This document shows, piece after piece, positions 1 through 64,000 of a stretch of 64,000 nucleotides of DNA. Below the pieces are notes generated by a model. The model was not told the DNA's origin. It ran no database searches and saw only the letters and a list, made by a program, of their open reading frames with translations. A program made the translations under genes and the position numbers. Within the stretch, counting starts at the first letter, position 1; each line of letters begins with the position of its first letter. This stretch comes from Pontibacter arcticus (GTDB taxonomy: Bacteria; Bacteroidota; Bacteroidia; Cytophagales; Hymenobacteraceae): contig NZ_QMDV01000001.1 in assembly GCF_003284895.1 (NCBI RefSeq), positions 523,080 through 587,079 on the forward strand. The letters run 5' to 3'.

Positions 1-1
1 C

Positions 2-1621
2 AGTTTGGTGCTTCCGTTGGGTATCCAGAGCATCATCGGGTTTGTATCCAGCGGGCAGGTAACGGTATCGGTTGTAGTACTGATCAGCCTGATCGTGCTG
101 GCGCTTTTAATAGTGGGAGGCCTGCAGGTAATGCAACTTTGGCTAGTGGAGTATATGCAGCAACGCCTGTTTGCGCGCACCGCTTCCGATTTTGCGTACC
201 GTGTACCACGCCTGCAACCCGAAGCGCTGCGCAAGCACTATCCTCCCGAGCTGATGAACCGCTTTTTTGATGTTGTTACGGTGCAAAAGGGCCTTGCTAA
301 AATTCTGATAGACTTTTCGACGGCAGTCATACAGATCGTTTTCGGGTTGATCCTGCTTTCTTTTTATCATCCATACTTCATCGTTTTCGGTTTTATTTTA
401 ATCCTGACGCTAGGGCTTATTATCTGGCTGACAGGCGGCAAAGGCATCGAGACAAGTATAAAAGAGTCTACTTACAAGTATAAACTGGTTGCCTGGCTCC
501 AGGAAATGGCTCGCTCGCTCAGCACGTTTAAGCTGGTAGGACACACCAACCTGCCCATGGACCGCACCAATAATTATGTACAAAGCTACCTGAATGTCCG
601 GAAGAAACATTTCAGTATTCTAATGACGCAGTATTTCAGCTTTGTAGGGTTTAAGACGTTTATCACAGGCGGCTTGCTGGTGCTGGGTTGTGTGCTGGTG
701 GTGCAGCAGGAAATAAATATCGGGCAGTTTGTAGCTTCCGAGATCATTATCATCCTTATCATGACCGCTGTCGAAAAGATCATCATCAAATTGGATACAG
801 TATATGATGTATTAACCAGCCTCGACAAAATAGGGCATGTAACAGATTTACCTCTTGAACCAGAAGGCGGCTTCAACCTGGACGAATTAGCTTTGAATGG
901 CGGGCTAAGTATAACAGCCAGGAACCTGAGCTATAAATTTGAAAACGCTAAAAAAATGGCTTTGCAGGATATTAGCTTTACTATAAATCCTGCTGATCGT
1001 ATCTGTCTATCAGGGTTTGATAGCTCGGGCAAAAGCACACTCATTAGCCTGATGCTTGGGTTATTCCCGTCTTATGAAGGCAGCCTGGTATACAACGGCA
1101 TTTCGCTGCACGATCTGCATAAAGGCAACCTGCGCAGCCTGATTGGTGATAACATTTCGAATGAACAGGTTTTTGACGGCACATTGCTGGATAATATAAC
1201 GCTTGGCGCCGATTTACCTATACAGGATGTGTTATGGGCCATTGAACTGACGGGCTTATCAGAATTTGTACATACCCTGCCGGATGGCTTGCACGCTTAC
1301 CTGACCGGCGGCAGTATGCGGTTGCCAGGCAGCGTAGCCCGTAAAATAGTACTGGCCCGTAGCCTGGTGAAGCGCCCGAAACTCCTCATCATCGAAAACC
1401 TGTGGGCAGGCATGACCAAAAAGGAAAAGATAAATTTCTTCCGGCTGCTTGCAAGCCCGCAATTCGACTGGACCATTATTATTGTATCCAACGACAGGGA
1501 AGTAATGCAGTTGTGTACCCAGACCCTGGTGCTACAAGACGGCAATCAGGTAGCTTTTGGCCCGTACGAAGAACTAAAGCACCTTGCCATTTTACAAGAG
1601 TTAACCGATATAACAGCTTAA
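2..1621 (+). CDS. ABC exporter, permease plus ATPase, 5' truncated
   Basis: The membrane and ATP-binding subunit of a type I secretion-like exporter. The reading frame is open to the window edge, so the N-terminus is missing. Counting from the TTG at position 5, hydrophobic segments lie near residues 20-45, 105-140 and 215-255, and the nucleotide-binding domain runs from about 300 to 525. Walker A is intact (GFDSSGKS, about 337-344). The other ATPase motifs are changed: the signature reads LPGSV (440-444), the Walker B end reads LLIIEN where DE is usual, and the switch His is replaced in VSND (about 494-497). HlyD and TolC genes follow with 3-base and overlapping junctions, which supports a tripartite exporter. 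The substrate is unknown, and no peptidase domain is visible in the part present. Confidence 0.85.
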   Translation, partial: SLVLPLGIQSIIGFVSSGQVTVSVVVLISLIVLALLIVGGLQVMQLWLVEYMQQRLFARTASDFAYRVPRLQPEALRKHYPPELMNRFFDVVTVQKGLAKILIDFSTAVIQIVFGLILLSFYHPYFIVFGFILILTLGLIIWLTGGKGIETSIKESTYKYKLVAWLQEMARSLSTFKLVGHTNLPMDRTNNYVQSYLNVRKKHFSILMTQYFSFVGFKTFITGGLLVLGCVLVVQQEINIGQFVASEIIIILIMTAVEKIIIKLDTVYDVLTSLDKIGHVTDLPLEPEGGFNLDELALNGGLSITARNLSYKFENAKKMALQDISFTINPADRICLSGFDSSGKSTLISLMLGLFPSYEGSLVYNGISLHDLHKGNLRSLIGDNISNEQVFDGTLLDNITLGADLPIQDVLWAIELTGLSEFVHTLPDGLHAYLTGGSMRLPGSVARKIVLARSLVKRPKLLIIENLWAGMTKKEKINFFRLLASPQFDWTIIIVSNDREVMQLCTQTLVLQDGNQVAFGPYEELKHLAILQELTDITA

Positions 1622-1624
1622 CCT

Positions 1625-2983
1625 ATGGCACCCGAATTAAAAGGAACCGAACATATAAGCACGTCCCGTCCGGACATCATGCAGCAGGTGCAAACCCCGC
1701 GCTTCGGCCACAGAGTAACCTACTGGATCGGTGGTATATTTCTGGTCATTTTTCTTTGCCTGTTTCTGCCCTGGACGCAAAACATCCGGTCGCAGGGGGT
1801 GCTAACGGCACTTTCGCCAGAGGACAGGCCCCAGACATTGCAGGCCACTATTGCAGGCCGCATTGAACGCTGGCATGTGATGGAAGGCGCTTTCGTGAAA
1901 AAAGGAGATACCATTGCCAGCATTTCAGAGATCAAGGAAAAGTACATGGACCCCGATTTTCTGGCCCGTTTAGGCGAACAGGTAGATGCCAAGAAAGGAG
2001 CGGCACAGGCCACACAGAATAAAGCGGAAGCGATGCAGGAACAGATAAAAGCATTACAATCCGGCCTGGGTTTCAGCCTGCAGAAAGCACGCAATAAAAT
2101 AGAGCAAACCCGCCTTAAACTGCAAAGCGACAGCATAGATGTCGTGGCTCAGCGTACAGAATTGGCTATTGCCGAATCTCAGTTAGCCCGCCAAGAAAAC
2201 CTGTACAAACAAGGCCTGAAATCCCTGACAGAGTTGGAGCAGCGGCGCTTGAAACTGCAGGAAGCACAGGCAAAACTGTTATCGCTCACAAATAAGTATG
2301 ATGCCACGCGCGCCGAGCTTCAGAACACCCAAACTGAGCTCAGCTCTCTACGTGCAGAATATGCCGATAAAATTGCTAAGGCAGAAGCAGAGTTAAGTTC
2401 TACCCGTTCCTACATTTATGGCACCGAAGCCGAAGTAGCCAAACTGGAAAACGAGTACAGCAGCACCCAGATCCGCAGCCAGTATTACCAGATCGTAGCG
2501 CCGCAGGATGGCTTTGTCGTACAAACGCTTAAAGCAGGTATCGGCGAAACGATCAAAGAAGGCGAAGCGCTGGCTACTATAATGCCCGGCAACCCGCAAC
2601 TGGCCGCCGAGTTATACATTGATGCCCTCGATTTGCCGCTTATAGAGCGCGGCGATAAAGTCCGGCTCCAGTTTGAAGGATGGCCGGCGCTTGTATTTTC
2701 AGGATGGCCGGGCACCAGTTTCGGTACTTTTGGCGGCACAGTGGCCGTAATCGATAACACGGGCACCAACGGCAAATACCGCATGCTGGTTATACCTGAT
2801 AAGAGCAGCACTGCGTGGCCTTCAGCTTTGCGTGTTGGTTCGGGAGTGTATGGTTGGGCGATGCTAAGAACCGTGCCTATCTGGTATGAGATCTGGCGAC
2901 AGCTCAATAACTTCCCAGCAGATTATGTGGCCCCGGCAGAGAAAGGAAAAGGTGCAGCAAAACCACAGGAGGAGCAAAAGTGA
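1625..2983 (+). CDS. HlyD-family periplasmic adaptor (membrane fusion protein)
   Basis: Bridges the inner-membrane ABC exporter to the outer-membrane channel. The 452-residue protein has one N-terminal membrane helix (about 31-51). The first half of a lipoyl/barrel-sandwich domain follows (about 65-95, with IAGRIERWHV). A long Gln/Glu/Ala-rich coiled-coil hairpin spans about 105-285, and the second lipoyl half is about 288-322 (APQDGFV). A beta-barrel region then leads to a charged tail. ATG at 1625 lies 3 bases after the exporter stop, and the end overlaps the TolC-like start by 4 bases (GTGA), so the three genes are probably translationally coupled. The family assignment is secure; the cargo is not known. 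Confidence 0.9.
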   Translation: MAPELKGTEHISTSRPDIMQQVQTPRFGHRVTYWIGGIFLVIFLCLFLPWTQNIRSQGVLTALSPEDRPQTLQATIAGRIERWHVMEGAFVKKGDTIASISEIKEKYMDPDFLARLGEQVDAKKGAAQATQNKAEAMQEQIKALQSGLGFSLQKARNKIEQTRLKLQSDSIDVVAQRTELAIAESQLARQENLYKQGLKSLTELEQRRLKLQEAQAKLLSLTNKYDATRAELQNTQTELSSLRAEYADKIAKAEAELSSTRSYIYGTEAEVAKLENEYSSTQIRSQYYQIVAPQDGFVVQTLKAGIGETIKEGEALATIMPGNPQLAAELYIDALDLPLIERGDKVRLQFEGWPALVFSGWPGTSFGTFGGTVAVIDNTGTNGKYRMLVIPDKSSTAWPSALRVGSGVYGWAMLRTVPIWYEIWRQLNNFPADYVAPAEKGKGAAKPQEEQK

Positions 2984-4407
2984 TACGTTATTTCCATACT
3001 TTTTTCAGCTTGTTTATACTTTTGCTGGCCTGGCAGCCGCAGCTGCATGCCCAGGATACAGCACAGGTACTTACACTACAGGAGTTTCATAAAATCATAC
3101 TGGCACACCACCCGGTTGCTTCGCAGGCACAGTTGCTTACAGAGCAAGCCCGGCAGGAATTACGAATGGCCCGCGGCGCTTTTGACCCTGAGCTTAGCAG
3201 CAAACTCTACCGAAAAGAATTTGGCGGCAAAGAGTATTTTACAACCTGGGATAATACCCTGCGTGTGCCGCTTTGGTTTGGCCCGGTGTTAAAAGCCGGT
3301 TTCGAAAAAAACCAGGGCGAGTATCTCAACCCCGAAAACAGTATGCCCGCCGAAGGTCTGAGTTATGCCGGTATTTCGGTGCCGCTGGGCCAGGGGTTGT
3401 TTATTGATGAACGCAGAGCTACCGTACGGCAAGGACGGCTGTTGCAGGATGTTGCCGAAGTAGAACGCATAAAGCTTATAAACAAACTATTGCTCGAAGC
3501 GACCAAGGCTTACTGGGAATGGTGGGAGCAACACGCGACTGTAAAATTATACCAGGAATCCCTTGCGTTAGCTGATATCAGGCTGAAAGGTATAAACATG
3601 CGGGCCCGCGAAGGAGACCTTGCCGCCATTGATACACTGGAAGCACTAATGGCTGTGCAGGAACGCCAGCTGCAATTGCAACAGGCACAGCTTAACAATA
3701 CCAACAGCCGCCTGAAAGTAGCAGTATACTTGTGGACCGATAATGAAGTGCCCTTAGAGCTGCAGGATACCACCATTCCTGCTTCGCCAACCAATGTGCC
3801 TGTTGCTTTACAGCCTGATTCCTTAAACCAGCTACTGCAATTTGCCCGTAATAACCACCCCGAGCTCCGCAAACTAAACTTAAAGACAAGCCAGCTGGCA
3901 CTGGAGCAACGCTTTGCCGCAGATAAACTAAAACCCAAACTCAACATTGATTATAATGTATTGCAGCGCGATTTTGATGTAAATTCTGAGATAATAAATG
4001 AGCAATACCTCCGCAATAATTATAAGTTAGGGATGAGCTTTAGTCTGCCTTTGTTTCTGCGCGAGGAACGTGGCAAGCTACAACTTACTAAAGCTAAGCG
4101 GCAAGCTAACTTCTTAGAGTTAACACAAACAACCCGCGAGGTAGAGAATGCCATACAGGCCGCTTACAACGATTGGCTTACCCTGGAAGAGCAGATAAAA
4201 CTACAGCAGCAACTCGTAGCCAATGCACTTATACTTCGCAATGGCGAGGTAACCCGCTTCGAAAATGGTGAAAGCTCAGTATTTTTAATCAACTCCCGGG
4301 AGGTGAAGCACCTGGAGGCGCAGGTAAAGCTTTACGAGTTACAAACAAAATATGCCAAAGCGAAAACATACTTGTACTGGTCGGCTGGCGAGGTACCGAT
4401 CAGGTAA
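2980..4407 (+). CDS. TolC-like outer-membrane efflux protein
   Basis: Outer-membrane channel of the exporter operon. The 475-residue protein begins with a signal peptide (hydrophobic core about 8-20, cleavage probably after LHAQ near residue 25). Two outer-membrane efflux protein repeats, rich in long helices (about 170-250 and 380-465), follow. The start is a GTG overlapping the HlyD stop by 4 bases. The stop abuts the stop of the convergent TSUP gene with no spacer, leaving no obvious terminator between them. The length fits the TolC family. Confidence 0.9.
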   Translation: MIRYFHTFFSLFILLLAWQPQLHAQDTAQVLTLQEFHKIILAHHPVASQAQLLTEQARQELRMARGAFDPELSSKLYRKEFGGKEYFTTWDNTLRVPLWFGPVLKAGFEKNQGEYLNPENSMPAEGLSYAGISVPLGQGLFIDERRATVRQGRLLQDVAEVERIKLINKLLLEATKAYWEWWEQHATVKLYQESLALADIRLKGINMRAREGDLAAIDTLEALMAVQERQLQLQQAQLNNTNSRLKVAVYLWTDNEVPLELQDTTIPASPTNVPVALQPDSLNQLLQFARNNHPELRKLNLKTSQLALEQRFAADKLKPKLNIDYNVLQRDFDVNSEIINEQYLRNNYKLGMSFSLPLFLREERGKLQLTKAKRQANFLELTQTTREVENAIQAAYNDWLTLEEQIKLQQQLVANALILRNGEVTRFENGESSVFLINSREVKHLEAQVKLYELQTKYAKAKTYLYWSAGEVPIR

Positions 4408-5235
4408 TTACCCTAATTTACTAGCCCAATTCTGGATGGCGGTGCTTAGCTTCACAAAATCGCTGCCACCGGTGCCGTAGGTATCATAGGCAAACTTAAG
4501 AATGATGCCTGTTACCACCACCAGAAAAAGGGCCCGGACAAAACCTGTTCCTTTTTTTAGTGCCGTACGTGTTCCTAACTGCGAGCCGATAACGCTGCAG
4601 ATGGCCATCGGAATAGCTACTTCATAAAGTATAAATCCTTTGTAACCAAAGTATAAAAGTGCCGATAAATTGGTCGCCACATTCACTACTTTAGCCGCCG
4701 CCGAAGCTGCCAGGAAGTTAAACCCGAAAATCCCGATAAAGATAAAGATCAGGAAACTGCCTGTTCCGGGACCGAAAAAACCGTCGTAAAAGCCAATGGC
4801 AGCTCCAATCAGCAAACCATATAATTTTTCCTGAGAGTCGGATAGCTTAGGCGCATGCAACGACCCAAAATCTTTCCGGATAAACGTATAAATGGCTACC
4901 AGAATCAGCAGTACCAGGATAAGCGGTTTCAGGAGGCTGGCATCGAGGTGGCTGAGGGCGCGCGCGCCTAAAAACGAACAGATAAAAGCAGCCGCTGCAG
5001 CCGGAAGTATGGCCAGGTAATTTATTTTAACATTCCGGACATAGCGCACCATCGCTGAAGTTGTACCGGCAATGGAGGCCAGTTTACCTGTACCAAACAC
5101 AGTAGCGACCGGCACACCCGGCAGAAAAATAAGCAAAGCAGGCAACTGAATCAGGCCACCGCCCCCCACTACCGCATCAATAAAACCAGCCAGAAAAGCG
5201 AACAGGCACAAATACAGGATATTCTCCACTTCCAA
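4408..5235 (-). CDS. TSUP-family permease (TauE/SafE-like)
   Basis: Predicted membrane permease of the sulfite exporter TauE/SafE family. Members move sulfur oxyanions or small organic anions, but the substrate cannot be read from sequence. The 275-residue protein is almost entirely hydrophobic, with about eight membrane segments. It contains family-typical glycine-rich stretches: AGFIDAVVGGGGLIQ near residues 16-30, GTGKLASIAGTTSA near 48-61, and GFYDGFFGPGTGSF near 147-160. No ATG lies near the N-terminus, so the start is probably the TTG at 5235 or a GTG two codons later. It is monocistronic and convergent with the TolC-like gene. Confidence 0.85.
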   Translation of the reverse strand: MEVENILYLCLFAFLAGFIDAVVGGGGLIQLPALLIFLPGVPVATVFGTGKLASIAGTTSAMVRYVRNVKINYLAILPAAAAAFICSFLGARALSHLDASLLKPLILVLLILVAIYTFIRKDFGSLHAPKLSDSQEKLYGLLIGAAIGFYDGFFGPGTGSFLIFIFIGIFGFNFLAASAAAKVVNVATNLSALLYFGYKGFILYEVAIPMAICSVIGSQLGTRTALKKGTGFVRALFLVVVTGIILKFAYDTYGTGGSDFVKLSTAIQNWASKLG

Positions 5236-5413
5236 AGTATAGCTAAAAGTATAAACAGGCTAAAAAAGCGGCGCAAGTTAAGTGATTGTACTCGAAGTAT
5301 GGCACACTAACTAGCTGTTATTTTGAAGGATAGTATACTTGGAAGCTGAAAGAACATGATCTGTAATTCTTTAAAGCTTATATTTCGTTCGTGTCCATTC
5401 CATTTCCAAATAC

Positions 5414-5455
5414 TCGCCTCCAGAGGGATTAATTCATTACTACCTCTGGAGGCGA
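5414..5455. repeat. 13-bp perfect inverted repeat in an intergenic gap
   Basis: The 320-base gap 5236-5556 holds perfect 13-base arms TCGCCTCCAGAGG (5414-5426) and CCTCTGGAGGCGA (5443-5455) around a 16-base loop. No T-run follows on either strand, so it is not a classical terminator. It sits about 50 bases upstream of the candidate promoter at 5503-5533. It could be an operator or a small REP-like element. Confidence 0.6.
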
Positions 5456-5502
5456 TCTTGTATTCAAACTTTGATAAATTTAATTTTTCTTATAGAATAT
5501 CA

Positions 5503-5533
5503 TTGTAATACTATAGACGAATATATATATTTG
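5503..5533 (+). promoter_or_regulatory. Bacteroidota-type promoter for the barrel-protein gene
   Basis: TTG (5503-5505), a 20-base spacer, then TATATTTG (5526-5533). This fits the Bacteroidota primary sigma consensus TTTG-N19-TAnnTTTG. The -7 box ends 23 bases before the ATG at 5557. A prediction from pattern only. Confidence 0.5.
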
Positions 5534-5556
5534 CCACTTTAACCTTATAACTATTT

Positions 5557-6342
5557 ATGAAAACATCCTTACTTATCTTTTTAGCTTGCCTGTGTACTGC
5601 TTATACATCTGATGCGCAGATGTTGCCTTCTGATTCAACTGCTGTCACTGCTTTAAAGGCGCAGGCTAAGCACGTTGCTACAGAACTTAATGTAAACCCT
5701 TTTAATGGTACTTTAAGCTTAAACAACTCTATTAATCAACTTAAATTCAGGTATTTCACGACTCCCAATTTAGCTATACGATTAGGCTTTAACGGAAACC
5801 GGGTTAATGATTTTTCTGAAAATTCAACCCCTTATGGGACTAATCCTTCTATCTATAAAAACGAGCGGAGCAGTACAACACTTGGTGTAAATTTAGGTAT
5901 TGAGAAACACTTTGCCGGAACCAGAAGGCTTTCACCATATGTGGGTGCCGACCTCATTATTGAAAACAAGACTTCCGAAAACGAAATTACCAACGGGCAG
6001 ACAGTTAGAACTATAACAGGCGGCTGGCAGACATCTACATTCTATCCGGCAAACACTTCTTACCCTTATAACAATCCTTCTTACACGGTATACAGTTATG
6101 ATGAGCGCGGTTTTTTCCGATATGGAATTAACCTCGTATCAGGCTTTGATTTTTATATGGCCAAGAACTTCTTTTTCGGATATGAAGTGAATTTTGGTTT
6201 CAGCCAGAAAACATTACAGGATTTGGAAATAAAAACAAGTAACTCTGATAACTCCCCTATTGAAAACAGAGAAGTAAAGGACACTTCCTTTTCTTTCGGG
6301 CCAAGCCTGATGAATGGCGTGCGGGTTGGTTATGTATTCTAA
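5557..6342 (+). CDS. Outer-membrane beta-barrel protein
   Basis: A 261-residue exported protein with a clear signal peptide (MKTSLLIFLACL, cleavage likely after SDAQ near residue 21). It then shows alternating hydrophobic/polar strands with many aromatic residues, as in small porin-type barrels: repeated patterns such as LKFRYFTTPNLAIRLGFNGN and LGVNLGIEKHFAG, with a final strand ending in GVRVGYVF. The C-terminal aromatic residue fits an outer-membrane barrel. The IPT/TIG lipoprotein gene starts 23 bases after the stop, so the two are probably co-transcribed. No catalytic motif is visible and the exact function is unknown. The AAGTATA word that saturates most of the window is absent from this gene and the next. 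Confidence 0.7.
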   Translation: MKTSLLIFLACLCTAYTSDAQMLPSDSTAVTALKAQAKHVATELNVNPFNGTLSLNNSINQLKFRYFTTPNLAIRLGFNGNRVNDFSENSTPYGTNPSIYKNERSSTTLGVNLGIEKHFAGTRRLSPYVGADLIIENKTSENEITNGQTVRTITGGWQTSTFYPANTSYPYNNPSYTVYSYDERGFFRYGINLVSGFDFYMAKNFFFGYEVNFGFSQKTLQDLEIKTSNSDNSPIENREVKDTSFSFGPSLMNGVRVGYVF

Positions 6343-6364
6343 GGATTCTGTTATTGTAACTTAC

Positions 6365-8059
6365 ATGAAACTATACATATTCCGCTCTCCATTCCTATTA
6401 ATAATCTTTTCTTTTCTGCTGCTACAAGGTTGTGAAAAAGAGGATGAACAAATACACCCCGAGATAAAGACAATGCAGATTACTGCACTTTCGCCCTCCA
6501 GCGCTACGCTGGAGGGGAATATTATTCATACGGGTAAATTTCCTGTATTGGATTTTGGCTTTGTTTATGGCTTAACGCCGGAACTTGGTGAAACGATGGG
6601 CACAAGGCTTTCTTTAGGAAAAGATGCAAAACCAGGTACGTATAAGCAAGATGTAAAAAACCTGAAAATTGCTTCCGGCTATTATACCTCTAATCATAAT
6701 TTTTATGCCAGAGCGTATCTGACAAATGAAAAAGGAACTGTATTTGGGCAGGTAGCCAGCGTTACATTGCCATCGCCAAATATACAGTCTATAGTACCTA
6801 ACACCGGAAAAGCAGGTGATAAGATAACTATCAGTGGAAGCTTTTTTACAAGTGATGCAACTGAAGTAGAAGTTTTGTTTGCTAATGTTGCCGGTAAAGT
6901 TATTGAGGTTAGCCCTTCTAAAGTTGTGGTCGAAGTACCATCCGGAATCACATCTTCCAGTTACTATGATTACAGACAGGTTGGTGTGGTTCTTAAAATG
7001 GCAGGACAAACCTACAATGTTACTTCTACTTTTAAGGTAAACCCTTCAGTAACTGATTTCTCACCCAAGTCTGCTACACTAGGCACCGTAATTACTATTA
7101 AAGGAAATAACCTGCCTGGTTATTATTACTACAGTAATCTTAGAGTTTCTTTTGGGGAGGTAGATGTTCCGATTACAAGTTATAGTTCAACAGGGATACA
7201 GGTACAGGTACCACATCATATTGGAGCAAAAAAAGTACCTCTATCTGTAATAATAGATGGTGTTAAGACCACCCTGCCAGGTGATTTTACGGTAATCCCG
7301 CATACTGTAACTTCCATAGCGCCAACTTCGGGGCTGTCTGGAAGCTACTTCTCTCTTACCGGTGATAATTTCCCAAGCGACTTCTATTACAACTATAATC
7401 AGGCTGTCGTTACGGTAGGAGATATTCCTACTACTATATCATATGTATCTTCTGGTGAGATGCTGGTACTTGTTCCATTCAATCTGAAGGAAGGAAACCA
7501 CAAGATAAAGGTAGCTTTCGGACCCACTGTAATAGAAGCCACACAACAGTTTAGTGTTGTAGCGTCATCTATTACCAGCTTTTCCCCTACTTCAGGAGGA
7601 ATCGGCAGAGAGGTTATCCTGAAAGGAAATTTCCTTCCTGACACCTATTATATTGTCAACTTCGGATCTGTCAGGATAGGTGGCTATAGCACTTCCTCCA
7701 GCACAATTCAAACTTCTGTTCCGCAAGGAGCAACACTTGGTGCAGTAAAAATTTCTGTGGAAAACGACTATACCAAAATAGAAGCAAAAGATGAGTTTAC
7801 TGTATTAGCACCAACATTCACGGCCTTTTCGCCAAGTTCTGGTGTGGCAGGTTCAGTAGTCACTATTACAGGTTCCGGCTTTTCAGCAAATGCTTATACT
7901 GTGGTAAGATTCGGGACAGTTTCAACTAACATCCTTAGTATAACTGATACAACAATCAAGGCTGTAGTCCCATCCAATGTTACAGGAGCGATGAAAATCA
8001 CTGTCCTGCAAAATGGCCAAACAATGATTAGTAAAGATAATTTTACAGTAACAAATTAA
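6365..8059 (+). CDS. IPT/TIG-repeat surface lipoprotein
   Basis: A 564-residue lipoprotein with lipobox LLLQGC (Cys about residue 23), an N-terminal fibronectin-like region (about 35-130), and five consecutive IPT/TIG Ig-like repeats. Each repeat opens with a pattern like ITSFSPTSGxxGxxVxLxG (near residues 136, 226, 315, 405, 485). Such repeats occur in surface adhesion or glycan-binding proteins of Bacteroidota. ATG at 6365 is preferred over an upstream in-frame ATG at 6314 because that one lies inside the preceding gene and would bury the signal peptide. Probably exposed on the outer membrane; the ligand is unknown. Confidence 0.8.
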   Translation: MKLYIFRSPFLLIIFSFLLLQGCEKEDEQIHPEIKTMQITALSPSSATLEGNIIHTGKFPVLDFGFVYGLTPELGETMGTRLSLGKDAKPGTYKQDVKNLKIASGYYTSNHNFYARAYLTNEKGTVFGQVASVTLPSPNIQSIVPNTGKAGDKITISGSFFTSDATEVEVLFANVAGKVIEVSPSKVVVEVPSGITSSSYYDYRQVGVVLKMAGQTYNVTSTFKVNPSVTDFSPKSATLGTVITIKGNNLPGYYYYSNLRVSFGEVDVPITSYSSTGIQVQVPHHIGAKKVPLSVIIDGVKTTLPGDFTVIPHTVTSIAPTSGLSGSYFSLTGDNFPSDFYYNYNQAVVTVGDIPTTISYVSSGEMLVLVPFNLKEGNHKIKVAFGPTVIEATQQFSVVASSITSFSPTSGGIGREVILKGNFLPDTYYIVNFGSVRIGGYSTSSSTIQTSVPQGATLGAVKISVENDYTKIEAKDEFTVLAPTFTAFSPSSGVAGSVVTITGSGFSANAYTVVRFGTVSTNILSITDTTIKAVVPSNVTGAMKITVLQNGQTMISKDNFTVTN

Positions 8060-8063
8060 AATC

Positions 8064-8137
8064 AGATTACTTCATTGAAAAAAAATAAAGGCTGCTCTAA
8101 ACTGAGCAGCCTTTATTTTTTTTCAATGAAGTAATCT
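8064..8137. terminator. Bidirectional terminator with perfect 34-bp arms
   Basis: Arms 8064-8097 and 8104-8137 are perfect reverse complements over 34 bases with a 6-base loop. The core is a GC stem (AAAGGCTGCTC / GAGCAGCCTTT) flanked by A8 and T8 runs, so it can terminate in both directions. It lies between the convergent IPT lipoprotein and lamin-tail genes. The arms continue perfectly 14-15 bases beyond the usual terminator core. Confidence 0.85.
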
Positions 8138-8217
8138 TTCTCTATGTAATGAATAAGAGAATACTAATTCAAATTAATACTCTCTTAAGTAGTTAAAAGT
8201 GTAGCCGACTTAAGTAT

Positions 8218-10935
8218 CTACAGCCTGCCGCCTATTACCACCTTCTCTTTAAATTCGCTTTTCTCGCCGTTCAGGGTAAAGAGTTCGATGTAGAGCAGGT
8301 AATACCCAATGCCAGCTTTAGCACCATCATCATGCAGGCCATCCCACCTAAAAAAGCCGTTGGCAGCCAGCAGCTCGTTCCGGGCCAGTTTCCTGACCTT
8401 CCGTCCCTGGCTATCAAAAACCGTGATATTGGCAACGAAACCTGTTTTATCAGTGCGGTAATTAATGGTCGCAAAATCTTCGAAGCCATCGTTATCAGGG
8501 GAGAAAACTTTGGGTGTAATTTCGAAGATACGTTGCACCAGAGTGCTTGCCTGCGTTTGTGAATTCTGGTAACCGGGCGTGGCCAAAACGGCATTGCCCG
8601 CCGAGTGGAAGTTGCTTGATACAGTAGGCGCACCTAATTGTAGCCGTTCCAGCGAAACACCGTTTACATCATCGAGCAGCCCGAAATGCATCTCAGAAGT
8701 ATAACTAAACCGGTCTGCTACGCGCTTGTCTGGTTGCAGCACCATAACCGTTCCTTCGCTATCGGGATAGCTGGGCAGCGAGGCCATTTGCAGAAACGTT
8801 TCCTGGCGTGCTGCCGGGTAGTTTGCTTTTATATTGGCTGCGTTTGTGGTCAGGACTACATATTGTTTCGGGGCCAATACATAATTTGCCATTGTAATAG
8901 TCCGGAAATTAGCAATACTATCGTTGCTGAGGTTGGCGAGCTGCCAGTTTTGGATGTTGATGTATTTATCGCTGCGGTTCACGAGCTCAACAAAATCTAC
9001 CCCACCGGGCCGCGGGTTAAACAAAATTTCGTTGATCACCACATCGCCGGGTTCAGGATCCGAGGGCAGCGCAAACGTGGCTTGTTGCTGTTGACTTAAA
9101 TTGCCGGTGCAATCTGTAATTTTGTTGGCCGTTAAAGTATAAACCTGGCGTTCCTGTAAGGGTGTTATTAATTGAAGTATAACTTCCGTAAACAAAGGCC
9201 CCTGCACTTGCACTCGCTGCACATTTATACCTGGGCTGATCGTATAGTTAACAACTTGAGCTGCCTGCAAACTATCCAACCGCTCGTTAAAGCGCAGCAA
9301 AATCCGGTCCGGGGTTAAAGCAATGGCTTCTGTAAGTATGGCTGGGGTATTATCCGGGTTGGGAGTTGCTACCGAATTGGGTTGCACCGGTGTGCCGCCT
9401 CTCGGGTTTTCGGAAGCTATCCAGTTTTCTATTGCGCCGCACGGGTTACCGACATCGATCATCTCTAAACTCCAGCCACCGCTGCGTTTGCTGTTATTTT
9501 TGTACCAGGTATCAGCATAATTTACTGCATAAATAAGTCTGCCATTGGGCTGGCGCAGTTGCAGCAATTCGCCGGCATTGTTCAGCCCCGGGAAATTCGA
9601 AATACCGATCACTTTGCCAAACTGGCTGAAATTCGAAACCTGAGTATTGGGTACCACAACGGCATACTCTCCCGGTTCCAGTTGCACATTCGGAAAAGTG
9701 GTAGTGGTGGTAGCATCCGAAAACCGGATTCCCTGCAGCGTAAGCAGCTTATCAGTTGGGTTATAAAGTTCAACATATTCCTGTTGCGGTAACCCAACAC
9801 TCGGGTCTTCATCAGCCATAATTTCGGTGATGAGTAATTCGTTGTAACCGGGCAGCACGGCAGGCAAAACAAACGAAAAGTTAACCTCCAGCGGCGCAGC
9901 AAGTATGCTTCCGGCCAGGTCCGCAAGGTTAGCAATACTAAGCATGTTATTCCCGTTCCGGAAGGTTTGGCTGAACACCAATCTTACTGCTGTACCTTCC
10001 TGCGTAAGTTCGGCTAACGCCGGTTTTATATTTCCGTTCAAAGTATAATTTGCTACATTTCGGGCTTCGGTAGTGCGGAGTGGCTCGTTAAAGTATAACA
10101 TGAGTTCCTGCAGGCTTTGGGTTTGCACATCTTCCAGGGCAGGAGGCTGAGTATCTACAACTCTAAAATCATCAAAGAAAAACTTCTTGCTGTTTGCCGA
10201 ACTATACCTTGCCAGCACTCCAAAAAACGCGGAACGCTTGTAAACGGCATCGGTGGCAATGCCCTGCCTTACAAAATTTTCGCCGGAGCCGGTGGCATCC
10301 AACAGCAGTTCCCATTCGTGGTTTATACTTCGGTTTACGCGCACGCGCACTACGTTATTGCTGGTTGCTACTGTTTTGTCGGGGCCATTTATAACTGTAA
10401 TAGGTGTTTTGCCGGCATCTTTCCGGAACAGGCTTACCTCGTCTGTTGTGCCACCAATGCGCACATAATACCCGCTGGTAGATGTGTTTTTCAGGTCTTC
10501 GGAACTGGCCATCAGGTAAACATCGGTATAATTGCTGGCAGATGTAGCGAACTGCAGGTTAGCCCAGAACTCCCAGGTCGTGCCTACCGCGGCCTGCGAG
10601 GGCGTGACTAACTGTAGTATTGTTCCTGTTACAGCTGGCCCATTGCTTTGTAGTTGGTTTTGTGCGTTGATAATAAAGCTGGTCTGGTCGCCGCGCCAGG
10701 TTGGGTTTTGGGTAAAGTCGCCGTCCGAGAAATCGTCTTGCAGTTGTGCCTGCACCAGCAGCGGGAGAAGTAGTAGACCTCCCCCCAGCCCCCTCCTGAA
10801 AACAGGAGAAGGAGTACAAAGAGCCAGCAGTCTCTTGGTCAAAAGGCTCAGATGCAGCGCACTGCTTATATACAAAACTGCATGAGCTAGTATGCTAAAT
10901 ATTTGTACAAAAGCTTTTGGTAAAGTTTGTTTCAT
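8218..10935 (-). CDS. Lamin-tail-domain exoprotein with gliding-type C-terminal domain
   Basis: A 905-residue secreted protein. Residues 1-64 form an unusually long signal region ending LLLLPLLVQAQ. A laminin-G-like segment follows (about 65-255). There are two lamin-tail domains, beginning near residues 367 (LLITEIMADEDPS) and 632 (DVVINEILFNPRPGG), with Ig-like linkers between. The last 100 residues (FSPDNDGFEDFATINY... WDGLHDDG) resemble the FlgD-like/gliding-motility-associated C-terminal domain, which is typical of type IX secretion cargo. Residues 40-52 of the signal region are encoded by a REP-like palindrome. ATG at 10933-10935 is the only good start. Probably a cell-surface or secreted protein; no catalytic domain is seen. 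Confidence 0.75.
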   Translation of the reverse strand: MKQTLPKAFVQIFSILAHAVLYISSALHLSLLTKRLLALCTPSPVFRRGLGGGLLLLPLLVQAQLQDDFSDGDFTQNPTWRGDQTSFIINAQNQLQSNGPAVTGTILQLVTPSQAAVGTTWEFWANLQFATSASNYTDVYLMASSEDLKNTSTSGYYVRIGGTTDEVSLFRKDAGKTPITVINGPDKTVATSNNVVRVRVNRSINHEWELLLDATGSGENFVRQGIATDAVYKRSAFFGVLARYSSANSKKFFFDDFRVVDTQPPALEDVQTQSLQELMLYFNEPLRTTEARNVANYTLNGNIKPALAELTQEGTAVRLVFSQTFRNGNNMLSIANLADLAGSILAAPLEVNFSFVLPAVLPGYNELLITEIMADEDPSVGLPQQEYVELYNPTDKLLTLQGIRFSDATTTTTFPNVQLEPGEYAVVVPNTQVSNFSQFGKVIGISNFPGLNNAGELLQLRQPNGRLIYAVNYADTWYKNNSKRSGGWSLEMIDVGNPCGAIENWIASENPRGGTPVQPNSVATPNPDNTPAILTEAIALTPDRILLRFNERLDSLQAAQVVNYTISPGINVQRVQVQGPLFTEVILQLITPLQERQVYTLTANKITDCTGNLSQQQQATFALPSDPEPGDVVINEILFNPRPGGVDFVELVNRSDKYINIQNWQLANLSNDSIANFRTITMANYVLAPKQYVVLTTNAANIKANYPAARQETFLQMASLPSYPDSEGTVMVLQPDKRVADRFSYTSEMHFGLLDDVNGVSLERLQLGAPTVSSNFHSAGNAVLATPGYQNSQTQASTLVQRIFEITPKVFSPDNDGFEDFATINYRTDKTGFVANITVFDSQGRKVRKLARNELLAANGFFRWDGLHDDGAKAGIGYYLLYIELFTLNGEKSEFKEKVVIGGRL
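10777..10817. repeat. REP-like palindromic insert inside the signal-peptide coding region
   Basis: A C-rich block followed by the perfect hairpin CTCCTG-AAAA-CAGGAG (arms 10793-10798 and 10803-10808). On the minus strand it encodes roughly CTPSPVFRRGLGGG. I recall peptides of the type PSPxxRRGLGGG as translations of interspersed repeats in Bacteroidota. It interrupts an otherwise ordinary hydrophobic signal sequence in frame. Confidence 0.6.
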
Positions 10936-11170
10936 GTATAAGATTTTGCCTAAAACTTACGAACTTGCAGCTGCTTTGCGTGCCGAATAGAGCCCGCACC
11001 CCGTAGCGCAGCGAGGAGTACAGGCGAAAGTCGATGATCCTGTACACTTTCGGGGCCCGGCCTGCTTGCGCAGCAAAAGGACACGCCCATACTGCTTTTT
11101 ACCTTGTAGCATTTACGGGAACCCGGCCGGTTTTGGCGAACAGATAGCACACTTAAAGCTTTAGGGCTCA

Positions 11171-11178
11171 TATATTTG
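11171..11178 (+). promoter_or_regulatory. Candidate -7 element TATATTTG upstream of asd
   Basis: TATATTTG matches TAnnTTTG and lies 47 bases before the asd ATG. No good -33 TTTG is found at the usual spacing, so support is limited. Confidence 0.35.
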
Positions 11179-11225
11179 GCATTTTTTAACACCCTGATAC
11201 CTTAAAAATTTACCCGAATAACGAA

Positions 11226-12215
11226 ATGAAAGTAGCAGTTGTAGGCGCCACCGGACTGGTAGGCGGCGAAATTTTGAAAGTACTGGCGGAGCGTAACTTC
11301 CCGGTAACAGAATTATTGTTGGTTGCTTCTGAGAGGTCTGTTGGTAAACAGATAGCGTTTAAGGGTAAACAGCTAACAGTGATCGGGATGCAGGATGCCA
11401 TTGCAGCGGCTCCGCAAATCGCTATTTTCTCGGCGGGTGGCGGCACTTCTACGGAGTGGGCCCCTAAGTTTGCCGAAGCGGGCATTGTGGTAATCGATAA
11501 CTCCTCGGCGTGGCGCATGGACCCGACCAAAAAGCTGGTTGTACCGGAGATTAATGCCAAAGAGCTAACAAAAGAAGACAAGATCATCGCTAACCCGAAC
11601 TGCTCTACCATCCAAATGGTGGTAGCGCTAAACAAGCTGCACGAAGAACTGAAAGCGACGCGCATTGTAGTGAGCACCTACCAATCGGTAACCGGAACGG
11701 GCGTGAAAGCGGTGGAGCAAATGATGAACGAGCGCGCCGGCAAAACAGGCGAGATGGCCTACCCCTACCCAATTGACCTGAATGTGCTGCCGCATATTGA
11801 CGTGTTTACGGACAACGGTTATACCAAAGAAGAGATGAAAATGATCCTTGAAACCAAGAAGATCATGAGCGACGACTCTATCCGGGTAACAGCTACAGCA
11901 GTGCGTATACCTGTAATGGGTGGCCACTCGGAATCTGTGAACGTGGAGTTTGAAAAAGACTTTACGCTGGATGAAGTATACCGCATCCTCAACGAGACCG
12001 AAGGCGTGAAAGTGGTGGATGATGTAAAAAACTTAGTTTACCCAATGCCGAAAGATGCGCATGGGAAAGACGAGGTACTGGTTGGCCGAGTTCGTTTAGA
12101 TGAGACGCAGCCGCGTACGGTAAATATGTGGATCGTGGCTGATAACCTCCGCAAAGGTGCTGCTACCAATGCTGTGCAAATTGCAGAGTATCTGATGAAG
12201 CACGAGTTGGTGTAG
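11226..12215 (+). CDS. asd: Aspartate-semialdehyde dehydrogenase
   Basis: Reduces aspartyl phosphate to aspartate semialdehyde with NADPH, feeding lysine/diaminopimelate, threonine and methionine synthesis in the cytoplasm. The 329-residue protein starts with a Rossmann nucleotide-binding motif (VVGATGLVGGEI, residues 5-16). It carries the catalytic cysteine in NPNCSTIQ (Cys126) and the downstream GGHSE substrate motif. Length and motifs match the bacterial family throughout. It is a single gene followed by a strong terminator. The upstream 290 bases hold a GC-rich stretch of unknown nature. Confidence 0.97.
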   Translation: MKVAVVGATGLVGGEILKVLAERNFPVTELLLVASERSVGKQIAFKGKQLTVIGMQDAIAAAPQIAIFSAGGGTSTEWAPKFAEAGIVVIDNSSAWRMDPTKKLVVPEINAKELTKEDKIIANPNCSTIQMVVALNKLHEELKATRIVVSTYQSVTGTGVKAVEQMMNERAGKTGEMAYPYPIDLNVLPHIDVFTDNGYTKEEMKMILETKKIMSDDSIRVTATAVRIPVMGGHSESVNVEFEKDFTLDEVYRILNETEGVKVVDDVKNLVYPMPKDAHGKDEVLVGRVRLDETQPRTVNMWIVADNLRKGAATNAVQIAEYLMKHELV

Positions 12216-12229
12216 GTTCAAGTATAATC

Positions 12230-12277
12230 AATAAAAAAGCTCTTTCGGAATATAGGTTCTGAAAGAGCTTTTTTATT
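12230..12277 (+). terminator. Rho-independent terminator after asd
   Basis: Perfect 17-base arms (12230-12246 and 12261-12277) around GCTCTTTC, bounded by A6 and T6, just after the asd stop. An AAGTATA word sits directly upstream. Confidence 0.85.
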
Positions 12278-12383
12278 GACTCGTAGGCAAATATACTTTT
12301 GAAAGCTTACTTCTCAACAAGGGCAGCTGCACTTCTTTTTCCATCAAACAGCTCTCACCAAAGCAAAGTATAAATACATCAAA

Positions 12384-12407
12384 GAAAGCCGGCGTTAACC
12401 GGCTTTC
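12384..12407 (-). terminator. Terminator of the small lipoprotein gene
   Basis: GAAAGCCGG / CCGGCTTTC arms (12384-12392, 12399-12407) lie immediately after the minus-strand stop. The T-run is weak. Confidence 0.55.
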
Positions 12408-12408
12408 C

Positions 12409-12933
12409 CTACTTCTTCGCAACTTTCTCCTCGTTACACTTCTGCCCCATCAGTTGTTGTATGTTTTCTACACAAGGTTCAGGGATGAAAGTATAAACTG
12501 TTTTCTGGTCTTCGCCGGTGGTGCAGTATTTAAAGCTGGCGAACGTGGCGCGGCTACGCGGATAGATCCAGCGATCCTGGTTGCAGCCGTAAACCGAAAG
12601 CAGAAATTCTTCTTTAAAGTTATAATCTACAAAACCCACTACTTTACCTTTTCCCACAAACAAGAACCGGTGGTGAAAATTAGGTACAGCTGTGCCATCC
12701 CACATAAATCCGATCTCGTTACGGATATCCAGTACGGGCGTTGCCTCCTGGAAAAAATAAGCCGTATCCCATTCAAAATCAGTGATATTTGCCAAGTTGA
12801 TGACGTTGTACCCTTTCGGCCCGACATTTTCACTTTCTACAGCAGCCTGTAGTTTTTTTAACGTTGTATTATCGCTGCCAGAACAACCCAATAAGCCGAT
12901 CAGCAAGCCTAAAAACCAAAAATTCTTCTTCAT
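12409..12933 (-). CDS. Small lipoprotein of unknown function
   Basis: A 174-residue protein with a short signal peptide and lipobox LLGC (Cys17), so it is predicted to be anchored in a membrane. The mature part has alternating beta-like segments (FLFVGKGKVVGFVDYNFKEEFLLSVYGC) and four further cysteines, some of which could form disulfides in the periplasm. I do not recognise a family. The gene stands alone, with its own terminator downstream and an AAGTATA word within 30 bases upstream of the start. Confidence 0.7.
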   Translation of the reverse strand: MKKNFWFLGLLIGLLGCSGSDNTTLKKLQAAVESENVGPKGYNVINLANITDFEWDTAYFFQEATPVLDIRNEIGFMWDGTAVPNFHHRFLFVGKGKVVGFVDYNFKEEFLLSVYGCNQDRWIYPRSRATFASFKYCTTGEDQKTVYTFIPEPCVENIQQLMGQKCNEEKVAKK

Positions 12934-13016
12934 TTTATTAAATTTAACAGCAGTTTATACTTTAAGCTTATCCGCTGAAAAGTGTTTAGATTAATTTAAA
13001 TGAAACAGCCGCTTTA

Positions 13017-14159
13017 TTAAAAGTCGACTTTAAAAATGTATTCCATCTGCCGTTTTGTGGCGAATGCAGGCGTTGTGCGCAAAAGCATGTTCCGGGCTTT
13101 GGTTAATACCGGATGCTGCCATTGCGCTACCCAACCCAACAGCCGCGACAGCCGGATAATTTTGGTGGTTCGGGCAATCCGGCGTTTTTCATATTTCCTA
13201 AGGGCTGCCTTTAAGTCTTTATGATTTTGCAGGCACTGGCCCAGCACAACCGCATCTTCTATGGCCTGGCAAGCGCCTTGCCCTAAATTTGGTGTGGTAG
13301 CATGGGCAGCATCCCCCAACAAAACTACACGGCCATACACAAACTGCTTTAACGGCGCCAGGTCCGCGATATCCCCCCAGATTAGTTGTTCGGGTTTGGT
13401 AGCGGCAAGTATGGCCTGCACAGGTCCGTGAGCCCCTGAAAAGTGCGCTGAAAGTTGGGCTGGAGTCATTTGCTGCATTCTTGGGTCGCGTTCAGGAGCG
13501 TTCAGGCAGACATACCAATATACCAGATTTCCGGGTAAAGGTGCCATGCCGATCCGGCCTTGCGGTGCCCACGTTTCAGCGGAAACCATTTTATTGATGG
13601 GCAAGCCGGGGTTTTCGATAACGGCGCGCCAGCACGTATAACCGGCATAACGGGGCTTGCTATCTGGTAGTAATTTTTGGCGAATGACAGAGTTAATGCC
13701 ATCGGCTGCAATCAGCAGATCAGCGGAAGTATGGCTGCCATCGGTAAAAGTAACTTCAACTGTATCGCCTTGCTGGTTTATACTTTCGCAGCGCTTATTC
13801 AGGAAAAGCGAGCCGGGTTTTAAATGATTTTGCAGTACCTGGTGCAGCGCAGCCCGGTGTACGACGAAGTTGTTAACGCCATACTTTTCGCTCAGGCTAC
13901 GCGTATCCTGGTTACTGATCACGTCGCCGTTTTCGTCTAACATGACCAGGGCGGTCAGCTGTTTTCCCAGTGCTATTACTTCCTGCGCCACGCCCAACCG
14001 TTCCAGGCCTTGAATGGCGTTGGCTGCTAAACCTACGCCGGCGCCTACGGGTTTCAGTTCCGGAGCGGCTTCGTATACTTCGGCTTCAATTCCTGCTTTC
14101 TGCAAAGCAATCGCTGCACATAACCCACCAATACCGCCACCAATAATGATCGTTTTCAT
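13017..14159 (-). CDS. FAD-dependent aromatic-ring-type monooxygenase
   Basis: Predicted flavoprotein of the PHBH/UbiH/TetX group, which hydroxylates small organic molecules with NAD(P)H and O2. The 380-residue protein has the FAD-binding GGGIGG motif at residues 7-12, the DG motif (LIAADGINSVIR, about 150-161) and the GD motif (GDAAHATTPNLGQGACQAIEDA, about 280-300). Start ATG at 14157-14159 is chosen because the nucleotide-binding fold begins at the third residue; the 10-residue upstream extension is not needed. The substrate cannot be named: urate-, salicylate- and tetracycline-type enzymes share this architecture. Confidence 0.85.
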   Translation of the reverse strand: MKTIIIGGGIGGLCAAIALQKAGIEAEVYEAAPELKPVGAGVGLAANAIQGLERLGVAQEVIALGKQLTALVMLDENGDVISNQDTRSLSEKYGVNNFVVHRAALHQVLQNHLKPGSLFLNKRCESINQQGDTVEVTFTDGSHTSADLLIAADGINSVIRQKLLPDSKPRYAGYTCWRAVIENPGLPINKMVSAETWAPQGRIGMAPLPGNLVYWYVCLNAPERDPRMQQMTPAQLSAHFSGAHGPVQAILAATKPEQLIWGDIADLAPLKQFVYGRVVLLGDAAHATTPNLGQGACQAIEDAVVLGQCLQNHKDLKAALRKYEKRRIARTTKIIRLSRLLGWVAQWQHPVLTKARNMLLRTTPAFATKRQMEYIFKVDF

Positions 14160-14211
14160 AGGTCTGTTTTCAGAAAGGGAAGGCTGCACACGTCATTTCG
14201 GCAAATAACAA

Positions 14212-14994
14212 CTAAACAGCTTCTTCGGCCTCCAGTAATTGTAATACCTGCGTGGTTGCGCCATCTGCAGTTGTAATCGCGAAATCGTTGAAATCTTCGC
14301 CGATCTCGATGCCGATCATGTTCAGTTGCAACATATCCAGTATCGCCAGGAAATTGAAGATCATCCCTATTTTATCCGGAAAGGCAAGTATAAGCTCCGA
14401 AAAATCGATGCGGCTTTGCTCCTGCACGCGCTGCATAATGTAGTCGCGCTGGCCATCTAAGGTATAAGGATAAGTAAGTACGGTGTGTTGCGGGCGGTTC
14501 TGTTCTTCTTCAAAGCGCGTCATCACTTTCTCGAACACGCGCATGATTTTGTACAGGCTCAGGTCCTGCAGTTCGTACTCGAAGTGGTTAGCGGTGGCTA
14601 TCTGCTGCAGTTCGTGGTGCAGGTTGCCACGGCTTTCCTGGGCCAGGCGCTGGTCTTCCATTGCCTGCATATCCGGAATTATACTTTTAAACTTTTTATA
14701 TTCCAGCAGGTGCTGCACCAGTTCCTTGCGCGGGTCAATCTCGTTGCCTTCGTCGTCTTTTTCGGTGCGGGGCAGTAGCATTTTAACTTTTATGCGCATC
14801 AGGGTGGCCGCGGTAAGTATAAAATCGCTGGCTACTTCCATGTTCAGCTGCTCCATTTGCTGGATGTAGCCCATAAATTCGTTTGTGATCTGGAAGATCG
14901 GAATATCATGGATATCCAGCTCATCGCGCTCAATAAAGAAAAGCAACAGGTCGAACGGCCCCTCAAACAACGCTAATTTTATCTCGAAACTCAT
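14212..14994 (-). CDS. scpA: Segregation and condensation protein A
   Basis: Kleisin subunit that links the SMC dimer in chromosome condensation. The 260-residue length fits ScpA. The N-terminus is typical (FEIKLALFEGPFDLLLFFIERDELDIHDIPI), followed by a helical middle (ATLMRIKVKMLLP) and a C-terminal winged-helix region (DFSELILAFPDKIGMIFNFLAILDMLQL). ScpB is not in the window. A TATTTTTG -7-like element is present on the minus strand about 45 bases upstream (15037-15044). The monooxygenase gene follows 52 bases downstream on the same strand. Confidence 0.93.
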   Translation of the reverse strand: MSFEIKLALFEGPFDLLLFFIERDELDIHDIPIFQITNEFMGYIQQMEQLNMEVASDFILTAATLMRIKVKMLLPRTEKDDEGNEIDPRKELVQHLLEYKKFKSIIPDMQAMEDQRLAQESRGNLHHELQQIATANHFEYELQDLSLYKIMRVFEKVMTRFEEEQNRPQHTVLTYPYTLDGQRDYIMQRVQEQSRIDFSELILAFPDKIGMIFNFLAILDMLQLNMIGIEIGEDFNDFAITTADGATTQVLQLLEAEEAV

Positions 14995-15379
14995 ACTTTA
15001 TACTTTGCTATGCTGCACGTGGCTATAACTGAAAATCAAAAATAAACATTTTAACCTGAAGCCCGAAATTAAGAAACTGCCTGCAGATAATCTGCTATCT
15101 TAAAACAAGTTGCCGGTATTAGTGGTATAATTGTTCAGGTAAAATAAAAATTCCCTTTTTCTACTTCGCCCGAGCTCAAATTAAAGTAATTTTCAGTTTA
15201 CAGAGGGCTTTTTTTATACTTTCTGATCTGCAAGTTTCGTTTACAGCCGGGTTTGTACATTTGTAAAGAAGGCGCTTTTCTTATTAATTTATTACCTTTG
15301 TGTTTTGTCCGGTCTGGTGCGTTTGCCGCATTTAAACTTTGGCAACTAAATTTTGTTAGAGGTCTATAAAGACGATTCT
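14995..15379. other. Divergent intergenic region, scpA / dxs
   Basis: About 385 bases with no credible coding sequence. It holds a minus-strand -7-like box at 15037-15044 for scpA and a plus-strand TACCTTTG box at 15293-15300 for dxs, plus two AAGTATA-type words. No riboswitch-like fold was recognised. Confidence 0.5.
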
Positions 15380-17296
15380 ATGATCATTCAACCGGGAGAG
15401 CTCCTAGCTTCCATCCATACCCCTGCCGACCTGAGGAAACTCAAGCCAACCCAATTACTGCAGGTTAGTCAGGAGCTGAGACAGTATATAATTGATGTGG
15501 TATCCATACATGGCGGTCATTTTGGGGCTAGCCTGGGTGTTGTAGAACTTACTACGGCGCTGCATTACGTCTTTAATACACCTTACGACCAGCTGGTCTG
15601 GGATGTGGGCCACCAGGCGTACGGCCACAAAATACTGACAGGCCGCCGCGAAAATTTCCATACCAACCGCAAGTATAAAGGCCTGTCCGGTTTCCCGAAA
15701 CGCAAAGAAAGCGAATACGATACCTTTGGCGTAGGCCACTCCAGCACGTCTATTTCGGCAGCGCTGGGTATGGCTGTTGCCTCCAAGTATAAACACGAAG
15801 AAGACCGCCAGCACATTGCCGTTATCGGAGATGGCGCCATGACGGGCGGTATGGCTTTTGAGGCTATGAACCACGCCGGTGTTGCCAATGCCAACTTATT
15901 GGTGGTGCTGAACGATAACTGCATGAGCATTGACCCGAATGTGGGCGCTCTGAAAGAATATTTAACCGATATCACCACATCCCGCACTTACAATAAAGTA
16001 CGCGACGAGATCTGGAACATACTAGGCAAGATCAGCAAATTCGGGCCAAATGCACAGCATATCGCTTCAAAAATAGAAAGCGGAATCAAGGCTACTGTAC
16101 TTAAGCAAAGCAATTTATTTGAAGGGCTTAACTTCCGCTACTTCGGCCCAATCGACGGACACGATATCAACCACCTGGCTTCGGTACTGGAAGATCTGAA
16201 ACATATACCGGGTCCTAAAATACTGCATTGCCTTACCACCAAAGGCAAAGGCTTTGAACTGGCCGAGAAAGACCAGACCAAATGGCACGCGCCCGGCCTG
16301 TTCGATAAAATAACCGGCGAAATCTATAAAACTACTTACGATACCCCACAACCGCCTAAGTACCAGGATGTGTTTGGCCATACGATGGTAGAGCTTGCCG
16401 AGCAGAACCCTAAAATAATGGGCGTTACGCCTGCTATGCCATCGGGCTGCTCGCTTAACATTATGATGGCAGCCATGCCGGATCGTGCGTTTGATGTAGG
16501 CATTGCCGAGCAACATGCCGTTACGTTCTCGGCTGGCCTGGCCACACAAGGTATGATTCCGTTCTGCAACATTTACAGTACGTTTATGCAGCGCGGCTAC
16601 GACCAGGTGGTACACGATGTATGCTTACAGAACCTGAACGTAGTTTTCTGCCTGGATAGAGCCGGTTTTGCCGGTGCCGACGGCCCAACACACCACGGCG
16701 CTTACGATATTGCCTACATGCGCTGCATCCCGAACATGATTGTGGCTGCCCCCATGAACGAGCAGGAACTGCGCAACATGATGTACTCCGCTTCGCAGGA
16801 TAATGTAGGACCGTTCACGATCCGTTACCCACGCGGCGAAGGTGTTATGCCGCACTGGCGCACACCATTAGAGTTGCAACCAATTGGCAAAGGCCGCACC
16901 ATACAGGAAGGCGAAGAAGTTGCTATACTTACCTTTGGCCACATTGGTAACTATGCGGTGGATGTTTGCAAAAAACTTGCTTACGACGGCATTAACCCGG
17001 GCCATTACGATATGCGCTACTGCAAGCCACTAGATGCCGAACTGCTGCACCACATTTTTACAAAGTATGATAAAGTAATTACCGTAGAAGATGGCTGCCT
17101 GCAGGGTGGTTTCGGAAGTGCGGTGCTGGAGTTTATGGTAGATAACGGGTATACTTCTCAGGTGAAACGCCTGGGCATGGCCGATGTTATTTACGAACAT
17201 GGCTCGCAAATGGAACTTCACCGCGAAGCAGGCTTTGCACCGGAAGACATCGAGCGTACCGTTCGCGAACTGATCGGTGTAACTGTTAAAGTATAA
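15380..17296 (+). CDS. dxs: 1-deoxy-D-xylulose-5-phosphate synthase
   Basis: Thiamine-diphosphate enzyme condensing pyruvate and glyceraldehyde 3-phosphate, the first step of the MEP isoprenoid pathway. The 638-residue protein shows the ThDP-binding GDGAMTGGMAFEAMNHAG ... NDN block (about 146-180) and the transketolase pyrimidine domain (GIAEQHAVTFSAGLA; DGPTHHGAYD). A C-terminal transketolase domain follows. ATG at 15380 is preferred over the in-frame TTG at 15353 because homologues begin close to MIIQPGELL. It may feed the UbiA prenyltransferase and CrtI-like enzyme elsewhere in the window. Confidence 0.96.
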   Translation: MIIQPGELLASIHTPADLRKLKPTQLLQVSQELRQYIIDVVSIHGGHFGASLGVVELTTALHYVFNTPYDQLVWDVGHQAYGHKILTGRRENFHTNRKYKGLSGFPKRKESEYDTFGVGHSSTSISAALGMAVASKYKHEEDRQHIAVIGDGAMTGGMAFEAMNHAGVANANLLVVLNDNCMSIDPNVGALKEYLTDITTSRTYNKVRDEIWNILGKISKFGPNAQHIASKIESGIKATVLKQSNLFEGLNFRYFGPIDGHDINHLASVLEDLKHIPGPKILHCLTTKGKGFELAEKDQTKWHAPGLFDKITGEIYKTTYDTPQPPKYQDVFGHTMVELAEQNPKIMGVTPAMPSGCSLNIMMAAMPDRAFDVGIAEQHAVTFSAGLATQGMIPFCNIYSTFMQRGYDQVVHDVCLQNLNVVFCLDRAGFAGADGPTHHGAYDIAYMRCIPNMIVAAPMNEQELRNMMYSASQDNVGPFTIRYPRGEGVMPHWRTPLELQPIGKGRTIQEGEEVAILTFGHIGNYAVDVCKKLAYDGINPGHYDMRYCKPLDAELLHHIFTKYDKVITVEDGCLQGGFGSAVLEFMVDNGYTSQVKRLGMADVIYEHGSQMELHREAGFAPEDIERTVRELIGVTVKV

Positions 17297-17336
17297 GTTT
17301 TCCAGACAAAGGAGTTTTTGACAAAGGACATAAGAC

Positions 17337-17370
17337 AACCCTCACAGTTTCCTCAGAGATTGTGAGGGTT
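17337..17370 (+). terminator. Terminator after dxs
   Basis: AACCCTCAC / GTGAGGGTT arms (17337-17345, 17362-17370) followed by a short T-run, about 40 bases after the dxs stop. Confidence 0.65.
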
Positions 17371-17431
17371 TTTGTTTGAGCTGTGAATTTATCAGCATCA
17401 AAATTTACAGGATTAAAGGATTTCCAGGATA

Positions 17432-17590
17432 TTGTAGGGACAAGTCGCGACCTGTCCGAATCGTGCACAGTATTTATCTGAAACAGGATTCTGAGGATTA
17501 AAAAAGGATGAACAGGACGAGGCATTTGAGTATTAACAATTCTTGCTGCATAAACCTGTCCTCGCGCGGACAGGTCGCGACCTGTGCCTA
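17432..17590. repeat. REP-like palindrome cluster
   Basis: Two copies of a TAGGSACAGGTCGCGACCTGT-type palindrome: an imperfect copy at about 17432-17459 and a copy with the perfect 16-base palindrome ACAGGTCGCGACCTGT at 17570-17585. A second hairpin, CCTGTCC/GGACAGG, overlaps the latter. The spacer and left flank carry GGATT-rich segments. No coding function is apparent, although a spurious ORF runs through it. Confidence 0.7.
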
Positions 17591-17614
17591 CAACTGAACA
17601 AATACGACTAAACT

Positions 17615-18373
17615 ATGACAAAGCAACACCCTATCGATACCATCGTTTTTCTGCACGGCTTCTGCGAAAGCAAGCAAGTATGGCATGAGTTTGTAAAGCT
17701 GCTTCAAAACAAATTCAATGTTATACTTTTAGACCTGCCCGGCCACGGCGAGCATACCGAAAACATCTCTGATTTTTCGATGGAAAGTATGGCCGAGGAT
17801 GTGAAAGCACAATTAGATGCGTTGGATGTAAAGAAATTGTTGCTGGTGGGCCACTCGATGGGCGGCTATGTAAGTATGGCTTTTGCCGAGAAGTATGGCA
17901 GTATGCTCAAAGGCCTGTGCATGTTCCACTCCTCTGCCCTCCCCGATACCGAAGAAAAGAAAGAAGCCCGCGACAAAAGCATCGCCTACATCGAAAAACA
18001 TGGCGTAGACAACTTCATCAATCCGTTTATTGAGCCACTCTTTTATGGTGCGAACCGCGCCAAACTGAAAGCTGAGATCGAGATGATGAAAGACATTGGC
18101 AAAGCTACACCCAAAGAAAGTATAACCGGCTGCCTGGCTGCCATGCGCGACCGAAAGGACAGAACAGGTGTACTGGAGAAAGTAAAGTTTCCGGTATTGT
18201 TTATTTTTGGAAAGGAGGATGGTGCCGTGCCAATGGAAAAAGCACTGGAGCAATGCCACCTGCCACCCAATAGTATGGTTAATTTTCTAGGCAAAACCGG
18301 CCACATGGGCATGTTCGAGCGGCCTTACGAAACCCGCAAAGCCATCGAAAAATTTGCCGAAACGATCTTTTAA
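17615..18373 (+). CDS. Alpha/beta hydrolase
   Basis: A 252-residue cytoplasmic alpha/beta hydrolase. It has the oxyanion-hole HGFCES motif near residue 14, the nucleophile elbow GHSMGG with Ser81, a probable acid in FGKEDGAVP (about residue 208) and the catalytic histidine in KTGHMGMFE (about 229). The fold is typical of esterases or hydrolases of small substrates, and no signal peptide is present. The substrate cannot be assigned. ATG at 17615 lies 29 bases after the end of the REP-like cluster, so that cluster occupies its upstream or leader region. Confidence 0.85.
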   Translation: MTKQHPIDTIVFLHGFCESKQVWHEFVKLLQNKFNVILLDLPGHGEHTENISDFSMESMAEDVKAQLDALDVKKLLLVGHSMGGYVSMAFAEKYGSMLKGLCMFHSSALPDTEEKKEARDKSIAYIEKHGVDNFINPFIEPLFYGANRAKLKAEIEMMKDIGKATPKESITGCLAAMRDRKDRTGVLEKVKFPVLFIFGKEDGAVPMEKALEQCHLPPNSMVNFLGKTGHMGMFERPYETRKAIEKFAETIF

Positions 18374-18388
18374 ATTAAAATTTAAAAC

Positions 18389-18449
18389 GTCAGCAGGTTA
18401 GAAAGTGGTTTCAATTTACTTTAAACTCCTATCTTTCTAACCTGCTGAC
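18389..18449. repeat. 17-bp inverted repeat between hydrolase and MFS genes
   Basis: GTCAGCAGGTTAGAAAG (18389-18405) and its perfect reverse complement (18433-18449) flank a 27-base AT-rich loop. ACTTTCTAACT is repeated again at about 18457-18466. A terminator role is possible, but there is no T-run. Confidence 0.65.
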
Positions 18450-18472
18450 TTCCACACTTTCTAACTCCGCAC

Positions 18473-19633
18473 ATGCCTCCTGCCCGGATTCTGCCTGTTA
18501 TCGTGTTTTCGCAGTTTGCGGGCACCTCGTTGTGGTTTGCCGGTAATGCCGTGCTTCCCGAACTACAAAGCACCCTGAAACTGCAAAACGATGCTTTGCC
18601 CCTGCTTACTTCTGCCGTGCAGTTGGGCTTTATATTGGGCACCTTCTGTTTTGCCGCCCTTTCGCTTGCCGACAGGTATTCTCCGCGAATGTTGTTTTTG
18701 TTTTGCGCCGTGGCAGGTGGCTTAGCGAATGCAGCTATTCTGCTGGCTCCTGAAAGTATAAGTGCCGTTTTAAGTTTGCGTGCAGTAACCGGTTTTTTAC
18801 TGGCAGGTATTTACCCGGTGGGCATGAAAATAGCGGCAAGCTGGTACCAGGGCAAGCTTGGCAAAGCAATCGGCTACCTGGTGGGTGCGCTGGTTCTGGG
18901 TACGGCTTTTCCGCACTTGCTGCGTGGGTTTGGCACCAGTTTATCATGGCAAACCATGCTGATCAGTATAAGTATATTAGCTGCGCTGGGAGGGCTCATG
19001 ATGTACCTGCTGGTTCCGGATGGCCCTTTATCCGGTAGAGGAGCTGTGTTGAGGCTCGGTAATATGCTGGATGTTTTCAAGCTGAAAGATTTCAGGGCAG
19101 CGGCTTTCGGGTACTTTGGCCACATGTGGGAGCTGTATACGTTCTGGGCTTTTGTTCCTTTTATACTTGCCTATTCCTTACCAACCTTATCAGCCCAACA
19201 AACTTCGCTTTATAGTTTCGCCATTATTGCGGCGGGCGCATTGGGTTGCATCGGCGGCGGATATCTGTCGCAGTGGTGGGGCAGCGAGCGGGTGGCTTTT
19301 ATGCAATTGCTTTTATCCGGTGTTTGCTGTGTCCTCAGTTTCTGGGTATTTAACATGCCTGGCCTGGTTTTGCCATTGCTCTTGTGCTGGGGTGTGGTGG
19401 TAGCCGGCGATTCGCCTCAGTTTTCGGCGCTTACAGCACGTACGGCTCCGCCGCAGTTGGTTGGTACGGCACTTACCGTGGTGGTTTCCATCGGGTTTGC
19501 TATTACCATTTTCAGTATTCAGTTAATAGGGTATCTGCTCTCTCTTTTTCAGCCACAGCACGTGTTTATATTTTTAGGCATTGGTCCGCTATTGGGCCTG
19601 CTAACCATGCGACGGCTTCTGAAACGGGCATAA
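18473..19633 (+). CDS. Major facilitator superfamily transporter
   Basis: A 386-residue integral membrane protein with about 12 hydrophobic helices and MFS landmarks. These include FAGTSLWFAGNAVLPELQ in helix 1, the loop 2-3 region LADRYSPRMLF (about residues 64-74), and a GRAVLRL-type charged central loop near 190. Likely a CynX/NNP-like small-molecule transporter, but the substrate is unknown. It follows the hydrolase after a 17-bp inverted repeat and ends at a terminator shared with the convergent lipocalin-like gene. Confidence 0.85.
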   Translation: MPPARILPVIVFSQFAGTSLWFAGNAVLPELQSTLKLQNDALPLLTSAVQLGFILGTFCFAALSLADRYSPRMLFLFCAVAGGLANAAILLAPESISAVLSLRAVTGFLLAGIYPVGMKIAASWYQGKLGKAIGYLVGALVLGTAFPHLLRGFGTSLSWQTMLISISILAALGGLMMYLLVPDGPLSGRGAVLRLGNMLDVFKLKDFRAAAFGYFGHMWELYTFWAFVPFILAYSLPTLSAQQTSLYSFAIIAAGALGCIGGGYLSQWWGSERVAFMQLLLSGVCCVLSFWVFNMPGLVLPLLLCWGVVVAGDSPQFSALTARTAPPQLVGTALTVVVSIGFAITIFSIQLIGYLLSLFQPQHVFIFLGIGPLLGLLTMRRLLKRA

Positions 19634-19637
19634 AAAA

Positions 19638-19656
19638 AGCCGGTTTCTAGCCGGCT
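19638..19656 (-). terminator. Terminator between MFS and lipocalin-like genes
   Basis: AGCCGG / CCGGCT arms with a 7-base loop. A T-run is present on the minus strand (A7 on plus), so it mainly serves the minus-strand lipoprotein gene. Confidence 0.7.
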
Positions 19657-19677
19657 CTCTGTTAATGTATGCTTATT

Positions 19678-20100
19678 TTATTTGGATGATAAAACCATTT
19701 CAGAACCATCCGGTGCTTTCAGTCTCATCTCATCTTCTGTTAGTTTGGTAACATTAAATACCTCTTGTGTGGCGGCACCTTCAAACTGAAGCGATAATGT
19801 TTTAGCTGCCTGATCAAACGTCCAGGTTCCGGTTTGCAAAGCTGCCCCACCGCTGGTAGAGAAACGGCCGTCTGCAAAAAACTGCAAAGCTTCGTTTTCT
19901 TCCTGGTCTGTCAGTTTTTCTTTATCGCCGGTTGCATCAATAGACTTATCTGTTTTCCAGGTTTTACTGGAGGCTCCTGTTATCAGACTTGTAGAACCTA
20001 CTTCTTCTTTGCCCGAGCAGCTTACCAGCACAACCATTACCAAAGCTGCAAGCGTATACTGTATTTGCTTTAACCAATCTTTAGAATTTCTCATTTTCAT
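19678..20100 (-). CDS. Lipocalin-like small lipoprotein
   Basis: A 140-residue lipoprotein with a signal helix (about 12-26) and lipobox VLVSC (Cys28). The mature region resembles the lipocalin-like/DUF4923-type domains of Bacteroidota: a KTWKTDKSIDATGDK opening, then FFADGRFSTSGGAALQTGTWTFDQAAKTLSLQFEG. An N-terminal in-frame second Met at codon 3 is an alternative start. The function is unknown; such proteins are usually periplasmic or membrane-anchored. Monocistronic. Confidence 0.7.
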   Translation of the reverse strand: MKMRNSKDWLKQIQYTLAALVMVVLVSCSGKEEVGSTSLITGASSKTWKTDKSIDATGDKEKLTDQEENEALQFFADGRFSTSGGAALQTGTWTFDQAAKTLSLQFEGAATQEVFNVTKLTEDEMRLKAPDGSEMVLSSK

Positions 20101-20309
20101 AGTTTTAAAGTTATATAGTCATCTCCTGTTATTCTCTCAGAAGTTGCCTGATGTCCTTACGGGTATATGCCCTTATGGGTTGATACAAAAAGCATTGCTC
20201 CGGCAGCACCACAACTAAGTATAAAAACGGGCGTATTTAATCTGAACGGAGTTACGATACCAGACTCCAGTAAAATACAATTTTAAACCAGCATAAAAAG
20301 ACTTAAAAT

Positions 20310-20618
20310 ATGGGACTGTTTGATTTTTTAAAAAAAGGAAAAGAAGAACCGGCTAAGCCTGTCGCTAAACCAAAAATTACACAAATGCCCGGCCAACAGG
20401 CTGCACCAGCTCCAAACGCTGCCGCTTCGCCACAACCGGCTGCTATCAACCAGGATACTTATACTGTACAATCCGGCGATTCGCTTTCTAAGATAGCCCA
20501 GAAACAGTATGGCAATGCCAGCGCATGGACGAAGATTTACAACGCGAACAAAACAACCATCGGCGATAACCCGGACCTGATCAAACCGGGCCAGAAACTG
20601 ACCATCCCGAGAGACTAA
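20310..20618 (+). CDS. LysM-domain protein without signal peptide
   Basis: A 102-residue protein with a basic N-terminus (MGLFDFLKKGKEEP), a Pro/Ala/Gln-rich linker (about 18-48) and one LysM domain at 50-100 (YTVQSGDSLSKIAQKQYGN ... NPDLIKPGQKLTIP). The lack of a signal peptide makes it similar in build to the cytoplasmic E. coli Kbp/YgaU type rather than an extracellular peptidoglycan hydrolase. This is inference: no BON domain is present. Followed by two strong terminators. Confidence 0.8.
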   Translation: MGLFDFLKKGKEEPAKPVAKPKITQMPGQQAAPAPNAAASPQPAAINQDTYTVQSGDSLSKIAQKQYGNASAWTKIYNANKTTIGDNPDLIKPGQKLTIPRD

Positions 20619-20636
20619 AAAGCTTAAAGTATAAAA

Positions 20637-20674
20637 CAAAGAAGGCCACTCTTTAAGTAGGGTGGCCTTCTTTG
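20637..20674 (+). terminator. Terminator after the LysM gene
   Basis: Perfect 13-base arms CAAAGAAGGCCAC / GTGGCCTTCTTTG (20637-20649, 20662-20674). Confidence 0.75.
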
Positions 20675-20691
20675 CTATATAGAAAGTATAA

Positions 20692-20726
20692 AAAGGCGGC
20701 CATACTTTTAAAGTATGGCCGCCTTT
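20692..20726. terminator. Bidirectional terminator containing the AAGTATG word
   Basis: 17-base arms with a 1-base centre; each arm includes CATACTTT/AAAGTATG joined to a GGCGGCC stem. It lies between the convergent LysM and ndk genes. A palindromic AAGTATACTT follows at about 20739-20748. Confidence 0.7.
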
Positions 20727-20756
20727 CCGTAATCAATAAGTATACTTTACGGGTGC

Positions 20757-21176
20757 TTAGAAACGCTCGTCAGCAGCGAAAAAGAAATCACCTTCGATCT
20801 GTGCGTTCTCATCAGAATCAGAACCGTGTACAGCATTCGATTCGATTGATTTAGCATAGGCCTTACGGATTGTACCTTCAGCAGCCTGCTCCGGGTTGGT
20901 AGCGCCAATCAGGGTACGGAAATCTTCTACAGCATTGTCTTTCTCCAGGATCATCGCCACGATCGGGCCTTTAGACATGTACTTCACCAGGTCGTTGTAA
21001 AAAGGACGCTCTTTGTGAACTGCATAAAACTGACCGGCACGCTCTTCTGATAAGGCCGTCTTTTTCATCGCTACAATACGGAATCCACCCTCTTCGATCA
21101 TCTTTGTGATGCCACCAATATGATTATCTGCAACCGCATCGGGCTTAATCATGGTAAATGTTCTGTTCTCGGCCAT
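20757..21176 (-). CDS. ndk: Nucleoside diphosphate kinase
   Basis: Transfers the gamma phosphate of ATP to nucleoside diphosphates through a phosphohistidine. The 139-residue length is typical. The N-terminal [10 protein letters not shown] motif is present, and the active-site histidine lies in SNAVHGSDS (His117). A TACTTTTG -7-like element is present on the minus strand at 21221-21228, about 45 bases upstream. Monocistronic, divergent from the DHH phosphoesterase. Confidence 0.97.
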
Positions 21177-21396
21177 GTTGTCTTTAGTTTATAGTGTGTT
21201 ATTTCTTATTTCCGGAGTTGCAAAAGTAGCGCATTTAAAGGAAAAACTGCACATTATCCTTCACTCTTTCAGCAAATCTCCTGCTTAAAGTATGGCCTGC
21301 GTGTGCCGGCAAAAAAGTAATTTAATTGCTTTAGAAGATAATTCTTCAGAAATTGGCGCCTTATATCCTTATTAATCAGAGGAGTTTAGCAAGAGT

Positions 21397-22425
21397 ATGC
21401 ACGATATTAATGCGCTGAAAGAGCTTCTGCAGGAGCCTAAAGAAGTGATGATCACCACGCACCATAAGCCCGATGCCGATGCATTAGGCTCATCGTTAGG
21501 GTTGGCGGGGTATCTGAAAAAGAAAGGCCACCGCGTTACTGTGATCACCCCTTCCGATTATCCATCGTTCCTGAACTGGATGACAGGCAACAGCGACGTA
21601 CTGGTTTATTCCGAAAAAAGCGATGCCCTGGTGCAACGTATTATAAAGGAGTCGCAGGTTATTTTCTGTCTTGATTTTTCTGCCTTGTCCCGCATCAACG
21701 AGATGGGCGAATATATCCGCGAAGCACCCGGCACCAAAGTACTCATCGACCACCACCTGCACCCCGAAGATTTTGCCCAGCTTACCTTCTCGGATACAAA
21801 TGCCGCCGCAACAGCCGAGCTGGTATACGATATCATAAAAGAGCTAGGCGACGGCGACATGATCGATACGGCTATCGGCGAATGCCTGTATGCTGGTATC
21901 ATGACGGATACAGGGTCGTTCCGGCACCCGAGCACTTCTAAAAACGTGCACCTCATTATTGCCGATCTGCTGCAGGTTGGAGTAAATACATCCAACATCC
22001 ACCGCCTTATTTATGATAGCTCCACGGAACTACGCCTGCGTTTTCTGGGGTTTGCTTTAAAAGATAAGCTGGTTGTAAAGTATGAATATAAAACTGCTTA
22101 TATTGCCATTACAGCCGATGAGCTGAAAGCGTACGACTCTAAAACCGGCGATACGGAAGGGCTTGTAAACTATGCTTTATCGATTGAAGGCATTGTATTT
22201 GCCGTGCTGATCATCGACCGTACCCAGGCCGTAAAAATGTCGTTCCGGTCGGTGGGCAATTTTTCGGCGAACGAGTTTGCACGCACCCATTTTAACGGTG
22301 GTGGCCACAAAAATGCAGCCGGCGGTATTTCGATGGAGCCCCTGGAAGCTACCATCGCTAAATTTGAAAGTCTGCTGCCGCTTTACAAAGAGCAACTCGA
22401 GCAGGCTGTTTCAACGAATTCCTAA
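21397..22425 (+). CDS. DHH/DHHA1 phosphoesterase, NrnA-like
   Basis: Predicted bifunctional oligoribonuclease/pAp-phosphatase of the NrnA family, which degrades short RNA and 3'-phosphoadenosine 5'-phosphate. The 342-residue protein has metal-binding motifs HHKPDADALGSS (about 22-33), a CLDFSAL-type motif (about 91-97), LIDHHLHPEDF (about 116-126) and MTDTGSFRHPS (about 169-179). The C-terminal DHHA1 motif is FNGGGHKNAAGG (about 296-307). The downstream FKBP lipoprotein genes follow at short spacing, so co-transcription is likely. Confidence 0.88.
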   Translation: MHDINALKELLQEPKEVMITTHHKPDADALGSSLGLAGYLKKKGHRVTVITPSDYPSFLNWMTGNSDVLVYSEKSDALVQRIIKESQVIFCLDFSALSRINEMGEYIREAPGTKVLIDHHLHPEDFAQLTFSDTNAAATAELVYDIIKELGDGDMIDTAIGECLYAGIMTDTGSFRHPSTSKNVHLIIADLLQVGVNTSNIHRLIYDSSTELRLRFLGFALKDKLVVKYEYKTAYIAITADELKAYDSKTGDTEGLVNYALSIEGIVFAVLIIDRTQAVKMSFRSVGNFSANEFARTHFNGGGHKNAAGGISMEPLEATIAKFESLLPLYKEQLEQAVSTNS

Positions 22426-22443
22426 TCACAACATATAAAACGA

Positions 22444-23403
22444 ATGTTATCTAAATCTAAATTTTTACTGCCGGTTTTAGCTGGCGCGCTTCTGCTGCAA
22501 GGCTGCAAAGGAAACAAAGACGAATTTCATACGACAGACGGATTGACGTATAAAATCTATTCTCAGAACGATAAAGGCGTTTACGAGAACAAAGGCGAAG
22601 TAAACCTGGCAGACTCTACAGGCGCTAAAATAGGCCAGGTAGTTACGCTGCAAATGTCTTATAAAAATGCGGAAGACTCTCTGTTGTTCAACTCCCGCGA
22701 AAACAGAACACCAATTATGCTACCTGTTATGAAGTCGCCTTTTAAAGGTAGCTTAGAGCAGGCGTTAATGTCTATGCAGGCAGGCGATAGCGGTGTGTTC
22801 AAGATCAATGCTGATTCACTTTTCGCAAAGTCTTTCGGCGGACAGCCACTTCCTCCTTTCATCAAAAAAGGATCTGACCTTACATTCTTCATCAAAGTGG
22901 ATAAAATCCAGTCTGAGCAGGATGCGATGGCATCTCAGCAGAAAATGATGGAAGAGCAAATGAAAGGCGCTGCTGAGCGTGCTGAAAAGCAAACAGTAGT
23001 GGATGATGCTAAAATCCAGGAGTACATCAAGGCGAACAACCTGCAGAATGTTCAGAAAACAGAATCAGGCGTTTATTATGTGATCACGCAGCCAGGCAAA
23101 GGTCCTAAAGCAGCAGCCGGTAATCTCGTGTCTGTGCATTACAAAGGCATGTTCCTGGATGGCAAAGAGTTCGATTCTTCTTACAACAACCCAATGTCTG
23201 GTGGCAAGCCGTTCGAGTTTCCGTTAGGCCAGGGCCAGGTAATACCAGGTTGGGATGATGGTATTAAAATGCTGAACAAAGGCAGCAAAGCAATTTTACT
23301 TATTCCTTCGCCTTTAGCTTACGGCGAGCAGGAGCGTGGCCCGGATATGCCGGCAAACTCTATTCTGCGCTTCGATGTGGAGCTGGTTGACGTGAAGAAT
23401 TAA
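22444..23403 (+). CDS. FKBP-type peptidyl-prolyl isomerase lipoprotein, two domains
   Basis: A 319-residue lipoprotein (lipobox LLLQGC, Cys about 21) with two FKBP-like regions. The N-terminal one (about 50-155) is divergent. The C-terminal one (about 205-319) is canonical, with VSVHYKGMFLDGKEFDSSY, VIPGWDDGIKML and FDVELVDV. A Gln/Met/Lys-rich helical linker joins them. Predicted to assist folding of exported proteins at the envelope. Second gene of a probable nrnA-like-FKBP-FKBP operon (18 bases after nrnA-like, 26 bases before the next FKBP gene). Confidence 0.9.
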   Translation: MLSKSKFLLPVLAGALLLQGCKGNKDEFHTTDGLTYKIYSQNDKGVYENKGEVNLADSTGAKIGQVVTLQMSYKNAEDSLLFNSRENRTPIMLPVMKSPFKGSLEQALMSMQAGDSGVFKINADSLFAKSFGGQPLPPFIKKGSDLTFFIKVDKIQSEQDAMASQQKMMEEQMKGAAERAEKQTVVDDAKIQEYIKANNLQNVQKTESGVYYVITQPGKGPKAAAGNLVSVHYKGMFLDGKEFDSSYNNPMSGGKPFEFPLGQGQVIPGWDDGIKMLNKGSKAILLIPSPLAYGEQERGPDMPANSILRFDVELVDVKN

Positions 23404-23429
23404 TTTTAGCATACCGTTTTTATTTTAAC

Positions 23430-23978
23430 ATGAGCTTACCAATCCTTACCCGATCTTTAGCCAAAGCAGGCCGTGCTTTTATGATCTGTGGCCTGTTGGC
23501 TGGCGCTGTTGCCTGTAAAAAGGACGACGTATCGCTGAACGGCCCTTGCTATCCGACGCAGTCCCAGAAAATGGAACAGAAAGTGAAGGATATCGAGGTC
23601 ATCCAGAAATACCTGACCGATAACAAGGTAGATGCGAACCTGGTAAAAAGCACAGAATCTGGTTTGCATTATATGAACCTGCAGCCAGGCACAGGCCGCC
23701 AGATAAAAGTGGGCGATAACGTGCAGGTGCATTACATTGGCAAAACACTTTCCGGCAGCACGTTCGATTCTTCTTACGACCGCAGCCAGACTTTCCCGGT
23801 GATGGTTGGCTACTCGCAGGTAATTGCGGGGTGGCAGGAAGCATTGCCATTGATGAGCGTAGGGGAAGAAACTCGTTTCTATATACCTTCTTACCTAGCG
23901 TATGGCCCATGCGGAAGTCAATCGCTCGGCCCGAATGCAGTGCTTATTTTCGATATAAAAGTGGTAAGCGTTCAGTAG
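23430..23978 (+). CDS. FKBP-type peptidyl-prolyl isomerase lipoprotein
   Basis: A 182-residue lipoprotein with a signal peptide and lipobox LAGAVAC (Cys about 29). A single FKBP domain covers about 85-182 (VQVHYIGKTLSGSTFDSSYDRS, VIAGWQEALPLM, YGPCGSQSLGPNAVLIFDIKVV). It is probably a paralogue of the preceding gene and acts in the periplasm or at the membrane. It ends at a terminator whose stem includes the AAGTATA word. Confidence 0.88.
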   Translation: MSLPILTRSLAKAGRAFMICGLLAGAVACKKDDVSLNGPCYPTQSQKMEQKVKDIEVIQKYLTDNKVDANLVKSTESGLHYMNLQPGTGRQIKVGDNVQVHYIGKTLSGSTFDSSYDRSQTFPVMVGYSQVIAGWQEALPLMSVGEETRFYIPSYLAYGPCGSQSLGPNAVLIFDIKVVSVQ

Positions 23979-23992
23979 AACAGCCTCATTAC

Positions 23993-24042
23993 AAGTATAA
24001 AAAAGCCGTTGCAACAAAAATTGCAACGGCTTTTTTATACTT
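23993..24042 (+). terminator. Terminator whose stem includes AAGTATA/TATACTT
   Basis: Perfect 22-base arms (23993-24014, 24021-24042) and a 6-base loop: GCCGTTGCAA core, A6/T6 runs, then AAGTAT / ATACTT at the stem base. A second TATACTT follows at once. The end lies close to the convergent recO stop, so it may serve both strands. Confidence 0.85.
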
Positions 24043-24058
24043 TATACTTTGCAAATGC

Positions 24059-24769
24059 TTATCCCAGCACTTCCGAAAGTATGGCCAGGGATTTTATTTC
24101 GCCTAGTTTATCTACGTGCAGTTGGTAATAGCGCACCAGCACATCCAGCAGTTCTCTTCTCACTTTTCCGTTCGGAATGTTGGCATGGCCGGCATCCTGC
24201 AGCAATTGATCAAAGTAGGTTTCATAGGCCTGCAGATCCAGTACGGATGGCGCAGAAGTAGCACTTTGGGCGTTAGCGGAGAAGGCAACCTGCTCTACTA
24301 TCTCGGTGCCGGAACTTGGCCCGAAACCCAAATGGTGGCTTAACTCCAGCAAAAAAATAAGATGGAAATTCTCGAAGTGCTGCGTCTGCTGATCAAAGTA
24401 TAAAATGGAGTTGAACAGAAACTGGAAGAGTGGCTGGTTTTCTTCTTCTTCTTTAATGGTGCGGCCCACTACTTCCGATAAAAAAAGAAGGATGCTGCTT
24501 TTCCGGATATCAAACGGAATAGAAACAAAGGGCGCCGCAGTTTTATACTCTGAGATCCGGGTAAGGCCACCTCTGTGCGAGGTATAAACCACCATATCGA
24601 GCAACGTAAACGGCTGGAAAAGCGCGATGCGTGAGCCACTGCCTTTCCTGCGCACGCCGTTTACAATATAAGATTGCATGCCCAGCGCCTCGGTGTATAC
24701 TTTCGCGATAATCGAGGTTTCCCTGAATTTGATGGTGCTGAGTACGAGGCCTCTTGTTTTAACTAACAT
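24059..24769 (-). CDS. recO: DNA repair protein RecO
   Basis: Recombination mediator that helps load RecA with RecR. The 236-residue protein begins LVKTRGLVLSTIKFRETSIIAKVYT, typical of the RecO OB-fold. GMQSYIVNGVRRKGS follows, and the rest is a helical domain, with a lineage-typical lack of the zinc cysteines. Start ATG at 24767-24769 is chosen; an upstream in-frame extension of 18 codons is not RecO-like. tdk lies upstream on the same strand, separated by an AAGTATAA-A-TTATACTT palindrome. Confidence 0.9.
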   Translation of the reverse strand: MLVKTRGLVLSTIKFRETSIIAKVYTEALGMQSYIVNGVRRKGSGSRIALFQPFTLLDMVVYTSHRGGLTRISEYKTAAPFVSIPFDIRKSSILLFLSEVVGRTIKEEEENQPLFQFLFNSILYFDQQTQHFENFHLIFLLELSHHLGFGPSSGTEIVEQVAFSANAQSATSAPSVLDLQAYETYFDQLLQDAGHANIPNGKVRRELLDVLVRYYQLHVDKLGEIKSLAILSEVLG

Positions 24770-24821
24770 GTGCTGGCATACGGCTTTTAACAGGTTCTGG
24801 TCTGCATTTAGTAAGGCTAGC

Positions 24822-24840
24822 AAAGTATAAATTATACTTT
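24822..24840. repeat. Palindromic pair of the AAGTATA word
   Basis: AAAGTATAA, one base, TTATACTTT: a 19-base palindrome between tdk and recO built entirely from two opposed copies of the window-wide word. Confidence 0.7.
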
Positions 24841-24857
24841 ACGGGTGGCAGCAGCAG

Positions 24858-25451
24858 TTATTTTTTGGCTTTCTGCCCTTCCAGGAAACAATGGCGGCAA
24901 CGCGCCTCATACGACTCTGTCTCGCCGAGCAGCACCTGCGACTCTGCGGTTACACTCCGAAAAGAGTAGGTGGCAATATCGCCGCACACCACGCAAATAG
25001 CATGTACTTTGGTTACGTATTCGGCTACGGACATTAGCGCTGGCATCGGCCCGAACGGTTTGCCGAGGTAATCCATATCCAGGCCGGCAGCAATTACGCG
25101 AACGCCACTGTTAGCCAGCTTTACGCATACTTCGGCCAGGCCTTCGTCAAAAAACTGTGCTTCATCAATCCCTACCACATCGCAACTGCCACCCAGCAAC
25201 AACATATCCTGTGCAAAATCGATGGGTGTGGAGCGGATGGAGTTCTCGTTATGCGATACCACATCGATCTCGTGGTAACGTTTATCAATGCCTGGCTTAA
25301 ATATCTCGATCTTCTGGCGCGCAATTTTTGCCCGGTTCAGGCGGCGAATAAGCTCCTCGGTTTTGCCCGAAAACATAGATCCGCAAATAACTTCTATCCA
25401 TCCCCGCCGGTGCCCATGGCTTTCCCGGCTTACACGTGGCTCTATAAACAT
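24858..25451 (-). CDS. tdk: Thymidine kinase
   Basis: Phosphorylates thymidine for the salvage pathway in the cytoplasm (type II, zinc-containing). The 197-residue protein has the P-loop [14 protein letters not shown] (about 24-37), the general base in GIDEAQFF (about 94-101), and the zinc site CVVCG ... CRHC near 153-190. The N-terminal 15 residues before the P-loop strand are typical for Bacteroidota. The upstream gap holds a 21-bp inverted repeat. Probably transcribed with recO. Confidence 0.95.
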
Positions 25452-25473
25452 TTATTTACTATAATTTTGAATC

Positions 25474-25592
25474 TTGAATAACTGAATTTTGAATGAGTGA
25501 TTGCGTAAATGGATAATTAAATATTCAATTTTTAGATATCGAAGTTCGAACAGCTTATTTATAATTCTGTTATTCAAAATTCAGTTATTCAA
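25474..25592. repeat. 21-bp inverted repeat in the tdk-ferredoxin gap
   Basis: 25474-25494 and 25572-25592 are perfect reverse complements over 21 bases (core TTGAATAACTGAATTTTG), 77 bases apart. The right side also carries tandem ATTCAAAATTCA units. AT-rich and non-coding; it could be a miniature element remnant or part of the tdk leader. Confidence 0.6.
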
Positions 25593-25604
25593 AATTCAAA
25601 TTTT

Positions 25605-25928
25605 CTAACTACTATAGGTCATGTGCGGCAATTTGGTTTGCTCCGGCACTTTTCCGGTTGCATTTCCGTGCGCCAGCATACACTGGCAGGTTAAACGCTC
25701 GTTAACTTTAAGGCGCCCACTTTCGCGGTAACGTAGTTCTGCTGCCGTAAGCGGTCCAAAATTATCCAGGCCCTGCAGCACAATTACCCGGCACGAGGTG
25801 CAGCGGCCTTTGCCTCCGCAGGCGTGCATCCAGTCAATGCCGGCAGCCTGAAGCGCTTTTAGCAGTGTTTGGTCCTGCGCTACTTTCACCTCGCGGCCGG
25901 CAAGGTTTTGGACAATCAACTCAGGCAT
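25605..25928 (-). CDS. 2Fe-2S ferredoxin
   Basis: A 107-residue electron carrier. The cluster ligands are seen in HACGGKGRCTSCRV (C-x5-C-x2-C) with the fourth Cys in LTCQCML, as in adrenodoxin-type ferredoxins. The fold starts PELIVQNLAGREVKV, and ATG at 25926-25928 is the natural start. The longer upstream frame overlaps the divergent gene and is rejected. Its partner enzyme is unknown. It is divergent from the 366-residue unknown gene with only 35 bases between the two starts. Confidence 0.88.
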   Translation of the reverse strand: MPELIVQNLAGREVKVAQDQTLLKALQAAGIDWMHACGGKGRCTSCRVIVLQGLDNFGPLTAAELRYRESGRLKVNERLTCQCMLAHGNATGKVPEQTKLPHMTYSS

Positions 25929-25963
25929 GTTAACTTTATACTTTAGAGAAGAAAATACTCCCA

Positions 25964-27064
25964 ATGGAAAGCAAATATAATCAATTACAGTTAGAGCGCT
26001 ACAGCAAAGAGCTGGCAAACGTACTCTGCGACCGCTATTTCGCTACTCAGCATACCCTGAACGGCCCTCAACTGATCAGCTTTACGCCTGTAAAACAGGT
26101 AAACCTTTTCGTGATAAAAGAATTGCTGCTGAAGTGGCACGCCGAAATGGCAAACCTGCGCAGCCCATACTTTGATTTTGAGCACGAGGAAGTAAAAGAA
26201 GCGCTGATCCAGTTCATGAATGTGCTTTCCCGGAAAATTAAACTGAAACGCGAAGCTTTTGAGCCCTTGCTGCAGAAAGCTATACAGGATACGCTCTTGG
26301 TTTCGCTGGCGCCGCTTGCCGTATTCGAAGAAAAATTTCTGAGAGTACAGGAAGAAGTACAATTACCGAAACTGCAGGAAAATCTAAAGTATATCGATAT
26401 CGACAAAGCGCTTTTCGCCGGCTTCCTGGAAACCCTTACACCTACTGATAACGACAGAGGCGATATCCGGAACCGCTTTAAGGTATACCTGCACGCCCAC
26501 GACGAGCAGCGCCGCCCGCTACAGGACCTGATCGATCAGTTTAACAGTTTGTTGCCTGTAACACTAACCGAACTTACCGAAACAGCAGCACCTGCCGCGC
26601 CTGTTTATGCCAAGCCAACACCACCGGCCCCCGAAGAGGAAGTTGATATTGTAGCGCCTATCCATATGGCTCAGCGCGAAGCTTCTGTGCCTGCACCTGC
26701 TATCAGGAAGCCGTTAACCATTGCTGACGAGGAAGAAGAACATGTGGCGCCTGCCCGCCCAACCCTGAACGATAATTTCCGGAAAGCACCCCAGGCATCT
26801 TTAGCCGATACGCACAGCAACCAGCGCATCGACTCGCTTAAGAATTCTATTTCCATTAACCAGCGTTTCAGTTTTATAAACGAGTTGTTTGATGGCGATA
26901 ACATGCATTACTACCAAACCATACAAGCTCTGGACACGATGCCAGATGAGACAACAGCCAAACAATATGTTACCGCAGAGCTGGCCACCAAGTATGACTG
27001 GACCAAAAAACAGGACCATGTAAATAAATTACTTCGCCTGATCGAAAGAAAATTCGGAAATTAA
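25964..27064 (+). CDS. Unknown helical protein with Pro/Ala linker
   Basis: A 366-residue protein that I do not recognise. Residues 1-185 are predicted helical and charged (LYSKELANVLCDRYFATQ; FEHEEVKEALIQFMNVLSRKIKLK). Residues 188-265 are a low-complexity Pro/Ala/Glu linker with an acidic patch. Residues 285-366 are helical (NSISINQRFSFINELFDGDNMHYYQ ... LLRLIERKFGN). No signal peptide or membrane helix, so it is probably cytoplasmic. The helix-linker-helix build suggests a scaffold or complex subunit, which is inference only. Followed by its own terminator. Confidence 0.75.
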   Translation: MESKYNQLQLERYSKELANVLCDRYFATQHTLNGPQLISFTPVKQVNLFVIKELLLKWHAEMANLRSPYFDFEHEEVKEALIQFMNVLSRKIKLKREAFEPLLQKAIQDTLLVSLAPLAVFEEKFLRVQEEVQLPKLQENLKYIDIDKALFAGFLETLTPTDNDRGDIRNRFKVYLHAHDEQRRPLQDLIDQFNSLLPVTLTELTETAAPAAPVYAKPTPPAPEEEVDIVAPIHMAQREASVPAPAIRKPLTIADEEEEHVAPARPTLNDNFRKAPQASLADTHSNQRIDSLKNSISINQRFSFINELFDGDNMHYYQTIQALDTMPDETTAKQYVTAELATKYDWTKKQDHVNKLLRLIERKFGN

Positions 27065-27102
27065 CCCCTCTCTGATTTTATACTTCAGGCTTAAAGTCAG
27101 AC

Positions 27103-27137
27103 AAATAACCGCAGGCGGCAAAAGCATGCGGTTATTT
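27103..27137 (+). terminator. Terminator after the helical unknown gene
   Basis: AAATAACCGCA / TGCGGTTATTT arms (27103-27113, 27127-27137) with T-run continuing. Confidence 0.75.
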
Positions 27138-27344
27138 TTTTGCCTCTTGCTGCCATCCCCTGCTTTTAATCATTGCAAATAAGTAACCGAAATATTAATT
27201 ATGCACTTGGATTATACTTGCACACCCAGCTGGCGAAGTTGAATAGGTTCGATTAAAAAATTTAAAAAATCGAAACTTTTACGACACAAACAGCATTTTT
27301 AGCCCGTACCTATATTACTTTAATCAACTTTATTAGCAGCAGCC

Positions 27345-27734
27345 ATGAGAGACGAATTTGACTACGACGAGGACTTGAGCTTTAGCAATTTTGACGATGA
27401 TGAAGAGGATGAAGACCTCGGTATTACGTTTGAAGAAGATTTGTACCTGATGATTCGCGAGAAGCTTCGCGATACGCTACAGGAGTTTAAGGGGCAGTAT
27501 CCGATGTTAAAAAAACTGGAGAATGCTGTTAGCTCATTTAAGGTAAACGCAAAAAATACCGACGATTCTAAGTTCTACCCGATGGCGGCCAAGTTGCTGA
27601 GCGAGCACATCAAACCATTAACCGCAGAATCTGAAGAGATAGAAGAGATTTACGATAACATGCAGGCCGATATAGCACGTTTTAAAAACCAGCGCGCACA
27701 CGGTTTCGAAGGTGATTTATACTTATCGAAATAA
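27345..27734 (+). CDS. Small acidic protein of unknown function
   Basis: A 129-residue protein. The first 30 residues are extremely acidic (DEFDYDEDLSFSNFDDDEEDEDLG). The rest is a charged helical domain (LYLMIREKLRDTLQEFKGQYPMLKKLENAVSSF). It has no signal peptide or cysteines and ends at a strong terminator. The acidic tail could mimic nucleic acid or bind a basic partner, but that is speculation. The single-gene unit with a 280-base upstream region free of other genes suggests independent regulation. Confidence 0.7.
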   Translation: MRDEFDYDEDLSFSNFDDDEEDEDLGITFEEDLYLMIREKLRDTLQEFKGQYPMLKKLENAVSSFKVNAKNTDDSKFYPMAAKLLSEHIKPLTAESEEIEEIYDNMQADIARFKNQRAHGFEGDLYLSK

Positions 27735-27746
27735 ATAAAAATAGCC

Positions 27747-27796
27747 TTTACAAAAAAAGCCTTTCCTGGTAATCCGGGAAAGGCTTTTTTTGTAAA
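27747..27796 (+). terminator. Strong terminator after the acidic protein gene
   Basis: 20-base perfect arms (27747-27766, 27777-27796), GCCTTTCC stem with A7/T7 runs. Confidence 0.85.
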
Positions 27797-28036
27797 CATT
27801 ATCATCACTTCCTAAGTATAAATAAACCGCTGTATAACAGCAACTTACGTTATAATGGAGCAAATTTATATTTGTTTTAATTATTCTACGTTAGGATGAC
27901 ATAAAATAACTTTACCTTTACGGTTATTTTATAATGCAACCCTTTTACAACTACTAGGGTCTTAATAAAAAAGATAACTGTGCTATTGACATTACAACGC
28001 CGCCTAACACTACACAAACTTAATATTTCAGTCCCT

Positions 28037-28501
28037 ATGGTTCAGACAAAACTGTTTGACGGAGAGCAGTACCTGATGCAGACGGTAGACGAAAAGCTTG
28101 CCTTTACAACGCACCGGCTTATACAAAACCCTACGCCCTGGTCTTTCAGAAAGAGCAAACATATTTTGCTGGAAGATATACAAGATTGCGAAGTAAAAGT
28201 TACAGGGAAACCCATTTATTTAATTTTGGGTAGTATTGCAGCTTTGTTTATTTACTATGATAACTCGTTTGTACTGCTGGGCAGCTTCTTTCTGATGCTG
28301 TATATCATGACCCGCGGTCAGCGCATTCATATCACAGCAACTGATACTTCGATGGTATTGCCGTTGCAGGTAGAAGAGCAGCATTTTAATAATTTGCTGG
28401 CCATGGTACGCCAGGCCAGAAAGGCAGGGAAATCTAAAATAAACTTTTCTGCAGAAGAGTTAAGCCTGGCATCCGCTTATCACCTGAAGCAAACGGCTTA
28501 A
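28037..28501 (+). CDS. Membrane protein with PH-like fold
   Basis: A 154-residue protein. It opens with VQTKLFDGEQYLMQTVDEKLAFTTHRLI, similar to bacterial PH-type domains. Two adjacent hydrophobic helices follow (about 60-95), then a second strand-rich part (RIHITATDTSMVLPLQVEEQHFNNLLAMVRQARK), as in PH-domain membrane proteins split by a hairpin. ATG at 28037 is preferred over the GTG at 27980, which adds an unusual basic extension. TATATTTG at 27867-27874 may be a -7 element for a long leader. The function is unknown. Confidence 0.6.
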   Translation: MVQTKLFDGEQYLMQTVDEKLAFTTHRLIQNPTPWSFRKSKHILLEDIQDCEVKVTGKPIYLILGSIAALFIYYDNSFVLLGSFFLMLYIMTRGQRIHITATDTSMVLPLQVEEQHFNNLLAMVRQARKAGKSKINFSAEELSLASAYHLKQTA

Positions 28502-28520
28502 CCGGCCTCCTATCTTATTT

Positions 28521-28541
28521 AAAGCGCTTTATAAGCGCTTT
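28521..28541 (+). terminator. Terminator after the PH-like gene
   Basis: AAAGCGCTT, 3-base loop, AAGCGCTTT, then a T-run. Confidence 0.75.
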
Positions 28542-28648
28542 TTTTATTTTCGCTTGCACAAGCATACAGGCCAGGCAATAGCCAATGGCTTGGCTCTAAT
28601 GGGGTATTATTGTTATATTTAGGAGTTTTACAGAACCCCGGATAGTTT

Positions 28649-29641
28649 ATGCCAGCAGAAGATTTCATACAACAGGACAGGATAAAAGCCAATCAGCAGA
28701 AAATACGGCAGGTTTTTAGTGAAGTAGGCAATGTGGTGGTAGGGCAATCCTATATGATCAACCGCCTGCTGATCGGGTTATTTACCGGCGGCCATATTTT
28801 GCTGGAAGGTGTGCCCGGGCTGGCTAAAACACTTACGATCAACTCGCTCTCCAAGGCGCTCCGCCTCGATTTCCAACGGATACAGTTTACCCCGGATCTG
28901 CTCCCCTCCGACCTCATCGGGACGATGATCTATAACCAGAACGCCTCGGTATTTGAGGTTAAAAAAGGCCCTATCTTCTCTAACCTGATTCTGGCTGATG
29001 AAGTAAACCGCTCTCCGGCCAAAGTACAGTCGGCGCTGCTGGAGGCGATGCAGGAAAAACAGGTAACGATCGGCGAAACAACTTTTCAGCTCGACCTGCC
29101 TTTCCTGGTGCTGGCTACGCAAAACCCCGTAGAGCACGAAGGCACCTACCCTTTGCCTGAAGCGCAGGTAGACCGCTTTATGATGAAAGTATACATTGAT
29201 TACCCAAAGAAAACAGACGAGTTGGAGATTATGCGTCGTATGGCCAATATGTCTTTCAACGACTCTATTTCGAAGGTTTTATCAAAAGAAGATATCTTTA
29301 ACATCCGGAGCGAAATAAACCAGGTACAGATTTCCGAAACACTGGAACGCTACATTATAGAGTTGGTTTTTGCTACCCGCCGTCCTGCCGAATATGACCT
29401 GGCCGAGTTTGCGCCTTACATCCAGTTCGGGGTTTCGCCGAGGGCCAGCATTGCCCTGCACCGTGCCGCCAAAGCCATTGCCTACTTTGATGACCGCGAT
29501 TATGTGCTGCCCGAAGACATTAAAGAAGTGGCCCACGATGTTATGAACCACCGCATCATACTTAACTACGAAGCGGAAGCCGACGGCATCCGGACAAAAG
29601 ACTTTATTGAAGCCATACTTCGCAAAGTGCCAATCAGTTAA
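28649..29641 (+). CDS. MoxR-family AAA+ ATPase
   Basis: A 330-residue AAA+ ATPase of the MoxR/RavA group; these act as chaperones for maturation of protein complexes. Walker A is GVPGLAKT (about 51-58), Walker B is LILADEVNR (about 113-121), sensor 1 is LATQNP (about 154-159), and the C-terminal lid contains GVSPRASIALHRAAKA (about 260-275). MoxR genes usually sit next to DUF58 and VWA-domain genes; none follow here, so the gene is isolated in this window. No signal peptide, cytoplasmic. Confidence 0.92.
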   Translation: MPAEDFIQQDRIKANQQKIRQVFSEVGNVVVGQSYMINRLLIGLFTGGHILLEGVPGLAKTLTINSLSKALRLDFQRIQFTPDLLPSDLIGTMIYNQNASVFEVKKGPIFSNLILADEVNRSPAKVQSALLEAMQEKQVTIGETTFQLDLPFLVLATQNPVEHEGTYPLPEAQVDRFMMKVYIDYPKKTDELEIMRRMANMSFNDSISKVLSKEDIFNIRSEINQVQISETLERYIIELVFATRRPAEYDLAEFAPYIQFGVSPRASIALHRAAKAIAYFDDRDYVLPEDIKEVAHDVMNHRIILNYEAEADGIRTKDFIEAILRKVPIS

Positions 29642-29664
29642 GCATACCTGCATTTTATACTTTA

Positions 29665-29705
29665 AACAGCCCGTTTATACTTGCGTAAAGTATAAACAGG
29701 CTGTT
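29665..29705. repeat. Hairpin built from opposed AAGTATA words
   Basis: 18-base arms (29665-29682, 29688-29705) with one mismatch and a 5-base loop; each arm holds TTTATACTT/AAGTATAAA. It lies after the MoxR stop and may act as a weak terminator. Confidence 0.65.
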
Positions 29706-29746
29706 GCATTTATGGCTTGTATCAAATTATACTTTGGAAAATCGTT

Positions 29747-29905
29747 ATGCTGAAAGGTATACTTAAGCTATTGCTGCTTCATAAGTTTATGGGCGGTGCC
29801 GGGCGCACGCCAGAGTCTAACCGGGGCTGTTTAAACCTCTTCGGCATAAGTATACTTGTATTGGTGATGATTGTCGTTTTTTCGGCGGTCAGAAGTTGTA
29901 CCTGA
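29747..29905 (+). CDS. Possible small membrane protein
   Basis: A 52-codon ORF (MLKGILKLLLLHKFMGG ... NLFGISILVLVMIVVFSAVRSCT) with a basic amphipathic start and a C-terminal hydrophobic helix of about 17 residues. It sits between the MoxR gene and a hairpin at 29921-29945. No homologue is recognised. A start further upstream (29717) is possible but lacks support. It contains two copies of the AAGTATA word, so its status as a real gene is uncertain. Confidence 0.35.
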   Translation: MLKGILKLLLLHKFMGGAGRTPESNRGCLNLFGISILVLVMIVVFSAVRSCT

Positions 29906-29920
29906 TAAAGTATAAAAAAA

Positions 29921-29945
29921 GAAACCCGCTATGGTAGCGGGTTTC
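29921..29945 (-). terminator. Terminator of the beta-helix lipoprotein gene
   Basis: GAAACCCGCT / AGCGGGTTTC arms with a 5-base loop. A7 on the plus strand gives a T-run for minus-strand transcripts. An AAAGTATAA word abuts the A-run. Confidence 0.75.
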
Positions 29946-30019
29946 AAGCAGCGGGGGAGACTAAGCCACGCTGCAACTGATCGCACTTATGTTACTCACC
30001 TAACACACACAATCAAATT

Positions 30020-31360
30020 CTAGTAATCCGTGTTCTGCGGATCGAAGTTAGTCCACTTTTCGGTCCAGTCTGTTGTACCGAAGGCACCTTTGTAAGTAAC
30101 CGTTTCGAAACCGCTTATACCTTCAAAGCTGGCACCTGACAGTAAAGCCGAGCCCGAACCTGGCAGAAGCGTTGGCTTGCCTGTTTGCGTAAAGGAGCCC
30201 TCAATTTTAAGATCAGCGTTTGCAGCCAGTTGCGTGTTGCCATTGCTGGTAAACCAGGTAGCGGCATTGTAAGTACTTCCTTCTTTAAGAGCAATCTGGG
30301 TAGTATTACCTGCCAGCACGTTGTTCTTAAACTGAAGTTCACCTGAGGTTGCGTTTGCTTCCATCTTCGCATCGTTCAGTAAAATACCTTTTGGCCAGCC
30401 TGCTATAACAGAGTTGTAAACTGATATTCTGGTGTTGTTCTTAAAATGCATCCCGCTTCCGAAGTTAGCATCTGCGGCGGTTGTGGCTGTTGCCAGCGGG
30501 CCAAACAAACTCACATTCGAGAACCTTGCTTTAGTAAACGGATTGGTATCGTCGCCGGCTTTATTGTTATCCGACTCAAACCCATTAGATTTTGACGAAT
30601 CGGCTACTTTCGGGTCTGCGATGCCCAGCATAAACTGCACATTTCCTGAGAAACCGTTATCGGTATCAAACATATCATCCACGGTTTTGTAAGCTACCAG
30701 GTGCTTTGCATTGGCTGTGCCGCCAAACCACTCAAAGGCATCATCCCCGCTATAAGAAACCTGCACAAAATCAACTTCGGTGCCGCTGCCTACGCCTGCC
30801 AGTGTAAGGCCGTTAATCTCGTTGCCCGGCGTAAAGGCAATACCGGCAAATTCGATACGCACATACTTCAGTACACCCGAGTTATCTGCTGGCTTGTCGC
30901 CGCCGTACTGTCGGTCTATACTTCCTTCCACTACCGCGTTGCTGCCCAGGTTGCCAGGCGCATTGCCAAGTATAACCAGGCCACCCCAGTCGCCGGCTCT
31001 GCGTGTGCCTTTTGCCATGTTAGAGGTAAATACGATCGGCTTATCCACAGTACCACGCGCGATGATCTGGGCGCCGCGCTCTATAATTAAAGAGCCTTTG
31101 GATGGTGCATCACCTTTAATGACAGTACCTGCCTCGATGGTTAATTTGGCTGGTGCCTGCACATATACAAAGCCCTGCAGTAAATACTGCTTATCGGCTT
31201 TCAGGGTCATGTCTGCGGTGATGTTACCTTTTAACGTAACAACTTCGGTTGGTTTCTCAACAGGCGTTATTGGGTCTTCTTTATCATCGCAGGAAATAGT
31301 GCCTACTCCTAATAAGGCCAGCAATAACAGAGTGCTTACTTTTGTGGTTACTTTTTTCAT
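30020..31360 (-). CDS. Parallel beta-helix-like surface lipoprotein
   Basis: A 446-residue lipoprotein (signal helix, lipobox near GTISC, Cys about 24). Its repeating turn pattern, with runs such as LTIEAGTVIKGD, GSLIIERGAQIIARGT and GDWGGLVILGNAPGN, suggests a right-handed beta-helix. A downstream NGFSGNVQFMLGIAD and SNGFESDNNKAGDDT stretch is acidic and could bind metal or polyanion-associated cations. It lies 53 bases downstream of the TonB receptor on the same strand, so the two probably form one operon. Its role in nutrient capture beside the phosphate genes is inference. Confidence 0.75.
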   Translation of the reverse strand: MKKVTTKVSTLLLLALLGVGTISCDDKEDPITPVEKPTEVVTLKGNITADMTLKADKQYLLQGFVYVQAPAKLTIEAGTVIKGDAPSKGSLIIERGAQIIARGTVDKPIVFTSNMAKGTRRAGDWGGLVILGNAPGNLGSNAVVEGSIDRQYGGDKPADNSGVLKYVRIEFAGIAFTPGNEINGLTLAGVGSGTEVDFVQVSYSGDDAFEWFGGTANAKHLVAYKTVDDMFDTDNGFSGNVQFMLGIADPKVADSSKSNGFESDNNKAGDDTNPFTKARFSNVSLFGPLATATTAADANFGSGMHFKNNTRISVYNSVIAGWPKGILLNDAKMEANATSGELQFKNNVLAGNTTQIALKEGSTYNAATWFTSNGNTQLAANADLKIEGSFTQTGKPTLLPGSGSALLSGASFEGISGFETVTYKGAFGTTDWTEKWTNFDPQNTDY

Positions 31361-31412
31361 GTCTTTGTTTAAAGTTGATTGTTCAAGTATGATTGGCTAA
31401 AGTATGGCCTGG

Positions 31413-34190
31413 TTAAAATTTGTAGTTGATGCCCAGCGTGGAGTAACTCCCTCTCCTGAAAACAGTGTAATCCTTATCAGTGCTGTTTATTTTGGCGTCC
31501 TCGTTTAGGTCTTGTTTAAGCAGCACTTTCTGGTTTAAGATATCCTGGATGCCGGCTTTCAGTTCGAGGTGTTTGCCGATGCCTTTTGTAACGGCAAGGT
31601 CGATTACGTTGCGGGGCATTTCGTAAATGGTAGGCTCCTGCACGTTACCGGCTGCAAAAATGCGCTTCCCGATCACGTTGTAAAGCAGATTTACCTGGAG
31701 GGCTTTTTTATCATCCTGGAAGTATAAACCGGCGTTCACGATGTAAGGCGATTGCCCGTACATGGCCCTGTTCCGGCTCTGCCCTTCTGCTTTCACGCCA
31801 TCGCCTAAATCCACTTTACTTTTGATCAGGGCTGCGTTCAGCACCAGACTCAGGTTCTGGATAAAGCTTCTGTCAGAGAGGTTCAGGAACGACTTTCTGA
31901 TCTCCGTTTCGATGCCATAACTCTGTGCCGTTTCCGCGTTGCCGGGCGCATAGATCGGGTTGCCCGAAGAAGGACGGTTGTATAATTCGATCGGGTTGAT
32001 GAAGTGTTTGTAGAAGGCCCCGAAGGAAATCATTTCGGTGGGGTTCGGGTAGAATTCGTAGCGCAGATCGGCGTTGTGGATGGTAGCTGTAGTCGTATTT
32101 TCATCCCCTAAGATATCGGCGTTCTGCTGGAAATCGTAATAGGCAAACGGTGCAAGCTCCCTGAATTCGGGGCGGTTTACGCTTATACTGTACCCGCCGC
32201 GCAGCACCGATTTCTGGCTCAGTGTATATATGGCATTTAAAGATGGAAGTATACTTACAACCGGGTTATCTACATCGATGGCTTCGCCGCTGGCGCGTTC
32301 TGTTTGTAGTTGCTGTCTGTTATACTCTACCCGTACGCCACCCGATAAATTTAGCTTATGAAGCGGTAACGTTCCGCCCACAAACCCGGCTACCAGCGTA
32401 TTGGCAGCATCGTAATGGTCTGTTGGGTTGGTACCTTCCGATAATGTAAAGCCTGTGGTGCCGTTAATATTTTCTGGTGCAAACAGTTGCTCTATCGGGG
32501 TCTCTAACAGTGCATCGTTAAAATCTGCGCCACGGTTATACGACATCCAGCGGGCATCAAATACACGATCTTTTCGTTCGGCATAAAAGCCTGCGCGTAT
32601 TTTCGGCTGATTTTCTGCCAGGGTATCTTTGCCAGTGAACTTGTGCTCGATCTGTGCATTTGCGATAACGGTGTTTTCATTCAGATCAGAGTAAAAGCGG
32701 CCGGCATCAAAGGTACTGGCTCGTGGCGCGAACTGCCATATAAAAGGGTCATCCGTGTTCAGGTTACGCTGCGACCTGATGCGTTTGTAATCCGGTTCGT
32801 TGCGCTTAGAGTAGTTGTAGCCTGCTGTCCAGGTAAAGGTTGTCTTCTCGTTGTTGCGGTCATGTGTGCCTTGCAGCTGTCCGGAATAGATTGTGCGGCT
32901 TTCGTAGCGCATGGCGGCATTGTTCACGTCCACGTTGGCGCTGTTGGCCTCGTAACCAGTTCGGCCAATGTACTGGTTCTGGCCCATCTGGTTAAACATG
33001 TTCCGGAACTCAAGCTTGTTATTATTATTGAGCCTGAAAGCAAAGTTACTTAGAGCGCTTACCCGTACGTTGCTGCTGTATTCCTTGTCGTTATACTTAT
33101 ATTCTTCCTGATCGAAGTTTACATAATTGTAGCGCGTTACTTCGTTAAACTGGCTGGTGTTGCTGTAAGAAAGTGCCGAAATATTGCTGCCCTGTATACT
33201 TCCTAAATTAAAGCGGCGGGTAAGGCCAGCCGAAAGGCGCAGGTCCGGTAAGGCTGTTTTTGTATCGGAGCCCCAGGTGTTCGGCAGTTTTCGTATTTCA
33301 TTCAGCTTGGCATCACCGGAAAGATTTTCGAGGTTAGCTGGCAACGAGCCTGGCAATGCTCTGTAACCGTTATCGAACCCAAGCAAATCTGTCTTGCTGC
33401 CTTTCGGTTGAATAAAATCATTGAACGTAGTTCCGGCACGTACGCCACCTGTTATACTTAGCGCAAAGGTATTTTCGTCTGCAAAGTTTTTTGTGTATAC
33501 TTTAATTACACCACCGCCAAACTCGCCCGGCAACTCTGGTGCTCCGGATTTGTAAACCAGGATACGATCAAGCACGCTGGTTGGCAGCACATCAAAAGAG
33601 AAAGCACGGGAATCGGTTTCGGTGCTGGGTGCCAGCGCATCGTTTAGCAACACGGTGTTATAGCGCTGGCTCAGGCCGCGTATCATAATGTAGCGGTCGT
33701 TCATCACAGTTACGCCCGGAATACGCTTTACCACAGCTGCCGCATCACGGTCCAGGGATTTGGCAATTTGCTCGCCTGATACCCCGCTTACCACTATTTC
33801 GCTTTGCCTCAAATCCTGCATCAGCGCCATTTCGGTATTTGTTTGCCGGGTGGCTACAATTTCTACAGCTTCTAACTGGGTATTATTTTCTTCCAGCTGC
33901 ACATCAACTACTGTCGTTTGGCCGGGCTTGATGGTGATATTGGGCGTTTCGGAGGGCTTGTAGGAAATAAAAGTGACGGAGAGCGGATAGGTGCCTTGTT
34001 CCAGTGTGAGTGTGAAGCTTCCTTCGTAATCTGTGGCGGTGCCTTTGTTTGTGCCTTTTACAAAAACAACTGCTCCTATTATACTTTCGCCGGTGGCTTT
34101 ATCTGTTACTCTGCCTTTTAAGATGCCTTGCTGGGCAAAACCTGCTGTTGTAATAGCTACTAGCAGGAGCACTGTAAGTATAAGTCTCAT
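31413..34190 (-). CDS. TonB-dependent outer-membrane receptor
   Basis: A 925-residue receptor that imports a ligand across the outer membrane using TonB energy. It has a signal peptide (MRLILTVLLLVAITTAGFAQ), a carboxypeptidase-regulatory-like domain (about 20-105), a plug domain (about 120-250, with KRIPGVTVMNDRYIMIRGL), and a 22-stranded barrel ending SYSTLGINYKF. Start ATG at 34188-34190 gives a clean signal peptide; the 14-residue extension upstream is not used. The location, divergent from the OprP-like porin and pst genes and behind a shared candidate operator, suggests phosphate or organophosphate uptake (inference). Confidence 0.9.
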   Translation of the reverse strand: MRLILTVLLLVAITTAGFAQQGILKGRVTDKATGESIIGAVVFVKGTNKGTATDYEGSFTLTLEQGTYPLSVTFISYKPSETPNITIKPGQTTVVDVQLEENNTQLEAVEIVATRQTNTEMALMQDLRQSEIVVSGVSGEQIAKSLDRDAAAVVKRIPGVTVMNDRYIMIRGLSQRYNTVLLNDALAPSTETDSRAFSFDVLPTSVLDRILVYKSGAPELPGEFGGGVIKVYTKNFADENTFALSITGGVRAGTTFNDFIQPKGSKTDLLGFDNGYRALPGSLPANLENLSGDAKLNEIRKLPNTWGSDTKTALPDLRLSAGLTRRFNLGSIQGSNISALSYSNTSQFNEVTRYNYVNFDQEEYKYNDKEYSSNVRVSALSNFAFRLNNNNKLEFRNMFNQMGQNQYIGRTGYEANSANVDVNNAAMRYESRTIYSGQLQGTHDRNNEKTTFTWTAGYNYSKRNEPDYKRIRSQRNLNTDDPFIWQFAPRASTFDAGRFYSDLNENTVIANAQIEHKFTGKDTLAENQPKIRAGFYAERKDRVFDARWMSYNRGADFNDALLETPIEQLFAPENINGTTGFTLSEGTNPTDHYDAANTLVAGFVGGTLPLHKLNLSGGVRVEYNRQQLQTERASGEAIDVDNPVVSILPSLNAIYTLSQKSVLRGGYSISVNRPEFRELAPFAYYDFQQNADILGDENTTTATIHNADLRYEFYPNPTEMISFGAFYKHFINPIELYNRPSSGNPIYAPGNAETAQSYGIETEIRKSFLNLSDRSFIQNLSLVLNAALIKSKVDLGDGVKAEGQSRNRAMYGQSPYIVNAGLYFQDDKKALQVNLLYNVIGKRIFAAGNVQEPTIYEMPRNVIDLAVTKGIGKHLELKAGIQDILNQKVLLKQDLNEDAKINSTDKDYTVFRRGSYSTLGINYKF

Positions 34191-34218
34191 GTGGTTGTGG
34201 TGATAATTAGTCTCGCCA

Positions 34219-34226
34219 CAAAAGTA
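34219..34226 (-). promoter_or_regulatory. Candidate -7 element for the TonB receptor
   Basis: TACTTTTG on the minus strand fits TAnnTTTG, 28 bases before the receptor start and 31 bases downstream of the candidate operator at 34258-34275. Confidence 0.45.
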
Positions 34227-34257
34227 GAACACGCACTTTACCCCAATTTTATCCCGT

Positions 34258-34275
34258 TGTTATGCTATCGTTAAA
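34258..34275 (-). promoter_or_regulatory. Candidate Pho-type operator, TonB receptor side
   Basis: Minus-strand TTTAACGATAGCATAACA matches CTTAACAATAACATAATA upstream of pstS (35992-36009) at 14 of 18 positions. The shared word sits 68 bases upstream of the receptor start. Binding by a PhoB-like regulator is inference. Confidence 0.45.
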
Positions 34276-34453
34276 GTTCCGCAAGCAGTATTATGCCTGT
34301 ATTACGTACACATTATCTATACTTTAACGTAAGGTTAGGTTTGTGTTAAACAGACCTTTAGTTTATACTTTCCAGAAAAGTCAAATGAAGTCACCATATC
34401 AGCATTGCGTTCATTATCAATCAATTACACTTTATACTTAACTAATAACCTGT

Positions 34454-34492
34454 TAACATACAGTTTACAATGATAATATTAAGATAACTTTG
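34454..34492 (+). promoter_or_regulatory. Candidate regulated promoter of the porin gene
   Basis: TTAACA-5-TTTACA (34454-34470), resembling two direct half-sites of a Pho-type box, overlaps the expected -33 region of TAACTTTG (34485-34492). This layout would suit an activator-dependent promoter. The leader to the GTG at 34660 is long, about 165 bases. The rest of the 470-base gap holds only scattered AAGTATA words. Confidence 0.4.
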
Positions 34493-34659
34493 GAATAACA
34501 GTTTTGTAATGCCTGTCCCTTAATTTTGCATCGTAGTAAAGAACAAACTGCCGGTAGCCTGACTAACTCCGGCAGAAAAGACTACGATTGCCGTACCTAT
34601 ATTATTAAGAAGTAGTGATGCGGCAGATTATGATTAATTCTCACCCTTAATCAACAGAA

Positions 34660-35940
34660 GTGAAACGTATTTTTTCCTGTAATTTCGCGCTGCTGCTAAC
34701 AGCCGTCTTTCTCTCCTATAATGCTTCGGCGCAACAAATCAGTAATACTGCTATTCCTGCATCGGATACAACGGCACAAGTAACAGCCGTTCAGAAAGAG
34801 GCTCCGACAGAAAAGAAATCGAAATGGTACGATAAAATATCATTGCGCGGCTATGCCCAGATCCGCTACAACCGCCTCCTCGAAACAAACGACCAGCTTA
34901 AGGCAGAGCAGGCCGACCGGTCTTTAGGTAATAACAACACTTTATTTATACGCCGGGCACGCCTTGTTATAAGCGGCGATGTAAGCGAAAGACTATCTAT
35001 TTATATACAGCCGGATTTTGCTGTTTCGTCGGGAAGTTCCTTAAACTTTTTACAGCTGCGCGATGCCTACTTCGACCTGGCGCTCGACAAACAAAAAGCG
35101 TTCAGGCTGCGTTTTGGCCAAAGCAAAATTCCTTATGGTTTCGAAAACCTGCAATCGAGCAGCAACCGCCTTACCCTGGATAGAAACGATGCTTTAAACA
35201 GTGCCCTGGCCAACGAGCGCGATCTGGCAATTATGTTTTACTGGGCGCCACCTAAGATACGCGAACGCTTTAAAGAGTTAACAGATTCGGGTCTGAAAGG
35301 TAGCGGCGACTATGGCATGTTCGGGTTAGGCTTATTTACCGGGCAAACTGCCAATAAAGCTGAGGCAAATGATGATATGCACACCGTTGCCCGTTTCTCA
35401 TACCCTATGCAATTGCCAAACGGGCAGTTTATAGAGGCAGGCATACAGGGTTATACCGGCAAGTATGTGGTAACACCAGACCAGCTTTCTACAGGAGTAA
35501 CAGCTACGCCAGAGCAGCTTTCGGATGGTTTTAAAGACCAGCGTGTTGCAGCCTCGCTTATCATATACCCACAGCCTTTTGGTTTCCAGACAGAGTATAA
35601 CATAGGCGAAGGCCCGGAATTTGACCTTGCTACTTCCTCAATCAAAGTAAAATCGTTGCACGGTGGTTATGCCCAGGCCATGTATATGTTACAGCTCGGC
35701 GATCATTTTATAATTCCTTTTGCCAAGATACAGTATTATGATGGGGGCAAAAAACACGAGCGCGACGCTACCAGCCACCTGGTATATGAAACAGAGATTG
35801 GCGCAGAATGGCAGCCGTTCAAGAATTTTGAGCTGGTAGCCCAATATACCATCTCTGACCGCACAACCCGCAACATAACTGACCTGAATAACCGCCAGCA
35901 CGGAAACAGGTTAAGGCTGCAAGCCCAGTTTAATTTCTAA
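34660..35940 (+). CDS. OprP/OprO-like (phosphate-selective) porin
   Basis: A 426-residue outer-membrane protein of the phosphate-selective porin family. It has a signal peptide (cleavage after ASAQ near residue 25), a coiled-coil-prone stretch (about 38-55), then a barrel with IRYNRLLETND, LFIRRARLVISGDVSERLSIYIQPDFA and LRFGQSKIPYGFENLQSS, which are characteristic of the family. It ends NRLRLQAQFNF with a terminal Phe. The start is a GTG at 34660. Co-location with pstSCAB-phoU supports phosphate or polyphosphate passage; the ion preference itself is inferred. Confidence 0.88.
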   Translation: MKRIFSCNFALLLTAVFLSYNASAQQISNTAIPASDTTAQVTAVQKEAPTEKKSKWYDKISLRGYAQIRYNRLLETNDQLKAEQADRSLGNNNTLFIRRARLVISGDVSERLSIYIQPDFAVSSGSSLNFLQLRDAYFDLALDKQKAFRLRFGQSKIPYGFENLQSSSNRLTLDRNDALNSALANERDLAIMFYWAPPKIRERFKELTDSGLKGSGDYGMFGLGLFTGQTANKAEANDDMHTVARFSYPMQLPNGQFIEAGIQGYTGKYVVTPDQLSTGVTATPEQLSDGFKDQRVAASLIIYPQPFGFQTEYNIGEGPEFDLATSSIKVKSLHGGYAQAMYMLQLGDHFIIPFAKIQYYDGGKKHERDATSHLVYETEIGAEWQPFKNFELVAQYTISDRTTRNITDLNNRQHGNRLRLQAQFNF

Positions 35941-35991
35941 ACTTCTTTCTGAACAGCCCAGCCACCACAGAGCTAGGTTATTTAGATAAAG

Positions 35992-36019
35992 CTTAACAAT
36001 AACATAATACAACATAATA
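35992..36019 (+). promoter_or_regulatory. Candidate Pho-type operator upstream of pstS
   Basis: CTTAACAATAACATAATA (35992-36009) shares 14 of 18 bases with the TonB-receptor operator. AACATAATA is repeated at 36011-36019, giving direct repeats 10 bases apart. CAACTTTG at 36041-36048 (one base off TAnnTTTG) lies about 22 bases downstream, so the repeats would cover the -33 region. The pstS ATG is about 170 bases further on. Confidence 0.45.
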
Positions 36020-36180
36020 GAACGGTAATCTGCATTGTACCAACTTTGCATCCGGAACGGCTGCTTATAACAAAGCTTATCCGGCCAAGGTATAAACAGG
36101 TAGTAAAGGATTTTACAGAACGCTAACACTCTTGACAGCAGAGCATACGCACTTTTATTAAATTAATCCACTTTAATTTT

Positions 36181-37161
36181 ATGCAGACTTTCAGTTTTAA
36201 AAACTACAGTGCTATTATACTTAGCTGCGCGGCGCTGCTAACGGCTTGTAATGGCGGCAACCAGGATAGCAACAACCCTGACATGGCAGGTAATATCCAC
36301 ATCGACGGGTCTTCTACTGTTTACCCGATTACCGAAGCAGTGGCCGAAGAGTTCAGGCTGGAAGCAGGCAATGTGAAAGTAACAGTGGGTGTATCCGGCA
36401 CAGGGGGCGGGATGAAGAAGTTTACCCGTGGCGAAATTGATATTGTAAATGCATCGCGCAGCATGAACGAAGCCGAAGCCAGCCTGGCCAAAGAAAATAA
36501 CATCACTTACATAGAGCTACCGGTTGCCTATGATGGCCTTACGGTTGTGGTAAATCCTGAAAACAACTGGGTAAAAGATATTACTGTAGCAGAACTAAAA
36601 AAAATCTGGGAACCTGAAGCGCAGGGCAAGATCAAAAAATGGAACCAGATCAGACCGGAATGGCCTGACAAGGAGATTCACTTGTATGGTGCTGGCGTTG
36701 AGTCCGGCACTTACGATTATTTTACCGAAGCTATTGTAGGCAAAAGCCACTCGAGCCGTGGCGATTATACAGCCAGCGAAGACGACAACGTACTGGTACA
36801 AGGCGTATCTACCGACCCGAATGCGCTTGGCTTTTTTGGCTATGCGTATTACGAAGAAAACAAAGCCAAATTAAAAGTAGTACCGGTTGATGACGAGAAC
36901 GACGCCAATGGCAAAGGCGCCATACTTCCTTCTCTGGAGAATGTAAAGAACGGTTCGTATGCGCCGCTTTCGCGCCCGCTGTTTATTTATGTAAACTCTA
37001 AAGCAGCTGTGCGCCCCGAAGTTGATTCTTTTGTAAACTTTTACCTGGAAGCCGCAGCCGAACTAAGCGAAGAAGTAGGGTATATACCAATGCCTGCAGC
37101 CTTGTACAAAGAGCAACTGCAAAAGTATAAAGCATTCAGCGAGGGAGCTGCTAAGAAATAA
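36181..37161 (+). CDS. pstS: Phosphate ABC transporter substrate-binding lipoprotein
   Basis: High-affinity phosphate-binding protein of the Pst system. The 326-residue lipoprotein has lipobox LLTAC (Cys about 22). Phosphate-binding loops are seen in IDGSSTVYPITEAVAEEF (about 41-58), GVSGTGGGMKKFTRGEIDIVNASR (about 70-93) and ESGTYDYF (about 173-180). First gene of pstSCAB-phoU, with a candidate Pho-type operator upstream. Confidence 0.95.
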   Translation: MQTFSFKNYSAIILSCAALLTACNGGNQDSNNPDMAGNIHIDGSSTVYPITEAVAEEFRLEAGNVKVTVGVSGTGGGMKKFTRGEIDIVNASRSMNEAEASLAKENNITYIELPVAYDGLTVVVNPENNWVKDITVAELKKIWEPEAQGKIKKWNQIRPEWPDKEIHLYGAGVESGTYDYFTEAIVGKSHSSRGDYTASEDDNVLVQGVSTDPNALGFFGYAYYEENKAKLKVVPVDDENDANGKGAILPSLENVKNGSYAPLSRPLFIYVNSKAAVRPEVDSFVNFYLEAAAELSEEVGYIPMPAALYKEQLQKYKAFSEGAAKK

Positions 37162-37226
37162 GCACGCACTAACTACATGTTTTTGTTTCTAATATCTTTC
37201 TGTCTATCAGTTTAACAAATAACATC

Positions 37227-38102
37227 TTGAAAGTATCAGAACGAATAATCGAGGGCTTGCTGTGGTTATCTGCCGTTATCACCATACTGGTAACCATCGG
37301 CATTATCTGGGTGTTGCTATCCCAGTCCATCGGGTTTTTCCAGGTAGTTTCGCTTACCGAATTCCTGACTGAAAAAGAGTGGACTCCCCTGTTTGCCGAT
37401 AAAAAGTTTGGCATCATGCCCCTGGTGGCTGGTACGCTGCTTACCACCTTTATTGCCATAGCAGTTGCGCTTCCGCTGGGGTTAACCATAGCAGTATACC
37501 TGAATGAGTATGCACCTGCCCGGATGCGCCAGATCGTGAAGCCTCTGCTCGAGATTCTGGCCACCATCCCGACAGTAGTATATGGTTTCTTTGCGCTTAC
37601 CGTTGTTACGCCATTTCTGCAGCAGTTTATTCCGGGGCTTGCAGGCTTTAATGCCCTGTCGGCGGGTATGGTGATGGGAATTATGATTGTGCCGATGATC
37701 TCTTCGCTGAGTGAAGATGCCATAAGTGCCGTACCGCGCTCTTTACGCGAGGCTGCTTACGGCATGGGCTCTACCCGTTTGCAAACCGCCTTTGGCGTGA
37801 TGGTGCCGGCAGCTTCGTCGGGTATTGTCGTATCGGTTATATTGGCTATTTCCAGGGCGGTAGGCGAAACCATGATCGTGGCCATTGCCGCAGGCCAGCA
37901 GCCGCGCCTCACCATGAACCCGCTTGTACCCATCGAAACCATTACCACCTACATCGTACAGGTAAGCTTAGGCGATGTACCACACGGCTCACTAGAGTAC
38001 AAAACGATCTTTGCGGCTGGTATAACCCTGTTCGTTTTCACGTTTGCCCTCAACAATATCAGCTTCTGGATCAAAAAGAAATACCAGGAAAAGTATGACT
38101 AA
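37227..38102 (+). CDS. pstC: Phosphate ABC transporter permease PstC
   Basis: Inner-membrane permease of the Pst phosphate transporter. 291 residues with about six membrane helices and the ABC-permease EAA loop ([29 protein letters not shown], about 170-198). [10 protein letters not shown] and [10 protein letters not shown] match the family. It starts at a TTG at 37227, 65 bases after pstS. Its 3' end overlaps pstA by 8 bases. Confidence 0.94.
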
Positions 38103-38952
38103 TTCTGATAAAAACAGGCTCAAAGACAAAGCATTCCAGGTATTTGGTATTTTCTGCACCCTGATCGGGCTCGTAGTTTTAGCTGTATTCCTGATTGATA
38201 TCCTGATCAAAGGGCTTGGCCGCATCGACTGGGAGTTCCTGACCAGCTTGCCATCGCGCCGTGCTGCCCGCGCCGGTATACTTACTGCCTGGGCCGGTAC
38301 CCTCTGGATACTGGTGCTGACAACGATCATCGCATTCCCATTGGGTGTTTCGGCGGGTGTGTACCTGGAAGAATATGCCCGTAAAAATCGTCTTTCCAAC
38401 TTCCTGGAGATCAACATTTCGAACCTGGCCGGTGTGCCATCCATTATTTATGGTTTGCTGGGCATGGAGATATTTGTGCGCCAGATGGGCTTGGGTGGCA
38501 GTTTACTTTCGGGTGCGCTTACGTTATCGCTGCTTATACTTCCGATCATCATTGTAACTACCCGCGAAGCCATAAAAGCAGTACCGGGTTCTATCCGGGA
38601 TGGCTCTTATGCCCTGGGCGCATCTAAGTGGCAAACCGTCTGGAACCAGGTGTTACCGGCCTCTTTTGGCGGTATCCTTACCGGTATTATCCTGGCCTTA
38701 TCCAGAGCCGTTGGTGAGGCAGCACCACTGATCGTGATTGGTGCGCTGGCGTATGTACCATTTATACCTTCCTCGCCATTAGATGAATTTACGGTTTTGC
38801 CAATCCAGATATTTAACTGGACCTCAAGGCCGCAGGAGGCTTTTTTAATTAATGCCGCCGCTGCTATTATCATGTTATTATTCATTACCTTTTTGCTGAA
38901 TGGCATTGCCGTATACCTGCGCAACAAGCAGCAAAAGAAAATTAAGTGGTAA
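38095..38952 (+). CDS. pstA: Phosphate ABC transporter permease PstA
   Basis: Second permease subunit. 285 residues with about six helices and the EAA loop ([29 protein letters not shown], about 165-193). ATG at 38095 (MTNSDKNRL) lies inside the end of pstC, which is typical operon overlap; a longer in-frame start at 38044 would extend far into pstC and is rejected. pstB begins 9 bases after the stop. Confidence 0.94.
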
Positions 38953-38961
38953 CCCCGACCC

Positions 38962-39726
38962 ATGGCTAAAAATAATATAAAGCTGGAAGCAAAAAACCTG
39001 AACGCTTATTACGGAGATTTTAAAGCGCTTAAGGATATCACTATTTCGATGGAAGAAAAGGCTGTTACTGCTTTTATCGGCCCGTCCGGCTGCGGTAAGT
39101 CTACTTTTCTGCGCACCCTGAACCGCATGAACGATTACATTGATGGCTTTAGAACGGAAGGCGATATCCTGCTGGATGGCAAAGATATTTATGATAAAAA
39201 CATCCGTGTAGATGAGTTGCGCAAAGAAGTAGGTATGGTGTTTCAGAAGCCGAACCCTTTCCCGAAAACCATTTTCGAAAACGTAGTATACGGCCTTAAA
39301 ATTCAGGGCATCAAAAACAAAGCACACTTAGAGGAAGCCGCAGAAAAATCTTTACGCCAGACTGCCCTGTGGGAAGAGGTAAAAGATAAAATGCATAAGT
39401 CGGCGCTGGCACTTTCGGGTGGGCAGCAGCAAAGGCTTTGCATTGCACGGGCACTGGCTATTTCGCCTTCTGTTATCCTGATGGATGAGCCAACCTCTGC
39501 CCTTGACCCTATTTCTACGGCTAAAATCGAAGAACTGATTTATGAGCTCAAGAACGACTATACGATTGTAATTGTGACGCATAACATGCAGCAGGCTGGC
39601 CGCGTGAGCGATAACACTGCTTTCTTTTATATGGGAGAACTCATAGAATTTGGGAAAACAAAAACTATCTTCACAAGCCCGAGCAACGACCGTACCCAGA
39701 ATTACATTACTGGCCGTTTCGGTTGA
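38962..39726 (+). CDS. pstB: Phosphate ABC transporter ATPase PstB
   Basis: ATP-hydrolysing subunit of the Pst transporter. 254 residues with Walker [10 protein letters not shown] (about 35-43), signature [15 protein letters not shown] (about 150-164), Walker [14 protein letters not shown] (about 170-182) and switch His in VTHNMQQA. All catalytic motifs are intact, in contrast to the exporter at the left edge. phoU follows after 73 bases that hold two TATACTT words. Confidence 0.97.
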
Positions 39727-39799
39727 TCGGTGTTATACTTCAAACACATATTAGCAGCCAGGTAAAATAATATGCACCCCTTTAAGTTATACTTGTAAG

Positions 39800-40492
39800 A
39801 TGTCTCATATAGATAAAGAATTAAAACAGATACAGGAAAAGCTGCTGGAAATGTGGGATCTGGTGGAGTATCAGTTGATAAGCAGCCGCGAAGCACTTTT
39901 GCACCACGACCTTGTACTGGCTGAGCGCGTAGTAAAACTGGGCAAAAAAGTAAACCGTTACGATACCAAGATAGACCGACAGTGTGAGAATTTTTTTGCG
40001 CTGTTTACACCAGTTGCAGTTGACCTGCGCCAGATACTGGCCACTATAAAAATAAATGCTAACCTGGAGCGGATTGGTGATACAGCAGAAGGCATCTGTC
40101 GCATAGTAAAGAAACTGAACGGCCCTCTTTCCGAGCCTCTGGCACAGGAAAGCCGCCTGCTCGAAATGTATGACATCACATTGGTAATGCTGGCTGATGC
40201 GCGCAAGGTCTTGACAAACTATGATGCAGACACAGCGCACGCCATTCTGAAACAGGACAAAGTGATCAACAAGATCTACCGCAAATCAGATAAAACCCTC
40301 GTTGATTTTATGCACCAGAACCCGGCCAATGTAGCGACTGGCCTGCAACTTTACACGCTTATCAAAAAAATGGAACGTGTCGGCGATCAGATCACAAACA
40401 TCACCGAAGAAATAATTTTTTACCATGATGCCAAAATGATCAAGCACCGGTCAGACAAAAAAAAGAAAAACAGAAATAAAGACGATAATTAG
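39800..40492 (+). CDS. phoU: Phosphate signalling regulator PhoU
   Basis: Negative modulator of Pho signalling that works with PstB and the PhoR kinase. The 230-residue protein has two PhoU helical-bundle repeats with acidic metal-binding motifs (ATIKINANLERIGDTAEGI, about 77-95; LIKKMERVGDQITNITEEI, about 184-202). The C-terminus is very basic (DKKKKNRNKDDN). phoB/phoR are not in the window. The operon ends at a terminator at 40517-40545. Confidence 0.95.
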   Translation: MSHIDKELKQIQEKLLEMWDLVEYQLISSREALLHHDLVLAERVVKLGKKVNRYDTKIDRQCENFFALFTPVAVDLRQILATIKINANLERIGDTAEGICRIVKKLNGPLSEPLAQESRLLEMYDITLVMLADARKVLTNYDADTAHAILKQDKVINKIYRKSDKTLVDFMHQNPANVATGLQLYTLIKKMERVGDQITNITEEIIFYHDAKMIKHRSDKKKKNRNKDDN

Positions 40493-40516
40493 TTTGGGTG
40501 ATGCCCTGCAAAGTAT

Positions 40517-40545
40517 AAAGCACAAGCCATAGCGGTTTGTGCTTT
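40517..40545 (+). terminator. Terminator of the pst-phoU operon
   Basis: AAAGCACAA / TTGTGCTTT arms followed by T-rich sequence; the left arm begins inside an AAAGTATAA word. Confidence 0.75.
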
Positions 40546-40654
40546 TTTTATGGCCGGCAAAGTATACACGCTTACCAAGGCACACGCCAGCCAATGTGAA
40601 TAAAATGCTTTTCTCAGAAAATTGTGTTGTAAATTGCAGCAAAATTAAAAAACA

Positions 40655-41323
40655 GTGCTGTTTAAAGAGATTTTATACCTGATCCGGAAAGACCTGGTGC
40701 TGGAATGGCGGCAGAAGTATGCCTTTAATGGCATGTTGCTGTATGTGGGCAGTACCGTATTTGTATGCTACCTCAGCTTTGGGTTGCGCTCCAATGTGCT
40801 TACCGTACCTGTCTGGAATGCGGTACTCTGGATCATACTTTTGTTTACATCGGTTAACGCCATTGCCAAAAGTTTTATGCAGGAAAACCGGGGGCGGCTT
40901 TTATACTTTTATTCTATCGTGAGTCCGCAGGGCGTTATACTGGCCAAGATCGTTTATAACACCTTGCTGATGCTGGTGCTGGCGCTCGTCTGCTTTGTGT
41001 TTTATGCGGTGGTGCTGGGCAACCCGGTACAGGATGTGCCGATGTTTCTGCTTTCTATTTTGCTGGGTGCAGTTGGTTTCTCCACGTCACTTACCATGAT
41101 CTCGGGCATTGCCTCCAAAGCTTCTAACAACGGAACGCTGATGGCTGTGCTTAGTTTCCCGGTTATCATTCCGATGTTGCTGATGCTGATCAAAATGTCT
41201 AAAAACGCGATTGACGGCCTTGACCGCAGCACCAGCTTCGACGAACTGCTTACTTTGCTTGCCATAAACATGATCGTTATCACTGTTTCTTACATCTTAT
41301 TCCCGTACCTTTGGCGTTCGTAA
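40655..41323 (+). CDS. ccmB: Heme exporter CcmB
   Basis: Membrane subunit of the CcmABCD complex in system I cytochrome c maturation. 222 residues with six hydrophobic helices. It opens LFKEILYLIRKDLVLEWRQKYAFNGMLLY, typical of CcmB, and includes FTSVNAIAKSFMQENRGRLLYFYSIVSP. The start is a GTG at 40655. The ATPase ccmA is not found next to it. The following 137-base gap carries imperfect GTCTAACA repeats. Confidence 0.88.
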   Translation: MLFKEILYLIRKDLVLEWRQKYAFNGMLLYVGSTVFVCYLSFGLRSNVLTVPVWNAVLWIILLFTSVNAIAKSFMQENRGRLLYFYSIVSPQGVILAKIVYNTLLMLVLALVCFVFYAVVLGNPVQDVPMFLLSILLGAVGFSTSLTMISGIASKASNNGTLMAVLSFPVIIPMLLMLIKMSKNAIDGLDRSTSFDELLTLLAINMIVITVSYILFPYLWRS

Positions 41324-41461
41324 AAGAGACCAGAGACACAGGATTTAAGGTTTTAGATATAAAATCTGGAAAGTGTAAAATGGAATCATGAAAACAGCGC
41401 ACAAGAAGTTGATCATTCTAAATGAAGTCTAACATCTTATGTCTAACACTACTATCGAAGT

Positions 41462-42124
41462 ATGAAAAACTGGTGGAAAATACTGACTGTGCTCCTGCTG
41501 GTATTTACAGTGGCGGCCGGTATGTTATCGGATGTTCCCAGGCTTGCTATTCTGAACGAAACCATCCGTAATTTATACTTCCACGTGCCCATGTGGTTTG
41601 GCATGATCCTGATCCTGCTGATCTCTGTTGTCTACTCCATCAAATACCTGCGCAAGCCAAGTATAGAAAGCGATATTATTGCCCACGAAGCTGCCCGGGT
41701 TGGTATTCTGTTTGGCGTATTAGGCATTGTTACCGGCATGGAGTGGGCTAAATTTACTTGGGGCGAATACTGGAGCAACGATCCGAAACAGAACGCTTCG
41801 GCCATCGGGTTACTGATCTATTTTGCTTACCTGGTGCTGCGCAGTTCCTTTGCCGAACAGCAGCAGCGCGCCCGCATCAGTGCCGTGTATAATATCTTTG
41901 CCTTTGCAGCGCTCATCCCATTGCTATTTATACTTCCGCGCCTGACCGATTCGCTGCACCCCGGCAACGGCGGCAACCCAGGCTTTAACGCCTACGACAT
42001 GGACAGCAGCCTGCGCCTTGTGTTTTATCCGGCCGTTCTGGGCTGGACGCTGCTCGGCATCTGGATCGTGAACATCAAATCAAGATTAGAAATTCTCAGA
42101 CAACGCTTATATGAAAATGCTTAG
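41462..42124 (+). CDS. ccmC: Heme-handling permease CcmC
   Basis: Transfers heme to CcmE in the periplasm. The 220-residue protein has six membrane helices, a tryptophan-rich loop (GMEWAKFTWGEYWSNDPKQNASAIGLLIYFAY, about 97-128) standing for the WWD domain, and conserved histidines in NLYFHVPMWFGM (His41). The WWD core reads WGEYWSNDPK rather than the proteobacterial WGTYWVWD form. The stop overlaps the ccmD-like start by 14 bases. Confidence 0.92.
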   Translation: MKNWWKILTVLLLVFTVAAGMLSDVPRLAILNETIRNLYFHVPMWFGMILILLISVVYSIKYLRKPSIESDIIAHEAARVGILFGVLGIVTGMEWAKFTWGEYWSNDPKQNASAIGLLIYFAYLVLRSSFAEQQQRARISAVYNIFAFAALIPLLFILPRLTDSLHPGNGGNPGFNAYDMDSSLRLVFYPAVLGWTLLGIWIVNIKSRLEILRQRLYENA

Positions 42125-42392
42125 AATACTTGCCCTTTGCTGCTTTATACTTTGTGGCGCACTTGGCATCCATACAACTCCTGTACAGGCACAACCTGAG
42201 CAAACTACTGTAGAGTTCTCGGCAGCACAACCCGAAGTAGAAATGGCAGACCAGATGCGCCAGGATGGCAAAATCTATATTGTAGTAACCGTGCTACTTA
42301 CTGTGCTGGGCGGTTTATTATTTTATGTGATAACAGTAGACCGTAAAGTAAGTAAGCTGGAAAAAGAACTGAAAGAAGGCCTGGGCAGGTAA
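42111..42392 (+). CDS. ccmD: CcmD-family protein
   Basis: A 93-residue small membrane protein with a signal-like N-terminal helix, a periplasmic linker, one membrane helix (IYIVVTVLLTVLGGLLFYVITVDRKVSKLE, about 55-85) and a charged tail. That single helix with a basic end and the position between ccmC and ccmE fit CcmD. It is longer than the usual 50-70 residues because of the extra signal-like segment. Overlaps ccmC by 14 bases. Confidence 0.75.
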   Translation: MKMLRILALCCFILCGALGIHTTPVQAQPEQTTVEFSAAQPEVEMADQMRQDGKIYIVVTVLLTVLGGLLFYVITVDRKVSKLEKELKEGLGR

Positions 42393-42506
42393 TTTTATAC
42401 TTGCCCGTACGCCTTTGTAAAGTATAAAAAAGCCCAGGTTCATGGATTTAATCTTTTGTTCCGGGTGTTAGGCTTAAAGTAAACAATTATCCAAATTAAA
42501 GTATAA

Positions 42507-42929
42507 ATGAAAAAGTCACATATCATCGGAATAGTTGTAATAGCCGTTGCCATCATGATCATCATGTCTACGGCTGGCGATGCAAGTACCTATGTTTCTT
42601 TTGGCGAAGCGATTGAGCGTGCCGAAGACGGCGACATGACCAAAGTACACGTGGTAGGCCGCCTCAAAAAAGACCAGCAGGACCACATCGTTGGCATGCA
42701 GTACGACCCGATCAAAGACCCGAATTACTTTACGTTTATGCTCGTGGATACCAACCGCGTAGAGCAGCAGGTAGTGTATTATAATCCAAAGCCACAGGAT
42801 TTTGAACGCTCGGAACAAGTAGTGATAACAGGAAATATGCAGCAGAACGTGTTTGTAGCTGATAAGATCCTGCTGAAGTGCCCTTCCAAGTACGTAGAAA
42901 AAGACGTAGCAAAAACAGCCAGTCTATAA
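42507..42929 (+). CDS. ccmE: Heme chaperone CcmE, CxxxY type
   Basis: Periplasmic heme chaperone, anchored by an N-terminal helix (about 5-21), with an OB-fold (about 28-125). In proteobacterial CcmE the heme-binding residue is His in a HxxxY motif. Here the motif is CPSKY with Cys125 and Tyr129, the alternative CxxxY type known from some other bacteria and archaea. The 140-residue length is normal. Lies between ccmD-like and ccmF. Confidence 0.9.
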   Translation: MKKSHIIGIVVIAVAIMIIMSTAGDASTYVSFGEAIERAEDGDMTKVHVVGRLKKDQQDHIVGMQYDPIKDPNYFTFMLVDTNRVEQQVVYYNPKPQDFERSEQVVITGNMQQNVFVADKILLKCPSKYVEKDVAKTASL

Positions 42930-42934
42930 GCCAA

Positions 42935-43014
42935 TTAGAAAGTTAGAGAGTCTGAAAAGATAGCTCTTTAACATTTTAACTTTCTAACTTTTTAATCTTT
43001 AACTTTTTAACTTC
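42935..43014. repeat. AT-rich repeat tract before ccmF
   Basis: TTAGAAAGTTA (42935-42945) and its reverse complement TAACTTTCTAA (42977-42987), followed by tandem CTTTTTAA units. The same TTAGAAAGT/ACTTTCTAA word recurs at 18389-18466. Confidence 0.5.
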
Positions 43015-43019
43015 CAAAA

Positions 43020-45623
43020 ATGATAAATACGCTGATCGGGGATATTGGGCATGCCAGTGTGATCGTAGCTTTTGTAGCCGCCGTCGTATCCTCTTACGCT
43101 TATTTCATGGCTGCCCGTAACCGTACGGAAGCCTCCGGCGATACCAGCTGGCGCAACTTTGCACGCATTGCCTTTTATGTGCACAGTGCAGCCGTACTCC
43201 TGATAATTTTCAGCTTGTTCAATATCATCTACGAGCACCGTTACGAGTATTATTACGCCTGGAGCCACTCATCCAATCATTTACCGCTTCATTTCATGAT
43301 CTCCTGCTTCTGGGAAGGCCAGGAAGGCTCTTTCCTTCTCTGGATTTTCTGGCATGTAGTATTGGGTATTGCCCTGATCGGGTTTGGAAGAAAAAACAAA
43401 GTATGGGAAGCGCCGGTAATGGCGATGTTCTCTTTTGTACAGCTTTTCCTGACATCCATGATTTTGGGTGTGGTGATCGGTGATCTGAAGATTGGTTCTT
43501 CGCCGTTTATTCTGATGCGTGATTTCATGTCGGATGCACCGGTGTTTGCCATGGACCCGAACTTTGTGCCGCAGGATGGCACCGGCCTTAACCCGCTGTT
43601 GCAGAATTATTGGATGGTGATTCACCCTCCTACCCTGTTCCTGGGTTTTGCGGCTACACTGGTTCCGTTTGCTTTTGCGATGGCTGGTCTTTGGAAAGGT
43701 AAGTTTACCGAGTGGGTAAAACCTGCATTGCCCTGGACGCATTTTGCTGCCGTTACACTGGGGGTAGGTACTATTATGGGTGCTTACTGGGCTTACGAAA
43801 CACTGAACTTTGGTGGTTACTGGAACTGGGACCCGGTTGAAAACGCTGTTTACATTCCGTGGCTGGTACTGGTTGGTGCTATTCATACAATGGTGGCCTA
43901 CCGCCGCAGCAAGCAAGGTTTGCGTGCCAGCTTTATACTTGTCATCGCTACTTTCATACTTATACTTTATGCTACCTTCCTTACCCGAAGCGGTATTTTA
44001 GGGAACGCATCGGTACACTCTTTCACTGACTTAGGTTTATCCGGTCAGTTGTTTACGTACCTGGCTGCTTTTGCAGTAATGGCCGTTGCTTTGCTGATCT
44101 ACAGATGGAAGAAGATTCCGGCTACGCAGAAAGAGCTTTCTACTTACAACGCTGAGTTCTGGGTATTTATAGGTGCCGCTGTGCTTTGCCTGGCAGGTTT
44201 CCAGGTATTCGCAACCACATCTATCCCGGTGTATAACTCTTTTATGGGCTTTATCGGTTTCGAAACCAACATTGCCCTGCCAGCCGACCAGATTGAGCAC
44301 TACACGAAATTCCAGTTATGGGCTGGTGTAGCCATTGCCGTACTTACCGGTATAGGGCAGCTGCTCTGGTGGAAAAAAGCAGATAAACAAAGCTTTAAAG
44401 ATGCGATCACGATGCCTTTAATGCTGACGTTGTTGTTCTCAAGCTTGATTATCATCTTATCCAACAGGTTCGATATTTTTGACTTTAAGCTGGATAACCC
44501 GGTCTATATTACACTATTTGTAACGTCTTTATTTGCGGTGTTTGCTAACCTGAGCATCATACTTGGGTTACTGCACAAAAAGATCACCTTATCCGGTGGC
44601 GCTGTATCGCATATTGGTGTTGCCTTGATGTTGCTGGGTATTTTATTCTCGTCTGGTTACTCTAACATCATCTCTCAGAACAACTCCGGTTTGCTTTACT
44701 CGCGTGAGTTTTCGGATGAATTGAACCGCGATAACGTGTTACTGTGGCGCAACGAGGCTATCGACATGGACAAGTACAGTGTGAGCTACCGTGGCCAGTT
44801 TTTCGAAGTGAGCGATGTACCGGAATATGTGAGCAAAGAACTTATTTTCCGGACTGCGGATGAGTATATGGCTATTGCCCGCGGCGATATTAAAGTAGGC
44901 GATAAAGTATACTTTAAGACCGGCGATACCATCGAACTTCCTTCCCCGGAAAACACGTATTACCAACTTGAGTACAAAGAGCGCGAAGGCAACAACAGCT
45001 TTGTACTTTATCCGCGTGCGCAGGTAAACGAAAGTATGGGATTGCTGGCTTCTCCGGATATCAAGAGTTTTGCTACCAAAGACCTTTACACACACGTAAG
45101 CTCTATACCAGATCCGAACGAAGAAAAAGACTGGGGCGAACTGAAGGAGTATGACGTAGCCGCTGGCGATACCCTGATCATCAACGATTACATTGCCATC
45201 ATCAATGGTATCGAGCCTATCAAGCAGGTACCGGGTGTGCAAATGGCAGCCGGAGATGTAGCCGTACAGGCAGATATTAAAGTGATGGGCGAAAAGAAAA
45301 CATACCATGCCCACCCGATTTTCCTGATCAAAGACCAGATGGTTGGGCGATTGCCAGAAGAAGTAGAAGACCTTGGTCTGCGTATCACCTTCATGAATAT
45401 TGACCCTGAAAACAACCGTTTCAAGATTGGTGTTAACGCCACGCAAAAGGATTACGTGATTCTGAAAGCGATGGAAAAACCATTTGTAAACGTACTTTGG
45501 ATCGGTTCTATCATCATGTCAATTGGTTTTATTATGGCCATCTTCAGACGCAACGAAGAAGGAAATCCTAAACCTAAAAAAACCAGTAAGCCGCAAAGCA
45601 AACGCGAAGTACAGGCGGTTTAA
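43020..45623 (+). CDS. ccmF: Heme lyase CcmF/CcsA-type
   Basis: Large membrane protein that ligates heme to apocytochrome c. The 867-residue protein has some 13-15 membrane helices, a WWD domain (GGYWNWDPVENAVYIPWLVLVGAIHT, about 264-289), conserved histidines, and a long C-terminal periplasmic region (about 540-830). It ends with a basic tail rich in Lys/Pro. This is longer than proteobacterial CcmF (about 650) because of the periplasmic region. Last gene of the ccm cluster; no ccmG/ccmH follows. Confidence 0.93.
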   Translation: MINTLIGDIGHASVIVAFVAAVVSSYAYFMAARNRTEASGDTSWRNFARIAFYVHSAAVLLIIFSLFNIIYEHRYEYYYAWSHSSNHLPLHFMISCFWEGQEGSFLLWIFWHVVLGIALIGFGRKNKVWEAPVMAMFSFVQLFLTSMILGVVIGDLKIGSSPFILMRDFMSDAPVFAMDPNFVPQDGTGLNPLLQNYWMVIHPPTLFLGFAATLVPFAFAMAGLWKGKFTEWVKPALPWTHFAAVTLGVGTIMGAYWAYETLNFGGYWNWDPVENAVYIPWLVLVGAIHTMVAYRRSKQGLRASFILVIATFILILYATFLTRSGILGNASVHSFTDLGLSGQLFTYLAAFAVMAVALLIYRWKKIPATQKELSTYNAEFWVFIGAAVLCLAGFQVFATTSIPVYNSFMGFIGFETNIALPADQIEHYTKFQLWAGVAIAVLTGIGQLLWWKKADKQSFKDAITMPLMLTLLFSSLIIILSNRFDIFDFKLDNPVYITLFVTSLFAVFANLSIILGLLHKKITLSGGAVSHIGVALMLLGILFSSGYSNIISQNNSGLLYSREFSDELNRDNVLLWRNEAIDMDKYSVSYRGQFFEVSDVPEYVSKELIFRTADEYMAIARGDIKVGDKVYFKTGDTIELPSPENTYYQLEYKEREGNNSFVLYPRAQVNESMGLLASPDIKSFATKDLYTHVSSIPDPNEEKDWGELKEYDVAAGDTLIINDYIAIINGIEPIKQVPGVQMAAGDVAVQADIKVMGEKKTYHAHPIFLIKDQMVGRLPEEVEDLGLRITFMNIDPENNRFKIGVNATQKDYVILKAMEKPFVNVLWIGSIIMSIGFIMAIFRRNEEGNPKPKKTSKPQSKREVQAV

Positions 45624-45644
45624 TCTTCCGGAAAATATACTGTG

Positions 45645-45679
45645 AAAAAAGGCAGGCTTGTAAAAGGCCTGCCTTTTTT
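45645..45679 (+). terminator. Terminator of the ccm operon
   Basis: AAAAAAGGCAGGC / GCCTGCCTTTTTT arms (45645-45657, 45667-45679) with T-run. Confidence 0.85.
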
Positions 45680-45717
45680 GTTTTTAATTGTAACGTTAAA
45701 ATTTTGTAAACTGCGGA

Positions 45718-46383
45718 ATGCTAGCAAGACTAAAGCGTGTATATAACAAGCTAAAAGATTACAGGTATACTAGAATATCGTATGCCCAGGAAGGAGAAGA
45801 CCTCCTGCTGGCACGCATCTTTGAGTCTGATACAATAGGATATTACATTGATGTTGGGGCACACCACCCAAAGCGTTTTTCGAACACATACCTCTTCTAC
45901 CAAAAAGGATGGCGGGGCATCAACATAGATGCATTGCCAGGAAGCATGGTACACTTTCATAAAAGCAGGCCGGCAGATATTAACCTGGAAGCAGGTATAT
46001 CCGAGGTTCCGCAAACATTAACCTATTATATGTTTGCGGAACCTGCTTATAACAGCTTTGATAAAGAAATATCAGAGAGCAGACCATTTGCAATAACAGG
46101 CCAGAAGCAAATAACAACCTACCCGCTCCGTATATTGCTGGATAAATACCTGCCGGCAAACCAGGAAATATCTTTTTTATCGGTAGATGTGGAAGGGTTT
46201 GACCTAGAAGTCTTAAGATCAAATAACTGGGAGAAATACAGGCCAAAAATCATACTTGTAGAAATACTGGAAGCACTGGAGAAAGATGTTTTCGAAACAG
46301 AAATTCACCGCTACATCCTTTCCCAGGGTTATACCTTCTATTGCAAATCCCCTAATACCGTTTTTTATAAAAAAGTACAATAA
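45718..46383 (+). CDS. FkbM-family methyltransferase
   Basis: A 221-residue SAM-dependent methyltransferase of the FkbM type, often found in polysaccharide clusters, where it O-methylates sugars. SAM-binding motif YYIDVGAHHPKRFSNTYLF (about 42-60), then GWRGINIDA (about 65-73) and SFLSVDVEGFDLEVLRSN (about 151-168). No signal peptide. It is followed 75 bases later by a GT61-type glycosyltransferase gene, suggesting joint action on a surface glycan. Confidence 0.85.
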   Translation: MLARLKRVYNKLKDYRYTRISYAQEGEDLLLARIFESDTIGYYIDVGAHHPKRFSNTYLFYQKGWRGINIDALPGSMVHFHKSRPADINLEAGISEVPQTLTYYMFAEPAYNSFDKEISESRPFAITGQKQITTYPLRILLDKYLPANQEISFLSVDVEGFDLEVLRSNNWEKYRPKIILVEILEALEKDVFETEIHRYILSQGYTFYCKSPNTVFYKKVQ

Positions 46384-46458
46384 CTATACAGGCTATACTT
46401 CAAAGCAACAGTTGCGCCTGACGAGTATAGGAGAAGTAATCGTATATTAGCCCCAAGC

Positions 46459-47607
46459 ATGGCAGCCTCCTTTATAAAAATACTGAAACGAAAACTAAAC
46501 AGCGCCTTTTATGTAGCGCTTAGATGGGTTAATTATTACCCTTATTATGATTATTTGCATGGCCGGGGACAGAAAATAAACCTTACTCCGGAATATGAGA
46601 TCGAGTTAACTGCAGAAGAGAAAGCGTTTTTAAAACTATGTGCGGCATCCTATAATTATTTCGAATCTGATTATGCTTTAGGCCACCGGCAAAAAGAACT
46701 TTCCCTGTATAAATTACAAGATGTAACCTTCTTTAGCCATACAGGTGTGATCATGATTAACCAGAAGCTAATCGTAGAATCTGGTTTAAGCGTAGATAGA
46801 TTAACACGGTCAAAAGCGTTCCGGGATTTTACCCTTATGCTGCCCAGCCGTCTTAAAAAGGGAATCTACACCACCATACAACACAGCCATTGGGCCGATA
46901 ATAATATATCGCTTTGGTTTATCGATAGCCTTCCCCGCGCTTACATTCTGGCTAATACTGTTCAGGAGCCAGTTACCCTTTTAATGTGGAAGGGAGCGCA
47001 TGCATACCAAAAACATACGTTAGAATTTTTACTGAAGGATTATCCGCACATAAAGATCAAGTACATTAGTAAACACCATAAGATCCGTATCTCAAACTTC
47101 TACCTGCCCTCTTTTGTAACAGCATCATTCAGCGGATATCTTCCTCCGGATGTAAGTAATTGGCTGCGAGAAAAAGTATGGCAGAGTTACGCAATCAAAC
47201 GGGATAACCCAAAACAACGAATTTATATCAGCCGGTCTAAAGCCAGATTCCGGCGTGTGTTAAATGAGACAGACCTCTATCCTGTTCTCAAAAAATTCGG
47301 TTTTAAGATAGTGTGGCCCGAAGACTTAGATTATGGCCAGCAGATACAGCTGTTCTTCGACGCTGAAGCTATCATCTCACCACATGGAGCGGGCTTAACA
47401 AACATCCTGTTCGCTGAAAAATGTAAGGTTGTAGAATTTCATCCTGCCAAGATCGTAAAAGGACGTTACATGCTTTTGTGTAAAGGCTTAGGCTTTGATT
47501 ATACGCCAATAATAGGTTCTAAAGGAGATGAAATCGAAGACTTTACTATCCCGGTTACTGAAGTAGAAAACTGGTTGACTTCACAGTATAACCTGATCCC
47601 ATCATGA
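46459..47607 (+). CDS. Glycosyltransferase, GT61/DUF563-like
   Basis: A 382-residue protein matching the GT61 family pattern: IYISRSKARFRRVLNE (about 255-270) and, near the C-terminus, AEAIISPHGAGLTNILFAEKCKVVEFHP (about 302-329). The core SPHGAGLTN is highly typical. Probably a cytoplasmic transferase for surface glycan synthesis. Codon use appears more AT-rich than neighbours, and the window-wide AAGTATA word is absent from its coding sequence. The last bases overlap the DUF2520 gene by 4 (ATGA). Confidence 0.85.
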   Translation: MAASFIKILKRKLNSAFYVALRWVNYYPYYDYLHGRGQKINLTPEYEIELTAEEKAFLKLCAASYNYFESDYALGHRQKELSLYKLQDVTFFSHTGVIMINQKLIVESGLSVDRLTRSKAFRDFTLMLPSRLKKGIYTTIQHSHWADNNISLWFIDSLPRAYILANTVQEPVTLLMWKGAHAYQKHTLEFLLKDYPHIKIKYISKHHKIRISNFYLPSFVTASFSGYLPPDVSNWLREKVWQSYAIKRDNPKQRIYISRSKARFRRVLNETDLYPVLKKFGFKIVWPEDLDYGQQIQLFFDAEAIISPHGAGLTNILFAEKCKVVEFHPAKIVKGRYMLLCKGLGFDYTPIIGSKGDEIEDFTIPVTEVENWLTSQYNLIPS

Positions 47608-48383
47608 ACATAGCCCTCATCGGAGCAGGTAACGTGGCGTGGCATCTGGCGCAGGCTTTCACAAAAGCAGGTCATAAAGTAGTAACTGTGTATAGCCGCA
47701 CAGCTACGCAACGCGACGAATTATTGCAATTGCTTCCAAATGCACGCGCTACCGAAAAAACGGACTTCACGAATTTAGCTGTTGATGTTGTTGTGCTGGC
47801 TGTGCCGGATGCAGCTATTGCTGGTGTTGCAGCGCAACTACAGGTAAAACCCGGCACCGTGGTAGTTCATACTTCGGGTTCACAGCCATTAGCTTTACTA
47901 CAAAGTATAACCGGCGCTAAGATTGGTGTTTTTTACCCGCTGCAAACATTTTCTAAGCAAAAGGCTCTAGATCTGAAGCTTGTACCCTTTTTAGTTGAAG
48001 CCGAAGACGAAGCCACATTAGATCAACTTACACAACTGGCCCAAAGTATAAGCAACCAGGTACAACAGGTTAACTCAGAGGCACGAAAGCAACTGCACCT
48101 GGCGGCGGTTTTTGCCTGCAACTTTACCAACCATTTATTGGGCATCAGCCACCAGTTGCTGCAAAACGCCGGATTACCGCATACGCTGCTGCAGCCCCTT
48201 ATTCAGGAAACTATTGCCAAAGCCGCGCTCTATCCTCCTTTCGAAGTTCAGACAGGCCCCGCCAGCCGCCACGATGCAACAACCATACAGGCGCACCTGC
48301 AAATGCTGGAGCAACAACCCGTTTTTCAGGAGCTATACTTAAAGCTAACTCAAAGTATACAGGCACAATCTTTAGCGAAGTAA
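47604..48383 (+). CDS. Rossmann-fold DUF2520 protein
   Basis: A 259-residue protein with an N-terminal NAD(P)-binding motif (ALIGAGNVAWHLAQAF, about 4-19) and C-terminal DUF2520 helical domain (KQLHLAAVFACNFTNHLLG, about 154-172; GPASRHDATTIQAHLQML, about 216-233). Related in fold to ProC-type reductases, but its substrate is unknown. Overlaps the GT61 gene by 4 bases, so it is translated in the same unit, though its function may be unrelated. Confidence 0.85.
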   Translation: MNIALIGAGNVAWHLAQAFTKAGHKVVTVYSRTATQRDELLQLLPNARATEKTDFTNLAVDVVVLAVPDAAIAGVAAQLQVKPGTVVVHTSGSQPLALLQSITGAKIGVFYPLQTFSKQKALDLKLVPFLVEAEDEATLDQLTQLAQSISNQVQQVNSEARKQLHLAAVFACNFTNHLLGISHQLLQNAGLPHTLLQPLIQETIAKAALYPPFEVQTGPASRHDATTIQAHLQMLEQQPVFQELYLKLTQSIQAQSLAK

Positions 48384-48435
48384 CAGGCAACAGCTTTACT
48401 TGTCCGTATATATCAGCCATCAACCTGCGCTATAC

Positions 48436-48466
48436 TTTGATTCGGAAGGCAGGCTTTGTAACTTTG
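48436..48466 (+). promoter_or_regulatory. Textbook Bacteroidota promoter for fdx-iscX
   Basis: TTTG (48436-48439), 19-base spacer, TAACTTTG (48459-48466), then 26 bases to the ferredoxin ATG. A full match to TTTG-N19-TAnnTTTG. The -33 box is part of a TATACTTTG copy of the window-wide word. Confidence 0.65.
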
Positions 48467-48492
48467 CACTTTAAAAGTACCTTACCAAGAAA

Positions 48493-48822
48493 ATGAAAGT
48501 TGTTAATATAACCTTTAAGTTTGCCGATGGCACCCCGGATAAGATCCATACAGCCGTAGAAGGCGAATCTGTGCTGGATGTTGCCCTGGACAATAACATA
48601 CAATTACAACATAACTGTGGCGGCGTGTGTGGCTGCAGTACCTGCCATGTATATGTAGAAGCAGGCATGGATGACCTTCCGGAGATCTCTGATAAAGAAG
48701 AAGACTTCATCGACCGTGCCGTAGACCCTCGCCTGAACTCCCGCTTAGGTTGCCAGTGCGTGATACAAGGCAACGAAGACATCGTTGTAACTATTCCGGA
48801 GCAGGATTTCCTGGGCCATTAA
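48493..48822 (+). CDS. 2Fe-2S ferredoxin, Isc-type
   Basis: A 109-residue adrenodoxin-type ferredoxin. Ligands are in HNCGGVCGCSTCHVYVE (C-x5-C-x2-C, about residues 36-52), and the fourth Cys is in LGCQCVIQG (about 89-97). Electron donor for biosynthetic or Fe-S assembly reactions. iscX follows 98 bases later, as in the E. coli isc operon, supporting a role in Fe-S cluster assembly although the rest of isc is not here. Distinct from the other ferredoxin at 25.6-25.9 kb. Confidence 0.92.
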   Translation: MKVVNITFKFADGTPDKIHTAVEGESVLDVALDNNIQLQHNCGGVCGCSTCHVYVEAGMDDLPEISDKEEDFIDRAVDPRLNSRLGCQCVIQGNEDIVVTIPEQDFLGH

Positions 48823-48920
48823 TATAACCTGTTGTATGCTTTAATTACTGAATGGCTAAGCCAGCGTTTTATACTTTGAAACCGACAATTCAGCAAGCAA
48901 CAATTAAACTCATTTAAAGT

Positions 48921-49163
48921 ATGGATAAGAATTACGAACCGCCTATTACCTGGCGCGACTACGAAGATATTGCCATGGCGCTTTACGAAAAGTTTGGCGA
49001 CGATTTCACAGAATCAAAGATCTATCGCATCCGTTTCACGGAGTTACTGGATTGGATCCTGACACTGCCTAACTTTGAGGGCACCCGCGAAGAAGCCAAC
49101 GAAGGCCACCTGGAGCAAATACAGGCAGCCTGGGTATATGAGTGGCGTGATAACCAGGATTAA
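48921..49163 (+). CDS. iscX: Fe-S assembly adaptor IscX
   Basis: An 80-residue acidic protein of the IscX/YfhJ family, which binds IscS and iron and modulates cluster assembly. It has the family-typical start PITWRDYEDIAMALYEKFGD and the LTLPNFEGTREEANEGHLEQIQAAWVYEW pattern (about 50-77). Full length. The AAAGTATGG context at the start codon is a variant of the window-wide word. Confidence 0.9.
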   Translation: MDKNYEPPITWRDYEDIAMALYEKFGDDFTESKIYRIRFTELLDWILTLPNFEGTREEANEGHLEQIQAAWVYEWRDNQD

Positions 49164-49247
49164 AAACATCCGGAGCGAAGTATAAATTAAACTTCCTGTA
49201 TATTTAAAGGTTCTTTCTAATCGAAGAACCTTTACTATTTTAGAACT

Positions 49248-49745
49248 ATGCCAACCACACAACCAGACCTTTCGCAGATCAATACATTTATTTTTGATGT
49301 TGATGGTGTTTTAACCGACGGCCTGTTATATGCTTTTGCCGATGGCGAACAAGTACGGGCTTTCAATATAAAAGACGGCTTTGCTATAAAACATGCCATC
49401 CGCCAGGGATACCGCGTGGCCATCATCTCAGGCAAAAACGAACCGGGAGTGCGCAGGCGTCTGGAGCAGCTCGATATTGAAGATATTTTTCTGGGTATTG
49501 AAGATAAAGTTGAAACGCTGGAAAATTACCTGTACATGCAAGGCGTGAGTGCTGCTACTGCCGTTTACATGGGCGATGATATGCCTGACCTGGAAGCGAT
49601 GCAGCTTTGCGGTATAGCTGCCTGCCCCGCGGATGCCGCCGAAGATGTAAGAGCCGTCAGTGCTTTTGTAACTACCCGGGGTGGAGGAAAAGGTGCAGTG
49701 CGTGAGTTAATTGAAACAACCATGAAACTGCAGGATACCTGGTAG
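49248..49745 (+). CDS. kdsC: KDO 8-phosphate phosphatase (HAD family)
   Basis: Removes phosphate from KDO 8-phosphate in lipopolysaccharide core synthesis. The 165-residue cap-less HAD protein has motif I FIFDVDGVLTDG (about 10-21), motif II in VAIISGKNEP (about 58-67), Lys in GIEDK (about 84-88) and motif III YMGDDMPDLEAM (about 106-117). The length and lack of a cap fit KdsC. Single gene. Confidence 0.9.
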   Translation: MPTTQPDLSQINTFIFDVDGVLTDGLLYAFADGEQVRAFNIKDGFAIKHAIRQGYRVAIISGKNEPGVRRRLEQLDIEDIFLGIEDKVETLENYLYMQGVSAATAVYMGDDMPDLEAMQLCGIAACPADAAEDVRAVSAFVTTRGGGKGAVRELIETTMKLQDTW

Positions 49746-49857
49746 TCCTACTTAACTCCAACTAAATACCAAATTAATTTTAATATAATCTTGCATATAT
49801 AGAACTGGTTTTTTATTTTACAGAGGAATTAGTTAGTATTATTTTTTTTAAGATTGT

Positions 49858-50052
49858 ATGAAAACAGGAAAAGTAAAGTTCTTTATCGAGTCTAAGGGGT
49901 TTGGTTTTATAACAGAAGATGAAACCAACGAAGATTTTTTTGTGCACGTAACAGGCCTTAACGGCGTTGAAATTCAGCAGCACGACCGCGTTGAGTTTGA
50001 TACCCAGGACGGAAAAAAAGGCGTTAATGCAGTTAATGTGAAACGTATCTAA
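49858..50052 (+). CDS. Cold-shock domain protein
   Basis: A 64-residue single-domain RNA-binding protein of the CspA family, with GKVKFFIESKGFGFITED (RNP1 KGFGFI) and EDFFVHVTG (RNP2 FFVHV). Its 5' leader (about 110 bases) is AT-rich, as is common for temperature-responsive leaders, but no structure is assigned. Ends at a terminator. Confidence 0.93.
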   Translation: MKTGKVKFFIESKGFGFITEDETNEDFFVHVTGLNGVEIQQHDRVEFDTQDGKKGVNAVNVKRI

Positions 50053-50071
50053 TACACTTATACGGATCTTT

Positions 50072-50098
50072 AAAAAGCCCTGCTCGTCAGGGCTTTTT
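50072..50098 (+). terminator. Terminator after the cold-shock gene
   Basis: AAAAAGCCCTG / CAGGGCTTTTT with a 5-base loop and extra T residues. Confidence 0.85.
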
Positions 50099-50158
50099 TT
50101 ATGCTTTGCCATTTAGCTTTCCTCGTGTAACTTTACCCGCAGCACCTCCTGCCAACCC

Positions 50159-51004
50159 ATGAAAGCTTTTTTAAGCCTTATTCGTTTTCCCAACCTCCTC
50201 CTGATCATACTTAGCCAGGCATTGGTGCAGGCATGCCTGCTGGCGAAAGGTATAAACTGGGGCCTGGTGCTCACCTCTGAGTTTCTGTTGCTTACTTTAT
50301 CTACTGTTTGCATTGCGGCAGCCGGCTATATCATCAACGATTATTACGATGTGAAGATCGATGCCATTAACCGCCCCGACCGGATGTTGGTTGGCAAAGA
50401 AATCAGGCGGCGAAGGGCTATGTTTGCACATCTTATACTTTCGGCAGTTGGCGTAGCCATTGGTTTCAGGCTGCTACTGCCGGTCGGCCTGATAAACCTG
50501 GGAGCTGTGTTGCTGCTTTGGGGCTACTCGGCCAGGCTGAAAAAGATGCTGCTGGTTGGCAATGTTTCTATTGCGATACTATCTGCCTCCATGTTGCTGG
50601 TAGTGGCGGTTTATGCCGATAAAGTGAACATGATCACGCTGGGATATGCTGCTTTTGCCTTCCTGATCTCGCTTATCCGGGAAATCATCAAAGACATGGA
50701 AGATGTAAAAGGTGATGCCTCTTTTGATTGCCGCACGCTCCCGATTGTGGCTGGTTTGCGCACCACCAAATTCGTACTTTATCCGCTTATTGCTTTGTTT
50801 CAGGTGTTTTTGCTGGTTGTCATACTTCATCCGAGGTCGGAGGCAGTGTTCGATAGTTACATGGTCTTGCTGGTGTTGCTGCCCAGTGTGTGGCTGGTTA
50901 TCAAACTGGCTACCGCCGACCGTAAACGCGATTTCACATTCCTGAGCAACTTAAACAAACTGATTATGCTGACGGGTATTTTATCGATGCTGTTGATGGG
51001 TTAA
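50159..51004 (+). CDS. UbiA-family prenyltransferase
   Basis: A 281-residue integral membrane prenyltransferase with about eight helices. The first Asp-rich motif is NDYYDVKIDAINRPDR (about 60-75) and the second DMEDVKGDASFDCRTLP (about 179-195). Related to geranylgeranylglycerol-phosphate geranylgeranyltransferases and menaquinone/heme prenyltransferases; the acceptor cannot be decided. Sequence around GLRTTKFVLYPLIAL matches the Bacteroidota subgroup. Precedes the DUF4442 gene. Confidence 0.85.
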   Translation: MKAFLSLIRFPNLLLIILSQALVQACLLAKGINWGLVLTSEFLLLTLSTVCIAAAGYIINDYYDVKIDAINRPDRMLVGKEIRRRRAMFAHLILSAVGVAIGFRLLLPVGLINLGAVLLLWGYSARLKKMLLVGNVSIAILSASMLLVVAVYADKVNMITLGYAAFAFLISLIREIIKDMEDVKGDASFDCRTLPIVAGLRTTKFVLYPLIALFQVFLLVVILHPRSEAVFDSYMVLLVLLPSVWLVIKLATADRKRDFTFLSNLNKLIMLTGILSMLLMG

Positions 51005-51120
51005 GTTTATACTTGGTATAAAACGAAAGTATAAATCTGATTTGCTGGTTTGATAGTGTGCCGGGTAAATCGTACCTTAAGTATAATTGCCTGATTTAAT
51101 AAGGCAACCCGTATTTATAC

Positions 51121-51618
51121 ATGGCTACTTCTTCTGCAAATTTCCTACAGTTAGTTTCTTCGCCGGCCAAGTTCCGGCTGTTTATGCTGGCCAAACTGCC
51201 CATGGCTTACCTGGCCGGGCTCCGCATAAAAGCTGTTTCCCCGGACCACGCAGCAGTTACCATTTCTTACAAATACCTCAACAAAAACCCGTTCAATTCT
51301 ATTTATTTTGCCTGCTTAAGTATGGCCGCTGAGTTATCGACTGGGGTGCTGTGCATGATGCATGTGTACAAATCAAATCCGTCCGTATCCATGCTGGTGG
51401 TAAACCTGGAGGCTGATTTTACTAAAAAAGCGGTTGGTAAAATTACCTTCTCCTGCCACGACGGGCAGATGATACAGGAGGCAGCCGATCGTACCAAACA
51501 AACCGGCGAAGGTGTAACGTTTACTGCAACCAGTATTGGCATAGATGAAAAAGGCGATCAGGTGGCAGCTTTCAGGTTTACCTGGTCGATGAAGGCTAAA
51601 AATAAGCGGCAAGTATAA
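51121..51618 (+). CDS. DUF4442 hotdog-fold protein
   Basis: A 165-residue protein with the DUF4442 pattern: FRLFMLAKLPMAYLAGLRIKAVSPDHAAVTISYKYLNKNPFNSIYFACLSMAAELSTG, then a beta-rich end (FTKKAVGKITFSC). Predicted hotdog fold related to acyl-CoA thioesterases; the true substrate is unknown. ATG at 51121. It probably follows its own promoter; AAGTATA words lie just upstream. Confidence 0.8.
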   Translation: MATSSANFLQLVSSPAKFRLFMLAKLPMAYLAGLRIKAVSPDHAAVTISYKYLNKNPFNSIYFACLSMAAELSTGVLCMMHVYKSNPSVSMLVVNLEADFTKKAVGKITFSCHDGQMIQEAADRTKQTGEGVTFTATSIGIDEKGDQVAAFRFTWSMKAKNKRQV

Positions 51619-51681
51619 TCAGCAAGAGAAAATGCCCGTAACATTTGTTATCTGAAACAGTTACTAGCTAAACCAGAACAA

Positions 51682-52398
51682 ATGACGAAAATAGACTTCT
51701 CCCCGCTTAGTGCTACTTTTATAAACTGTACTTTAAAGAAATCACCTGAAAAAAGCCACACGCAAGGCTTAGTGGATGTCGCCATCGGCATCATGGAAAA
51801 AGAGAAGGTGAAGGTGAACCAGATCCGGCTTGTGGACCACGAAGTACCGCCCGGCGTGTACCCGGATATGACCGAACATGGCTGGGACAAAGATGAATTT
51901 CCGGAATTGCTTAAAACCATACTCAGCTCGGATATTCTGGTAATAGGTACCCCGATCTGGCTGGGCGAAAAATCATCTGTAGCGCATAAACTGATCGAGC
52001 GGTTGTATGGCATGAGCGGCGAACTGAACGAGAAAGGGCAATATTTATACTATGGCAAAGTGGGTGGCTGTATTATTACCGGCAACGAAGATGGCGTAAA
52101 GCACTGCGCGATGGGCATTTTATACTCCTTGCAGCACATCGGGTACTCCGTGCCGCCCCAAGCCGATACTGGCTGGGTTGGCGAAGTTGGCCCCGGCCCA
52201 AGCTACCTGGATAAAGAAGCCAATGCTGCCGAAAACGACTTTACCAACCGCAATACCACCTTTATGACTTACAACCTGCTGCACCTGGCGCTCATGCTGA
52301 AAAATGCAAACGGCTACCCAACCTACGGCAACTCAAGCAAAGACTGGAAGAAAGGCGAACGCTGGAATTTTGAAAACCCGGAATACAGGCAGAGCTAA
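51682..52398 (+). CDS. Flavodoxin-like NAD(P)H-dependent oxidoreductase
   Basis: A 238-residue flavodoxin-fold protein: FINCTLKKSPEKSHTQGLVDVAIGIM (about 14-39, FMN phosphate loop) and SDILVIGTPIWLGEKSSVAHKLIERLYG (about 88-115). A later GGCIITGNEDGVKHCAMGILYSLQHIGY (about 130-157) is typical of the FMN reductase/flavodoxin family. Probably an FMN-dependent reductase, physiological substrate unknown. Monocistronic. Confidence 0.85.
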   Translation: MTKIDFSPLSATFINCTLKKSPEKSHTQGLVDVAIGIMEKEKVKVNQIRLVDHEVPPGVYPDMTEHGWDKDEFPELLKTILSSDILVIGTPIWLGEKSSVAHKLIERLYGMSGELNEKGQYLYYGKVGGCIITGNEDGVKHCAMGILYSLQHIGYSVPPQADTGWVGEVGPGPSYLDKEANAAENDFTNRNTTFMTYNLLHLALMLKNANGYPTYGNSSKDWKKGERWNFENPEYRQS

Positions 52399-52463
52399 GT
52401 AATATCTGTCACACACATTTACCTTTTTATACTTTAAATTCTGGCTTCTGTGCCCAAACCCGC

Positions 52464-52471
52464 TATATTTG
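52464..52471 (+). promoter_or_regulatory. -7 element TATATTTG that decides the purN start
   Basis: TATATTTG matches TAnnTTTG. The TTG that would be the longest purN start (52469) lies inside this box, so translation must begin downstream, probably at the TTG at 52496. Confidence 0.45.
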
Positions 52472-52495
52472 CAGCTTCATTTCAAGCTTATACTT

Positions 52496-53101
52496 TTGGC
52501 ACAGCCTGATAAAAAAAATATAGTCATATTCGCTTCGGGATCGGGTAGCAACGCGCAACGCCTGCTGGAGCACTTCGAGCACCACCCTGGCATACGTGTG
52601 GCAGCGCTTTTCTCGAACAACCCGAATGCCTATGCCCTTAAAAGAGCCGAGACCTACCAGGTCCCGGCTCTTTTGTTTAACCGCGACACGTTCTATAACT
52701 CCGATAAAGTACTGGAACAGGTAAAATCGTTTAACCCTGACCTGATCGTGCTGGCTGGTTTTCTGTGGCTGGTGCCGGCATACTTGCTGCAGGCTTTCCC
52801 GAACAAGATCATCAACATACACCCTGCCCTGCTGCCCAAGTATGGCGGCAAAGGCATGCACGGCCAGCACGTACACGCAGCCGTACTCGCAGCCGGCGAG
52901 CCAGAATCCGGCATCACCATCCATAGTATAGATGAGGAGTACGACAAAGGCGAATTTATACTTCAGAAGCGCTGCCCGGTGCTGCCAACCGATACACCCG
53001 AAGACCTGGCCGCCCGCGTGCTGCAACTCGAGCACAAATACCTGCCGCTGGTCGTAGAACGCCTCCTTTCAGAACAAGAGCATCCAAAAAATTTACGTTA
53101 A
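52496..53101 (+). CDS. purN: Phosphoribosylglycinamide formyltransferase
   Basis: Formylates GAR using 10-formyl-THF in purine synthesis. 201 residues from the TTG at 52496 (MAQPDKKNIVIFASGSGSNAQ). No ATG is available near the N-terminus, and a TTG at 52469 sits inside the -7 element. Catalytic residues are seen in IINIHPALLPKY (catalytic His) and EEYDKGEFI (catalytic Asp). A terminator-like hairpin lies within the coding sequence (52640-52674). purH follows 17 bases later, a normal purine pair. Confidence 0.9.
   Translation: MAQPDKKNIVIFASGSGSNAQRLLEHFEHHPGIRVAALFSNNPNAYALKRAETYQVPALLFNRDTFYNSDKVLEQVKSFNPDLIVLAGFLWLVPAYLLQAFPNKIINIHPALLPKYGGKGMHGQHVHAAVLAAGEPESGITIHSIDEEYDKGEFILQKRCPVLPTDTPEDLAARVLQLEHKYLPLVVERLLSEQEHPKNLR
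52640..52674 (+). other. Terminator-like hairpin inside purN
   Basis: AAAAGAGCCG (52640-52649) pairs with CGGCTCTTTT (52665-52674), extended by GACCT/AGGTC with one mismatch and a 3-base loop: a 16-bp stem followed by T-rich sequence. It encodes ordinary PurN residues (about KRAETYQVPALLF), so there is no insertion. Confidence 0.55.
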
Positions 53102-53118
53102 CCATACCTGCCATTCTC

Positions 53119-54639
53119 ATGCAATCTGTTAAAATTAAATCCGCACTTATCTCTGTTTACTACAAAGACCGCCTCGAGCCGTTGGTAGAACTTCTGAAAC
53201 AACATAATGTAACCATCTATTCGACGGGTGGCACGCAAACGTTTTTAGAAGAGCAAGGCGCTGAAGTGGTAGCCGTAGAAGACCTGACCGCTTATCCGTC
53301 TATTTTTGGTGGCCGTGTAAAAACGCTGCACCCGAAAGTATTTGGTGGCATCCTGCACCGCCGCGACAACGACAGCGACCTGAACGAGCGCGAGAAGTAT
53401 GAAATTCCGCCGATTGACCTGGTAGTAGTAGACTTATATCCTTTTGAGGAAACGGTAGCATCGGGTGCTTCGGAAGCAGACGTGATAGAGAAGATTGACA
53501 TTGGTGGTATTTCGCTTATCCGTGCGGCAGCCAAAAATTTTAAAGATGTGCTGATCGTATCGTCGCGCAACCAGTACGATGAAGTGGTAGAACTTCTGAA
53601 AGCAAAAGATGGCGCCACGGATCTGGAAGACCGCAAGCAGTTTGCAGCCAAAGCCTTTAATGTGTCGTCGCATTACGATACCCACATTTTCAATTACATG
53701 AACGGCGATGAGAACGCTGGCTTCAAACAAAGTATACTCGAAAGTACACCGTTGCGCTACGGCGAAAACCCGCATCAGAAAGGTACTTTCTATGGTAAAC
53801 TGGATGAGTTGTTCGAGCAACTGAACGGCAAGCAGCTTTCTTACAACAACCTGGTAGATGTGGACGCAGCCGTTGCCCTGGGCGCTGAGTTTGAAGAACC
53901 TGCCGTAGCTATACTTAAACATACCAATGCCTGCGGTTGCGCCACCGGCGAAAGTATAAAAGAGGCCTATTTGAATGCACTATCTTCTGACCCGGTTTCG
54001 GCATTTGGCGGCGTTATCATCGCCAACAGAAGTATAGATTTAGGTACAGCCGAAGAACTGAACAAACTTTTCTTTGAAGTACTGATCGCCCCTGAATTTG
54101 ATGCCGATGCGCTGGAATTATTGAAGTCTAAAAAGAACCGCATCCTGTTAAAGCAAAAGCCGGTTGAGCTAAGCAAAAAGCAATTTAAAACCTTGCTGAA
54201 CGGCGTAATAGAGCAGGACAAAGACTTGCTAACTGAAACAGAAGCCGACTTTAAAACCGTAACCAAACGCGAGCCAACTGCTGAAGAACGCAAAGCGCTT
54301 GTATTTGCCGCTAAAGTTTGCAAGCACACCAAATCGAATACAATTATACTTGCAACCGATAAGATGATGTTCTCGAGCGGTGTAGGCCAGACCTCACGTG
54401 TGGATGCGTTGCGCCAAGCCATCGAAAAAGCGAAAAACTTCGGATTTGATATCAGCAAAACTGTGATGGCTTCGGATGCTTTCTTCCCGTTCCCGGATTG
54501 TGTGGAAATTGCCGACCAGGCAGGTATAAAAGCAGTGGTGCAGCCAGGCGGCTCTATTAAAGACCAGGACTCAATTAACTACTGCGATGCGCACAACATG
54601 GCGATGGTCATGACGGGCGTTCGCCATTTCAAACATTAA
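53119..54639 (+). CDS. purH: AICAR transformylase / IMP cyclohydrolase
   Basis: Bifunctional enzyme for the last two steps of IMP synthesis. 506 residues: N-terminal MGS-like cyclohydrolase domain (about 1-150; STGGTQTFLEEQGAEV, GRVKTLHPKVFGGIL) and C-terminal AICAR transformylase domain (about 195-506; LRYGENPHQKGTFY, ILKHTNACGCATG, VQPGGSIKDQDSINYCD). Full length with all motifs. Follows purN. Confidence 0.96.
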   Translation: MQSVKIKSALISVYYKDRLEPLVELLKQHNVTIYSTGGTQTFLEEQGAEVVAVEDLTAYPSIFGGRVKTLHPKVFGGILHRRDNDSDLNEREKYEIPPIDLVVVDLYPFEETVASGASEADVIEKIDIGGISLIRAAAKNFKDVLIVSSRNQYDEVVELLKAKDGATDLEDRKQFAAKAFNVSSHYDTHIFNYMNGDENAGFKQSILESTPLRYGENPHQKGTFYGKLDELFEQLNGKQLSYNNLVDVDAAVALGAEFEEPAVAILKHTNACGCATGESIKEAYLNALSSDPVSAFGGVIIANRSIDLGTAEELNKLFFEVLIAPEFDADALELLKSKKNRILLKQKPVELSKKQFKTLLNGVIEQDKDLLTETEADFKTVTKREPTAEERKALVFAAKVCKHTKSNTIILATDKMMFSSGVGQTSRVDALRQAIEKAKNFGFDISKTVMASDAFFPFPDCVEIADQAGIKAVVQPGGSIKDQDSINYCDAHNMAMVMTGVRHFKH

Positions 54640-54735
54640 TAAACAAGCCAGGCATTACATTGATTTTTAAGATGATGCACCGCTTTGCAAGTATAATTTA
54701 ATTAAGCTTTAAAGCAGTCTCTACCTGCAGTTTAT

Positions 54736-54771
54736 AAAAAAACCTGACTCCATACGATGTCAGGTTTTTTT
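54736..54771 (+). terminator. Terminator after purN-purH
   Basis: AAAAAAACCTGAC / GTCAGGTTTTTTT arms (54736-54748, 54759-54771), directly followed by TATACTTTT. Confidence 0.8.
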
Positions 54772-55044
54772 ATACTTTTGATTTACCCTATTTACTCACC
54801 TCAAAAGTACAAATTAGCTGTACATGCGGCTCCCTATCCAATTTTATACTTCAAAGTTGCGTTATAAAAGGGGCCAACGCCAGGTATAACCGTAACAACA
54901 GAAGAAATAAACTTTAAATGTTTAATACAGCCACGAACAACAGTATTATTTCCGCTGAATTTAACTAATTTTACCGTTAGCTTTTAGTTAGAAATATTAT
55001 ATATTTAAATATAAAGAGGCTTTACAGGCCTCATCCACTACAAA
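54772..55044. other. Intergenic region upstream of mreB
   Basis: About 270 AT-rich bases without a coding sequence, holding two TATACTT words and the unassigned mreB promoter. No convincing -7 box or RNA element was found. Together with the purH terminator the gap is about 405 bases. Confidence 0.4.
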
Positions 55045-56070
55045 ATGGGACTATTTAATTTTTTCACAAGTGATATAGCCATTGATTTGGGTACCGCCAA
55101 TACCCTGATCATACATAACGATAAAATTGTGGTAGACGAGCCTTCTATTATCGCCGTTGACCGTACCACAGGCAAAGTGCTTGCTATTGGCCGCCAGGCC
55201 ATGCAGATGCACGAAAAAACCCACGAAAACATCAAAACCATACGCCCGCTGAAAGATGGCGTAATTGCCGATTTCCACGCTGCTGAAGAAATGATCCGTG
55301 GCATGATCCGCATGATTGATACGGGTCGCCGCTTGTTTCAGCCTTCGCACCGCATGGTTATCTGTATTCCTTCGGGCATTACGGAGGTAGAGAAACGTGC
55401 CGTACGCGACTCTGCCCAGCACGCCGGCGCCAAAGAAGTATGGATGATACAGGAGCCGATGGCTGCTGCCATTGGTATTGGCATAGACGTAGAACAGCCG
55501 ATTGGCTCTATGATTGTGGATATCGGGGGCGGTACAACTGAGATTGCCGTTGTGGCCCTTTCAGGTATTGTCTGCGACCAGTCTATCCGTATTGCCGGCG
55601 ATGTGTTTACCAAAGATATCCTGGATTACATGCGCCGCCAGCACAACCTGCTGATCGGGGAACGCTCCGCAGAAAAGATCAAAATTGAAGTGGGCGCTGC
55701 CCTTCCGGAACTGGAAAACCCGCCAGCTGATTACGAAATCCGTGGTCGCGACCTGATGACCGGTATTCCGAAAGTTATAAAAGTAACCTACCAGGAAATC
55801 GCGATCGCACTGGATAAATCAGTTTCTAAAATTGAAGAAGCCGTTCTGAAAGCGCTGGAAATAGCGCCACCGGAACTGTCTGCTGATATTTACGACAACG
55901 GTATTCACCTGACGGGTGGCGGTGCATTGCTGCGTGGCTTTGATAAGCGCCTGGCTGCTAAAACCAAGCTTCCGATCCATATTGCAGAAGATCCGTTGCG
56001 TGCCGTGGTACGTGGTACTGGGGCTGCCATTAAAAACATCGAAGGCTTTAAAAACGTCCTTCTGACGTAA
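55045..56070 (+). CDS. mreB: Rod shape-determining protein MreB
   Basis: Actin-like filament that guides lateral wall synthesis. 341 residues with the phosphate-1 motif DLGTANTLI (about 12-20), phosphate-2 VDIGGGTTEIAVV (about 158-170) and adenosine motif LTGGGALLRG (about 289-298). Full-length and typical. First gene of the mreBCD-pbp2-rodA operon; mreC starts 9 bases downstream. Confidence 0.97.
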   Translation: MGLFNFFTSDIAIDLGTANTLIIHNDKIVVDEPSIIAVDRTTGKVLAIGRQAMQMHEKTHENIKTIRPLKDGVIADFHAAEEMIRGMIRMIDTGRRLFQPSHRMVICIPSGITEVEKRAVRDSAQHAGAKEVWMIQEPMAAAIGIGIDVEQPIGSMIVDIGGGTTEIAVVALSGIVCDQSIRIAGDVFTKDILDYMRRQHNLLIGERSAEKIKIEVGAALPELENPPADYEIRGRDLMTGIPKVIKVTYQEIAIALDKSVSKIEEAVLKALEIAPPELSADIYDNGIHLTGGGALLRGFDKRLAAKTKLPIHIAEDPLRAVVRGTGAAIKNIEGFKNVLLT

Positions 56071-56079
56071 TACAGGCAC

Positions 56080-56946
56080 ATGCGGAATCTTTTTGCATTT
56101 ATTTACCGGTTCCGTGCGTTCCTGCTGTTCGTTCTGCTAGAGGTGCTGTGCGTTTTCCTGATTGTGCGCTACAACACGTACCAGGGCGCAGCTTTCTTTA
56201 ACTCAGCTACAAAGTATGCAGGGCAGGTACTCGAGTTTCAGAGTGGTGTTACGGATTATTTCCGGTTGGCTTCCATTAACAATACGCTGGCGCGCGAAAA
56301 TGCATTGCTACGCGAAGAACTGCTGGATTTCAGGAAACAAAGTATAACAGACAGTACGCAAAGCCTGGATACAACCTATTATGCGTCTGCCGACACCCTG
56401 AAACAGTACCCATATCTGCTGCATGCTGGCCGTGTGATCAACAACTCGGTGCGCCGGACAAACAACTACCTGACGCTCTCGATCGGGGCGGCAGATGGCG
56501 TAAAGCCGGGCATGGGTGTAATTGCCTCTAACGGTACTGTAGGCCGCATCAAAACCGTTTCGGAAAAGTATGCAACTGTTACTTCTTTGCTACACTCGCA
56601 GTTACTGATCTCGGCTAAAATTAAAAAGAGCAACACCTTCGGCACCATTAAATGGACGGGTGGCAATTATCGCCTTGCCAACCTGGAGTACATTCCGCTA
56701 CACGTAAAACCCGCTAAAGGCGATACCATTGTAACAAGCGGCTTCAATACGGTATTCCCGGAGGGCATTATGGTAGGCACGATCAGCTCTGTAGAAAAGG
56801 AAATGGACAAAAGCTTTTATACCATAAAGGTGAAGCTGGCCGTTGATTTTGCACAGCTCTCCTACGTGTATGTAGTGGAAAACCCCTATAAAGCAGAACG
56901 GGATACGTTAGAACAAAACGCAGGTATACTTCCAGATGAACAGTAG
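56080..56946 (+). CDS. mreC: Rod shape-determining protein MreC
   Basis: Periplasmic scaffold of the elongasome. 288 residues with an N-terminal membrane helix (about 11-28), coiled coil (about 68-90) and a beta-rich MreC domain (about 105-270; SIGAADGVKPGMGVIASNGTVGRI). Probably activates PBP2. Its stop overlaps mreD by 11 bases. Confidence 0.93.
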   Translation: MRNLFAFIYRFRAFLLFVLLEVLCVFLIVRYNTYQGAAFFNSATKYAGQVLEFQSGVTDYFRLASINNTLARENALLREELLDFRKQSITDSTQSLDTTYYASADTLKQYPYLLHAGRVINNSVRRTNNYLTLSIGAADGVKPGMGVIASNGTVGRIKTVSEKYATVTSLLHSQLLISAKIKKSNTFGTIKWTGGNYRLANLEYIPLHVKPAKGDTIVTSGFNTVFPEGIMVGTISSVEKEMDKSFYTIKVKLAVDFAQLSYVYVVENPYKAERDTLEQNAGILPDEQ

Positions 56947-57463
56947 TTTCGGCATAAAATACATTGTACAGTTTATACTGTTTGTAGCGCTTCAGATTCT
57001 GCTGATGGATAATCTGGTGCTTTTCAGTACGGGTTTCTGCTTTATTTATGTGGCTTTTCTGTTGTTTCTGCCAATTGGTATAAACAAAGTATGGCTATTG
57101 TTTCTAGGGTTTCTGGTTGGGTTTACGGTGGATATTTTTTACGATACCATGGGCATTCATGCAGCTGCCAGTGTGCTGCTTGCTTATCTCAGAACACATC
57201 TTTTGAACCTTCTGACGCCACGTGATGGTTACGATACAAACGATGCAGCTAACATACACATAATGGGTTGGCGCTGGTACCTGGTTTATACGTTTACACT
57301 GCTGCTTTTTCATCATCTGGCGGTCTTCTTCCTGGAAACAATCAGCTTTGGAACCGTCTGGTATACGCTGTTAAAAGTTGTAGCAAGTACCTTGTTTACC
57401 GGCATCGTCCTGATTATTGTGCAACTGCTGTTCTTTTCATCCAAAAGGGCGAGTAGAACTTAA
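56936..57463 (+). CDS. mreD: Rod shape-determining protein MreD
   Basis: A 175-residue membrane protein with about five helices, position and hydropathy typical of MreD (short, poorly conserved): FGIKYIVQFILFVALQILLMDNL at the start. It lies in the elongasome order mreB-C-D and overlaps mreC by 11 bases. ATG at 56936; the pbp2 ATG follows the stop at once (57464). Confidence 0.88.
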   Translation: MNSSFGIKYIVQFILFVALQILLMDNLVLFSTGFCFIYVAFLLFLPIGINKVWLLFLGFLVGFTVDIFYDTMGIHAAASVLLAYLRTHLLNLLTPRDGYDTNDAANIHIMGWRWYLVYTFTLLLFHHLAVFFLETISFGTVWYTLLKVVASTLFTGIVLIIVQLLFFSSKRASRT

Positions 57464-59296
57464 ATGAATTATTTAGAGAACCGAAAATATATTATTCAGG
57501 GCATTTTTCTGATCGTAGGAATCGTGTTTGCCCTGCGCCTGTTTCACATTCAGGTAATTGATAGCAGTTACAAGCAAGCCGCTGAGACAAACGCGATCAA
57601 GTCCATTATCCAATATCCTTTCCGGGGTTTGATTTACGACCGCAACGGCCAGTTGATGGTGCAGAATACGCCCGTTTACGACCTGATGGTGATTCCGAAA
57701 GAAGTAAAGCAACTGGATACTTTACACCTGAGCCAGGTACTTCAGCTACCCCCCCTCGAAATCCGCGAGCGCCTGAAAAAAGCCCGTACTTTTTCGTATG
57801 TGCAGCCTTCCGCTTTTTACCAGAAACTAAGCACCGAAGAATTTGCACAGATACAAGGCAGCCTAATCGACTTTCCGGGGTTTTACATCAACGCCCGTAC
57901 GGCACGTGGTTATCCGCACCAGAGTTTATCGCACGCCTTGGGTTATATTGCTGAGATCAGCCCGAGGCAGCTCGAAGATTCCAGTTACGCGGGTTACCGC
58001 CCTGGCGATTATATCGGAAAAAGCGGCATCGAGCTGGAGTACGAGAAATTTCTGATGGGCAAGCGTGGCGTAAAGTATAAGATGGTGAACGTGCGCGGCA
58101 TCGAGAAAGGCCCTTTTAAAGGAGGAGCTTTTGATACGCTTTCGGTAGCCGGACAAAACCTGATCAGTACCATTGACCTGGATCTGCAAGCGTATGGAGA
58201 ATACCTGATGAACGGCGCAAAAGGCAGCATAGTAGCCATAGAGCCTGCTACCGGCGAAGTACTGGCCTATATCTCTGCCCCTTTCTACGACCCGAACCTG
58301 TTTACTGGCAAAGATTACGGCAAGAACTACATGAAGCTGCTGACTGACCCGGATAAGACCATGTTTAACCGCCCGATTATGGCGAGCAGCAACCCGCCCG
58401 GCTCTATCTTTAAAATGGCCCAGGCACTTGCTGCCTTACAGGAAGGCATTATTACGCCTGGCACTGGCTACCCTTGTAACCAGCGCCTTGTAAAATGTTC
58501 GCACGCACATACCCCGCCTTCCACACTAGCTATTGCCATCGAAGAGTCCTGTAATCCATACTTTTACCAGGTAATGCGGTCTATGGTTAACCAGGGTAAA
58601 TCCAAGAATATCTTTACAGATACTTCCATCGGCCTGAAAGAATGGCGGAAACATATTACCAGCTTTGGCTTTGGCACAAAACTAGGCATCGATCTTCCGA
58701 ACGAGAAGCAGGGTATCATAGCTTCTCCTGAGATGTATGATAAGATCTATGGCAAAAACCGCTGGAAATTCTCTACTATTTATTCGCTGAGTATAGGCCA
58801 GGGCGAACTAGGCGTTACGCCTCTGCAGATGGCCAATTTTATGGCCATTATTGCTAACCGGGGCTATTATGTGGCTCCGCATATTATCCGATCGGTTGGT
58901 GAAAACGGAAAGCCGCTGCCTGAGTATCTGAAAAAGAATTACACAACAGTAGACGCCAAACATTTTGCGCCTGTAGTAGATGGCATGGCTGCCGTAATAA
59001 CATCGGGTACAGGCAGAAACTCATCTTTAGCGCATATCGGCATTCAGGTATGTGGCAAAACCGGAACAGCGGAAAACCCACAGGGAAAAGACCACGCCGT
59101 ATTTGTAGCTTTCGCACCAAAGGATAATCCAAAAATTGCCATTGCAGTGTATGTAGAAAACGCTGGTTTCGGAGCGCAGTCTGCTGCCCCGATTGCCGGC
59201 CTGATGATGGAAAAATACCTTACTGATTCTATCTCTGCTAAAGTACAGTGGAAAGAAAAATGGGTATTAAGCCGCCAGTATTTGAATATTAAGTAA
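57464..59296 (+). CDS. mrdA: Penicillin-binding protein 2 (elongasome transpeptidase)
   Basis: Class B PBP that cross-links peptidoglycan during rod growth. The 610-residue protein has an N-terminal membrane helix (about 10-28), dimerisation domain (about 45-180) and transpeptidase domain. Active-site motifs are intact: SIFK with Ser314, SCN at 362-364, KTG at 532-534 (CGKTGTAENP). It lies directly between mreD and rodA. Confidence 0.95.
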   Translation: MNYLENRKYIIQGIFLIVGIVFALRLFHIQVIDSSYKQAAETNAIKSIIQYPFRGLIYDRNGQLMVQNTPVYDLMVIPKEVKQLDTLHLSQVLQLPPLEIRERLKKARTFSYVQPSAFYQKLSTEEFAQIQGSLIDFPGFYINARTARGYPHQSLSHALGYIAEISPRQLEDSSYAGYRPGDYIGKSGIELEYEKFLMGKRGVKYKMVNVRGIEKGPFKGGAFDTLSVAGQNLISTIDLDLQAYGEYLMNGAKGSIVAIEPATGEVLAYISAPFYDPNLFTGKDYGKNYMKLLTDPDKTMFNRPIMASSNPPGSIFKMAQALAALQEGIITPGTGYPCNQRLVKCSHAHTPPSTLAIAIEESCNPYFYQVMRSMVNQGKSKNIFTDTSIGLKEWRKHITSFGFGTKLGIDLPNEKQGIIASPEMYDKIYGKNRWKFSTIYSLSIGQGELGVTPLQMANFMAIIANRGYYVAPHIIRSVGENGKPLPEYLKKNYTTVDAKHFAPVVDGMAAVITSGTGRNSSLAHIGIQVCGKTGTAENPQGKDHAVFVAFAPKDNPKIAIAVYVENAGFGAQSAAPIAGLMMEKYLTDSISAKVQWKEKWVLSRQYLNIK

Positions 59297-59298
59297 GG

Positions 59299-60621
59299 AT
59301 GCCAGCAGAACCAACCATACCAAAGTATAAAATAGCGACGCGCAGCAGTAACCGCACATCGCGCAGTTTCCCCGTTCACATAGATTGGGTAACAATACTG
59401 CTATACTTCCTGTTAGTTGGCCTGGGCTGGATGAATATTTATGCCGCCGTTTACAGCCCCGATAATGTAGTAAACATCCTGAGTTTTGATATTAACTCCG
59501 GTAAGCAGCTTGTCTGGATCTCGGCAGCGGTGGTGCTCATTATTATACTTCTGGTGGTTGATTACAAAGTATACGAACACCTCGCCTACCCCATTTACGG
59601 CACCATTATTTTACTATTGCTGGTCACGCTGGTGGTTGCAAAACCGATTGCAGGTTCCAGGTCTTGGCTCGATCTGGGTGGCGGAATCAGGTTACAACCC
59701 GCCGAACTGGCTAAATTTGCGACAGCTTTAGCGCTTTCCAAATACCTGAGCAGCGTGAGCCTGCGCCAGCAAAAGTTAATGGACCAGGTTAAACTGGCTG
59801 CTATTACCCTGTTGCCGCCTGCTATTATCATACTTCAAAACGAAACAGGATCGGCGCTGGTGTTTGCCTCGTTCATACTTGCTTTCTTTAGAGAGGGTAT
59901 GTCGCCGCTTATACTTATTATCGGCGGAACGGCTGCGGCTATTTTTATACTTACGTTGCTGGTGCCCAAGCTCTACCTGATCATCGGTATTATACTTTTG
60001 ATGGGCGCTGCCGTGTGGCTGGATTACCGCCTGATGCGACGCATTAAAACCATGATCGCCATGCTGGGCGTTGTAATTGCGATGATCTTTAGTGTGGATT
60101 ACTTTGTAAACAGCATTCTGCAGCCACACCAGCAAAACCGTATCAAAGCACTTATAAACCCCGAAGCCGACCCGCTTGGCTATGGCTGGAACGTAACACA
60201 ATCCAAGATTGCAATTGGCTCCGGTGGCTTAATCGGGAAAGGCTTCCTGGAAGGTACACAAACCAAATTCGATTTCGTGCCCGAGCAAAGTACCGACTTT
60301 ATTTTTTGTACCATCGGCGAAGAACATGGCTGGGTGGGCAGCACCATCCTGATCGGTCTATTTCTGTTTCTGCTGATCCGGATTGTAAGTATAGCCGAGC
60401 GCCAGAAATCCGTTTTCGGCCGGACGTATGGCTATTGTGTAGCGTCTATTATCTTCTTCCATTTTGTAATTAATGTAGGCATGACAATCGGGCTGGCACC
60501 TGTGGTGGGTATTCCGCTGCCATTCTTTAGTTACGGGGGCTCGTCGTTGTGGTCGTTTACCATCCTGCTTTTTATCCTGATCGCTATCGATGCCAACCGC
60601 AGCCAGGACCTGTCACGCTAA
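59299..60621 (+). CDS. rodA: Rod-shape glycosyltransferase RodA (SEDS)
   Basis: SEDS-family peptidoglycan polymerase, partner of PBP2. The 440-residue membrane protein has about ten helices. The conserved regions SRSWLDLGGGIRLQPAELAKFATALALSKYL (about 121-151), SKIAIGSGGLIGKGFLEGTQTKFDFVPEQSTDFIFC (about 303-338) and VGIPLPFFSYGGSSLWSF (about 403-420) are present. It starts 2 bases after the pbp2 stop. Eight AAGTATA/TATACTT words fall in its first 1.1 kb, several encoding Ile-Leu. Confidence 0.95.
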   Translation: MPAEPTIPKYKIATRSSNRTSRSFPVHIDWVTILLYFLLVGLGWMNIYAAVYSPDNVVNILSFDINSGKQLVWISAAVVLIIILLVVDYKVYEHLAYPIYGTIILLLLVTLVVAKPIAGSRSWLDLGGGIRLQPAELAKFATALALSKYLSSVSLRQQKLMDQVKLAAITLLPPAIIILQNETGSALVFASFILAFFREGMSPLILIIGGTAAAIFILTLLVPKLYLIIGIILLMGAAVWLDYRLMRRIKTMIAMLGVVIAMIFSVDYFVNSILQPHQQNRIKALINPEADPLGYGWNVTQSKIAIGSGGLIGKGFLEGTQTKFDFVPEQSTDFIFCTIGEEHGWVGSTILIGLFLFLLIRIVSIAERQKSVFGRTYGYCVASIIFFHFVINVGMTIGLAPVVGIPLPFFSYGGSSLWSFTILLFILIAIDANRSQDLSR

Positions 60622-60637
60622 CGTATAAATTTATACT

Positions 60638-61750
60638 TTACTTTTTATACCTGATAATAGAAGTATAGGTTAAGGCGCTGATAGTTTGCCCTGTTTTGGG
60701 ATTCACAAAAATTACTTTGCCCTGCTGTTTTAGTATCTGGTAAGCAACTTTGTAATTATCACGGCTGTAGTTTGTGCCAACATTGTCTTTTTCGTAGATG
60801 CTTTGCAAGGTCTTGTTGTTATAAACACTTGCTTTCTGCAAAATGGTATCTACCAGGTTTACAACCGAATACATATAATACTCCTGAAAAAGCCCCATTT
60901 GATTTTGCTGTAGGTTTGCTCCAAATAATGGCACAGCATCCTCCTGAAACTCAGTATACCCTAACATCAGCTCTTTCAGACTTGTATAAGCGGCATCTGT
61001 TTTCACAGCAAGGAGTAGGTATTGGTTGGTCTGCTTTTTATCAAATGCGTTAATCCTGAACTCAAATAAAGTATAGCCTTTGGCTGCGAATACTGTTTTA
61101 AACGTAGCCAATGCAAAAGCTTCTCTTTTTGCAGCATCTCGTACCGTTTTATAATACGCTTTGATATCGGTTAGTTTTTCGCTGAATAACTCCTGTAGCT
61201 GGGGACTTGGTTTTTTGGTTTTAACAGCGGCATTTATACTTTCAAAATCGAAAAGCATGACCAGGTCAGCGTTCCATCGCTGACCCAGCCCAAGTATAAA
61301 TTCCTGCGCCACCACATCCTGAAAAGGGTTCAGGAAAGCTAAAGCAGGCAAACCAGTACCTATTTGCTCTGGCAACAACTCCTCATTTTCTGCTGCCGGA
61401 AAGCGGATAGGCTTATGAACCAGTGCATCATAATAAGGCAGGTTATTTATACTTTCTTCCAATTCGGCTAATGTTGTTTCTGCCGGATCATGAAATATAA
61501 CCTGTACTGCCTTATTCAGATCGAAGTTGGTGCCGGAGCTCCTGAAAATGGTATCCAGAATTTTGAAAAGGGCAGCCGGTCCCTGCCCTGCACTCAAATC
61601 AAAGTATAAAATGGCTGGGCTTAACCTTTCTCTCTGGTTCGATAATATGACTTTGCACCAAACCACAAAATACTGGCTCAAGATCTCTGTTTTTATGGCA
61701 GATAAGCTTCTTTCTTTTTTGAAAAAGTCATTGGGTTTAATGTCGGCCAT
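60638..61750 (-). CDS. TcmP-like (three-Cys-motif partner) protein
   Basis: A 370-residue protein resembling the three-Cys-motif partner family: ERSLSAIKTEILSQYFVVWCKVILSNQRE at the N-terminus, AILYFDLSAGQGPA (about 46-59, a SAM-methyltransferase-like glycine loop), and LPALAFLNPFQDVVAQEFI in the middle. In this family that region usually reads DPYG. Start ATG at 61748-61750. TcmP genes normally sit beside a three-Cys-motif protein; no such partner is present within this window, so it is an orphan. Function unproved; the assignment is moderate. Confidence 0.55.
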   Translation of the reverse strand: MADIKPNDFFKKERSLSAIKTEILSQYFVVWCKVILSNQRERLSPAILYFDLSAGQGPAALFKILDTIFRSSGTNFDLNKAVQVIFHDPAETTLAELEESINNLPYYDALVHKPIRFPAAENEELLPEQIGTGLPALAFLNPFQDVVAQEFILGLGQRWNADLVMLFDFESINAAVKTKKPSPQLQELFSEKLTDIKAYYKTVRDAAKREAFALATFKTVFAAKGYTLFEFRINAFDKKQTNQYLLLAVKTDAAYTSLKELMLGYTEFQEDAVPLFGANLQQNQMGLFQEYYMYSVVNLVDTILQKASVYNNKTLQSIYEKDNVGTNYSRDNYKVAYQILKQQGKVIFVNPKTGQTISALTYTSIIRYKK

Positions 61751-62046
61751 GCAATTTAAAAGTATACGCTCTTGCTTCCGGTACAAAATTAAGGATATAA
61801 ATTTTATAGCCTTTTGGTTACACCGAAGCCTGTTTTTACTGCGCTGCCAACTAAATAGTTTATGCTAAACTAATAAACCGGTGCTGCCCAACAACCTGCC
61901 ATCGTTACCCGTACTGAAACTGCATGTTGCAACCTCATAAACAGGAAGCTTTATAATTAAGCTAAAGGCTAAATTTACATTAGATTTTAGTTCAATAAAG
62001 CAGCTGTACTTTCATCGTTGCTTCACCCAATTTTACTTAAAACATA

Positions 62047-63495
62047 GTGGATAAAAGAGATTTTGATGCGGTTGTGGTGGGCTCTGGCCCTAATGGTTTG
62101 GCAGCTGCCATTGCCATGCAACAGGCCGGCCTTTCGGTGCTCCTCCTCGAAAGTAAAGATACCATTGGCGGTGGCCTGCGCTCAGCAGAACTAACGCAAC
62201 CCGGTTTTGTACACGATATCTGTTCGGCTATACACCCACTTGCTGCTGATTCTCCATACTTTAAAACACTGCCCTTACACGCGCACGGCCTCGAGTTTAT
62301 TACGCCGCCAATAGCAGCTGCGCACCCGTTTGATAATGGAACAGCTGCTGCGTTGGGTCTTTCGCTGGATGAAACTGCCCGCCAATTAGGCAAAGATGCA
62401 ACTTCATACTTGCGCCTGATAAAACCTTTGGTCCATAATTGGGCAAAACTTGCTCCCGACACACTGGGCCCCTTAACTATCCCGAGTCACCCGGTTGCCA
62501 TGGCACGATTTGGATTAAGTGCCCTGATGCCTGCCACCGAGTTAGCAGCTATGCATTTTAAAACTACTGAAGCCCGTGGGTTATGGGCAGGTATGGCAGC
62601 GCATTCCATTCAGCCGCTCTCTAACCTGGCTACTTCGGCTATTGGTTTGGTTTTGATGGCGATGGGGCACATTAATGGCTGGCCTATTCCGAAAGGCGGA
62701 TCACATAGCATCGCAAAAGCCCTTTCCTCCTACTTTGTTATGCTGGGCGGAAAGATCGAAACTAATTTCCATGTCAGTTCGCTTAAACAATTGCCTTCTG
62801 CACATGCTGTGTTACTGGACGTAACACCCAAGCAGCTTCTGCAAATTGCCGGGCACACGTTCTCGCCGCTTTACAAGTGGCAACTGGAGCGGTATCGTTA
62901 TGGGATGGGCGTTTTTAAAATAGACTGGGCGCTGGATGGGCCTATTCCGTTTACTGCGCCAGCATGCAGGCAAGCCGGCACCATACACCTGGGCAATACA
63001 CTGGAAGAAATTACCCAAAACGAAGAATTAACATCTAAAGGCAGGCATCCGGAAAAACCTTTTGTACTGCTGGCGCAGCAAAGTTTATTTGATGCTACGC
63101 GCGCTCCTGCGGGCAAACATACAGCCTGGGCGTATTGCCATGTACCAAACGGTTCCGAAACAGACATGACCGAAGCCATCGAAAAACAAGTAGAGCGCTT
63201 TGCCCCTGGCTTCCGGGATCTTATATTAGCCAGGCATACCATGCATACTTCCCAGATGGAAGCCTACAATCCCAACTACATCGGCGGAGATATTAACGGT
63301 GGCATAATCGACATTGGCCAGCTTTTCACGAGACCGGCCCTGCGTCTCTCTCCTTACCGAACCTCCACAAAAGGCATTTACATCTGCTCGTCCTCCACGC
63401 CTCCCGGTGGTGGTGTACACGGCATGTGCGGTTACCATGCTGCCAAGCGTGCTTTAAAGGATATCTTTAAGTTAAAGATTGCGCCGCTGGGGTGA
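62047..63495 (+). CDS. FAD-dependent oxidoreductase, CrtI/phytoene desaturase-like
   Basis: A 482-residue flavoprotein with N-terminal FAD motif DAVVVGSGPNGLAAAIAMQQAGLSVLLLES (about 7-36). A GG-doublet region follows (TIGGGLRSAELT), with the typical SSTPPGGGVHGMCGYHAAKRAL motif near the C-terminus (about 450-471). Homologous to phytoene dehydrogenase-like and related oxidoreductases; the substrate is not clear. The start is a GTG at 62047. It stands alone, so a carotenoid role is not supported by context. Confidence 0.85.
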   Translation: MDKRDFDAVVVGSGPNGLAAAIAMQQAGLSVLLLESKDTIGGGLRSAELTQPGFVHDICSAIHPLAADSPYFKTLPLHAHGLEFITPPIAAAHPFDNGTAAALGLSLDETARQLGKDATSYLRLIKPLVHNWAKLAPDTLGPLTIPSHPVAMARFGLSALMPATELAAMHFKTTEARGLWAGMAAHSIQPLSNLATSAIGLVLMAMGHINGWPIPKGGSHSIAKALSSYFVMLGGKIETNFHVSSLKQLPSAHAVLLDVTPKQLLQIAGHTFSPLYKWQLERYRYGMGVFKIDWALDGPIPFTAPACRQAGTIHLGNTLEEITQNEELTSKGRHPEKPFVLLAQQSLFDATRAPAGKHTAWAYCHVPNGSETDMTEAIEKQVERFAPGFRDLILARHTMHTSQMEAYNPNYIGGDINGGIIDIGQLFTRPALRLSPYRTSTKGIYICSSSTPPGGGVHGMCGYHAAKRALKDIFKLKIAPLG

Positions 63496-63668
63496 TTAGT
63501 CTATTCCTACGCTGATTGCCAGAATCTTTTATAACATTAACTATCGTTTATAATACCATGCTATAAATTCAATTTTAATCGAGGCTTTACTTTTGTTTTG
63601 AACTAAGTTTATACCTGCCCACGCTGCTTAGGCAGTATTTATTTATCTTTAAAGTCTCATTTAAAGAT

Positions 63669-64000
63669 ATGCACCAAAACCTAAAACAGCCCAACCATTA
63701 TTATTTTGAATTAATAATTACGATAGGGCTTTACACCATAATTCCGTTCCTGCTGCTTTGTGCATTTAACCAGCCTACAGTTGATGATTTTGACTATGCC
63801 TTCAGGGATAACCAGAATGACTTTTTAGCCACACAAGCAGAAACTTATTATAACTGGTCGGGCAGGTACTTTTCCACAGCTATTTCAAGAATAAATCCTA
63901 TTAGGTTTGGATCTTGGGTTGGGTATAAAATAGGTTCGTTGTTAATAATAGCAAGTATTGTTCTATCAATATATGCGCTGATCTCTACCCTATCCAGGAA
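63669..64000 (+). CDS. DUF6056-like membrane protein, 3' truncated
   Basis: The reading frame opens at ATG 63669 and runs without a stop to the window end (110 codons seen). The first membrane helix is ELIITIGLYTIIPFLLLCAF (about 14-33). The segment PTVDDFDYAFRDNQND ... YYNWSGRYFSTAISR (about 37-72) matches the pattern at the start of DUF6056 family membrane proteins, which resemble glycosyltransferase-C type proteins. The rest lies outside the window. Confidence 0.65.
   Translation, partial: MHQNLKQPNHYYFELIITIGLYTIIPFLLLCAFNQPTVDDFDYAFRDNQNDFLATQAETYYNWSGRYFSTAISRINPIRFGSWVGYKIGSLLIIASIVLSIYALISTLSR

Follow-up and report, generated by a model that had tools for sequence, protein, structure and literature searches.

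The window, a stretch of 64,000 nucleotides from Pontibacter arcticus, contains 144 copies of the heptamer AAGTATA or its reverse complement TATACTT, which are distributed over both strands between positions 454 and 61766 at a mean spacing of about 430 bp. The first copy (454–460, plus strand) is embedded in AAGTATAAAA and followed by a second at 476–482, and the last is located on the plus strand at 61760–61766. Five copies, at positions 53730, 53910, 53952, 54030 and 54345, reside in a plus-strand gene (53119–54639) named purH in the initial annotation, which served as query for fetching 80 named orthologous loci. Several copies are closely paired. AAGTATA at 24823–24829 is accompanied by TATACTT at 24833–24839, and an inverted pair at 29676–29694, with TATACTT at 29676–29682 and AAGTATA at 29688–29694, is surrounded by matching flanks (GTTTATACTT...AAGTATAAAC) which, as read from the letters, might form the stem of a hairpin. 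At 44905–44914, inside an ORF spanning 43020–45623, two overlapping copies (44905–44911 on the plus and 44908–44914 on the minus strand) make up the palindromic double word AAGTATACTT.

On the plus strand, the set reads as 69 AAGTATA and 75 TATACTT, in agreement with the initial annotation, which had counted about 140 copies by hand and noted their near-even orientation. Under a second-order Markov model built from the window, 16.1 copies are predicted, compared to the 11 initially expected, and AAGTATA is the top-scoring 7-mer (z 31.9), so that the large excess claimed at the outset is retained. The frequent G variant described with it is equally recovered, with 60 copies of AAGTATG on both strands at an expectation of 12.1, as is the rarity of AAGTATC and AAGTATT, which are found twice each on the plus strand. 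On both strands, AAGTATGG occurs 30 times at an expectation of 3.2, and AAAGTATAAA 38 times at an expectation of 0.7. By a longest-ORF heuristic, used for gene calls in place of a gene finder, 92 copies are placed in genes, 49 in intergenic regions and three across a border, consistent with the earlier view that the word is found within genes as well as between them. The excess is not local, since in the 3.77-Mb genome AAGTATAA is present 5593 times (2747 + 2846) compared to 134 times (62 + 72) for the reversed control, and since AAGTATA also ranks first among 7-mers when 0.78 Mb of the source genome are counted (1889 copies vs 200 expected). Neither is it a consequence of codon bias, as the genes within a sample of 400 kb contain 522 copies, compared to a mean of 82.8 and a maximum of 97 in 20 synonymous-codon shuffles, with the excess being present in all six frames. 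Two of the tests named in the initial annotation, a k-mer count beyond the window (here over 0.78 Mb) and a correction for codon bias, thus leave the word an outlier, and its excess in window and genome is confirmed as real.

The distribution of the word with respect to genes is uneven. In the 400-kb sample its density amounts to 5.28 per kb in intergenic regions compared to 1.57 per kb in genes, and in all three dialects tested, which are described below, it is highest between convergent and lowest between divergent genes (8.95 and 4.57 per kb in genome G000, with both other sets ranked alike). We thus reject a function as promoter or operator, as the initial annotation had done for a promoter. 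The strict core of the word and its chromosome-wide presence on both strands would suit the binding site of a regulatory protein or of one that organises the chromosome. However, the same ranking of gaps argues against a role in promoters or operators, as do the 522 copies in genes of the 400-kb sample against a protein site in general, and the rewriting of thousands of such sites within a genus would bring no obvious benefit, which renders this explanation very unlikely.

Inside genes, 262 copies are found on the coding and 260 on the opposite strand. With GC skew as proxy for the leading strand, the ratio of copies on the G-rich to those on the other strand is 936:760 in G000, 148:139 in G001 and 350:296 in G054, which is close to even; a test for orientation bias was among the checks proposed in the initial annotation. 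The slight excess on the G-rich strand is a feature that a DNA uptake sequence would not predict. Chi sites are strongly co-oriented with replication. A Chi-like recombination signal, read by RecBCD or AddAB during break repair and protecting self DNA, would account for a chromosomal, overrepresented word with a slight preference for the G-rich strand (936:760), but it is difficult to reconcile with the near-even orientation in G001, G054 and within genes, and two or three genome-wide respellings combined with losses in a single genus would, in our judgement, be unusual for Chi. We therefore consider it improbable, even though it would share with an uptake sequence the expectation of a low density on foreign DNA. 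Such low density is observed on a conjugative element, where the word is near background. In this comparison, which is based on one mobile element (60 kb of the 139-kb contig C6), its frequency amounts to 0.25–0.60 per kb as opposed to 1.30–3.25 per kb on 35 chromosomal stretches. Words are also scarce on the small contig C7, which shows no ordinary genes and is therefore not counted as evidence, and it is probably an rRNA fragment.

Within the genus Pontibacter, the word exists in at least four dialects, AAGTATA, AGGTATA, AACTATA and TATATAR (the last in a single genome), which have TATA followed by a purine in common. AAGTATA is the dialect of P. mucosus and P. flavimaris, AGGTATA that of P. 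lucknowensis and P. indicus, and AACTATA that of P. populi and P. burrus. Whole-genome counts have revealed at least 1000 copies of the 8-mer of one dialect in 41 of 50 genomes, with the cut at 1000 copies used for the assignment of classes being our choice and the weakest genome included, G007, containing 1201 copies of AAGTATAA at 87% completeness. This threshold is reached by AAGTATAA in 24 genomes, by AGGTATAG in 12 (2823–5128 copies) and by AACTATAG in seven (2002–8208 copies), three of which also contain at least 1000 copies of AAGTATAA. AAGTATA and AACTATA are both abundant in G045, G047 and G061, and G063, with 907 copies of AACTATAG beside 6128 of AAGTATAA, falls just below the cut as a mixed genome. 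Initially suggested by 40 kb of sequence, the fourth dialect was later confirmed by a genome-wide count, with TATATAGC being present 1673 times in one genome compared to 218 times for its control. Further dialects might exist in G056 (AGGTAGAG-like) and G059 (GGTATRG-like), as judged from 20–40 kb. Words of a foreign dialect within a genome are found at up to about twice the mean of synonymous shuffles and thus above zero, as illustrated by AAGTATA in G018 (60 vs 29.9) and AGGTATA in the window (23 vs 9.4). On a tree built without the word columns, AGGTATA and AACTATA each have a single origin, the former comprising one clade of 12 and the latter one of five, with AAGTATA around both. This tree contains 38 rows, 23 of which are flagged for their letter composition, was obtained in a quick search with SH-aLRT values only, includes Botryobacter with 24% of columns filled and covers three of the four dialects.

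The change between dialects can be followed at orthologous loci, where AAGTATA sites are read as AAGTATA 1366 times and as AGGTATA 20 times in AAGTATA species, as AGGTATA 190 times and AAGTATA 69 times in AGGTATA species, and as AAGTATA 55 times and AACTATA 37 times in AACTATA species. AGGTATA sites in AACTATA species are found as AGGTATA 49 times and as AACTATA 15 times. Switching at orthologous sites is thus frequent, but in some directions incomplete. At the purH loci, word conservation clearly exceeds that of the flanks solely within a dialect, with identities of 0.79 vs 0.73 in genes and 0.79 vs 0.68 in intergenic regions, whereas towards AGGTATA species the identity of the word in genes (0.62) is lower than that of its flanks (0.73). 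Gaps affect between 4 and 12% of AAGTATA sites in the alignments, with the value varying between comparison groups, as opposed to 5–6% of random 7-mers. Since gapped sites are a minority, albeit at up to about twice the level of random 7-mers, sites arise mainly by substitution. The latter would also be expected from a mutation or repair bias, such as biased mismatch or short-patch repair, that creates the word without being read by any receptor. In three dialects, however, the mismatch profiles are related, with a steep fall for changes at positions 1–6, A or G at the seventh and a disfavoured T at the eighth position, and in G000 the exact word exceeds expectation 19-fold whereas variants with one mismatch in the first six positions are found at 0.5–2.9 times expectation. 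It is hard to see how a simple bias could arrive at an eight-base target from several directions or conserve the word above its flanks within a dialect, and we thus regard such an origin as highly improbable.

Uptake guided by methyl marks has been reported for Campylobacter. A dialect-specific methyltransferase might similarly mark the word as self, with either uptake or restriction reading the mark, and non-palindromic, dialect-specific words with strict cores would suit enzymes of type III or BREX type. Restriction words are usually avoided rather than amplified though, and if a methyl mark guided uptake, the proposal would become a version of the uptake reading instead of its opposite, leaving it with little probability as a separate explanation.

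Within the family, the word appears to be confined to Pontibacter. The occurrence in related genera that the initial annotation had envisaged was not found, as 150 genomes from five other genera of the family show no comparable excess of AAGTATAA, which reaches at most about 2.4 times its control (genus g17) and is mostly near 1. In 46–80 kb of one genome per genus, the top z values do not exceed 12.6 for 7-mers and 13.0 for 8-mers, compared to 33–65 for the top 7-mer in 80 kb of Pontibacter genomes, and among 43 other loci fetched, the top z is at most 8.3 in the 34 that are longer than 12 kb. In the literature covered, which lies mostly outside subscription journals and preprints, we found no published 'uptake sequence' for Pontibacter, no 'DNA uptake sequence' for Bacteroidota and, among the matches listed, no genome-wide word of this kind in the phylum; the matches listed also hold nothing on competence in Pontibacter. 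An uptake-like tag in this bacterial group was previously not known to us.

The competence genes named in the initial annotation are partly found. ComEC and DprA are matched in all 50 genomes, each of which also encodes a ComEA-like HHH protein of about 315 residues (broken in G022), whereas a type IV pilus ATPase was not recognised. No convincing type IV pilus or T2SS ATPase was detected in any of the 50 genomes, with T2SSE matches spanning about 38–66 of 370 positions and barely passing the cut-off in three. These short P-loop matches led us to reject a pilus ATPase, and the type IV pilin initially suggested as receptor is unsupported by this ATPase search. The presence of the core machinery is not tied to that of the word, as ComEC and DprA are free of stops in the nine genomes without a strong word. 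In G022, stops are found in comEC, dprA and the HHH gene, while the nine other matched genes around the latter are stop-free, which resembles the ongoing loss of a unit and counts in favour of the uptake reading. G009 likewise carries stops in comEC and dprA, yet G022 and G009 retain 2537 copies of AAGTATAA and 5041 of AGGTATAG, respectively, and 40 kb of G022 show no clear decay of the word compared to G001. In the neighbourhoods of comEC in nine genomes and of the HHH gene in 20 (G000 in both), which were searched for a receptor, an alpha/beta hydrolase encoded next to the HHH gene is without match in seven loci, those of G057 and of six no-word genomes, one of which is covered by only 10.5 kb. 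It is matched in three other no-word genomes and is an unlikely receptor.

According to PMC8459023, the Bacteroidota member Riemerella anatipestifer is naturally transformable, which requires ComEC, DprA and an HHH protein, all with counterparts in Pontibacter, in addition to envelope proteins that do not resemble known machinery, and the route of DNA across the outer membrane in Bacteroidota is still speculative. In contrast to the present case, the term 'uptake sequence' is absent from that paper. One of the Riemerella transformation proteins contains the domain DUF5689, which is no marker of the word in Pontibacter, where it is patchy (22 of 50 genomes), occurs in two architectures and does not track the word; it was thus dismissed as indicator of a receptor. 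In G018 the DUF5689 gene adjoins genes that by eye are SusC/SusD-like.

Taken as a whole, the sequence data make it likely that AAGTATA(R) represents the local dialect of a putative DNA uptake sequence specific to the genus, akin to those of Neisseriaceae, in a bacterium in which no type IV pilus ATPase is recognisable. The initial annotation had proposed an uptake sequence or another genome-wide word, and it is the former that the dialects, their switching, the conservation within a dialect and the near-background density on the conjugative element appear to favour. A receptor at the surface or in the periplasm, as part of the competence machinery, would bind the TATA-R word, preceded by AAG, AGG, AAC or TA, on extracellular double-stranded DNA and thereby favour the import of Pontibacter DNA, which ComEC would carry through the inner membrane and which DprA and RecA would recombine into the chromosome. 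Since import and recombination would be biased towards word-bearing fragments, mutations that by chance approach the word would spread by molecular drive, leading to thousands of copies on both strands that are tolerated in genes and reach their highest density under low constraint. Upon a shift in receptor specificity, sites would drift to a new spelling, and upon its loss the words would decay. With somewhat less confidence, we suggest that the system originated independently of those in Neisseriaceae and Pasteurellaceae and operates without a type IV pilus through a different, sequence-specific DNA receptor, and that the password was altered at least twice and probably three times in one genus, with G045, G047 and G061 being caught midway. 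If so, DNA uptake that recognises self would have evolved a further time, in Bacteroidota. As one genus offers about 50 species in four spellings, together with mixed genomes and apparent losses, the drive and the shift in specificity would become directly testable, and the dialects offer a comparative handle on the receptor, whose gene should change in its DNA-binding part with the word.

The comparison to known systems underlines these properties. The cyanobacterial HIP1 is a short word repeated very often, both in genes and in intergenic regions, and of the HIP1-like option in the initial annotation the genome-wide character holds. The likeness is otherwise weaker, as HIP1 is a palindrome, whereas AAGTATA differs from its reverse complement and varies between dialects, which makes a HIP1-like word a poorer fit. 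The USS of Pasteurellaceae is similarly a genome-wide word on both strands that starts with AAGT and has an A+T-rich flank, but it relies on pilus-based machinery that was not found in Pontibacter and contrasts with the four dialects in this genus, and we take the resemblance between AAGTGCGGT and AAGTATAAA as coincidence. A close parallel is found in Neisseriaceae, where, according to PMC3630211 and PMC2397512, the DUS exists as dialects of a short word read by the receptor ComP. As in Pontibacter, there are many copies, the dialects are built on a common core and mirror the phylogeny, words are preferentially placed at permissive and intergenic sites, recently acquired DNA is word-poor and two dialects can coexist in one genome, as in Simonsiella (PMC3630211, PMC2397512). 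A route via a ComP-like pilin is not expected in Pontibacter, since a type IV pilus ATPase is not recognisable. Pontibacter also differs by its phylum, an unrelated word, the putative nature of its uptake role and inverted pairs that do not appear to be dominant. Close pairs are arranged as TATACTT..AAGTATA in eight of 54 cases between convergent genes of G018 and G054 and, in G000, in 18 of 47 cases in convergent and 21 of 82 in co-directional gaps, where about a quarter would be expected if random.

The overrepresentation of AAGTATA is real and extreme. In the 64,000 bp of the window (GC fraction 0.461), the word and its reverse complement TATACTT occur 69 and 75 times, giving 144 copies compared to 16.1 expected from a second-order Markov model, which agrees with the approximately 140 copies and the near-even orientation claimed in the initial annotation. 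On both strands, the same model predicts 4.9 copies of AAGTATAA, the 8-mer counted for AAGTATA, and 0.7 of AAAGTATAAA, of which 102 and 38 are found. Among the variants of the last base, AAGTATG alone is frequent (60 vs 12.1 expected in the window), as had also been claimed. Positions 454 and 61766 bound the copies, which are spaced ~430 bp apart on average and, since their flanks hold nearly no information outside positions -1 to +8, the word is not carried by a longer repeat. Balanced orientations are equally found across the source genome G000 (3.77 Mb, 7 contigs; the window is C1:523080-587079), with 2747 forward and 2846 reverse copies of AAGTATAA compared to 62 and 72 of the word read backwards. 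As a separate observation, the palindrome GGTCGCGACC is found four times on both strands of the window, in two places, with close to zero expected.

Within the genus, the word appears in dialects. At the purH locus, many relatives poor in AAGTATA are instead rich in AGGTATA or AACTATA and, with a cut at 0.9/kb, the 37 named loci comprise 12 with AAGTATA, 12 with AGGTATA, 3 with AACTATA, 2 with AAGTATA and AACTATA, and 8 with none. In 50 whole genomes of the genus, classified by a cut at 1000 copies of the respective 8-mer, AAGTATAA reaches this level in 24 (1201-7030 copies), AGGTATAG for AGGTATA in 12 (2823-5128, with 276-453 copies of AAGTATAA) and AACTATAG for AACTATA in 7 (2002-8208), with G045, G047 and G061 above the cut for both AACTATAG and AAGTATAA. 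A fourth spelling, TATATAR, was first suspected from 40 kb of G057 and then confirmed by a genome-wide count, where TATATAGC occurs 1673 times compared to 218 for its control and 73-255 times in the remaining 49 genomes. Thus 41 of the 50 genomes contain a word at the 1000-copy cut, and none was found at this cut in nine (G040, G046, G053, G055, G056, G058, G002, G059 and G024). The exact 8-mer exceeds expectation 19.4-fold in G000, 35.2-fold in G017 and 62.6-fold in G018, and single changes in its first six positions give 0.5-2.9, 0-6.6 and 0-9.8, respectively; in all three, G is tolerated at the seventh base (4.3-6.4) above C or T, and T is disfavoured at the eighth (1.5-2.0). The weaker excess words GGTAGAG, GGTATRG and GGGGTAT in G056 (L193, L251), G059 (L256) and P. 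sp. E15-1 (L031) may be further dialects. Loci sampled from G018 (L113-L122, L181, L189, L248) hold 154 copies of a fused palindrome, AACTATAGTT, on both strands vs 0.6 expected, and at G020:C1:1944098-1946633, AGGTATAG recurs every ~66 bp over 2.5 kb in what is probably a CRISPR array.

Codon bias is not the source of the excess, which survives the codon part of the correction called for in the initial annotation. In 400 kb of G000 outside the window, with genes called by a longest-ORF heuristic, AAGTATA occurs 522 times in genes, compared to a mean of 82.8 and a maximum of 97 in 20 synonymous-codon shuffles within each gene. These copies occupy all six frames (262 on the same strand, 260 on the opposite), and the density is 5.28/kb between genes vs 1.57/kb within them. 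Applied to AGGTATA in G017, this shuffling yields a mean of 31.9 against 300 observed and, for AACTATA in G018, 37.9 against 308; words of non-local dialects range from the shuffle mean to about twice its value in the three samples (AAGTATA in G018, 60 vs 29.9; AGGTATA in G000, 84 vs 54.0). The density decreases from convergent to co-directional to divergent gene gaps in G000 (8.95, 6.87 and 4.57/kb), G017 (5.84, 4.01 and 2.93/kb) and the combined G018 and G054 (11.33, 7.00 and 6.22/kb). A role as promoter or operator would give the reverse order, and the earlier view that the word is not a promoter is borne out. Chi sites show a strong strand skew; words on the G-rich strand are only slightly commoner (936:760 in G000, 148:139 in G001, 350:296 in G054), far too weak an excess for a Chi-type skew. 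The density is 1.30-3.25 words/kb in 35 chromosomal stretches among the 39 taken from G000, the lowest being a ribosomal-protein cluster identified by eye from protein starts. Contig C6, a conjugative contig encoding a MobA/VirD2-like relaxase, TraG, TraM and a ParA-like ATPase, was sampled in three stretches, where the density is 0.25-0.60 words/kb, close to the Markov expectation of 0.26/kb. The contig also has one block, of seven or more genes (504, 748, 274, 869, 425, 336 and 855 aa), in two places (L225 and L227).

The 37 best named matches of purH are 36 Pontibacter loci and one of Botryobacter, which together with the place of the window among Pontibacter on the tree assigns it to this genus, phylum Bacteroidota. 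In this quick tree of the purH locus (38 rows, 8495 columns, word-bearing columns taken out, TATATAR left off), which has several unresolved forks and composition warnings, AGGTATA forms a single clade of 12 and AACTATA, including mixed genomes, one of 5 (both 100% SH-aLRT), each surrounded by AAGTATA rows. Botryobacter and P. beigongshangensis are the earliest branches and have no word; the word is also missing from two other groups, one of harenae and silvestris (support 100; P. harenae has AAGTATA at 0.65/kb) and one of ummariensis, E15-1, pamirensis and diazotrophicus (support 90). We read this as AAGTATA being ancestral in most of the genus, with two spelling changes and two losses; the losses we infer from word-less species, which might have a weak or unrecognised word.

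Pairwise alignments of purH loci, whose species pairs share history and are not independent, indicate switching at individual sites. Of 2972 ungapped cases in which an AAGTATA site is aligned with a species of the same dialect, 1366 have AAGTATA. Of ~2330 with AGGTATA species, 190 have AGGTATA and 69 AAGTATA, and of ~1580 with no-word species, 164 have AAGTATA and 14 AGGTATA. Conversely, AGGTATA sites in AAGTATA species are AAGTATA in 190 cases and AGGTATA in 129, and AACTATA sites are AAGTATA in 39 and AACTATA in 30 in AAGTATA species, and AGGTATA in 15 and AACTATA in none in AGGTATA species. The switch is less complete towards AACTATA species, where AAGTATA sites are AAGTATA in 55 and AACTATA in 37 cases, and AGGTATA sites AGGTATA in 49 and AACTATA in 15. 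Since control words are few and their same-word rate spreads from 0 to 0.63, switching was judged on the contrast between dialects. Within a dialect, word identity exceeds that of the flanks for AAGTATA (0.790 vs 0.731 genic, 0.794 vs 0.682 intergenic), AGGTATA (0.884 vs 0.792, 0.858 vs 0.761) and, in few pairs, AACTATA (0.781 vs 0.744, 0.868 vs 0.712). For AAGTATA sites, it falls below the genic flanks towards AGGTATA (0.616 vs 0.725) and no-word species (0.654 vs 0.707) and is about level between genes (0.660 vs 0.645 and 0.658 vs 0.646), the word thus being a conserved island mainly under the local spelling.

Of the competence genes proposed in the initial annotation, ComEC is matched in all 50 genus genomes, and a ComEA-like protein of ~315 aa, with three helix-hairpin-helix (HHH) stretches and an N-terminal hydrophobic segment, is among the matches listed in each. 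DprA is likewise matched in all 50. A search of these genomes for a type IV pilus/T2SS ATPase gave no convincing match. In G022 (locus L261), comEC (C1 near 2771217) has one stop, dprA (near 4158575) two, and the HHH gene (near 2078296) three, leaving three pieces, and nine other matched genes around the latter have no stop, which would fit a loss of natural transformation. This joint breakage suggests that the three genes serve this one function. For G009 (C76:160505 and C13:17460), with stops in comEC and dprA, and for G018 (C23, L189), whose comEC has a frame break, the damage may be real or due to assembly errors. As G022 retains 2537 words, with no clear decay, and both ComEC and DprA are free of stops in the nine genomes in which no word was found, any link of the machinery to the word is tentative.

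Features described for the uptake sequences of Neisseriaceae (PMC3630211, PMC2397512), namely numerous copies of one short word, dialects with a common core that follow the phylogeny, preference for permissive and intergenic positions, and scarcity in newly acquired DNA, are matched in Pontibacter, the last on a single element (C6), and the departure from these systems is that no pilus route was found. According to PMC8459023, Riemerella, another member of the Bacteroidota, can transform via ComEC, DprA, an HHH protein and functionally uncharacterised envelope proteins. Based on these features and this precedent, we hold that the word is quite probably a DNA uptake sequence, for which we infer receptor, binding and uptake.

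Outside the genus, counts of AAGTATAA in five sister genera of the same family (150 genomes) are mostly near control and reach at most ~2.4 times control, those of AAAGTATAA in 14 genomes from the order's other families match the control, and samples of one genome each from the five sister genera revealed no comparably strong word. The palindrome TCCGGA and its extension TTCCGGA are also overrepresented on both strands of the window (70 vs 22 and 34 vs 8.2), and this palindrome is in excess in G040 (L252), G065 (L286-L289) and P. silvestris (L007) as well; TTCCGGA is found 64 times vs 19.8 expected in the sister genus g17.
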